Shown here: in pieces, positions 1 through 34,694 of the stretch
How the letters are laid out: each line of letters starts with the position of its first letter
Position numbering within the stretch: position 1 is the stretch's first letter
Source of the DNA: Deltaproteobacteria bacterium
Lineage (GTDB): Bacteria > Bdellovibrionota_B > Oligoflexia > Oligoflexales > Bog-1112
Reading direction: 5' to 3'
Length of the DNA: 34,694 bases
Assembly (NCBI GenBank): GCA_016186945.1
Contig: JACPKR010000062.1
Location: 1 to 34,694, forward strand
The notes under the pieces: model-generated
Databases searched by the model: none
What the model saw: the letters and a program-made list of their open reading frames with translations, nothing else
Told to the model about the DNA's origin: nothing
Program-made: the position numbers and the translations under genes

Positions 1-2
1 AT

Positions 3-95
3 AATGGGCGTGGAGCCACATCTAAGACGCGGCGAGCGAAAGCCAGTCGTGCGCGTGGCAACGAAGCGTCAAAAAAGAAGAGAAAAGCGGCGTAA
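3..95 (+). CDS. Possible C-terminal tail of an upstream gene (partial, Lys/Arg/Ala-rich)
   Basis: The window opens in a reading frame of 30 codons that ends at TAA (93-95). The peptide is rich in Lys, Arg, Ala and Ser and finishes with SKKKRKAA. Basic tails of this kind occur on DNA- or RNA-binding proteins, but no domain is visible here. A second frame (starting at base 1) is also open and arginine-rich to base 123, so the assignment is weak. The gene would converge on cardiolipin synthase. Two small stem-loops follow (about 87-100 and 114-133), the second pairing CTCGGTCC with GGGCCGAG, but neither has a T-run. Confidence 0.3.
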   Translation, partial: NGRGATSKTRRAKASRARGNEASKKKRKAA

Positions 96-154
96 GCCGC
101 CCAGTACCCGAAGCTCGGTCCTTTAGGGCCGAGTAGATCACGTTAGAAGGTCCG

Positions 155-1600
155 TCAAAGTAAGGGGCTAAAAAGATGGGCAATCGAATTTAGCAAGACA
201 GGAAGCCAGTGTTTGGGTTTCAACTCTTCCCCCTTAATTTCCCCGCTCTGGGAAAGCTCTTCATAAAAACAGGTAGTTAGACGCTCGTTGTGGCTTCGGG
301 AATGCACGGCAATAGAAATTTCAAAGTTAAGCTTGAAACTTCTTTGATCCACGTTTGCCGATCCAAGGATGGAAAGTTCCTGGTCGACCAACATAACTTT
401 CTTATGCAAGACCTTTCCCCGAAATTCGAAAAACCTAACTCCTGCTGCTGCGAGGGAACTGTAAAAAGCACGAGCCGCCATTTGCGTCACCCACACGTCC
501 GATTGCGCCGGGATCAAAATGCGGACATCCACCCCGCGCTGAGCCGCTGAGCGCAAGGCTGCTTCCAAGGGACGGCTGGGGATAAAATAGGGTGTGGTCA
601 GGTAGACCCGTTCCTTTGCCGCAACGATCGCGTTGAAGAAAATGTCATGCATCCAGGCTTCTTCGTTATCCGGCCCACTAGCAATGAGAGTGGCGTCGCA
701 ATTCCCTTCCCGCTCCCCATCAGTCCTGACTCGATCGGGTACCAGGCTCTGCTTGCTTGCAAAAAACCAGTCCTCCAGGAACACTTCCTCAAGCTGGGAA
801 ACAATAGGCCCCCGGCAGTCGATCATGAGGTCTCGCCACTCATGTTGATACTGCGCCCCAATGTTCATCCCGCCTGTAAACGCTTTGCGCCGGTCGATAA
901 TGATAAGCTTGCGATGATTGCGGAAATTGATAGTGGGTTTGAAAGGAAAAACTGTATAGGGCAAAAACGCATGCATCTCCAACTTGGAAGAAGAAAGAGT
1001 TCTCTTGTATTTGCGAAGGAATGGCCGCGACCCCATAGCATCCAATAGGATTCTAACCTTTACCCCTCTCGCCGCAGCATTCCTTACAAGTGACAAAACA
1101 TGTCGCCCCGTCTCATCGTCTTGCCAGATGTACATCAAAATCCAAATCGAATGTTCAGCACCGAGGATAGACTTACTCAACGCTTCGAAAAATTCCTTGC
1201 CATCTGAGAGAATCGTAAAAGAGTTACCTGTTGTCGGGGGGAAAAGGCCACTCCCCCGGTAACGGCCTGATATTTTCACAGGAAGAAGAGACTTGAACGC
1301 TTTTGAAACACGCTTAGCCTGTACACCTTCCTGCAGAGCTAGGAACTTCTTCGTAGCCTTCAATCGCTTTCGGAGTTGGCGCCTCAGGTGCGTACGACCA
1401 ATCGTCCACCATGCCAGCACCCCCAAAAAGGGGATTGTGAATAGGGCAAACAGCCAGCTCAATGCCCCCAGAGGCTTTCCTGATCGTTGAACCAAAACCG
1501 AGGGCACGGCACTGATTACAAGAACATCAGCGAGGATCAGGGTATAGAAAAAGTATCTAGGTATTAGCTCTGTGACAATGAAAAAGGTGAGAGTAAACAT
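155..1600 (-). CDS. cls: Cardiolipin synthase (phospholipase D superfamily)
   Basis: Membrane enzyme that joins two phosphatidylglycerols (or related phospholipids) to make cardiolipin. The 481-residue length fits ClsA-type enzymes. Two hydrophobic segments lie at about residues 4-37 and 47-67, followed by a basic stretch (RRQLRKRLKATKK). Two PLD domains each carry a full HKD motif: H229-K231-D236, followed by FTGGMN, and H399-K401-D406, followed by LGSANVDQRS. I chose the ATG at 1600 over an in-frame TTG at 1609; the GAGG before it is very close, so the start is uncertain. The gene is divergent from the stress-protein gene across a 340 bp region containing a family A repeat. Identification is firm; the substrate preference is inferred from the family. 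Confidence 0.93.
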   Translation of the reverse strand: MFTLTFFIVTELIPRYFFYTLILADVLVISAVPSVLVQRSGKPLGALSWLFALFTIPFLGVLAWWTIGRTHLRRQLRKRLKATKKFLALQEGVQAKRVSKAFKSLLPVKISGRYRGSGLFPPTTGNSFTILSDGKEFFEALSKSILGAEHSIWILMYIWQDDETGRHVLSLVRNAAARGVKVRILLDAMGSRPFLRKYKRTLSSSKLEMHAFLPYTVFPFKPTINFRNHRKLIIIDRRKAFTGGMNIGAQYQHEWRDLMIDCRGPIVSQLEEVFLEDWFFASKQSLVPDRVRTDGEREGNCDATLIASGPDNEEAWMHDIFFNAIVAAKERVYLTTPYFIPSRPLEAALRSAAQRGVDVRILIPAQSDVWVTQMAARAFYSSLAAAGVRFFEFRGKVLHKKVMLVDQELSILGSANVDQRSFKLNFEISIAVHSRSHNERLTTCFYEELSQSGEIKGEELKPKHWLPVLLNSIAHLFSPLL

Positions 1601-1940
1601 AGGCCTCAAAAGTGCGGGCTAAGTCTTCTTATTTAGACTGCCTTTAAGCTTATCTGCCTCGTATTTGATATCTTGTTTCAATTCCATTTTCAGAAACGCA
1701 GGAGTTCCCTGTTTTCTCCTTGGCTGAATGAAAAAAGGCGATGTTAAATTCGGTAATGCGTAAGCCACTTGGGGCAAGGAGGTGGTTTGGAGGAAACTGC
1801 GCAGCTGGTTCCTCCAAGAAATCCGGGGGAGGCGACGCTTCACTCGCCCCCCCAAACCCCCCTCTCCCTATTTGCCCCAAGTGGCTTACGCAGAAAGACT
1901 ACAATGCTTGCGCACGTAACCAAAACAGGAGGGACTGATT
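1601..1940. other. Divergent intergenic region holding a family A element
   Basis: The 340 bp between the starts of cls and the universal stress protein hold a complete family A repeat (1757-1892). The left part (1601-1756) is A/T-rich and has no convincing gene. A minus-strand frame continuing out of the repeat and ending SLNKKT at 1619 has no good ribosome-binding site. The last 48 bases carry the AGGAGGGA ribosome-binding site (1928-1935) of the downstream gene. No clear sigma-70 promoter was found for either gene. Confidence 0.5.
1757..1892 (+). repeat. Family A element, full copy A1 (136 bp, perfect 21-bp inverted arms)
   Basis: The arms TGCGTAAGCCACTTGGGGCAA (given here as 1757-1777) and its exact reverse complement (1872-1892) enclose two hairpins. 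The first is TTGGAGGAA (1787-1795), loop ACTGCGCAGCTGG, then TTCCTCCAA (1809-1817). The second is a G/C-rich stem between about 1825 and 1853 (GGGGGAGGCGA against TCGCCCCCCC). The predicted fold is a long closing stem with two side hairpins. The same element lies inverted at 16581-16724, and shorter derivatives at 4048-4080, 21831-21894 and 27566-27706. No transposase is present; it looks like a REP/MITE-type non-autonomous repeat. Confidence 0.88.
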
Positions 1941-2945
1941 ATGTTTGAGTCATTCAAAAAAGGGCACTTAAAATTTCTTGTGGGTGTCTGTTTCGACGAT
2001 CGAAACGAAAAGCTTCTCTCCTATGCCATGAAGCTGGCAGAAAAGACAGGTGCGAAACTCCGATTAACTCATGTCGTAGGTCCAGGTACCGAATTCAGCT
2101 GGGTGTCTTCCGTTTACGGTGGTAGCGTTTACCAACCCTTGGCGAAGGAAATTCAAGAGCAGACGTTTAAGGAATCTTACGAACGACTGATGGAACTGCA
2201 CAGCAAGATCAAAGGTCTAGGTGAGGTTGAAACCAACATATCTATGGGAACCCCACCCGAAGTGCTAAGTGCAGACGCGGTTGCTTCCGGTGCCTCTCTC
2301 ATTCTTGTAGGGACAAGGATCAATCGTGCGAAATTTCTTCCAAAAGGCTTTTCGACCTCCCTGTCTCTCATGACCCACGCTTCTCGTCCCGTCATGACAG
2401 TTCCAGATGACGTACGCTCCGTACGCGAGTCGGGAAACCTCAAGGTTCTTTATGCTGATGACCTCACCGACCATAGTCGTGACGCCCTCACCGTCGGGTT
2501 TGAAATGGCCTACGGTTTGGAAAACACAGACTTCTACCACCTCCATATTTGTGAAGTTGAGGAAGAGGATCTAAAGGAGACTCAGGAAAAAATGTCAGAG
2601 ATGATGGTGATGGAACGCATCCCCTACGATGAACACATTTCCAAGTCCGACCCGGTAGGAAAAGCGCGGACCAAGATTAAGGAAAAAATGAACCTACGTT
2701 TGGGCGGGGTGAAATTCCTTCTTCAAGCAGCAAGCTGCAGCTACATTCAGAAAATTTACTTCGGGGACGTTCAGGAACAACTGCACAAAGCTGTCGAAGA
2801 GATCGACCCCGACATCCTCGTCTTCGGAAAACACTCCTTCTTGCACCGCAAACCTTTCGGTATCGGCAAACTTCCTTTCTCGGCCATGCTTTCACAAAAC
2901 CGAACCATCGTCATAGCACCTGGTAAGAAGGCTATCGTCGGGTAA
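1941..2945 (+). CDS. Tandem universal stress protein (two UspA domains)
   Basis: Cytoplasmic stress protein of 334 residues, about twice the length of a single UspA domain. The N-terminal domain (about 8-155) opens with FLVGVCFDDRN and ends with LILVGTRINRAK...ASRPVMTVP. The C-terminal domain (about 165-330) ends with ILVFGKHSFLHRKPFGIGKLPFSAM and TIVIAP. The G-x2-G-x9-G(S/T) nucleotide loop typical of ATP-binding Usps is only loosely kept, so ATP binding is uncertain. A strong AGGAGGGA lies 5 nt before the ATG. The gene stands alone, convergent with the nuclease pseudogene and divergent from cls. The family is involved in stress and starvation survival; the specific role is unknown. Confidence 0.9.
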   Translation: MFESFKKGHLKFLVGVCFDDRNEKLLSYAMKLAEKTGAKLRLTHVVGPGTEFSWVSSVYGGSVYQPLAKEIQEQTFKESYERLMELHSKIKGLGEVETNISMGTPPEVLSADAVASGASLILVGTRINRAKFLPKGFSTSLSLMTHASRPVMTVPDDVRSVRESGNLKVLYADDLTDHSRDALTVGFEMAYGLENTDFYHLHICEVEEEDLKETQEKMSEMMVMERIPYDEHISKSDPVGKARTKIKEKMNLRLGGVKFLLQAASCSYIQKIYFGDVQEQLHKAVEEIDPDILVFGKHSFLHRKPFGIGKLPFSAMLSQNRTIVIAPGKKAIVG

Positions 2946-2954
2946 GGGACGTCA

Positions 2955-3434
2955 TCAGTTCAAGGAGTATTCCTCCTCAAGTTGAGGAATCTCCACCGCA
3001 TAATTTAAGGTCTCTGAAATTTTTCCTTTGAGGGTCTCAGCCGCCTTCTCCTCTCCATGGACAAGAAAAAACCGTCTTCGGGTTCATGCACAATCGCTTG
3101 AGCCAATGTACCAAACCCTCCTGGTCAGCGTGGGCAATTGAAAGCTTCGCAATCAAATTCTAGCTGGAGCACTTGCCGACAAATTGGTAGATAGGCCCAG
3201 TGAACCCCTGCTTGACAATGAGCGGGATCGCACCGCTGTGATCAACATGCGCATGGGTCAAAACAATTGCATCCAAACTTTCTGGACGAAAAGAAAGTTC
3301 GCCCAGTTTTTCAGGCGCAAATCTTTCAAGCCCTGGTAGAGACCGCAATCGACCAAAATATTTGTCCCTCCATGACTGACGAGAAATTTAGAATCCGTAA
3401 CCGTTCTTGTGCTGCCTAAAAACTTAACTTTCAT
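2955..3434 (-). pseudogene. Broken metallo-beta-lactamase/beta-CASP RNase-like gene
   Basis: Three fragments of one MBL-fold, beta-CASP (YSH1/RNase-like) protein survive on the minus strand. The N-terminus starts at ATG 3434 with a GGAGAG site ([17 protein letters not shown], then [19 protein letters not shown]). A frameshift near 3290-3310 moves to the frame encoding [20 protein letters not shown], the HxHxDH zinc motif. After GFTGPIYQ the whole middle of the protein is gone. The end resumes as KLSIAHADQEGLVHWLKRL and, after another shift, FLVHGEEKAAETLKG...EEYSLN with a TGA at 2955-2957. Intact homologues are about 450 residues, so most of the beta-CASP domain is deleted. Family and decay are clear; the ancestral function (RNA processing) is inferred. 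Confidence 0.85.
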
Positions 3435-3565
3435 TCGCTCTCCGCTCGCATTGGCCATCAATGAAGACTTTCAATTTTTTGTTCAAGAATCAACGAGTTT
3501 TGCAAATTTTCTTTAAGGAAATTCAAAGGAACTTCGAAAAAGGAGGAGAAAGATGTGGGGGTACT

Positions 3566-4051
3566 ATGTCGCAAGCTTCACAGAAGCGGGTTCTTCTTCT
3601 GATGGTGACACTCTTCCTTGTCCTCGGAGCGCCAAGTGGTCCTTTAACCGGAATGCCAGAAGAGAAGACTGAGAACCCCTTGCAGGTGGAACCACTCAAA
3701 GGATTCTTGCACCCCGATGACGAACGTCGGTGGCGGGCGGGTATTACACACAAATACGCCTGGCAACGTTACAAAACCGTCCTGGAAATCCGAGATGCTC
3801 GTTTGGAGGGAAGCGCACCTATTCTACGGGAAGCTTTGCGAGACAGGAAATTCTGGACCCGTATGCGAGCTGCCATGGCCCTTGCCGACTTCGGCGTACC
3901 ACCGACCCGTGAAGAACTTCAGCAGGTATTGCACGGGGTGCGTTCCGAGCTGGTCACAAACTTTTTCCAACGCTTCCAAAAAAAGGCACGTCCAGGGGAG
4001 CTGTACATCATACTCCTTGCTCTTAAACTTCTCGCAAGGAAGGGAGTTTGA
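3566..4051 (+). CDS. Small exported HEAT-like protein, function unknown
   Basis: A 161-residue protein. Its N-terminus looks like a signal peptide: a short basic region (SQASQKR), a hydrophobic core (VLLLMVTLFLVLG) and then small residues. Residues about 75-150 are helical and include FWTRMRAAMALADFGVPP, which resembles one HEAT/PBS-type repeat. I chose the ATG at 3566, preceded by GGGGGT. An upstream AAGGAGGAGAAAG is better placed for an out-of-frame ATG at 3553 that encodes only 39 codons, so the start is not certain; the frame is open further upstream to 3461. The stop codon (4049-4051) sits inside the left arm of a family A hairpin. I do not recognise the family. Confidence 0.6.
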   Translation: MSQASQKRVLLLMVTLFLVLGAPSGPLTGMPEEKTENPLQVEPLKGFLHPDDERRWRAGITHKYAWQRYKTVLEIRDARLEGSAPILREALRDRKFWTRMRAAMALADFGVPPTREELQQVLHGVRSELVTNFFQRFQKKARPGELYIILLALKLLARKGV

Positions 4052-4080
4052 GGGAAAACTGCGCAGCTGGTTTCCCTCAA
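4048..4080 (+). repeat. Family A hairpin A3 with a re-paired stem
   Basis: Stem TTGAGGGAAA (4048-4057), loop ACTGCGCAGCTGG (4058-4070), stem TTTCCCTCAA (4071-4080). The 13-nt loop is identical to that of the other family A copies, but the stem differs at several positions with matching changes on both sides. It is followed by GATTTTCTT and lies between the converging unknown exported gene and the aldehyde dehydrogenase. It may act as a transcription terminator for the plus-strand gene, although the T-run is weak. Confidence 0.8.
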
Positions 4081-4122
4081 GATTTTCTTGGAATAACAAG
4101 CCAAGCAGTTTCCTCCATGCTC

Positions 4123-5667
4123 CTACGTTTTCCATGACGAAAACATTTTCCTGATGGCAAACGGAGCGAGTTTCTTCCCTTGTTTGATATAATCAGCAGC
4201 ATTTTTAGGAAAAGAAAAACGCATGGCAGCCTTCAATCCATCGTAAGTCGCCTGGTCAAAAGGATACCAATAAAAGTTGCGTTTGGTTTGCAGGGTGTCC
4301 CAGTTCACAACCTTACAGTGTGTCATTTCCTCCAAACCTGCCTGCCCATGGGTACGTCCCAGTCCAGAGTCTTTCCATCCGCCCCACGGGGTTTCCGCCA
4401 GCGCGTGGGTTAGAATGTGGTCGTTGATCGTCGTCACCCCTGCTTCTATTTTCTGTGCGATTCGTTTTCCTCGGGACAAATCCTTCGTCCAAATGGAAGA
4501 CGTTAGTGCATAGTGGGAATCGTTCGCCAAGCGGATTGCTTCCTCTTCGGTCTTAAATTTCATAACGCAAAGGATGGGGCCAAACGTTTCTTCTCTCATA
4601 ATGGTCATCGAGTGGTCGACTGACGTGATCAGTGTTGCAGGGAAGAAGTTACCTTCGCTAACGTTTTTTGCTTGCGACTGAGCAACAATTTGAGCGCCTT
4701 TCGCCAAAGCTTCGTTCACGTGTTCTTTGATCTTGGCAAACTGTCGAGGTGTTGTGATCGCTCCGATATCCACATCGGGGTCACTGAAATGACCGTGTCG
4801 AAGTGCCTTCGTTTTTGCGGTGAGTAGTTTAAGAAAAGGCTCGTATATTTTTTCGTGTACATAAACTCGCTCGACTCCGGCGCATGTCTGCCCTGCATTT
4901 TGATAGCCTCCCCATGCGGCACCGTTCGAGGCTCGTTCCAAATCAGCGTCTTCCATCACGATCATGGGATCCTTCCCCCCGAGTTCGAGGGAGAGGGGGG
5001 TTAGGGTTGCAGACGCTTTCCGCATAAGTTCTTTCCCCACCTCAACGGAACCCGTGAAGAAAATCTTGTCAATGCGGTGTTTGAAAAATGCGTCGGCAAC
5101 GTCTGCTCCTGGACCTTTCACAATGGTAAACAGTCCCGAGGGCACATTGCCCGCCTTCACAATGCTTTCGATCGCAGCGATGGTTTGGGGAGTTTCGTCA
5201 GGGCCTTTTAATAGGATGGCATTGCCTGCCATAAGGCCCATAATAACTTCGCCGAAGGGAATCGAGAGTGGATAATTCCACGGGCTTATGATCCCCACTA
5301 CACCGAGGGGGAGGCGGTAAATCCTGCTCTTCTTGTGGAACATGAGGGAGATCGACGTTTTCAAGTTCCTAGGCTTCAGGATTTGCCCAGCCTGCTCACC
5401 GTACCACTTGCAGGCAAAGGCACAGGAGAACACCTCGTCAGCAAGGGCGTCCACCCTAGTTTTCCCGGTCTCCCGAACGAGGATGTCGACGAGTTCATCC
5501 GGATGGGCGACGATATAGTCGCTCATTTTCTCGATGCAGGCCCTTCTTTTTGCGAAACTGAACGAGGCCCATGTTTTCTGTGCTTGCCTCGCTTTCGCGA
5601 AGATGTCACTGATTTGATAAAGGTTCCCGCTGATCTCTTTTTTCTCGGATGTTTGTACAACTTGCAT
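4123..5667 (-). CDS. NAD(P)-dependent aldehyde dehydrogenase
   Basis: Oxidises an aldehyde to the acid using NAD(P)+. The 514-residue protein has all catalytic landmarks of the ALDH superfamily: N131 in SPWNYP, FFTGS at 203-207, the general base E228 in LELGGKDP, and the nucleophile C262 in GQTCAGVERV. EETFGPI is present further on. The last 40 residues (from KRNFYWYPF) extend past the core and resemble the membrane-proximal tail of fatty-aldehyde/coniferyl-type ALDHs. AGAGGAATGCG precedes the ATG. The gene is divergent from hisS, with a partial family B repeat between them. The natural substrate cannot be told from the sequence. Confidence 0.93.
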   Translation of the reverse strand: MQVVQTSEKKEISGNLYQISDIFAKARQAQKTWASFSFAKRRACIEKMSDYIVAHPDELVDILVRETGKTRVDALADEVFSCAFACKWYGEQAGQILKPRNLKTSISLMFHKKSRIYRLPLGVVGIISPWNYPLSIPFGEVIMGLMAGNAILLKGPDETPQTIAAIESIVKAGNVPSGLFTIVKGPGADVADAFFKHRIDKIFFTGSVEVGKELMRKASATLTPLSLELGGKDPMIVMEDADLERASNGAAWGGYQNAGQTCAGVERVYVHEKIYEPFLKLLTAKTKALRHGHFSDPDVDIGAITTPRQFAKIKEHVNEALAKGAQIVAQSQAKNVSEGNFFPATLITSVDHSMTIMREETFGPILCVMKFKTEEEAIRLANDSHYALTSSIWTKDLSRGKRIAQKIEAGVTTINDHILTHALAETPWGGWKDSGLGRTHGQAGLEEMTHCKVVNWDTLQTKRNFYWYPFDQATYDGLKAAMRFSFPKNAADYIKQGKKLAPFAIRKMFSSWKT

Positions 5668-5720
5668 CGCATTCCTCTCTTTTTCGGATACCTTTTACAG
5701 CCTCTTCAACATTTACTATA

Positions 5721-5821
5721 GTATTCACGATAATCAATTTTGGGAAAAACTTTTTGAAAAAAGTTATTTCCCCAAGCCCCTTTTCAAAAACTTTAATATC
5801 TAAAGTTTTTTGGGGGAAGGC
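5721..5821 (+). repeat. Family B element, partial copy B1 (left two thirds)
   Basis: Starts GTATTCACGATAATCAATTT after CTATA and matches positions 1 to about 101 of the 159-bp family B core, then diverges before the hisS ribosome-binding site. The internal hairpin pairs AAAAACTTTA with TAAAGTTTTT around ATATC. In copy B3 the same position is a C-G pair (CTTCA/TGAAG), so the two copies differ by a paired change. It lies between the divergent aldehyde dehydrogenase and hisS. Confidence 0.85.
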
Positions 5822-5845
5822 ACTTTTAAGGGGGGCTTTGTGAAT

Positions 5846-7174
5846 ATGAAGGAACGTGTGACACCGCGTCGTCTAAAAGGCTTTCAGGATTATGGGCCGG
5901 ACGTCATGGCAAAACGGCTCGCCATTTTAGCGGCGGCGCGCAAAGTGGCTCACCGAGCTAATTTCGTCGAAATCGCGACTCCTGCTCTTGAATATGCAGA
6001 AGTCCTCCTCGGCGTGGGGGGGGAGACTGACAAACAAGTCTTTCGTTTCCTTGATGGCGGGGAAAGAGATGTAGCCATGCGCTACGATTTGACTGTCCCC
6101 TTTGCTCGTTACACGGCCGAGAATTTTGGCACCCTGATTTTTCCTTTCAAGCGCCTACAGATCGGTGACGTCTGGAGAGCTGAAAAACCACAGAAGGGAC
6201 GCTTTAGGGAATTCATGCAGTGCGACCTCGATATCATCGGGACTAACGCAGTGGCCGCAGATCTCGAGATTGTCGCCTGTTTTTACGACATACTCTCTCA
6301 AATTGTGCCGTCCTCATTTACTATCGCCTGCAATGACCGTCAGATCCTATCGACACTCATCAAAAAAATTTTTGAACTTCGGGAACAGTCTGAAGAAGAG
6401 CAGGCACTCATCATCTTAGACAAACTTGGAAAGCAGGGGGCCAATTCGGTCCTGTCTCTTCTCAGAGAACAGCTTAAAGTTGATGAAACAAAGGGACAGA
6501 AGCTCCTTGCACTCATGAGCACTTCCGATGAAGGTACAAGGGAAACCGCGATCGCCCCTTATTTTGAAAGTCCCGAGGAAAAAGCCATTTGGAAACGTTT
6601 CCAGGAGACTCTGCAAATCCTCAGGGAACTTTGTACGCTTGACAAAGGTAAGATCGTCTTCGATCTGAGCATAGCTCGTGGGCTGGCATACTACACAGGG
6701 TTAGTGTTTGAAACTACGGTCGACGGTGTGGAGGGATTCGGCTCAATCTGCGGTGGTGGACGTTACGACAACCTGGCAGGCCGCTTTACTCAACAAATTC
6801 TTCCTGGCATCGGCGCTTCATTGGGGGTGGACCGGCTGGCAGCCCTTCTCATGGAGAAAGAGGGAGCAAAAGAAAGCTGGGAAGGAGAGGTCTTCATCGC
6901 AGTGGCGACGGAGGACGCTCTTTCTTATGCGTTTCAAATTGCGGCAGAGCTGCGGAGAAAAGGTTTTGTAGTGGAAACAACACTCAAGCAGCAGAAATTA
7001 AGCCAGCAATTTAAATTCGCCAACCGCAAAGCTTTCCCCGTCGTCCTTACTGTCGGAGAGGAGGAAAAGCATTCCCGTACCGTCTCCCTTCGGGATATGA
7101 GAGCGGGGGAGGAGCAAAAAGGCATCAACTTGGAGTCTCTCGTTCCCCAACTTCAAACCATTCTGAAGAGGTAA
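5846..7174 (+). CDS. hisS: Histidine--tRNA ligase
   Basis: Class II aminoacyl-tRNA synthetase that charges tRNA-His. The 442-residue protein has motif 2 ([19 protein letters not shown]), the histidine-specific segments [11 protein letters not shown] and [12 protein letters not shown], and motif 3 ([10 protein letters not shown]). The anticodon-binding domain occupies about residues 350-440. The start is ambiguous: ATG 5846 (chosen; [15 protein letters not shown]) or GTG 5840. An AAGGGGGG site lies 4 nt before the GTG and 10 nt before the ATG. Partial repeat B1 ends about 25 bp upstream, so any promoter lies in or before that repeat. hutU follows after 4 bp, so the two are probably cotranscribed. 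Confidence 0.96.
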
Positions 7175-7178
7175 ACCG

Positions 7179-8828
7179 ATGGGAAAACGTCTGATCCGTG
7201 CCCCCCGAGGAGGAGAAAGAACCTGCAAAGGTTGGGTTCAGGAAGCTGCTCTCCGCATGTTGATGAATAACCTCGACCCGGAACTTGCTGAAAACCCTGA
7301 CGAGCTAGTGGTCTACGGTGGAACGGGAAAAGCAGCTCGCAACTGGGACTGCTTTGACAAAATCGTCGAGTGTTTGCAACGTTTGGAAAACGATGAAAGC
7401 CTCCTGGTCCAGTCGGGGAAACCTGTTGCTATCTTCAAAACCCATGAAGGCGCTCCCCGTGTTCTCATTGCTAACTCGAACCTCGTCGGTCATTGGGCAA
7501 ACTGGGAACACTTTTGGGAACTGGAGAAAAAAGGCCTTATCATGTTCGGCCAAATGACAGCAGGCTCCTGGATTTACATTGGCACGCAAGGGATTTTGCA
7601 GGGGACTTTCGAAACGTTCGTCGCCTGTGGGGAGAAGTACTTTCACGGTGATCTTTCCGGCAAATGGATTTTCTCAGGAGGCCTCGGGGGAATGGGTGGC
7701 GCGCAACCCCTTGCTGCCACTATTGCAGGAGCAGTTTTTCTGGGTGTCGACGTCGACGAAGCAAAAATCAAACGACGTCGCGAGGGACGTTACCTCGACA
7801 CAATCGCCAGGAACCTGGAAGAAGCTTTGACACTCGTACATGATGCCCTGGCAAACAAAAAGGCGCTAAGCATTGGCCTCGTTGGAAATGCGTCGGAAAT
7901 CCTTCCAGAACTTTTGAAACGAAACACCATCCCCGATATCGTCACCGACCAGACCAGTGCTCACGATGAACTGAACGGATACGTTCCAGGAGGGATGAGT
8001 TTCGGCGACGCACTGAAACTTCGCAAAGCAGATCCCGAAACTTATAAAAGGAAAGCTCTCGCTTCAATCGTCGCACACGTCCAGGCTATGATTGCCTGCA
8101 AGGAGCAGGGTGCGATCGTCTTCGACTACGGTAACAACATCCGTGCGCAGGCGAAGAAAGGCGGTCTTGCCGACCCTTTCCAGTTTCTAGGCTTTGTCCC
8201 CGAGTTCATCCGACCCCTTTTCTGCGAAGGCAAGGGGCCTTTCCGCTGGGTCGCACTCTCGGGCGACCCGCAAGATATTGCTGTCATCGACAAAGCTATG
8301 ATTGAAGCTTTCCCACTAGACAAGAAACTCCACCGTTGGTTGAGTGCAGCAAGAGAGAAGGTCAAGTTCCAGGGTCTGCCGTCCCGCATCTGCTGGTTGG
8401 GGTACGGAGACAGGAAAAAAGCAGGGCTTCTCTTCAATCGCCTTGTAAGGGAAGGCCAAGTCAAGGCTCCGATCGTCATCGGGCGGGATCACCTCGACTG
8501 CGGTTCCGTTGCCTCACCGTACCGAGAGACCGAAGGGATGAAAGACGGTAGCGATGCAATCGCCGATTGGCCCATACTGAATGCTTTGATAAATGCTGCG
8601 AACGGTGCAAGCTGGGTGAGCTTCCACCATGGGGGAGGCGTAGGCATCGGCTACTCCCTGCATGCCGGGATGGTTATAGTCGCTGATGGGACCCAGGATG
8701 CTGAGGAAAAACTGACTCGCGTTTTGACGACAGACCCGGGAATGGGTGTCGTCCGGCATGTGGACGCAGGTTACGAAGAAGCCCTCGTCGTCGCGAAGGA
8801 GAAGGGAATCGACATCCCTTTTCTGTAG
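7179..8828 (+). CDS. hutU: Urocanate hydratase
   Basis: Second step of histidine degradation: urocanate plus water to imidazolone propionate, using tightly bound NAD+ as electrophile. The 549 residues match the family length. Signatures include [13 protein letters not shown] near residue 47, [13 protein letters not shown], the glycine-rich [13 protein letters not shown], and the conserved [20 protein letters not shown] containing the active-site-region cysteine. The start ATG has AGAGG upstream and lies 4 bp after the hisS stop. No hutH, hutI or hutG is in the window, so the rest of the pathway must be elsewhere. Pairing it with hisS puts histidine use in translation and histidine breakdown in one transcript. 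Confidence 0.97.
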
Positions 8829-9046
8829 TGCTGAGATCGGAGCCGGAGGTGCTGAAATAGTTGCCAGTTGCGCAACGACCGCTTGTGCAGCATCCCCAGT
8901 TGGGGCCTCTGCCATGCTTGCTGGTGCTGGGTTGGCAGCCCAGGGCACTCGTACGACCTTCTCCTTGCGACTCAAGTAACAGTTTGATAAGAAAATTTTT
9001 TCACTCATAATAATGATGAGAAGATGGACGACCTTAAAAAAAAGGA
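8829..9046. other. Intergenic region between hutU and hepT
   Basis: 218 bp without a convincing full gene. From 8829 to 8979 one plus frame encodes an Ala/Gly-rich peptide and the minus strand an Ala/Pro-rich one. This may be a low-complexity remnant, but I cannot tie it to a family. A nine-codon ORF (9024-9050, MDDLKKKE) ends with TGA overlapping the hepT ATG and could couple translation, because hepT itself has only AAGG one base before its start. Confidence 0.35.
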
Positions 9047-9460
9047 ATGAGTTTGGAAACCCATATAGATTATCTGAAAAAAGCTCTCGAATATTTCGAA
9101 TACTCATTCGAGAAGGTTAAAACGCTACCTAAGCATGTAAAAGATTTAGACCACGAGTCGCTTGAAACCTGGAAGAGTTTTGCAGCGCGATTCGCGCGAG
9201 CGTCTGATCTCTTCCTAGGCAAGTATCTTCGAGGCAAGATACTTGAAAGTGACCCTGGGTTTCGAGGAAGTTTCCGTGACATGCTCAACCAAGGCGCCAA
9301 ATTAGGTTTTATAGAAGATGAAACCACGTGGCTGAAAATTAGAGAATTACGTAATACCGTGGCTCATGAGTATAACAACCAAGCATTTGACGACTACATT
9401 TCTTTCCTTCTTAAATACGCTCCTCATATTATTTCTATTAAGGAGCTTATCAAACGATGA
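9047..9460 (+). CDS. hepT: HepT-like HEPN ribonuclease toxin
   Basis: Toxin half of a HEPN/MNT toxin-antitoxin module, of the HI0074-type substrate-binding family. The 137-residue helical protein contains the catalytic RX4HXY motif intact: R102-NTVA-H107-E-Y109. In characterised HepT proteins R and H form the RNase site and the Tyr is the residue AMPylated by MntA. The ATG overlaps the TGA of a possible leader ORF, and its own ribosome-binding site is poorly spaced. mntA follows with a 4-bp ATGA overlap, the usual toxin-first order for this system. Toxicity is inferred from the family and motif. Confidence 0.88.
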   Translation: MSLETHIDYLKKALEYFEYSFEKVKTLPKHVKDLDHESLETWKSFAARFARASDLFLGKYLRGKILESDPGFRGSFRDMLNQGAKLGFIEDETTWLKIRELRNTVAHEYNNQAFDDYISFLLKYAPHIISIKELIKR

Positions 9461-9768
9461 GACTTAGCCAAGGGGAAATTGAAGGAATTATTAAAGCCTT
9501 TTCCAGTTTTGCAATGAAAGGGTGCTCACTTTATCTTTACGGAAGTCGTACAGACGAATCCCTGGGAGGGGGGGACATCGACCTTCACTTCGAAGTTCCT
9601 CATCACAAACTCTTCCACGCGAAAGATCAGTATCTCGATTTTCTTGTTGAGATGAAGGAGAACATCGGTGATCAAAAAATCGATCTTTTGATCAGTTCTC
9701 CTGAGATCGATGATGATGATTTTCTCAACCAGATAAGGCAAAAGCAGATTCTTATCAAAAGTTGGTAG
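9457..9768 (+). CDS. mntA: MntA-like minimal nucleotidyltransferase antitoxin
   Basis: Antitoxin half of the HepT/MntA pair. The 103-residue polymerase-beta-like nucleotidyltransferase has the motif G29-S30-x9-D40-x-D42 and a third acidic residue D76 in KIDLLI, so its metal site is complete. Known MntA enzymes transfer AMP groups from ATP onto the HepT tyrosine and so silence the RNase. It overlaps hepT by 4 bp (ATGA), implying coupled translation. It converges on map with only 44 bp between them and no obvious terminator hairpin. Confidence 0.88.
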   Translation: MRLSQGEIEGIIKAFSSFAMKGCSLYLYGSRTDESLGGGDIDLHFEVPHHKLFHAKDQYLDFLVEMKENIGDQKIDLLISSPEIDDDDFLNQIRQKQILIKSW

Positions 9769-9812
9769 CCGCAAGGTTGTGCCAGCCGGGGACTTATCCC
9801 TGAGAAACGAGA

Positions 9813-10565
9813 TCAAGGTAAAGTCAGGATATCCACACGGCCATCGTGCCGAATGGCGACTGTGTGTTCGAATTGTGCTGACAGCTTCCCGTCGATGGTG
9901 ACAGCTGTCCACCCGTCCTCGAGGATTTCACAACGCCAATCCCCTGCATTGATCATTGGTTCAATGGTAAACACCAAGCCGCGGGTTAACCTCAACCCTT
10001 TTCCCGCTGTTCCGTAGTGAGGAATCTGCGGGTCTTCATGGAATTCACGGCCTATGCCATGTCCGACAAACTCCCTCACAACCTGAAATCCCTGACCTTC
10101 TGCGTGGCGTTGAATGGCTGCACCAACGTCCCCCAAGCGGCATCCATCATGTACAGCCGCCAGCCCTAAATCAAGGCAGCGACGGGCACATTCCACCAAG
10201 CGCTTTGCAGAGGGGGACACGTTCCCCACGAGAAAGGTACGTGAAGAATCCCCATGAAACCCATCTACGATAGGCGTAACGTCAACATTAATGATGTCTC
10301 CATCCTTGAGAACGTCCTTCCTGCTGGGAATCCCATGGCACACCACCTCATTGACAGAAGTGCAGATCGACTTGGGAAACCCCTTATAGTGAAGAGGCGC
10401 AGAAATCGCTCCTCGCTTGCGCGTCATCTCTTCGACGAACACGTCGATGTCCTCTGTGCTAATGCCTGGTGCAATCATTTTCTCGACAGCCTCCATTAGC
10501 TCCCAAGCCAAAAGACCCGCTCGCTTCATCGCGTCGATTTCTTCTTCAGATTTAATAATAATCAA
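9813..10565 (-). CDS. map: Methionine aminopeptidase, type I
   Basis: Removes the initiator methionine from nascent proteins. The 250-residue protein has the five metal ligands of the pita-bread fold: Asp in INVDVTP, Asp in GDSSRTF, His in GHGIGREFHEDP, Glu in FTIEPMI and Glu in QFEHTVA. Translation starts at TTG 10565, giving the family-typical MIIIKSEEEID N-terminus. A strong AGGAGC lies about 6 nt upstream and no ATG gives a plausible start. The TTG overlaps the TGA of the solute-binding-protein gene (TTGA), so the genes are translationally coupled. It lacks the N-terminal zinc-finger or SH3-binding extension of some MetAPs. Confidence 0.96.
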   Translation of the reverse strand: MIIIKSEEEIDAMKRAGLLAWELMEAVEKMIAPGISTEDIDVFVEEMTRKRGAISAPLHYKGFPKSICTSVNEVVCHGIPSRKDVLKDGDIINVDVTPIVDGFHGDSSRTFLVGNVSPSAKRLVECARRCLDLGLAAVHDGCRLGDVGAAIQRHAEGQGFQVVREFVGHGIGREFHEDPQIPHYGTAGKGLRLTRGLVFTIEPMINAGDWRCEILEDGWTAVTIDGKLSAQFEHTVAIRHDGRVDILTLP

Positions 10566-12163
10566 ATCGTGCTCCTAAGTTGGGCGAGAAGTGCCAGAAA
10601 CCAGTCGGGATCCTTTTCTCGAATATCTGCGTTCCTCTTAATCATGCCTGGGAGTTCAAGGCAAGCCTTGTGATGAATAAGTACCGTCACAAGTTCCCGT
10701 TCCCCCAGCAAGTGGCTGATTTTCCGAAGCAGCGCAAAGTCCGGATGTGTCCGGGTGAGCGACGTTCGATAGTCCCTTAAAAGGCTGTCAAGCTGTCCTT
10801 GCTGAGGAGCGGCATCATTACCACCTATTATGCTCAGACCTTGGCTATGGAAGCGATCGAAAAGATCCATCTCGGGCCAGGGGAAAAAAACCCCTGTCAT
10901 CAAACCATCATATCCACCATCATTCATGGGAATTAGGCTTGCCGCTATACCCCTGGCCTTCAAACCGTCGAGGAGTACCTTTTCCACCAAGCCCATCTCG
11001 CCCCGTACCGAGCTAAATTTGAGAGCCTGATCCGGTTTCCAAGAGCCTGCCGGCCTCTTCTTGCGTCGGACGGCAGAGTAACCAGGGTGGCCCTCAGGAA
11101 TCAGAGAGCTAGAGGTGGTACCCCAATTACCGGCACCGCTCAGCAACAAAGTATCCCTCGGAAACGAGTCCGCAATCTCATTCCTAACATGAGGGTTCTG
11201 AAGCATCGGCTTTTTAAGATTCCAGATGACGACGCTCGCCATGGGTAACTTGATCAGCGCGGAACACTGACCCTCGTTGTGCGGATTCCGTTCTTCGGGC
11301 CTTGCTGACAATACATCAGCCATCGAAAATCGAAGGGCCTCTTTCACCTTGTGTGTCTGAGCTTGCTCGCTGTTCTGAAAAAGAAAGGAAGCCCGGGGGA
11401 TCCCATATTTTTCGTTGGGATTTAAACCAATTCCCCGTTCTGTAATGACGGGAACGTAACGACCCACGCATTCGAAGCCAAACTGTCCCTGTCTTTCCGT
11501 TCCCCGCACCCGCCATAGTGGGACACCATTCAAGACAAACGGGCCGAAGGGAGGAGCCTTGCCCCACACAACTTGAATGCTCTCCCCGTCCCTGCTTAGA
11601 TGAACAGGCCGTTCAGTCCAAAGTCCAGAGCCTTTTTCATTTATGATGTTGGGGAGTTCTTTCTTGAGAAATTCAAGAATTTGGACGGGAGTCACCTCCT
11701 CACCATTCCACCAAAAAATCCCCGACCGTAAAGTCAGATTCCAGACGTGCTGTTGTTCCTTCTTGACCTCATCGACGCTCTTGAAAATGAGAGGCTCAGA
11801 AGCTTCTCGCTCCAAATCCAGACGGGTCAAAGGAGGACAGATCATCCTACCCAGCACCGGATCATTACCCAGCCACAACACAGGTTGGGAAAAACCAAGG
11901 TGCGGTATCGGCCAATCAACAATTCCCACCTCATTGTCTGAGGCTGCAGAAGCAGACCCGGCAAGAATAAAAAGGAAGATTATATAGTATTTGGGAAAAA
12001 GAATTTTCGGAGAGGACCTTTTTTGAAAAAAAGTTCCCCTCCACACCTCCCCCCAAAAAACTTTAGATACTGAAGTTTTTGAAAAGGGGGTTGGGGAAAT
12101 AACTTTTTTCAAAAAGTTTGTCCCCAAATTGATTATCTTGAACACTATAGAATACAAAGGCAT
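10562..12163 (-). CDS. Family 5 extracellular solute-binding protein, 5' end rebuilt by repeat B2
   Basis: Periplasmic binding protein of the oligopeptide/dipeptide ABC-importer type. Recognisable segments are VWNLTLRSGIFWWNGEEVTP and VVIWNLKKPMLQNPHVRNEIADSFPRD, matching family 5 hallmarks. A hydrophobic core IIFLFILAGSASA with a likely cut after ASA begins only about 60 codons after the ATG at 12163. The 53 codons before it are family B repeat, read in its open frame. Either the protein starts at ATG 12163 (1 nt after the kinase stop) with a repeat-encoded leader, or at an internal GTG such as 12046. The latter would give a basic n-region (WRGTFFQKRSSPK) ahead of the hydrophobic core. No permease or ATPase gene is nearby, so this is an orphan binding protein. 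Confidence 0.8.
   Translation of the reverse strand: MPLYSIVFKIINLGTNFLKKVISPTPFSKTSVSKVFWGEVWRGTFFQKRSSPKILFPKYYIIFLFILAGSASAASDNEVGIVDWPIPHLGFSQPVLWLGNDPVLGRMICPPLTRLDLEREASEPLIFKSVDEVKKEQQHVWNLTLRSGIFWWNGEEVTPVQILEFLKKELPNIINEKGSGLWTERPVHLSRDGESIQVVWGKAPPFGPFVLNGVPLWRVRGTERQGQFGFECVGRYVPVITERGIGLNPNEKYGIPRASFLFQNSEQAQTHKVKEALRFSMADVLSARPEERNPHNEGQCSALIKLPMASVVIWNLKKPMLQNPHVRNEIADSFPRDTLLLSGAGNWGTTSSSLIPEGHPGYSAVRRKKRPAGSWKPDQALKFSSVRGEMGLVEKVLLDGLKARGIAASLIPMNDGGYDGLMTGVFFPWPEMDLFDRFHSQGLSIIGGNDAAPQQGQLDSLLRDYRTSLTRTHPDFALLRKISHLLGERELVTVLIHHKACLELPGMIKRNADIREKDPDWFLALLAQLRSTI
11987..12145 (-). repeat. Family B element, full copy B2 (159 bp), inside the solute-binding-protein 5' region
   Basis: Read on the minus strand the core runs from GTGTTCAAGATAATC to CCCAAATAC, flanked by CTATA before and TATATA after. 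It is exactly 159 bp and open in the frame that continues into the signal peptide of the solute-binding protein. Internal structure: a hairpin AACTTTTT/AAAAAGTT closed by GGGGA/TCCCC, then AAAAACTTCA/TAAAGTTTTT with one mismatch, then a third imperfect hairpin. Together with B3 it flanks the GHMP kinase in inverted orientation. Confidence 0.92.
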
Positions 12164-12164
12164 G

Positions 12165-13199
12165 CTAGACGCCCACCATTTTGCAGATTTGAAACCCTTC
12201 TCGTGCAACGTTCGCATCCAGCACCCGACCTCCACCGTTTGTCAAAGTTTCTGCAAGTTTCTGGCGTCTGTCAGGTGAAGTCAGGAAAAGCATCGCTCCC
12301 CCGCCCCCCGCACCGCAAACACGGCTGAGCCGAGCACCAGCCGAACATGCAAGCTCCTGGAGTTTCCTCGTCACCCTAGTTTCAATCCCAGGCCAGAGCT
12401 GTTTCCGAAGTTCCCACTCCCGCAAAGAGTGAGCAAGGAAAGCATCCCCATCCCCCGACAACACGGACTCTGCCGCAGCCTGCGCTTCTTCTCCCATTGA
12501 GGAAAGACGTCCTATCGTCTCTTGATCTCCTTCAAACGCCCGCTTGTAAATTTCCCAATTGTTAACCGCCGACACGCGCGACTGCCCACTGTAACAGACC
12601 AAGAGCTGCTCGGCGATCCCGTCTAAAATTTGGCCTCGCAAGGTTGTGACCTCTGGCCCCTTCAAAGGATAGCGAATCACATTAAGCCCCCCCCGCTGCG
12701 CACCCCAATGATCCTGCACACCCGTGGGTGTTTTCAAAAGCTTGGCTTCAACATTGCCCGCCAGACGTACCAGAACGTCCTCCGGTAGGCGAGCTTCCCC
12801 GATCACTCGCACACGCAACTCATTGAGTGCCCCTACCAGCGTGACCGCGAGAGTTGAACTTCCTCCTAGGCCCGCACCAGCAGGAGAGAGCGCATTGGTT
12901 TTAATGGTGAGGGGCGGCCAGTCCTCGCGCCACAATGCAGAAAGTACCAAGCCCGGCAGTGCCAAATCCTTATTGGCACAAACATACTGAAACGTACCGC
13001 AGGCTATTTTGTTTTGATCAGTGCTTTCCAAATGATACTCTTTAGTCTCAGAAGATCGGATGGAAACACTTGCAAATAGATCGATGCCGATGTTGATAGT
13101 TGCCGTCGCATCCAGAATGTAATGCAACGGCCATAAATCCAGAGTTCCTCCCGCAAGGTCAACTCGGGTAGGCGCACGCGCTACGATAGAAAACATCAT
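12165..13199 (-). CDS. GHMP-family sugar kinase (heptose/fucose-kinase-like)
   Basis: Cytoplasmic small-molecule kinase of 344 residues. Motif 1 is RAPTRVDLAGGTLD (8-21), which resembles HddA-type heptose-7-phosphate and galactokinase-like kinases. The phosphate-binding motif is SPAGAGLGGSSTLA (105-118), and motif 3 is VCGAGGGGAMLF near the C-terminus. The start is ATG 13199 or the adjacent ATG 13196; GGGAG upstream is better spaced for the second. The stop TAG is followed after one base by the ATG of the next gene. Family B copies lie on both sides in inverted orientation. The substrate is uncertain; a sugar phosphate is likely, and no lipopolysaccharide genes are adjacent to support heptose. 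Confidence 0.85.
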   Translation of the reverse strand: MMFSIVARAPTRVDLAGGTLDLWPLHYILDATATINIGIDLFASVSIRSSETKEYHLESTDQNKIACGTFQYVCANKDLALPGLVLSALWREDWPPLTIKTNALSPAGAGLGGSSTLAVTLVGALNELRVRVIGEARLPEDVLVRLAGNVEAKLLKTPTGVQDHWGAQRGGLNVIRYPLKGPEVTTLRGQILDGIAEQLLVCYSGQSRVSAVNNWEIYKRAFEGDQETIGRLSSMGEEAQAAAESVLSGDGDAFLAHSLREWELRKQLWPGIETRVTRKLQELACSAGARLSRVCGAGGGGAMLFLTSPDRRQKLAETLTNGGGRVLDANVAREGFQICKMVGV

Positions 13200-13221
13200 G
13201 AACTCCCGTATTCTTTATATA

Positions 13222-13380
13222 GTGTTCAAGATAATCAATTTGGGGACAAACTTTTTGAAAAAAGTTATTTCCCCAACCCCCTTTTCAAAAACTTCAGTAT
13301 TTGAAGTTTTTTGGGGGGAGGCGTGGAGGGGAACTTTTTTTCAAAAAAGGTCCTCTGCACAAATTCTTTTTCCCAAATAC
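13222..13380 (+). repeat. Family B element, full copy B3 (159 bp)
   Basis: Core GTGTTCAAGATAATC to CCCAAATAC, exactly 159 bp, flanked by TATATA on the left and TATAG on the right. The middle hairpin pairs AAAAACTTCA with TGAAGTTTTT perfectly around GTATT. It fills the divergent gap between the GHMP kinase (ATG at 13199) and the unknown gene at 13395, so any promoter for either must lie in or overlap the repeat. The 53-codon frame is open throughout and continues beyond it. Confidence 0.93.
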
Positions 13381-13394
13381 TATAGGTCCGAAAG

Positions 13395-13907
13395 ATGGCA
13401 AAACGTTTGTCTTCACAGAAACGACGGGTCTGTTACGTTAACCCTGACCCAAAAACTTTAGATGCAGATCTTGCTTTTTTTGAAAAACGGCTCAAACTGC
13501 TTGGTCAACTCGAACTCGCCACGGTTCCTTCCATCGAAAGCCCGAATTTTCTCCCCTGCGATCTTCTCGTATTAAATGCTTCGCATATTCCCACGGAAGC
13601 ATTTCCCAAGTGGCTTCTGGGCCTATCTCATAAAATCTTAAGGCAAAAAAACATCCCTGTACCAGCTCTAATATTCGCGCCCCTGGATTTTTCGCGGCTC
13701 AACGAGATGGCGGAGGCTGCCTACCAGATGAACTGGTACTTCGACATCATCCACCCCCAACACATGGAGTCACTGCCCATTCGTGTCGCCAACCTCCTCC
13801 GCATCCATGATCATCTCCACGAATTGCAGCGTTACGAAGACGAAGTAAAAACACTCCAAAAAAAGGTGGAAGATATCGAGCACCGCCTCCAAGGGCTGAA
13901 GCCATGA
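13395..13907 (+). CDS. Unknown cytoplasmic protein with C-terminal coiled coil
   Basis: A 170-residue protein I cannot assign with confidence. Residues about 10-130 alternate hydrophobic strands and helices (CDLLVLNASHIP, PVPALIFAPLDF, YFDIIHP) in a way reminiscent of a response-regulator receiver fold. There is no clear phospho-acceptor Asp set. Residues 137-168 (HDHLHELQRYEDEVKTLQKK and beyond) form a heptad-rich coiled coil, suggesting an oligomer or partner-binding tail. The ATG at 13395 follows a GAAAG site and lies 9 bp after repeat B3. It overlaps the next gene by 4 bp (ATGA), so they form an operon. Confidence 0.7.
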   Translation: MAKRLSSQKRRVCYVNPDPKTLDADLAFFEKRLKLLGQLELATVPSIESPNFLPCDLLVLNASHIPTEAFPKWLLGLSHKILRQKNIPVPALIFAPLDFSRLNEMAEAAYQMNWYFDIIHPQHMESLPIRVANLLRIHDHLHELQRYEDEVKTLQKKVEDIEHRLQGLKP

Positions 13908-14194
13908 GCATTCTTGAGCTAACAACCCTGTCTCCTCAAGAAACTATCCTCCACTACGTCATGGAATGTCGGAACGATGAGACAACACTGCCCTACACAG
14001 ACCTTGAACTCATAGAATGCTGGCTGGAAGCAATAGAAAAAGATGGAGACGCTTTGCTTCTAATCTTGTCTGATATTTTACCCGAGTATTTCGCGAAGAA
14101 AAAGAGAGCACGCTCCTTGCGGGGACTGAAACTAAAAGTACTAAAGAAAATCCGAGAATACAAAAACCACAATAGTTCAGTCGTCTCCTACTGA
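13904..14194 (+). CDS. Small unknown protein, operon partner of the coiled-coil gene
   Basis: A 96-residue, mostly helical, acidic-then-basic protein. The first 60 residues are acidic (CRNDETTLPYTDLELIECW) and the end is basic (KKKRARSLRGLKLKVLKKIR). No signal peptide, membrane segment or recognised motif. It overlaps the upstream gene by ATGA, so the two products are probably made together and may interact. It abuts the stop of the convergent carboxymuconolactone-decarboxylase-like gene with no gap. Confidence 0.65.
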   Translation: MSILELTTLSPQETILHYVMECRNDETTLPYTDLELIECWLEAIEKDGDALLLILSDILPEYFAKKKRARSLRGLKLKVLKKIREYKNHNSSVVSY

Positions 14195-14596
14195 CTATTC
14201 GCTCTTGGTCAGTTCCCGCAAAACTCCAAATGCTTCCACAATGGATGGAAAGCCCACATAGGCGATAAGGAAGAGGAGAAGCTCCCCTATTTCCTCCTTC
14301 TTCCAACCGACGTTGATCATACCTTCCAAATGTGACTTCAAAGGAAGGCCAGTATTCCCCTGTCCCACCAAACACGACACCGCCGCCAACTCTCTCCACT
14401 TGTCGGCAAATCCCCCCCGCGCATACAAGTCACCATAAGCAAAACCCAAAACATAATGCGCAAGATCGGGAGAGACTGACTCCAGCTTGGCTAACACTCT
14501 TTCAGCCGACGGACCTAGAATTTCACTGAAACGCTGCCGTCCCACAGTTTTCTTTTCCACAATTTCCTCTTCCATATGAAAAAATTTCGTCCCCAT
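14195..14596 (-). CDS. Carboxymuconolactone decarboxylase (CMD/AhpD-fold) family protein
   Basis: A 133-residue helical protein of the CMD superfamily. The core region DKWRELAAVSCLVGQGNTG...LKSHLEGMINVGWKKEEIGELLLFLIAYVGFPSIVEAF matches the family pattern of a substrate/cofactor-contacting His and the GxSxxEI-like WKKEEIGE. The CxxC of peroxidatic AhpD proteins is absent, with a single Cys at the usual helix, so AhpD-like redox activity is unlikely. The start is uncertain: ATG 14596 (chosen; AAGAGA upstream), 14575 (the family-typical length) or 14656. It is divergent from thioredoxin. The reaction is unknown. Confidence 0.8.
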   Translation of the reverse strand: MGTKFFHMEEEIVEKKTVGRQRFSEILGPSAERVLAKLESVSPDLAHYVLGFAYGDLYARGGFADKWRELAAVSCLVGQGNTGLPLKSHLEGMINVGWKKEEIGELLLFLIAYVGFPSIVEAFGVLRELTKSE

Positions 14597-14678
14597 TTTT
14601 CTCTTCTTGCGAGACTTGTCAAACCCAAAAAAGAGGATTACCCTCAATGTTTTCATTTGAGCTTCAGGGAGTGAAGAT

Positions 14679-15008
14679 ATGAACGAACATATGATTATCG
14701 TCGACGACAATAATTTTAGCGAAAAAGTGCTAAAGGCAAGCACACCCGTACTTGTAGACTTCTGGGCCCCGTGGTGTGGCCCCTGCCTCGCCATCGCTCC
14801 CACATTGGAAGAACTCGCCAAAGATTTTAAAGGGCGACTGATCATTGCCAAAATGAATGTCGATGAGAATGCAAATACACCTGTCACCTACGGCGTTCGC
14901 TCAATTCCTTACATGGTTGTCTTCAAAGATGGAAAAGTCGTTGACTCAATTGTTGGAGCCGTCCCCAAAGCAAAACTTGTCGACATGCTTAACCGAACGA
15001 TCCATTAA
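14679..15008 (+). CDS. trxA: Thioredoxin
   Basis: Cytoplasmic protein-disulfide reductant of 109 residues, the standard thioredoxin size. The active site is W32-C33-G-P-C36 within LVDFWAPWCGPC, and the cis-proline loop is SIPYMVVF. GGGAG lies 8 nt before the ATG. The next gene, rnhB, begins within or right after the trxA 3' end in another frame, so they are cotranscribed. No thioredoxin reductase is in the window. Confidence 0.95.
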   Translation: MNEHMIIVDDNNFSEKVLKASTPVLVDFWAPWCGPCLAIAPTLEELAKDFKGRLIIAKMNVDENANTPVTYGVRSIPYMVVFKDGKVVDSIVGAVPKAKLVDMLNRTIH

Positions 15009-15645
15009 CTATAAAAAAGCAGAAAAAGAACTTTTCCATCAAAAAATATGGGTTGCCGGCATTGATGAGGTTGGGCGTGGAGCACTGGCTGGGCCTGTAT
15101 ACGCGGGAGCGTCCATCCTCGACTTCAACAAGCTAGATGCTCTGAAAAAAAATGAACGCTCCCTCATCCGAGATTCAAAAACTCTTTCGCATGCCCAACG
15201 ACAAAAAGCGGTTTGCCTGATCGAAACGATCGCCTTGGATCACTCCGTTGCCCACGCCTCCTCTTTGGAAATAGAAACGCTCGGCATTGTTGGAGCCACG
15301 TTCCTTGCCATGCACCGTGCATTAGAAAAACTGAGTCATGCCTTTCACGTCCTTTTCATAGACGGAAAATTTCCCCTCCCTGAGTTTCATGGGGAGCAGA
15401 AGGCAATCATCGGTGGAGACAATGCTACCTACTCTATAGCTGCTGCCTCCATCCTGGCGAAGGAAGCACGTGACGCTTTCATGCGCGAACAGTCTTCCCT
15501 CTACCCCCACTACCACTTCCACGCTAACGTAGGTTACGGTACTCGCCAGCACTTGGATGCCATAAGCGAACAAGGCGCTTGCCCCCTTCACCGCAAAAAC
15601 TTCTCCCCGTTTACAGGCGCTCAAAACTCTTTGTTCGGGGACTGA
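14977..15645 (+). CDS. rnhB: Ribonuclease HII
   Basis: Endonuclease that nicks the RNA strand of RNA-DNA hybrids and removes misincorporated ribonucleotides. The catalytic acids are visible: Asp-Glu in VAGIDEVGRGALAGPV, Asp in LFIDGKFPLP and Asp in GGDNATYSIAAASILAKEARD. The C-terminus YGTRQHLDAISEQGACPLHRKNF is typical. The start is problematic: the frame has no ATG near the expected N-terminus. I chose TTG 14977, which overlaps the end of trxA by 32 bp; an ATT at 15004 would fit the family length better. Translation may depend on coupling to trxA. Confidence 0.92.
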   Translation: MSTCLTERSINYKKAEKELFHQKIWVAGIDEVGRGALAGPVYAGASILDFNKLDALKKNERSLIRDSKTLSHAQRQKAVCLIETIALDHSVAHASSLEIETLGIVGATFLAMHRALEKLSHAFHVLFIDGKFPLPEFHGEQKAIIGGDNATYSIAAASILAKEARDAFMREQSSLYPHYHFHANVGYGTRQHLDAISEQGACPLHRKNFSPFTGAQNSLFGD

Positions 15646-15708
15646 AATGTCAGTGCCATGACAGACCTCTGTGTAGGAAGCTTGGCGATGGGATCAGACG
15701 GAGAGGCG

Positions 15709-16059
15709 ATGCAAAAAGGAAGTGGGGCAGAAGAATTTGTCGCACGTGCCTTGAAAGCAAAAGGGTGGAAGGTGCTTGCCCGCAATTTCCGCAGAGTCGG
15801 AACAGAAATTGACATCATCGCCCACAAGGGACGAACTTTGATTTTCGTGGAAGTGAAGGAAAGACAGTCCTTTCCCTGCACGGGACGAGACCTGGAGCAG
15901 CTTCTTCCTTCTCGAAAGCGCCACGCTCTTCAGAGAGGAGCGGTCTGCTTCCTAAGCTGGGATCGAAGCCTCCCCACGTGGGACTACAGTCGCCTTGACC
16001 TCGCCATCGTAAGCCGGGCAAAAGGACAGAGAGTCATCCGTTACTGGGTCGGGGTTTAA
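15709..16059 (+). CDS. YraN/UPF0102 family endonuclease-like protein
   Basis: A 116-residue protein of the UPF0102 family, with a restriction-endonuclease-like fold. Conserved features are GAEEFVARALKAKGWKVLARNFR, the GTEIDIIA strand and the FVEVKER strand, which form the E-x-D-EVK nuclease signature. Biological function is unproven in the family. ATG 15709 was chosen for its GGAGAGG site and family-typical length; ATG 15688 and 15658 are alternatives. It follows rnhB and converges with rplS, the stops being only 2 bp apart. rplS, rnhB and yraN are neighbours in many bacteria, which supports the identification. Confidence 0.88.
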   Translation: MQKGSGAEEFVARALKAKGWKVLARNFRRVGTEIDIIAHKGRTLIFVEVKERQSFPCTGRDLEQLLPSRKRHALQRGAVCFLSWDRSLPTWDYSRLDLAIVSRAKGQRVIRYWVGV

Positions 16060-16061
16060 GC

Positions 16062-16487
16062 TTACTCGGCAGGCTGCTGAGGAGCTGTTTCCATGACCGC
16101 AGCATCGGGAAGTCTACGTTTTCGAATCCTGGCGGCTTTACCCAGTAAATTGCGGAGGTAGTAAAGCCGGGCACGTCGCACGACGCCGGCGGCAACTAGC
16201 TCGACTTTTTCAATGTAAGGAGAATTGAGGGGGAAAACCCTCTCTACACCCACGCTGTTGGCCCCGATTTTACGAACTGTAAAGGTAGAAGCCCCTGCAC
16301 TTCCCTTACGGAAACGGATGCAGACACCTTCAAATAGCTGGATGCGGAATTTTTTCTCGCCCCCCTCTACTTTCGCACCCTCTTCGACTTTGTAATGGAC
16401 ACGTACGGTGTCGCCAGGTCGGAAGGCTGGGTGAACTTTGTTTTGAGGGAACACGCGGGTTTCAAAAGATCTTATTAACTTGTTCAT
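16062..16487 (-). CDS. rplS: 50S ribosomal protein L19
   Basis: Ribosomal protein at the 30S-50S interface. The 141-residue protein has the L19 landmarks [51 protein letters not shown] and [23 protein letters not shown]-terminal extension of about 18 residues ([16 protein letters not shown]) is longer than the usual 115-residue protein. The usual rpsP-rimM-trmD neighbours are missing: the gene stands alone, convergent with the yraN homologue and divergent from mqnC across a family A element. Confidence 0.96.
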
Positions 16488-16531
16488 AACCTGTATTTTT
16501 CATAAAGTTCGCAGAATGATAAGGATTTCCC

Positions 16532-16560
16532 TAGATATCCTATCCCCCTTCGACCGTCAA
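16532..16560 (-). promoter_or_regulatory. Possible promoter for rplS
   Basis: On the minus strand TTGACG (16560-16555) is followed after 17 bp by TATCTA (16537-16532), 45 bp before the rplS start. The -35 is good and the -10 is weak (3 of 6). It lies just outside family A element A2. Confidence 0.3.
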
Positions 16561-16580
16561 GGCTTCATTTAGGGGCAATC

Positions 16581-16724
16581 GTAATGCGTAAGCCACTTGG
16601 GGCAAATAGGGAGAGGGGGGTTTGGGGGGGCGAGTGAAGCGTCGCCTCCCCCGGATTTCATGGAGGAACCAGCTGCGCAGTTTCCTCCAAACCACCTCCT
16701 TGCCCCAAGTGGCTTACGCATTAC
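16581..16724 (-). repeat. Family A element, full copy A2 (144 bp, 25-bp arms)
   Basis: An inverted copy of A1. Perfect arms lie at 16581-16605 and 16700-16724 (GTAATGCGTAAGCC... and its complement). They enclose the G/C hairpin and the signature hairpin with loop ACTGCGCAGCTGG on the minus strand (16669-16681). It sits between divergent rplS and mqnC, ending 14 bp before the mqnC ATG. Its plus-strand frame is open from about 16622 and runs without a stop into mqnC. Confidence 0.9.
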
Positions 16725-16738
16725 AGAGAGGAGCACGC

Positions 16739-17869
16739 ATGTTACAAAGTATAGAACAGAAGATCGGGCAAACAACACCCATTAGCCGTGAGGAAGCACG
16801 CTGGCTTTATACTGAGTCGGAACTCCCCACCCTTTCTCGACTGTCCACCGCGGTCCGGAACCGCTACCACAGCCCCCACGAAGCCACTTACCTCATCATG
16901 GCAATCATCAACTACACAAATATCTGCGTCGCTGGATGTGATTACTGCGCTTTCTACCGTTTCCCCCACGAAGAGGGGGCCTATCTAAAGAGTTTCGACG
17001 AAGTCGTGGAGCGGGTGGAACGCCTTGTCAGCTTTGGTGGCACGCTCGTAGGTTTCAACGGTGGCTTCCATCCGAAGCTCAGCCTCCCTTACTATGCTGA
17101 GTTTTTTCGCATGATCCACAAGCGTTTTCCTGAACTTGGGTTCAAAGACATGACGGTCGCGGAATTTATGTTCGCATGCAAACTGTCGAAACTTTCCTAC
17201 GACGAAGGTGCGAAAGTATTGAAAGATGCTGGAACACGGTGGATCCCCGGCGGAGGAGCGGAAGTTCTGGACGAAGATTTTCGCAAAAGGCACAGCCCTG
17301 GGAAATATAAGGTCTCCGATTTTTTCTCCGCACAGAAAGCGATCTTGGAAGCAGGACTTGGTTCAACAGCAACCATGGTGATCGGCTTTGATGAAAGCCT
17401 GGAGGAGCGACTGTCTCACCTCGAAACTTTGCGCAAGTTTCAAGACGACACGGGGAGGAAACTTCCGAGCTTCCTTTGTTGGACTTACAAACCTTACAAC
17501 ACAAAGTTGGGGGGGAAGGAAATTTCAACCGAGGAATACCTCCGCTGGCTCGCTGTCAGCCGTATCTTCCTTCATAACTTTAAACACATCCGCACATCAG
17601 TGCTCACCAGAAACGAAGATGCGCTCCTGGGCTTGAAATACGGAGCCGACGACTTCGACCTCCCCTTGGAAGACGAGGTGACGGAAAAGGCTGGCGCCCA
17701 TATTTCCGAAGACTTCGATTCCCTCCTTGCCAGCGCAAGAAAACTAGGTTTCCATGTAAAGAAAAGAAAACCTTTCGAACCAACATATGGTATTTGGGAA
17801 AAAGAATTTGTGGAGAGTACCTTTTTTGAAAAAAAGTTCCCCTCCACGCCTCCCCCAAAAAAACTTTAA
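16739..17869 (+). CDS. mqnC: MqnC-like dehypoxanthine futalosine cyclase (radical SAM)
   Basis: Radical SAM enzyme of the futalosine menaquinone pathway, cyclising dehypoxanthine futalosine. The [4Fe-4S]-binding motif is C-VAG-C-DY-C (CxxxCxxC) in YTNICVAGCDYCAFYR. Further family segments are WIPGGGAEVLDEDFRKRHSPGK, TATMVIGFDES, LCWTYKPYNTKLGG and YGADDFD. The substitution of GFKDMTVAEF for the usual His/Ser-Pro loop marks a divergent member. ATG 16739 was chosen for GAGAGGAG upstream, although the frame is open back through repeat A2. The final 26 residues, from GIWEKEF, are encoded by family B copy B4, which also supplies the stop codon. The family C-terminus appears to end just before this. 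Confidence 0.88.
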   Translation: MLQSIEQKIGQTTPISREEARWLYTESELPTLSRLSTAVRNRYHSPHEATYLIMAIINYTNICVAGCDYCAFYRFPHEEGAYLKSFDEVVERVERLVSFGGTLVGFNGGFHPKLSLPYYAEFFRMIHKRFPELGFKDMTVAEFMFACKLSKLSYDEGAKVLKDAGTRWIPGGGAEVLDEDFRKRHSPGKYKVSDFFSAQKAILEAGLGSTATMVIGFDESLEERLSHLETLRKFQDDTGRKLPSFLCWTYKPYNTKLGGKEISTEEYLRWLAVSRIFLHNFKHIRTSVLTRNEDALLGLKYGADDFDLPLEDEVTEKAGAHISEDFDSLLASARKLGFHVKKRKPFEPTYGIWEKEFVESTFFEKKFPSTPPPKKL

Positions 17870-17948
17870 ATAGTGAAGTTTTTGAAAAGGGGGTTGGGGA
17901 AATAACTTTTTTCAAAAAGTTTGTCCCCAAATTAAATATCTTGAACCC
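17790..17948 (-). repeat. Family B element, full copy B4 (159 bp), forming the mqnC 3' end
   Basis: On the minus strand it runs from GGGTTCAAGATATTTAATTT to CCCAAATAC, exactly 159 bp, flanked by CTATA on one side and CATATG on the other. The first 80 bases on the plus strand are translated as the end of mqnC. The rest fills the gap before the methylmalonyl-CoA mutase ATG (17966). Its sense frame is open, as in the other copies. Confidence 0.92.
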
Positions 17949-17965
17949 TATAGGGCGATCCAATT

Positions 17966-20098
17966 ATGAAGACGTTTTGGCGCAGCGACTGGGAAAGCCT
18001 GGCAAAAGACGAACTGAGAAGAGAGGGGGCTGAAAGCCTTTCTCGTGAAAGTCAGGAGGGCATTCCCATCCAAGCGCTTTACAGTCAGGATGATTTGGAC
18101 GCGATTGGGTTCGTCGAGTCGTTCCCTGGATTGCCTCCCTACACAAGAGGCCCGCGCGCTTCGATGTACTTCAACCGACCCTGGACAATCCGTCAATATG
18201 CGGGCTTTTCCACGGCACGTGAGTCGAACACCTTCTACAGGCAGTGCCTGGCAGCCGGACAGAAAGGCTTGAGCGTTGCTTTCGATTTAGCCACGCACCG
18301 AGGATATGACTCGGACCACCCCCGCGTGCCAGGTGATGTTGGGAAGGCAGGGGTGGCAATCGATTCCGTTGAAGATATGAAGATTCTGTTCGACGGCATC
18401 CCGCTTGACAAGATGAGCGTCTCGATGACGATGAATGGGGCTGTCCTCCCCGTCCTTGCATCGTTCATCGTCGCAGCTGAAGAGCAGGGAGTGCCCCAGG
18501 AAAAACTAACAGGCACCATTCAAAACGACATTCTCAAAGAATACATGGTGCGAAACACCTATATTTTCCCACCTGAACCTTCCATGCGCATCGTTGCCGA
18601 CGTCATCGCCTACACCTCCCAGCACATGCGAAAGTTCAACAACATCAGCATCAGCGGCTATCATATGCAGGAAGCTGGCGCCGACTCAGCAATTGAACTT
18701 GCCTACACCATCGGAGACGGGATCGAATACGTCCGTCTGGTAACCGAACGTGGCCTGGACATCGATCACTTCGCACCCCGTCTATCATTTTTCTTTGGTA
18801 TAGGCATGAACTTCCTGATGGAGATAGCCAAGCTACGGGCGGCGCGCACGCTCTGGTATGAGAAAATGCAAGTCTTTCACCCCAAAGACCCACGTTCTTC
18901 CATCTTGCGCACCCATTGCCAGACATCCGGCTATTCGCTCGCTGAGCAAGACCCCTACAACAACGTCGTACGCACTACCATTGAAGCAATGGCAGCTGTC
19001 CTCGGTGGCACGCAGTCCCTACACACAAACGCGCTCGACGAAGCCCTGGCACTTCCATCAGAATTCTCTGCTCGCATAGCCCGCAACACTCAGCTCATTC
19101 TCATGGAGGAAAGCGACCTGAGCTTCTGCGTGGATCCCTTTGGTGGGAGCTACATGATGGAGACCCTCACCCGACAGCTGATCGACAAGGCGAAAATGCT
19201 CTTAAAGGAAATTGATGAAGCTGGGGGCATGACAAAGGCAATCCTTGCAGGAATCCCCAAACTTCACATTGAAGAAGCCGCTGCACGCAAACAGGCCAAG
19301 ATCGACAACGGCACCAACACCATTGTCGGAGTCAACAAATACACTGCCCCTACCGACAAAGCTCTTAAGATCCTTGACATCAACAACAAGGAAGTTCTCC
19401 AGGCTCAAAAAGCAAGCCTCGAGACCCTTCGCAGAACGCGCGATGAGAAGAAAGTTCAAAACGCGCTTATGCAACTCAGCGCCGGAGCCTCTGACCCCCA
19501 CGCTAACCTTTTGCAACTCACCATGGAAGCCATGCGCGCACGAGCGACCGTGGGAGAGGCAACAGAGGCACTGGTGAAAGTCTTTGGTCGCTATCAGGCT
19601 AGCAGCTATAGTGTCAAATCAGTGTATGGAAAGTTTATGAAAGACAACCCTCAGTTCAAGGAAGCCCACAGGAGAGTCGATGCGTTTAATCGTAAGCATG
19701 GGCGCCGACCCCGCATCCTGGTTGCAAAACTCGGTCAGGACGGGCACGACCGTGGAGCGAAGGTCATTGCCTCAGGACTTGCCGACCTCGGCTTCGATGT
19801 CGACATCGGACCCCTTTTTCAAATCCCGGAAGAAGCGGTCAGACAAGCGATCGAAAACGATGTCCACGTCATCGGTGTCTCGTCCCAGGCAGGAAGTCAC
19901 AAGACGCTTATTCCGCAACTCATAGACTGTCTCAAAAAGGAAGGAGCACACCAGATCAAAACCGTAGTCGGAGGTGTCATCCCTCCCCATGACTATGAAT
20001 TCCTGTTGTCTCAGGGAGTGGGAGCCATCTTTGGTCCGGGGACTCCCATTCCCGAGTGTGCCCTTGCTATTCTTAACCTTCTTGAAAACCAAACATGA
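17966..20098 (+). CDS. scpA: Methylmalonyl-CoA mutase, single-chain
   Basis: Adenosylcobalamin enzyme interconverting methylmalonyl-CoA and succinyl-CoA. The 710 residues match the single-chain Sbm/ScpA or large-subunit type. The N-terminal TIM barrel (about 40-540) includes [38 protein letters not shown] and the CoA-site segment [15 protein letters not shown]. The C-terminal B12 domain (about 570-705) has the base-off motif DGHDRGAK with the cobalt ligand His near residue 594, plus [12 protein letters not shown] and [10 protein letters not shown] weak AGGG lies about 10 nt before the ATG. meaB overlaps its stop by 4 bp. No epimerase or propionyl-CoA carboxylase is in the window, so the metabolic direction is unknown. 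Confidence 0.97.
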
Positions 20099-21063
20099 TG
20101 GATATTCAAACTCTCGCCCAACAAATCCTTGCCTCCGACAGGAAGGCTCTGGCACAGGCAATTACGCTGATAGAAAGCTCTCTCCCCATCCACAGGCTTA
20201 AAGCCGAGGAGCTTCTAGGCGTCCTGCCCCACTCACAAGACACCGTACGCATCGGCATTAGTGGCATCCCCGGGGTGGGGAAAAGTACATTCATCTCTCA
20301 ATTGGGAAGCTGGCTCCTTAGCAAGAAAAAGGCGAGAAAAATCGCGGTCCTCACCGTCGATCCGTCCTCTCCCCTCGAAGGGGGCAGCATTCTTGCGGAC
20401 AAGCTCCGTATGCAGGAACTTGCGCGACACCCGGACGTCTTCATACGTCCTTCCCCTAACTTGGGGACATTGGGCGGCCTAGCTCGCGGGACAAGGGAAA
20501 GCATCCAAGTTCTGGAAGCAGCAGGTTTCGAGACTATCTTCGTTGAAACCGTCGGGGTTGGACAAAGTGAGGTGCATGTCGCGTCACTGGTCGATGCGTT
20601 TGTGCTTCTGCAAATGCCTTCCACTGGGGACGAGTGGCAGACGCTCAAAAAGGGAATCCTCGAACTTGCCGACCTCATCGTTGTCAATAAAGCAGATGGC
20701 GAACTGAAGCAGGAAGCTTTAAGAATGAAAAAAATGCTGGAGCTTTCCTTCTCCTACCATGAGGAAGGCTTCCACCCAGCGGTACTTACATGCTCATCAC
20801 TTGAGAACGAGGGTGTAGGAAACATTGGGGAGCAAGTGGAACACTTCATCGCTCGACAAAAGAGTAACCATCAGTTCCTTGAACGGCGCAAAATGCAGAA
20901 CCAGTTTTGGTTTGAAGAGGAACTCGTGTGGTGCCTAAAAGAAGAAATGGGACACAACCCGCATGTGAAAAAACTCATTGACCCTCTTCGAAACAAGGTC
21001 CGAAAAGGATCGCTGGGTATCTCTGCTGCTGCACGACGAGCGGTTGAACTCCTGCTGCACTAA
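20095..21063 (+). CDS. meaB: MeaB-type GTPase chaperone of methylmalonyl-CoA mutase
   Basis: G3E-family GTPase that loads and protects the B12 cofactor of methylmalonyl-CoA mutase. The 322-residue protein has Walker [13 protein letters not shown] near residue 53, followed by [22 protein letters not shown], the switch [11 protein letters not shown] and the guanine motif VVNKADG. It starts within the mutase stop codon (ATGA), so expression is coupled, which strongly supports the partnership. The C-terminal helices carry the dimerisation region. It converges with the regulator gene after 22 bp. Confidence 0.96.
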
Positions 21064-21085
21064 ATCCGACATGACAGTGAACAGT

Positions 21086-21748
21086 TTACCTTAGGACGTA
21101 GCCCCCACCGTAGATACCTTCGATGGAAAGAGGAGAGTGCAGGAGTTTTTTACGTAAGCGTGAAATATGGCAATCAATGGTACGGGGAGAAACTTTCGTG
21201 TTGTCCCAGATGACGGACATGATATCTGAGCGGCTGAACGGCTTTCCTGCTGACTGCAAGAAGAGACGAAGAAGTTTAGCCTCCTTAAGCGAAAGGGGAA
21301 TGGGTTCAGTATCGCTTTCAAGTGAGCACTCCAAGGTCTCCATATTGAGTTTTAGACCGCTGTGTCGAATTACATTTGCAGTGTTGGCAAGCAAGTGCGA
21401 GAGCTTCTTCAGGAAGCGGTTGAGTTCGAAGTGCGGTTCTTCGGAATGAAGGGTATAGACTTTCTCGGAAAGGCTGGGACCTTGGCAAGCCGGGTCTTTC
21501 CCCTTCTCGTCTATGAGAACCCTGAACGCATCGGGAAATGGGGACCATGAGTCATTGCAGAATTTTCCCAGCTCACTTTTTCCCCCTCTGAAAATCAGGA
21601 TTCGGGGGAAATTCACCTTCTCCGCCTTCGCTAGAGAGTGAAACGAGGAAAGTGAAGCGAAAAGGCGAACAGCAAAGTTTCCCGCTAGGGCTTCGAAAAG
21701 CGGACTTTTTCCGCAAGTCAGATTTTCAATTAGCCAAACGACGCTCAA
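21086..21748 (-). CDS. OmpR-like winged-helix regulator with degenerate receiver
   Basis: A 220-residue protein with a C-terminal DNA-binding domain of the OmpR/PhoB type (about 145-220). The domain includes LSLKEAKLLRLFLQSAGKPFSR, VSPRTIDCHISRLRKKL and the closing GIYGGGYVLR. The first 120 residues have receiver length and pattern but lack the acidic pair and phospho-acceptor Asp. The strand that should end in Asp reads PRILIFRGG, with Arg54 there. It is probably phosphorylation-independent or bound by another signal. The start is TTG 21748 with AAGGGAAG upstream; no ATG allows the receiver-like part. No sensor kinase is adjacent. Confidence 0.82.
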   Translation of the reverse strand: MSVVWLIENLTCGKSPLFEALAGNFAVRLFASLSSFHSLAKAEKVNFPRILIFRGGKSELGKFCNDSWSPFPDAFRVLIDEKGKDPACQGPSLSEKVYTLHSEEPHFELNRFLKKLSHLLANTANVIRHSGLKLNMETLECSLESDTEPIPLSLKEAKLLRLFLQSAGKPFSRSDIMSVIWDNTKVSPRTIDCHISRLRKKLLHSPLSIEGIYGGGYVLR

Positions 21749-21830
21749 AGGCTTCCCTTACTGCTATCCCTTTTCTCAGGATAGAAGGTCTCTGTAAGGT
21801 CACCAATCGTCAAAAATTTCCCCCTTGTAA

Positions 21831-21894
21831 TGCCTTGGGGCAATGCCTTGGGGCAAGGAGGTGGTTTGGAGGAAACTGCGCAGCTGGTTCCTCC
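21831..21894 (+). repeat. Family A fragment A4 at the 3' end of the cation transporter
   Basis: A direct tandem duplication of TGCCTTGGGGCAA (21831-21843 and 21844-21856) replaces the long arm. The signature hairpin follows: TTGGAGGAA, loop ACTGCGCAGCTGG (21875-21887), TTCCTCC. It ends 5 bp from the stop codon of the cation diffusion facilitator gene. The second arm and G/C hairpin are missing. Confidence 0.82.
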
Positions 21895-21899
21895 ATGAC

Positions 21900-22859
21900 T
21901 TAGGCATCACTTCGGGGGATGGTGTAGGAAGGATCCCAGTAACGTTGGTCGGGTTCACTTTCGGGATCGAGGTGGATGAGGATATCGGTACGCGGAATCG
22001 CCCTTCTAATCGCACGATCAACTTTGTCCGCAATGGCATGTGCTTCTTTGATCCCCAAATCATCCGCGACTTTCAAATGAAAATCGACAAACAAATAAGG
22101 GCCAAACTGTCGGGATCGCAACAAGTGCAAGCCCCTGATACGCTTGTCAACCGACATCGCGATATTGACAACTTCCTGCTGTAGGGATTGGGGAGCCTCA
22201 TTGTGAACGATGTCACGGAAGGTCTTGTACAAAATGGGGTAGGCTGCCCTAGCCAGGAAAAATGCGGAGACACACCCCAACACAGCATCGAGATACCAAA
22301 GGTTCGTCACATAAACGAGAAAAACACCGAGCGCACTTGCAGCGTTGGCGTAAGCATCGCCCGAATAGTGAGCATGATCGGCAATAAGCGACAGAGAACG
22401 CTCCTTTTTCTCCTCCATCTTGCGAATCTGGGCTTTTAAATAGAGATGAATCAAAAACCCACCTAGAGCGGAAACAGCCAAAACACCTACACCAAGGGGA
22501 AGCGTGGAATGTACAATGTACGTTACGTCAGCCTCGAACCACTTTCGCACGGACTCGATAAAAAGACTGGCAGCAAAAAAAGTAATGACCATCCCCTGTA
22601 TCAAACTGCCTACCACCTCAAATCCACCATGGCCAAAAGGGTGTTCTTTGTCCGCATCTTCCAACGACTTCTTGTTGATGAACAAATTGACAAGGGTGGA
22701 AAAAACATCGGCAGCAGAGTCCAAAAGGCTCGCCAGAATAAGCACCGAGCCTGTGAGAATATAGGCACCTAGCTTTAGCAGCATTAGGCCGCAACTCATC
22801 CACGCAGCAATTTTTAATGCTTTCTGAGCCGAATTTTGATTGGACCTCAACTTAGCCAT
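21900..22859 (-). CDS. Cation diffusion facilitator (FieF-like metal efflux)
   Basis: Inner-membrane proton/metal antiporter of 319 residues. A transmembrane domain of about six helices spans residues 15-205, followed by a cytosolic metal-binding domain. Helix 2 carries LLDSAADVFST, and helix 5 carries DHAHYSGDAYANAAS with the His/Asp pair of the transport site. The C-terminal domain contains RSRQFGPYLFVDFHLKVADDLGIKEAHAIADKV and DILIHLDPE. It starts inside the end of the prenyltransferase gene (13-bp overlap), implying coupled translation. The metal (Zn, Fe or Cd) cannot be fixed from sequence. Confidence 0.93.
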   Translation of the reverse strand: MAKLRSNQNSAQKALKIAAWMSCGLMLLKLGAYILTGSVLILASLLDSAADVFSTLVNLFINKKSLEDADKEHPFGHGGFEVVGSLIQGMVITFFAASLFIESVRKWFEADVTYIVHSTLPLGVGVLAVSALGGFLIHLYLKAQIRKMEEKKERSLSLIADHAHYSGDAYANAASALGVFLVYVTNLWYLDAVLGCVSAFFLARAAYPILYKTFRDIVHNEAPQSLQQEVVNIAMSVDKRIRGLHLLRSRQFGPYLFVDFHLKVADDLGIKEAHAIADKVDRAIRRAIPRTDILIHLDPESEPDQRYWDPSYTIPRSDA

Positions 22860-23740
22860 GCATCCAACTGTGTAAAAATATAGAAGATGACACCGACCCA
22901 GGCGTTTATCGAAAAGAAAGCTGCATTAATGTTTTTCGAAACCGCACCCTCTCGGGAGTCCCCGACCAGGACTTGTTCCCTTACCAGGATAAGGGTAATC
23001 AGCAAAAGCCCTGTGTAATATAATAAACCGGTTTCCGTTCTAACCCCTAATACGGTCAGACATACTAGCATCATGAGAAACGATAAACGGCTAATCATAA
23101 GCGAGTGTTTAACTCCAAATCGTGCGGGAAAACTTTTCAACCCAAGAGAACGATCAAACTCCTGATCTTGTAAAGCATAAATAATATCAAACCCACCCGT
23201 CCATAACATGATGGCAAGCCCCAGAAGCAGAAGATCCTCCTCAATCTTCCCGCTAATTGCCACACTGGCGGCAAGCGGGCTTAAACCCAAGCAGAAGCCT
23301 AAATACCAGTGGGTGAGCCAGCTTAGCTTTTTCATAAAAGGATAGAAGCCCAGTATACATAGAATAAAGGGACTGAGGACCCCCGCGAGCGGATTGAGTT
23401 GGAAGGCAAAAAAGCAGAATAGCAAGCCAAAGCAAAGGGACCAAGCAAGGGAACTCTGGGGCGACAAACGACCGCTCGGGATCATGCGGGCAGACGTCCT
23501 CGGGTTTTTAGCATCTCCCTCCCTATCGAGGTAGCGATTCAAGCCCATCGCATAGCTGCGCGCGCTGATCATACACAAAATGATCCAGACTAGCTTCCAC
23601 CATGGCCCCTCAAATTGCAGGAAAACAAGGGAGGCCATGACAAAGGGTAAGGCAAATATGCTGTGGCTTAGTTTTATGTCCCCGGCAAAAAGTTTCAGGG
23701 TCTGCCATTTCAGATGGCCTAAGTGTTCTATTCTTTTCAT
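22847..23740 (-). CDS. mqnP: UbiA-family prenyltransferase, MqnP-like
   Basis: Inner-membrane prenyltransferase of 297 residues with eight to nine hydrophobic segments. The first Asp-rich motif is NRYLDREGDAKNPRTSARMIPSGRLS, which closely follows the pattern of menaquinone-specific MqnP. The second is DIIYALQDQEFDRSLGLKS. Given mqnC in the same window, attachment of a polyprenyl tail to the futalosine-route naphthoate is the likely role. UbiA-type 4-hydroxybenzoate octaprenyltransferase is the alternative. AAGGGG lies about 7 nt before the ATG. It overlaps the downstream cation transporter by 13 bp and is divergent from the small lipoprotein gene. Confidence 0.9.
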   Translation of the reverse strand: MKRIEHLGHLKWQTLKLFAGDIKLSHSIFALPFVMASLVFLQFEGPWWKLVWIILCMISARSYAMGLNRYLDREGDAKNPRTSARMIPSGRLSPQSSLAWSLCFGLLFCFFAFQLNPLAGVLSPFILCILGFYPFMKKLSWLTHWYLGFCLGLSPLAASVAISGKIEEDLLLLGLAIMLWTGGFDIIYALQDQEFDRSLGLKSFPARFGVKHSLMISRLSFLMMLVCLTVLGVRTETGLLYYTGLLLITLILVREQVLVGDSREGAVSKNINAAFFSINAWVGVIFYIFTQLDAWLS

Positions 23741-23842
23741 GAAATGCCCCTTACTTACACTTTTGGCAATATATTCTTGCTAAAGGTTCCAACTTTGCTG
23801 TCGAAACCCAGATAGAGTTGGACAAAAACCAAAAGGTTTCAT

Positions 23843-24163
23843 ATGAGGTTCTTGCTTTCAACGACTTTTTTCGCGCTCCTCCTTTCAGGCTGCCAGATGC
23901 TTTTTGGTACCCGGAAAATTACGGGAGAAGGTCTAGTCGTCCCCTTCATCAAAAACACACCGAACGAATGTTACTTTCTGGATGAATTTATGCCCGCGCC
24001 GAATAACATGGTCACGGGTCGCTCAGGGGCACTGAATTTGCGCTACTACACCTACAACGCCGCGACCTACAAAGACTGGCAAGACCTGCAAATCATCCTC
24101 TCCTTTTACTCCATGGACAATCGTTGCTGGTCGCTCTACGAAGAATATTATATTGTGGAATAA
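23843..24163 (+). CDS. Small putative lipoprotein
   Basis: A 106-residue protein with a lipoprotein signal: MRFLLSTTFFALLLSGC, the lipobox LLSGC placing lipidation at Cys17. The mature part is short, rich in Tyr and Trp, and contains two further Cys (ECYF and NRCW) that could form a disulfide. AAAGG lies before the ATG. Its TAA overlaps the ATG of the TPR gene by one base (TAATG), so the two are translated together and probably act together at the envelope. No known family recognised. Confidence 0.75.
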   Translation: MRFLLSTTFFALLLSGCQMLFGTRKITGEGLVVPFIKNTPNECYFLDEFMPAPNNMVTGRSGALNLRYYTYNAATYKDWQDLQIILSFYSMDNRCWSLYEEYYIVE

Positions 24164-25086
24164 TGAAATACCTTGCTCTTTGTTTCATTCTTCACGCCTG
24201 CGTCACGACGCAAGATACCGTTTTTCTCGAAGAGGGCAATACACTCGCCTTGAAAGGTTTGTATCGAGAAGCCATCTCAAGCTATCGCAAAAGTCTATCA
24301 AAAAACCCCGATAAGCTCCTGGCTCATAATCGCCTAGGCACCTTACTTCTCAAAGTAGGAAACTACCCTGGTGCGATCGCCCACCTCGACCGGTCACTTC
24401 CTTACTTTAAAGACCACTTCGAAACCAACTTTTTTTTGGGGGAAGCCCATCGCATCACAGACGATCATGCAAAAGCGATCTTCTATTACGAACAGGCAGA
24501 CCGGATAAAGAGAAACGACTATCGAGTGCTGCGCGCGCTGGCTTGGACCTTCTTTGAAATAAAGTACTTCAGCAAAGCACTCGAACTTGCCGAATCAGCA
24601 TATTCCCACAACCCAAAAGATGAACAGACAGCCATTGTTCTCCTCAGGACGCAAATCAAGCTTAAGAAACTTAGCGACGCTCAAACCCTCATCAAGACGT
24701 TTGACTGGTCGCAGGAAAATACTCCCACGGTGCAAAGCGTGCAGGGCGACTTCTTCCTTGAGATGGGGGACATTGCCCAGGCTGCACTCATGTATAAAAA
24801 AGCACTCCAGACAAAACCCCTCCTAGCGAGTGCTCTTCTCGGCTTGGGTACCTGCTACTTGCGCCAGGCAAATTTCCAGCAAGCCATTCGCTACCTTGAG
24901 CAAGGCCAGCGACTACGCCCGAACAACGCCTACACATACCTTCAGCTGGGGAAAGCCTACGAGCAGCTCCAGTCTCCTAAAGCTCGGAACTCCTACCAAA
25001 CCTTTCTCGAAAAAGCTTCAGCAGACCCCGAGTATCTAAGCCTGCTCCCAGCCGTACAACAGAAGATAGCCACCTGGAGAGACTAG
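24163..25086 (+). CDS. TPR-repeat putative lipoprotein
   Basis: A 307-residue protein with a short signal MKYLALCFILHAC whose LHAC resembles a lipobox (Cys13). About seven to eight tetratricopeptide repeats fill the rest, for example LYREAISSYRKSLSKNPD, NYPGAIAHLDRSLPYF, DIAQAALMYKKALQTKP and NFQQAIRYLEQGQRLRPNN. TPR arrays are protein-interaction scaffolds. The start at ATG 24163 overlaps the upstream stop (TAATG) and gives a clear signal sequence. It converges on the large exported protein gene. The partner and role are unknown. Confidence 0.85.
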   Translation: MKYLALCFILHACVTTQDTVFLEEGNTLALKGLYREAISSYRKSLSKNPDKLLAHNRLGTLLLKVGNYPGAIAHLDRSLPYFKDHFETNFFLGEAHRITDDHAKAIFYYEQADRIKRNDYRVLRALAWTFFEIKYFSKALELAESAYSHNPKDEQTAIVLLRTQIKLKKLSDAQTLIKTFDWSQENTPTVQSVQGDFFLEMGDIAQAALMYKKALQTKPLLASALLGLGTCYLRQANFQQAIRYLEQGQRLRPNNAYTYLQLGKAYEQLQSPKARNSYQTFLEKASADPEYLSLLPAVQQKIATWRD

Positions 25087-25117
25087 GATCAACGCGCTCT
25101 AAGCGAAGGAAATGAAT

Positions 25118-27397
25118 TCACCTGGCGCTGGACAGCAAGGGACTTTGGGAGCTTCTTAGGACAGGGCTGCCGGTGTGAAGATAGGAAAGGGTTTCCTCGT
25201 AAACAAGAACAGTATCGTACCAAAACGCCTTGCCATCAGGGCTAGCTACTTTGACAGCATAGGTTCCTGCGGGAACATTAAGAAACAAGTGGGAAGAATG
25301 TGAGCCTTCCCAAGCGACTTTTTCACCTGCTTTTTGCCCTTTGTGATCGAGCAGGGTGACTTTCACTCCGTCGAAATCTTCCTCACCCGCTAGAGGGCCA
25401 TGCTCAACTAGCACCGAACCTTCCCAACGATTGACGGCAAGTCCTGCGAAAAACGCAATATCATCCAAAAAACCACGAGGAAACAACGGCGTCACGTGAT
25501 TATCGCCTGTTCTGCTGTCCATTCTATAGAGCGTAGCTTCAAATTCAGAAGCCCGAGTCAAATAGAAGGATCGGTCGTTGTAAGTTTCCTCCGAGCTGTA
25601 GAGAACGCCCCTGTCCGCATCTTCTTCCCAGGGGTACCCTCGTTCACCTAGCGCATAAACGTCCACATAGGCAAGGGGCCGGTAGTGAGACTCACCCACA
25701 GCACCCCCGTTCCATTGCTCATAGGCGGTGGGCACCGCTGCAAGGGATGTTTCCAGATATCGCTTCTCGCCCAACGCAAAGGAATATTCGGAATGATACC
25801 CTTCGAAGAGGTTCAAGGGGACAGGACCCCGTTCTTCACCGTCCTTGTTTACGAAGAAGAAAGCGAGGGGGCCTGGTTCCAAATTGAACATACAGAATCG
25901 GCCGCTCTTACTCGTTTTGTCTTGCAGGCGGTCAAGGTAGCCATACTGGTTGAAATAGAAGGGTGTTGCTCCCTTCACATTGGCCTCGACCTTCACATCC
26001 TGTTGAGGTTTTCCGTCCTGACTTACAACGTTTGCACAAACCGAGCTATCAGATTCCCGGTTCTCACTGCCTGCTAATTGAAGGTAAGTGTCGAAGGCGA
26101 AGTTTCGGAGGAGCGTGATCTTCACCTTGTCGGGAATGGGGTCGCTCAGTTCAAAAACAGTGGGCCTGAACCTTTCGAGAGGATCTTTGATTTCTACAAG
26201 AAAGCTAGATCCTTGCAGAAGCTCCACCCCCCTCACTACCCCCATGGCATCGGATTCGCTCTCTATTTCAGTGCCCAAGAAGCGAACTTGCACACCATTA
26301 GCGGGAAAGAGTGCTCCGTTTTCTTCGTCCGAACGTTCATCGACGATTTGGAGGTCGATCACGTGTTTGGCATAAGGCGAAGGAGTAGTGATGAAGGTCG
26401 CTTTTTCGGGAGCATGCTCAGGTGCTTCCTCAATCTGTTCTGTTTCTTCTTGGTTCGGGTGAGATTTTTTTCCGAGGCTCGCAAGTTGTTGCAGGGTCTC
26501 CAAGTTTAAGTTCTGCGGATAACTCGCACTGCGAATCTCTCTAACACTGTCAAGGACGGTAAGTTCCCTGGGAAGAACGACATTATTTTCTTCTCCACCA
26601 ACCGTCACGGGCAAAATGTAGAGGGAGTTTTTGTAATGCAGGTAAAGTTCGGTTGCCCCTTCTTTTCGACCGATGATTTGCTTTTCATTGTCTCGCCATT
26701 CAACGAGGTCTTGGTTACGAACGAAGATGTTCAGCTCGCTTCTTGTCCCGTCTTCCTCGGAAATGTTGACTTCAATCGCATCTCCCGTGTGGGGGATGCT
26801 TAACTCTGAGGGGAATATGATAATTTCTTTATTCTTAAGAACCACGTTAACAACAGGTTTCACGCTTTCCTGAATTTCTGACAGCGGGGTTAGCGGTTCT
26901 TCCGGTGTAAAAATTTCAGCACGGTTGGGGGCCTGCTGCGCTTGGGGAGCTTTCCGCTCAGGAACGACAGAAATTGTGATATCCGACACTTGCTGCGGGG
27001 GCGCCTCTCGTTTCCTCGCAGGCTCGTCACTTTCTAAAAGCATAGACAGAGGCGAAGACGCCCGTTCTGCCAGGAGGATGGGATCTTTTTTCAAGTCGTC
27101 AGCCTTGTGAACCAGGGTGGCTACCGTCATTGGCTTGTTCAAAAGCTGGCTGATGTCTTGAAATCTTGCAACTTCGATGTAGTCTTCGAGGGAGCTAGGC
27201 GGCGCTGTTTCCACGAGAGACTCATCTGAATCAACTGCCATGGTTAACAAGGTTTCTACAGTGAGTGCACTGCCGACGATCCTGCTTATGGGAACTTCGC
27301 GGGAATAGGGAAACGCAAGGCTGGCGACATTAAGAATGAGCAGACCCAGTACGTTTCGAATCAGTTTGTTGCGACTTTGCTCATTGTCCCTGAGCAT
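25118..27397 (-). CDS. Large exported multi-domain protein, function unknown
   Basis: A 759-residue protein. The N-terminus (NKLIRNVLGLLILNVASLAF) is a signal peptide or anchor. It is followed by a low-complexity Pro/Glu-rich linker (about 65-185) with APPQQ and EEPLTPL stretches. Residues about 190-270 form a beta-rich segment ending IGRKEGATELYLHYKNSLYILPVTV, which resembles BIG2-like or secretin pilus-N domains. A second acidic linker follows (about 300-345). Several beta-sandwich segments come next (SVCANVVSQDGKPQQDVKVEAN; TVLLDHKG-type repeats ending FLNVPAGTYAVKVASPDGK) that look like carboxypeptidase-regulatory/CNA-B domains. GGAAGG precedes the ATG. No catalytic motif is seen. Cell-surface or periplasmic placement is inferred. 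Confidence 0.8.
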   Translation of the reverse strand: MLRDNEQSRNKLIRNVLGLLILNVASLAFPYSREVPISRIVGSALTVETLLTMAVDSDESLVETAPPSSLEDYIEVARFQDISQLLNKPMTVATLVHKADDLKKDPILLAERASSPLSMLLESDEPARKREAPPQQVSDITISVVPERKAPQAQQAPNRAEIFTPEEPLTPLSEIQESVKPVVNVVLKNKEIIIFPSELSIPHTGDAIEVNISEEDGTRSELNIFVRNQDLVEWRDNEKQIIGRKEGATELYLHYKNSLYILPVTVGGEENNVVLPRELTVLDSVREIRSASYPQNLNLETLQQLASLGKKSHPNQEETEQIEEAPEHAPEKATFITTPSPYAKHVIDLQIVDERSDEENGALFPANGVQVRFLGTEIESESDAMGVVRGVELLQGSSFLVEIKDPLERFRPTVFELSDPIPDKVKITLLRNFAFDTYLQLAGSENRESDSSVCANVVSQDGKPQQDVKVEANVKGATPFYFNQYGYLDRLQDKTSKSGRFCMFNLEPGPLAFFFVNKDGEERGPVPLNLFEGYHSEYSFALGEKRYLETSLAAVPTAYEQWNGGAVGESHYRPLAYVDVYALGERGYPWEEDADRGVLYSSEETYNDRSFYLTRASEFEATLYRMDSRTGDNHVTPLFPRGFLDDIAFFAGLAVNRWEGSVLVEHGPLAGEEDFDGVKVTLLDHKGQKAGEKVAWEGSHSSHLFLNVPAGTYAVKVASPDGKAFWYDTVLVYEETLSYLHTGSPVLRSSQSPLLSSAR

Positions 27398-27708
27398 TCT
27401 ACCTTCCCTGTCAATGTAGAATGGGCGTTCTCCCGTTCATCCACTCGTCGGTTGCTTTATAGACAGACTTAAAAATTATCAGCGCTACGCGTGTTTTTTT
27501 TTCTTTTGAAGAAGAGTGAACGCACGGATGTGTTGGGGTTTTTACTCGACTTTTTCTTCTTTAGCAAGCGTCGCTTCCACCGGATTTCTTGGAGGAACCA
27601 GCTGCGCAGTTTCCTCCAAACCTCCTCCTTGCTGAGGGGGCGCAGTTTCCTCCAAACCTCCTCCTTGCTGAGGGGGCGCAGTTTCCTCCAAACCACCTCC
27701 TTGCCGGG
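27398..27708. other. 311-bp gap between the large exported protein gene and the pyruvate kinase homologue
   Basis: The right half is the family A derivative A5. The left part (27398-27565) carries the upstream region of the exported-protein gene and two T-rich runs (about 27493-27505 and 27550-27562) but no convincing gene. A basic minus-strand frame across 27469-27696 is created by the tandem repeat. Confidence 0.5.
27566..27706 (-). repeat. Family A derivative A5 with a tandem 36-bp amplification
   Basis: Begins like copy A2 (AGCGTCGC then CCGGATTTC) and keeps the signature hairpin (GGAGGAA 27591-27597, loop complement CCAGCTGCGCAGT 27598-27610, TTCCTCCAA 27611-27619). Two exact 36-bp units starting CGCAGTTTCC and ending GAGGGGG lie at 27605-27640 and 27641-27676, with a third partial unit to about 27705. 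It ends 3 bp from the stop of the pyruvate kinase homologue. The outer arms are lost. Confidence 0.85.
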
Positions 27709-29124
27709 TTAGCCTAGCTGTTGGATGGTGAACAAGTTGCTTGCTTCGTAGGCAATGGAGGAGAGCGAAACGGTGACAAAAACAATTGAGTCCCCAGCTT
27801 TGAGCCAGTCGTTTTTTAGAAGCCTCTCGCTGACGATGGGCAGAACTTCGTCAAGGTTGGGGCTTGTGTCGAGAAGGAGTGAGGTCACCCCTCTTACGAG
27901 GGAAAGTCGTCTGTGGGTTCTTTGCGAGAACGTTACCGCAATGATGGGAATGGGAACCTGAAAACTTGCCAGGCGTACGGCTGTGTTACCATGCTTTGTG
28001 ATGCAGACGATCGCTTTTGCTTTCACTCGCTGGGCTGTTTTGTATGCGTGAAAAGCGACGGCATCGAACTCATTCGTAGCTACAAAGTCTTTTTGATACC
28101 AGTTTATGTGAATATTTTCCTGGTCCTCAATATCGCGAATGATGTGTTTACACAGACTGAGGGAGCGTTCCGCGTAAGGTCCCAGGGATAAGTCTTCCGC
28201 AAGAACCACGGCATCGGTCCCGTCGATCACGGCGTTTGCCACGTCCGAGACTTCGGCACGTGTCGGGGTGGCGTTGTAACGCATGGAACCAAGCATATCG
28301 CTTGCGATCATGACCATCTTGGCTTTTTCATGACAAGCATGGATCATTTCCTTTGAAGCAATCGGCACGAGAGCAGGGTCCAGAGAAAGGGCCAGTTCCC
28401 TGCGGGAAATCATGATCCCATCCACATGGGGCAGGAGGGCCTGGATGTTGCTGTAAGCCTGACTATTATCTACGCGTAAGATCAGCCAGGGAGCGACTTT
28501 TAGCTCCAGTTCGATCTTTTTACGGATGAGGGCAATTTCCCTCGGGTTGGAAATACCCGGAAGAATGACATAATCAATTTCTGTATCTTTGAACAAGTTG
28601 ACGTTAATTTTACTTAAATCAAAAAGGGTCGGGTTTTTTCTCGTCTCTTCGACATAGACATCCATCCCTTCCTTAATCGTCCCTCCTTGGACCACTTTCG
28701 CTTTGAAACTTTTTGCTTTCACCTCAAGGATTTTCAAAACGAGGTCTCCGAAACCGATGTAAACCGTCGCATCCGGTGTAAATGTCTTCTCCCACTTTTG
28801 ACAGGTGACACGGATGTCCGCTTTTTTAGCATCCGCTGACCCTATTTTGACGATCGAATCGTAAACAAATTCCGCATGTTCGCCGACCGCACTAACGGTG
28901 ATACGGTCCACCTCGCTAAAGTCGACAAGGATGGCAGGAGGCTTCGTGTCATTGTGTAACTTTTGTGTGGCGTTTTGTAAAAACTCAGCAATTTTCTCTG
29001 AACCTTCCTCAGAGTAAATCAAACGCAAGGCATCGAATTCTGCGTTTTTCAGACTGACACCACCTTTCAAGTCGGTGAATGGTGCCTCCATCGACCAAAC
29101 GACTTTGGTTTGAAGTTTGTTCAT
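27709..29124 (-). CDS. pyk: Pyruvate kinase homologue with a degenerate active site
   Basis: A 471-residue protein with the pyruvate kinase domain order. The A domain is interrupted by a short B domain (about 110-165: FTPDATVYIGFGDLVLKILE... GMDVYVEE), followed by a C-terminal domain. The strongest match is TRAEVSDVANAVIDGTDAVVLAEDLSLG (about 288-315). The catalytic elements are altered. The N-terminal RxNxSHG is replaced by RLIYSEEGS. The catalytic Lys and metal-binding Glu of KIEN read R217-V-D219-N. ARGDLG reads S240-R-R-E-L. Phosphoenolpyruvate turnover is therefore unlikely and a regulatory or other role more plausible. It overlaps psd by 4 bp, so it is cotranscribed with phospholipid synthesis. 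Confidence 0.85.
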   Translation of the reverse strand: MNKLQTKVVWSMEAPFTDLKGGVSLKNAEFDALRLIYSEEGSEKIAEFLQNATQKLHNDTKPPAILVDFSEVDRITVSAVGEHAEFVYDSIVKIGSADAKKADIRVTCQKWEKTFTPDATVYIGFGDLVLKILEVKAKSFKAKVVQGGTIKEGMDVYVEETRKNPTLFDLSKINVNLFKDTEIDYVILPGISNPREIALIRKKIELELKVAPWLILRVDNSQAYSNIQALLPHVDGIMISRRELALSLDPALVPIASKEMIHACHEKAKMVMIASDMLGSMRYNATPTRAEVSDVANAVIDGTDAVVLAEDLSLGPYAERSLSLCKHIIRDIEDQENIHINWYQKDFVATNEFDAVAFHAYKTAQRVKAKAIVCITKHGNTAVRLASFQVPIPIIAVTFSQRTHRRLSLVRGVTSLLLDTSPNLDEVLPIVSERLLKNDWLKAGDSIVFVTVSLSSIAYEASNLFTIQQLG

Positions 29125-29987
29125 GATGCCTTTTCCACTGGTGCTATTAATTTTTCTCCCATTTTTATGGGCAGTCCTTGGGAGATTCTTTTGAAAGGAA
29201 ATCGTTTGGAAAGGATATCGTCAAAAACGATAATAACCGAAGATCCCAGCATAAACATGCCCAGCTCTTCGCCAATTTCCATATTACGCGGATGGGCGAA
29301 TGGGAAGTTCTTTGGGCCGCGGTTACTGAATTGACGAGAAAGATTATTTGTTTCAAAAAAATTCACCGCGTTGACTTTCATTCTACCCACATTGAGTGCT
29401 CCGACCATCACCAGATACGCTTTGCCTCCGTCTTTCTGAGTCAGCTCAAAGACGACACGCTCATTCCGGCAAAACAGACGCGGGACGACTTTAACAAAAG
29501 TATCGTTCACGGGCCATAACTCTCCCGGCACATAACGAACGGAATGGAGAAACCCACTGAAAGGTGCATGGACGCGGTGGTAATGATGAGGAGCAAGGTA
29601 AAAGGAACAAAGCCAGGACGGTCGAAACGTTTTGTCGACGGGACCGCCTGCGAAAAGCAATTCGTTTACCGGATAGTAGAGTCCTTTCGCCTGTATCCCT
29701 TGCCCGCGGTCTATAGGCTGAGAATAGCGCAAGATGCTATCGCAAGGTGAACATAGGTCACCCTGAATCGGACGCGCACCTTCCTTCAGGGCTCTGGTAA
29801 AAAGGTCCTCGAACGACGGGTAGTCGTCCAAACGTTTCGCCGCCTCCGACATGTCAATCTTAAGAAGCTTTACAAGAGCAGCATTCATAACGCGCGTGAA
29901 CGCCCGTGGCCAAGCAAGACGGCTTGCTTTTCCTAAGACGTAGCTTTCCAAGTTCTTGGGTAATAATGAAAGAAGGGGATAGCGCAC
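29121..29987 (-). CDS. psd: Phosphatidylserine decarboxylase proenzyme
   Basis: Inner-membrane enzyme that makes phosphatidylethanolamine from phosphatidylserine. The 288-residue proenzyme has FEDLFTRALKEGARPI, the HHYHRVHAPFSG motif and the self-cleavage site LGSS near residue 249 (usually LGST). This would yield an alpha chain of about 40 residues with a pyruvoyl group from Ser249. The start is GTG 29987 with AAAGGAG about 7 nt upstream. Its TGA overlaps the ATG of the pyruvate kinase homologue. A complete family B copy (B5) begins 18 bp upstream, between it and the divergent small gene. No phosphatidylserine synthase is nearby. Confidence 0.93.
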   Translation of the reverse strand: MRYPLLSLLPKNLESYVLGKASRLAWPRAFTRVMNAALVKLLKIDMSEAAKRLDDYPSFEDLFTRALKEGARPIQGDLCSPCDSILRYSQPIDRGQGIQAKGLYYPVNELLFAGGPVDKTFRPSWLCSFYLAPHHYHRVHAPFSGFLHSVRYVPGELWPVNDTFVKVVPRLFCRNERVVFELTQKDGGKAYLVMVGALNVGRMKVNAVNFFETNNLSRQFSNRGPKNFPFAHPRNMEIGEELGMFMLGSSVIIVFDDILSKRFPFKRISQGLPIKMGEKLIAPVEKAS

Positions 29988-30005
29988 GGTCGGCTCCTTT
30001 GTATT

Positions 30006-30164
30006 GTGTTCAAGATAATCAATTTGGGGACAAACTTTTTGAAAAAAGTTATTTCCCCAAGCCCCTTTTCAAAAACTTCAGTATTTAAAGTTTTTTGGGG
30101 GGAGGCGTGGAGGGGAACTTTTTTTCAAAAAAGGTACTCTCCACAAATTCTTTTTCCCAAATAC
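30006..30164 (+). repeat. Family B element, full copy B5 (159 bp)
   Basis: Core GTGTTCAAGATAATC to CCCAAATAC, exactly 159 bp, flanked by GTATT on the left and TATAG on the right. It retains the hairpins and the 53-codon open frame. It lies upstream of psd (GTG at 29987), in the divergent region shared with the 70-residue unknown gene. Confidence 0.93.
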
Positions 30165-30414
30165 TATAGTAAAAATGCAACATCGCTTTTTTCTTAGTGT
30201 GCCAATTATGCAACAAATATGTCCGCTGAAACTTTCGATAGCGGAACTTTCACAATATAGTAAAACCTTATAAGGGATTCTTCCTTTTTTTAAAGATAGT
30301 TAAGGATCCGCCGGACAAATTGTCGCCACGGTTGAATTGGCACAATTATTGTATAGTAATTTGCATCCATCAAAAGCTTGGAAAAGCTTAAGGAGACATA
30401 CGAAAGGTTTTTTA
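30165..30414. other. A/T-rich upstream region of the 70-residue gene with small inverted repeats
   Basis: No gene is evident. Small dyads stand out: TCCGCT/AGCGGA (30222-30245), the palindrome CCTTATAAGG (30266-30275), and AATTGT/ACAATT around 30319-30349. These could be operators or parts of a promoter region. TATAGT at 30352-30357 is a possible -10, but no well-spaced -35 was found. Confidence 0.3.
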
Positions 30415-30627
30415 ATGAAACGAGTTGTAGAAGAAAAAATCTCCGCAGACTTAAAAGCAAACAAAGCGATCTCTCAACAGACGGTAAAAATACTAGCCAA
30501 CTCAATTTATACCGCCCTCCGAGAAGAAGGGTGCCAGGACAAAGACATCATCGGCGTCTCCAGCCAATTGATCGGGCTGGTTACTTCCGCCATTGATGAG
30601 CGAGAAGAAGAACCTTCCTCCTTCTAA
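30415..30627 (+). CDS. Small unknown protein (70 residues)
   Basis: A helical 70-residue protein (MKRVVEEKISADLKANK at the start, DEREEEPSSF at the end). AAAGG lies about 6 nt before the ATG, a good site, so I chose it over an in-frame ATG at 30337 with none. The stretch TVKILANSIYTALREEGC and DIIGVSSQLIGLVTSAI suggests two amphipathic helices. No motif or family recognised. It is preceded by a 250-bp dyad-rich region and converges with tpiA, the stops being one base apart. Confidence 0.65.
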   Translation: MKRVVEEKISADLKANKAISQQTVKILANSIYTALREEGCQDKDIIGVSSQLIGLVTSAIDEREEEPSSF

Positions 30628-30628
30628 G

Positions 30629-31387
30629 TCAGCTGAGCACGGCATCGAGCATTTGGGAGAAGAGGGAAGCGTCAAGAGACGCGCCCCCTATTAACCCTCC
30701 GTCAATATCTGGCTGCGCGACAAGTTCCCTTACATTGGATAGATTCATGCTGCCTCCGTAAAGGATAAGGAGTGAATCCGCAGCGTCTCCAAATTTTTGC
30801 TTTGCCTTGTCACGGATGAACCTGTGAACTTCCTGAGCCTGGGCCGAGGATGCCGACACGCCCGTACCGATAGCCCAGACCGGTTCGTAGGCGATCACGA
30901 GTTTGGTCAGATCAGCCAGCCCGCTGAACACGGCATCGAGTTGGCGCTGGACGACGGAGAACGTTTGGCCGCTCTTTCTTTCCTCCAGGGTCTCCCCCAC
31001 GCAGAGGAGGGCGCGCATGTCGTGGTGAATGCAGGTCTGTACCTTCTTCGCCACAACCTCATCGTATTCACCGAATTGCTGACGACGTTCGCTATGCCCG
31101 AGGATCACTTCAGTGACCCCGAGTTCCTTTAGCATCCCGATAGAAACTTCCCCGGTGAAGGCCCCTCTCTCTTGCCAATGAGCATTCTGTGCCCCGAGTC
31201 TGATGCGAGTCCCTCGGATCAATTCCCTCGCTCTGAAAAGGAAGGGGTAAGGCATGGCAAGGACTGTTTCTAGTAGACGGTCCCCACTCTGTACATTTCT
31301 ATTCTTCTTTAGAGTGTCGATATATCCCTCAAGGTCGGCGAGGGACATGTTCATCTTCCAGTTGGCAGCCATCATCAATTTGCGCAT
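30629..31387 (-). CDS. tpiA: Triosephosphate isomerase
   Basis: Glycolytic enzyme interconverting dihydroxyacetone phosphate and glyceraldehyde 3-phosphate. The 252 residues match the family. Catalytic signatures are AANWKMN (Lys near residue 13), LGHSERR (electrophile His) and AYEPVWAIGTG (base Glu), with the phosphate loop LYGGSMN. The ATG at 31387 has AAAGGG about 8 nt upstream. The longer frame back to 31480 is only family B repeat. It follows pgk on the same strand, separated by truncated repeat B6, so any operon transcript crosses the repeat hairpins. Confidence 0.97.
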   Translation of the reverse strand: MRKLMMAANWKMNMSLADLEGYIDTLKKNRNVQSGDRLLETVLAMPYPFLFRARELIRGTRIRLGAQNAHWQERGAFTGEVSIGMLKELGVTEVILGHSERRQQFGEYDEVVAKKVQTCIHHDMRALLCVGETLEERKSGQTFSVVQRQLDAVFSGLADLTKLVIAYEPVWAIGTGVSASSAQAQEVHRFIRDKAKQKFGDAADSLLILYGGSMNLSNVRELVAQPDIDGGLIGGASLDASLFSQMLDAVLS

Positions 31388-31410
31388 GAAACAACCCTTT
31401 ATTAAATAAG

Positions 31411-31510
31411 GTATTTGGGAAAAAGAATTTGTGGAGAGAACCTTTTTTGAAAAAAAGTTCCCCTCCACGCCTCCCCCCAAAAAAACTTTAGATATTGAAG
31501 TTTTTGAAAA
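31411..31510 (-). repeat. Family B element, truncated copy B6 between pgk and tpiA
   Basis: Contains core positions about 60-159 (ending CCCAAATAC on the minus strand) and lacks the GTGTTCAAG end. Its left part is the 3' end of pgk: the last six codons (FKNFNI) and the TAA at 31488-31490 come from the repeat. It retains the AAAAACTTCA/TAAAGTTTTT hairpin and the G/A-rich third hairpin. Confidence 0.87.
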
Positions 31511-32687
31511 AGAGAACTTTCAGACCTGGGAGTATTTTCCCTTCCAGGTATTCCAACGACGCACCCCCTCCGGTGGAAATATGGGTGAACTTATCCGCAA
31601 CCTTTGCGAAATTAATAGCAGCGATGGAATCCCCGCCTCCTGCTACCGAGTAGCAATCATGGTCGGCAATAGCCTTAGCGATCGCACTTGTCCCCGTGCG
31701 GAAAGCTGGGCGTTCAAACACGCCCAAAGGGCCGTTCCAAAAGATAGTCTTTGAGGCAAAAATGACTTTCTTATAGGCGTCCACCGTCAGGGGACCTATG
31801 TCAAACCCTGCGTAAGCATCGGGTATATCCCCTTCGATAACTTTGGTCTCTGTGCTATCCATTGTTTTTGCACAGACATGGTCGAGGGGTAGATGAATGC
31901 TCACTTTGCGAGCCTCAGCACTCTCGTAGATGGAGGAAATCAAACTCCCCACGTTTGCTTCCACGAGGGATGTACCCACTCGTGTCCCTTGGAATTTCAG
32001 AAAAGAATAAGCCATCGCGCCACCGATCAGGACATGATTGCAATGGTTCACGAGGTTGAGAAGAACCCCCACCTTGTCGCTTACCTTTGACCCACCGATG
32101 ATCACGGTATAAGGCGCCTTGCTCCCTTTTTTCAGCTTGTCCAGAGTTTTCAGTTCTTGTTCCACCAGGAAGCCGATCGCTCGCCTTTCTTTGGGAAACC
32201 GTTCGGCGAGAGCGGCAACGGAAGCATGTGCCCTGTGCAAGGCACCGAAAGCATCGCTGACATAGTAGTCAATACCTTTCGCCAGAACTTGGGCAAATTC
32301 CTTGTCGTTCTCTGTTTCCTGCGAATAGAAGCGCAAGTTTTCCAGGAGAATGATCCTGTTTTTGCCGAGCTGATGGAGAAGCTGGTCTACGGGGGTTTGC
32401 ACATAGTCTTTGACGAAAGCAAGTTCCAGGTTGAGAAGTTCGGAAAGTTTGCGCCCGACAGGTTCAAGGCTCATACTTGGAACAGGTTTTCCTTTGGGCC
32501 GCCCCAGATGGCTTGCCACAACTATTTTATTGGTTTGCTTAAGGATGTGTCTTAAAGTTGGCAGAGCTTTTACGATGCGGGTGTCATCCGTAATGTTCCC
32601 CTGGCCGTCAAGGGGGACATTTAAGTCCAAACGCAGGAACACTGTTTTATTTTGCAAGCTAAGCTTGTCTACTGTGTTGAAGTTCAT
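31488..32687 (-). CDS. pgk: Phosphoglycerate kinase
   Basis: Glycolytic kinase making ATP and 3-phosphoglycerate from 1,3-bisphosphoglycerate. The 399-residue protein carries FLRLDLNVPLDGQGNITDDTRI, the basic-patch segment ASHLGRPKGK, IIGGSKVSDKVGVL, the hinge/nucleotide segment FWNGPLGVFE and the C-terminal GGGDSIAAI and STGGGASLEYLEGKILPGL. GGGGG lies 4 nt before the ATG. The final six residues (FKNFNI) come from repeat B6, replacing the usual few residues after LPG. It is divergent from gshB with only 26 bp between the starts. Confidence 0.97.
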   Translation of the reverse strand: MNFNTVDKLSLQNKTVFLRLDLNVPLDGQGNITDDTRIVKALPTLRHILKQTNKIVVASHLGRPKGKPVPSMSLEPVGRKLSELLNLELAFVKDYVQTPVDQLLHQLGKNRIILLENLRFYSQETENDKEFAQVLAKGIDYYVSDAFGALHRAHASVAALAERFPKERRAIGFLVEQELKTLDKLKKGSKAPYTVIIGGSKVSDKVGVLLNLVNHCNHVLIGGAMAYSFLKFQGTRVGTSLVEANVGSLISSIYESAEARKVSIHLPLDHVCAKTMDSTETKVIEGDIPDAYAGFDIGPLTVDAYKKVIFASKTIFWNGPLGVFERPAFRTGTSAIAKAIADHDCYSVAGGGDSIAAINFAKVADKFTHISTGGGASLEYLEGKILPGLKVLFFKNFNI

Positions 32688-32713
32688 CGCACCCCCGGGG
32701 AGTTCTCGTTTTC

Positions 32714-33658
32714 ATGAAGCAAAAGCATCTATTTATCATGGATCCGCTGGGAAAGCTAAACCTAGAACTTGACACAAGCGTGCGCGTAGCCTTCGAGCTG
32801 CATTCCCTCGAACATGAGGTCCATTTCTGTCAAGTGGGCGACCTCTTCTGGCTTTCCAAAAACAAGCCGAGCTGCCAAGCCCGTCCTTTCCTCTTCCAGA
32901 AAGACGTGCGAAAAGTGCAGGGAGGAGAACCCCAACGCTTGCCCTTGTCTGAGTTTGCCTCCATCCATATGCGCAAGGACCCTCCTTTTGACATGTCCTA
33001 CATAACCGCGACATGGTTTCTGGATGTGGCTGAGTGCCTCGTTGTGAACTCCCCCCAAGCCCTGCGCGCTTTTAACGAGAAAATGGCAGTACTCCTCTTT
33101 CCCGAAGCCTGCAAACGCTCCTTTGTCGCTTACGACGCTGAGCGCCTTCTAACCTTTATAAAGGAAGACTGCGGGGGGAACGCCATCGTTAAGCCTCTCT
33201 TTCAATATGGGGGTGAGGGGATATTCCGACTCAACTTGAAAGAAATAGACGACGCGACAGCCTTGGAGTCCCTTCGGAAGGCAAGCACACAGGGAACCAC
33301 TCCGCGCCTGGTTCAGGCGTTCGATGAAACTATAAGTCAAGGAGAAGTGCGCGCGTTTGCCCTCGATGGAAAGGCGTTGGCTTGGTGCCTGAAAGTTCCC
33401 CGCAAGGGCCAATTCCTGGCGAACACGCGAGCGGGCGCTACCTTGCATTCTTACATCCCGTCTCCCTCCCTCAGAACCAAAATAGAAGCGCTGTCCCAAA
33501 AACTCGCAGTTCAAGGGGTCTACTTCGTCGGCTTCGACATCATCGGTGAGGAAGTTTCTGAGATCAACATCACCAGCCCCCGACTCTTAACTGGCCCAGA
33601 CGATAGGCACAATTACTATCGTGAACTCGCAAAATGGGTGGCTAGGAAAACGGCTTGA
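32714..33658 (+). CDS. gshB: Glutathione synthetase (GshB-type, ATP-grasp)
   Basis: Ligates glycine to gamma-glutamylcysteine. The 314 residues match E. coli GshB length. Visible family segments are FIMDPLGKLNLELDTS at the N-terminus, MRKDPPFDMSYI, NSPQALRAFNEKMAVL, the ATP-grasp IVKPLFQYGGEGIFRL, and near the C-terminus GFDIIGEEVSEINITSP. The C-terminus is divergent, reading RLLTGPDD after SP where GshB usually has a TGI-type loop, and basic residues that contact the substrate are partly changed. Its TGA overlaps an in-frame TTG of the lplA-like frame. No gshA in the window. A related peptide ligase cannot be fully excluded. Confidence 0.88.
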   Translation: MKQKHLFIMDPLGKLNLELDTSVRVAFELHSLEHEVHFCQVGDLFWLSKNKPSCQARPFLFQKDVRKVQGGEPQRLPLSEFASIHMRKDPPFDMSYITATWFLDVAECLVVNSPQALRAFNEKMAVLLFPEACKRSFVAYDAERLLTFIKEDCGGNAIVKPLFQYGGEGIFRLNLKEIDDATALESLRKASTQGTTPRLVQAFDETISQGEVRAFALDGKALAWCLKVPRKGQFLANTRAGATLHSYIPSPSLRTKIEALSQKLAVQGVYFVGFDIIGEEVSEINITSPRLLTGPDDRHNYYRELAKWVARKTA

Positions 33659-33684
33659 TTCAAAGCAGTCATGGAGGAAACCGC

Positions 33685-34362
33685 ATGTGGATCGACGACC
33701 TGGTTTTCAAGCAATGTCATCAACCTTTAACGGTAGTCTCCTGGATTCCTGAAGATCCCCTTGTCATCCTGGGACGAGGGAACGATCGCGAAAGTGAATG
33801 TTTGCCTGCGCATTGCGAAAAAGATGGCGTCCCGATCCTGCGAAGACGAGGAGGCGGGGGAGCTGTCGTCTTACACTCCGGCTGTGTCATCGTCAGTGTG
33901 GGAACTTGGGTGTCCCACTATTATAAGAGTGGTACCTACTTTCGTCTCATCAACCAAGCGTTGATCAACACACTCGCTCACCAATGGCCAGAGCTGACGG
34001 CACTTCAGCAGGAGGGAATAAGCGACCTGACCTTTGAAAAACGTAAGGTGGCAGGCACCTCACTTTTCCGCAGCAGAAATTACCTACTCTACCAGGCATC
34101 CCTTCTCGTAGACACTCAGCTACCCCTCATTGATCGCTACCTCAAGCACCCGTCCCGCGAACCTGACTACAGGCAAGGAAAAAGCCACCGCGACTTTCTT
34201 TCTTCCTTATCTGTTTTCAACTCCTCCATCACCTGCGAACAAATCAGAAGCCTGATGCAGTCGACCTTGTCCACCCACCTCTTTCATCAGTTGAAAGATG
34301 AGCTGGTCGACCCAGTGCCCGAACAAATTCCACACGTTCGCAATCGCCAGGCTCCGATCTGA
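33685..34362 (+). CDS. lplA: Lipoate--protein ligase A-like (BPL/LplA family) protein
   Basis: Attaches lipoate (or octanoate) to dehydrogenase E2/GcvH domains. The 225-residue catalytic domain has LRRRGGGGAVVLHSGCVIVSV (the RRxxGGGxV(F/Y)H loop), the catalytic-lysine motif KRKVAGTSLFRSRNYLLYQASLLV, and KHPSREPDYRQGKSHRDFLSSL. ATG 33685 was chosen because GGAGGA lies 7 nt upstream; the frame reaches TTG 33655, which overlaps the gshB stop. It lacks the C-terminal accessory domain of E. coli LplA, so activity might be octanoyl transfer (LipM/LipL-like) instead. It follows gshB by 26 bp. Confidence 0.85.
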   Translation: MWIDDLVFKQCHQPLTVVSWIPEDPLVILGRGNDRESECLPAHCEKDGVPILRRRGGGGAVVLHSGCVIVSVGTWVSHYYKSGTYFRLINQALINTLAHQWPELTALQQEGISDLTFEKRKVAGTSLFRSRNYLLYQASLLVDTQLPLIDRYLKHPSREPDYRQGKSHRDFLSSLSVFNSSITCEQIRSLMQSTLSTHLFHQLKDELVDPVPEQIPHVRNRQAPI

Positions 34363-34675
34363 TGGGGACCCGCGAGACATCTATTTACACCCGGCGTTTA
34401 ATTATGTAAAATTCGAGGGAACAAGACGAAATTTACATATAGGCCCGTTTGTATGCTAATCGACCGTAATTTGGAAGAAAAGTGCAAGTTTCTCCTTCAA
34501 AATTTTCCGGCAAGAGTGACAGGGTTGAACAAAATGCGCGCGCAATCCCGCTTCTTTAGGGGCGGGTCAAGCGAGCATGCGTGATCCTGAGCGAATAGCG
34601 AAGGTGAGCGTACATTTTCACTGGCCTCTCTTCCTACCCGTGAGTATGCTGGTTGCAAGATAGGAGCAAGACAAA
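34363..34675. other. 313-bp intergenic region with one G/C hairpin
   Basis: No gene is supported. It is A/T-rich between 34380 and 34445. A short inverted repeat CCCGC/GCGGG at 34547-34566 could be part of a terminator, but no T-run follows. An AGGAGC ribosome-binding-like site at about 34662-34667 precedes a possible start codon. Confidence 0.4.
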
Positions 34676-34694
34676 ATGTTAATGGGCATTCGGT
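34676..34694 (+). CDS. Possible start of a downstream gene (partial)
   Basis: ATG at 34676 (and a second in frame at 34682) lies about 8 nt after AGGAGC, and six codons (MLMGIR) fit before the window ends. The site is well formed, so a gene start is plausible. Flagellins often begin MG(L/I/M)R, but six residues cannot support an identity. Confidence 0.3.

Follow-up and report, generated by a model that had tools for sequence, protein, structure and literature searches.

The window analysed here is the 34,694-nt contig C60 of a 2.66-Mb genome (76 contigs, 91% complete), and it carries four full and two partial copies of a short repeat. In 4/4 full copies the same frame is open over 53 codons. 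This raises the question of whether the repeat is a mobile element whose length and frame were selected to permit insertion inside proteins, as in the Rickettsia palindromic elements (RPE) with which the original prediction compared it, or whether the open frame has another origin.

Copies in the window and structure of the element

The four full cores, each exactly 159 bp, and the two partial copies lie where they had been predicted, and the full copies are 93-97% alike. Their positions and neighbours are as follows.

5721-5821, plus strand: right-truncated copy, directly upstream of hisS
11987-12145, minus strand: full copy, 159 bp, with TATA at either side; neighbours are an unknown gene (10562-11830, minus) and a heptose-kinase-like gene (12165-13199, minus)
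13222-13380, plus strand: full copy, 159 bp; in the gap that separates the heptose-kinase-like gene from the divergent gene at 13395-13907
17790-17948, minus strand: full copy, 159 bp; mqnC-like gene on one side, methylmalonyl-CoA mutase on the other
30006-30164, plus strand: full copy, 159 bp; flanked by phosphatidylserine decarboxylase and a secG-like gene
31411-31510, minus strand: left-truncated copy in the gap between PGK and TIM

The predicted ends GTRTT/AATAC within TATA were seen in the window copies, and the conserved ends of the element read TATAGTRTT...AATACTATA. The two arms are alike over ~60 bp, which makes the entire element imperfectly palindromic; whole-element antisense matches were found among the copies. 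Past TATA the flanks are unrelated, except that C tends to precede it and G to follow it. As predicted, the consensus forms three hairpins, closed by a CTATAG/CTATAG stem. The RNA minimum free energy is -59.4 kcal/mol; dinucleotide-shuffled sequences give -35.0 +/- 4.0 (z = -6.2). In the copy at 13222 the hairpins, placed by the fold, are:

13243-13273, plus strand: hairpin 1, element positions 22-52 (fold and covariation table)
13278-13318, plus strand: hairpin 2, element positions 57-97, which is the exchangeable AT-rich interior
13323-13360, plus strand: hairpin 3, element positions 102-139 (fold and covariation table)

The lack of a transposase in the window agrees with a scan of its 15 larger ORFs, and no tRNA was found in the window. 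The methylmalonyl-CoA mutase encoded there has its best matches at 65% identity, in organisms of mixed phyla. As in MITEs, the terminal inverted repeats (TATAGTRTT/AATACTATA) carry a terminal TA, and most two-ended copies are 83-234 bp long, numerous and devoid of a transposase gene of their own.

The genomic family and its mobility

The copy counts are based on 0.80 Mb of sequence chosen around copies and on genome-wide pattern searches. Without a single match in the controls, the pattern searches located 133 left ends, 154 right ends and 167 right-hairpin sites, and from these we estimate that the family has ~150-170 copies genome-wide, about 1% of the 2.66-Mb MAG. A profile search identified 149 copies within the 0.80 Mb of stretches read. 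The density is about one copy per 15 kb, the mean divergence among copies is 3.8%, and the 40 scored genome matches at E <= 2e-69 are far above chance.

The prediction of a mobile element is well supported by the copy number, the sharp ends, the unrelated flanks and four sites that lack the element in G001, the only same-genus genome compared (DNA identity of about 65-75% where pieces align). For three of the intact copies in the window, and for one truncated copy, the syntenic gap in G001 is shorter and has no element. Those of copies 11987-12145 and 30006-30164 have no element, and the gap of copy 13222-13380 is 196 bp in the window vs. 52 bp in G001. As read from the sequence against G001, the copy at 31411-31510 took the place of the last codons and stop codon of PGK, whose C-terminus is GKTLPGLKALTI in G001 and GKILPGLKVLFFKNFNI in the window. 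The sites in G001 are empty but too diverged for the junctions, and with them the target duplication, to be read. In a virtual excision at gene ends, removal with TA and with TATA each gave stops about as the flanking base predicts. A joined-flank search detected no empty site inside the 0.80 Mb of stretches read, and one copy adjoining a Family A repeat was rejected as a clean nested insertion into it.

No relative of the element was found in 55 other genomes; the only match, in G003, was rejected as a 27-bp coincidence inside unrelated sequence. Pattern scans of genome and viral contig sets, and blastn searches of phages and plasmids, likewise found none. A second repeat family lies in the window at 1750-1892, 16585-16727, 21847-21898 and 27566-27704, with the core TGGAGGAAACTGCGCAG.TGGTTCCTCC and ~103 core sites in 0.80 Mb. 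Stretches of 37-50 bp of this second family, at ~83-95% identity, occur at many places in G005 and G007, which belong to other genera of the same family as the host; the second repeat crosses genera, whereas the 159-bp element does not.

A transposase with matching terminal repeats, for which a search had been suggested, did not turn up in the genome. Searches for DDE_3, Y1_Tnp, DDE_Tnp_1, rve and ISAzo13 (the last without a positive control) gave no transposase with matching ends, and no IS630-type (DDE_3) gene was found in the genome. A cognate autonomous element with the family ends was also not found; this absence is weak evidence in an assembly of 91% completeness that breaks at IS genes. 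Transposase fragments (DDE_Tnp_1, Y1_Tnp) are located at the contig ends L229, L230 and L195 of G000. This suggests that IS elements are probably missing from the assembly, and the driver may be missing as well.

We consider it likely that the repeat is a young, non-autonomous, TA-ended MITE-like family of one bacterial lineage, moved in trans most probably by a cut-and-paste transposase. Such an enzyme would have recognised the TATAGTRTT...AATACTATA ends and inserted the element at TA-rich sites (CTATA/TATAG flanks), presumably duplicating TA or TATA. That copies stay intergenic or at gene 3' ends would be due to selection against the disruption of genes and not to a coding role; in practice, some genes take a new stop codon or a short C-terminal tail from them.

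Variants, hairpins and contact with genes

Counting and aligning the genomic copies confirmed many copies with common ends but not a single fixed length. Among 65 intact copies, having both ends and the AT-rich interior, the length ranges over 141-190 bp: 159 bp in 44, 158 bp in 7, 189 bp in 5, 160 bp in 2, and 141, 153, 161, 162, 163, 166 and 190 bp in one each. The identical length seen in the window is thus not general. In the six variants of 189-190 bp the loop of hairpin 3 is longer by ~30 bp, a stretch that on inspection is a GTCATCCCGCGG-type palindrome. In another 21 two-ended copies hairpin 2 is replaced by another interior or is absent. A ~90-bp double palindrome (GTCATCCCGCGGCTTGACCGCGGGATCC...) lies between the usual ends in 16 copies, inverted in some and with tandem repeats in some, and 5 copies of ~83 bp are without any interior. 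The fixed ends therefore carry an AT-rich hairpin block, a GTCATCCCGCGG palindrome block or nothing. The end variants are linked, GGGGACAA occurring with CCCAAAT 27 times and TTGGGAAAA with CTCAAAT 12 times, and each interior type is present on both end lineages. This indicates that the interiors were exchanged or repeatedly gained, with the ends moving together.

Tandem repeats of 20-45 bp were observed inside GTCATCCCGCGG interiors at L170 2084-2380, L167 near 10442 and L154 near 1675, with TTTTACGAGTCTGTCATCCCGC as an example of the repeated unit; they look as if they were caused by replication slippage at hairpins. The GTCATCCCGCGG block as an independent mobile repeat was rejected, as 57 of 65 sites are in or adjoining family copies; the block was absent from 95 other genomes and from plasmids.

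About 45 copies are truncated at one end. A hand count of printed copies gave 32 truncations on the left vs. 12 on the right (P = 0.004), plus 7 internal deletions. The left-end bias and the exchange of interiors do not follow from simple cut-and-paste, and one-sided truncation and interior exchange are the unusual points of this family. They could be explained by a modular mobile palindrome, in which fixed arms swap hairpin cassettes between end lineages and truncate one-sidedly through hairpin- or single-strand-mediated copying in place of cut-and-paste, an explanation that we regard as unlikely.

The positions of the copies were compared with genes called by a gene finder written for the purpose (88% coding), whose calls are approximate so that exact counts may shift. 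Intergenic copies number 136 of 149, compared to ~12% non-coding DNA; 12 overlap a gene end, 1 bridges two tandem genes in frame, and none of the 149 was seen to split a conserved protein domain. Gene starts are mostly avoided to ~10 bp and 3' ends are not. Where copies and genes meet, it is usually at the 3' end of the gene, which often receives a stop codon or a short tail from the element: of the 59 3' ends of genes that face an intact copy, 23 have the stop codon within that copy, often as the TAG of TATAG. One such tail, seen in the translation, is in the window:

17786-17869, plus strand: tail of the mqnC-like gene, 28 codons including the stop, reading into the right end of copy 17790-17948

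The mqnC-like protein is thereby predicted to have the element-encoded C-terminal tail IWEKEFVESTFFEKKF, and the copy also gives the stop codon. Element-encoded tails in more than one frame were observed in genes of different families at L044 6694-8169, L046 16717-18216, L137 1763-2590, L166 1898-3148 (dnaJ) and L167 574-2244 (AMP-ligase-like). At the 5' end of guaA (L189 8083-9771) the reading frame continues through a 141-bp copy, and between the element and the conserved N-terminus no ATG, GTG or TTG start of its own is apparent; the copy may supply the start codon of guaA. At L045 2905-5556 a left-truncated copy fuses two tandem genes into an 884-codon open frame via the open frame of the element.

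The hairpins are very stable, and many copies lie immediately after stop codons. The copies might thus be retained as terminators or RNase III/E processing sites, their hairpins acting on the transcripts of the neighbouring genes. Similarly, polymorphisms common to several copies avoid the stems (P = 1e-5), as private ones do weakly, and one orientation prevails by 23:7 among the truncated copies that separate tandem genes. However, full copies are spread over convergent, divergent and tandem gaps roughly in proportion to gap frequencies, no Rfam family matched the window at the gathering threshold, and the positions are not kept in G001. The conservation of the stems may equally reflect a need of transposition. 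A role at the RNA level is therefore improbable in our judgement.

The hairpin-rich structure and one-sided truncations would also fit a single-strand mobile palindrome (Y1 transposase, IS200/IS605 or REP/RAYT-like), with near-end hairpins recognised, a TATA target and no duplication. The genome has 4 Y1_Tnp matches, one of which (L193) has a copy nearby, but at about one copy per 15 kb a chance neighbour is expected. Three of the four Y1 loci have no copy within the DNA fetched, one locus being cut at a contig end. Moreover, the element has symmetrical terminal inverted repeats with TATA on both sides, which is atypical of the Y1 route, and we find this route quite improbable.

The open frame and comparison with known systems

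The frame is open in 40 of the 44 copies of 159 bp, and a stop is present in 13 of the 65 two-ended AT-rich copies. The 50 private substitutions in the open frame comprise 11 synonymous, 37 non-synonymous and 2 stop changes, whereas 11.9 synonymous and 2.5 stop changes are expected from the same mutation spectrum; the other five frames look alike. The comparison of synonymous with non-synonymous differences, which had been proposed as a check, thus showed neither a synonymous excess nor a stop deficit, indicating that the frame is not selected. The founder had one open frame, and in so young a family most copies still keep it. The 53-codon frame is an inherited, neutral by-product. That the family is an RPE-like element, with length and open frame selected to permit insertion inside proteins, is very improbable and largely refuted by the chance-level substitutions, despite the 40 open copies, several lengths that are multiples of three (141, 153, 162, 189 bp) and the in-frame dnaJ tail, guaA 5' end and bridge between two tandem genes: seven 158-bp copies and several others shift the frame, other frames are equally frequent in gene tails, and the copies are mainly intergenic with none inside a conserved domain.

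The present work adds a well-populated MITE-like family for an uncultured lineage, and a direct test in it shows that ancestry alone can account for an open frame common to every copy of a small palindromic element. It also offers a clear case of several interiors on one set of ends, and of mobile DNA repeatedly giving genes stop codons and C-terminal tails. A recognised class of TA-ended, hairpin-rich MITEs, ~100-200 bp long and with open frames and C-terminal fusions, takes in Correia/NEMIS, ERIC/RU-1, YPAL/RU-2, RUP and RPE (PMC2229807, PMC2759123, PMC10969869).

RPE, palindromic and 105-146 bp long, have an open frame (PMC2229807), and many protein genes contain them as in-frame insertions (PMC2229807, PMC10969869). 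The present element is also a palindrome with an open frame, but none of its 149 copies was found inside a conserved domain and its frame is not selected. RUP of Streptococcus pneumoniae is 107 bp long, with ~108 intergenic copies and a TA target; its candidate driver is of the IS630 type and has matching ends (PMC2229807), whereas no DDE_3 gene was found here. ERIC/IRU/RU-1 and YPAL/RU-2 are intergenic palindromes of 127 and 168 bp, whose frames are fused mainly to protein C-termini (PMC2759123), and ERIC ends carry TA (PMC2229807). The element resembles them in being palindromic and intergenic with open frames, and ERIC in its TA ends, but no sequence relationship was seen, and the frame of the element, which was tested, is without selection.

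The Correia/NEMIS/CREE repeats of Neisseria share with the element a TATAGT start, ~100-200 copies, intergenic location, long stem-loops and short, internally altered variants. CREE are 69-151 bp long (PMC5039591), and Correia/NEMIS species of 107 and 155 bp are known (PMC2229807). The 26-bp Correia repeat is TATAGTGGATTAA... (PMC5039591); by inspection only TATAGT is common to it and the element consensus, and the interiors are unrelated. QMITE1 and QMITE2 of Coxiella burnetii are inserted at the 3' ends of genes, to which they contribute stop codons and short C-terminal tails (PMC5896051), as the present element does, but their direct repeats are variable, 2-3 or 7-11 nt (PMC5896051), whereas both flanks of the element are TATA. 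The family is thus new, while its class is already known, and it works like Correia/NEMIS, ERIC/RU-1, RUP and QMITE.
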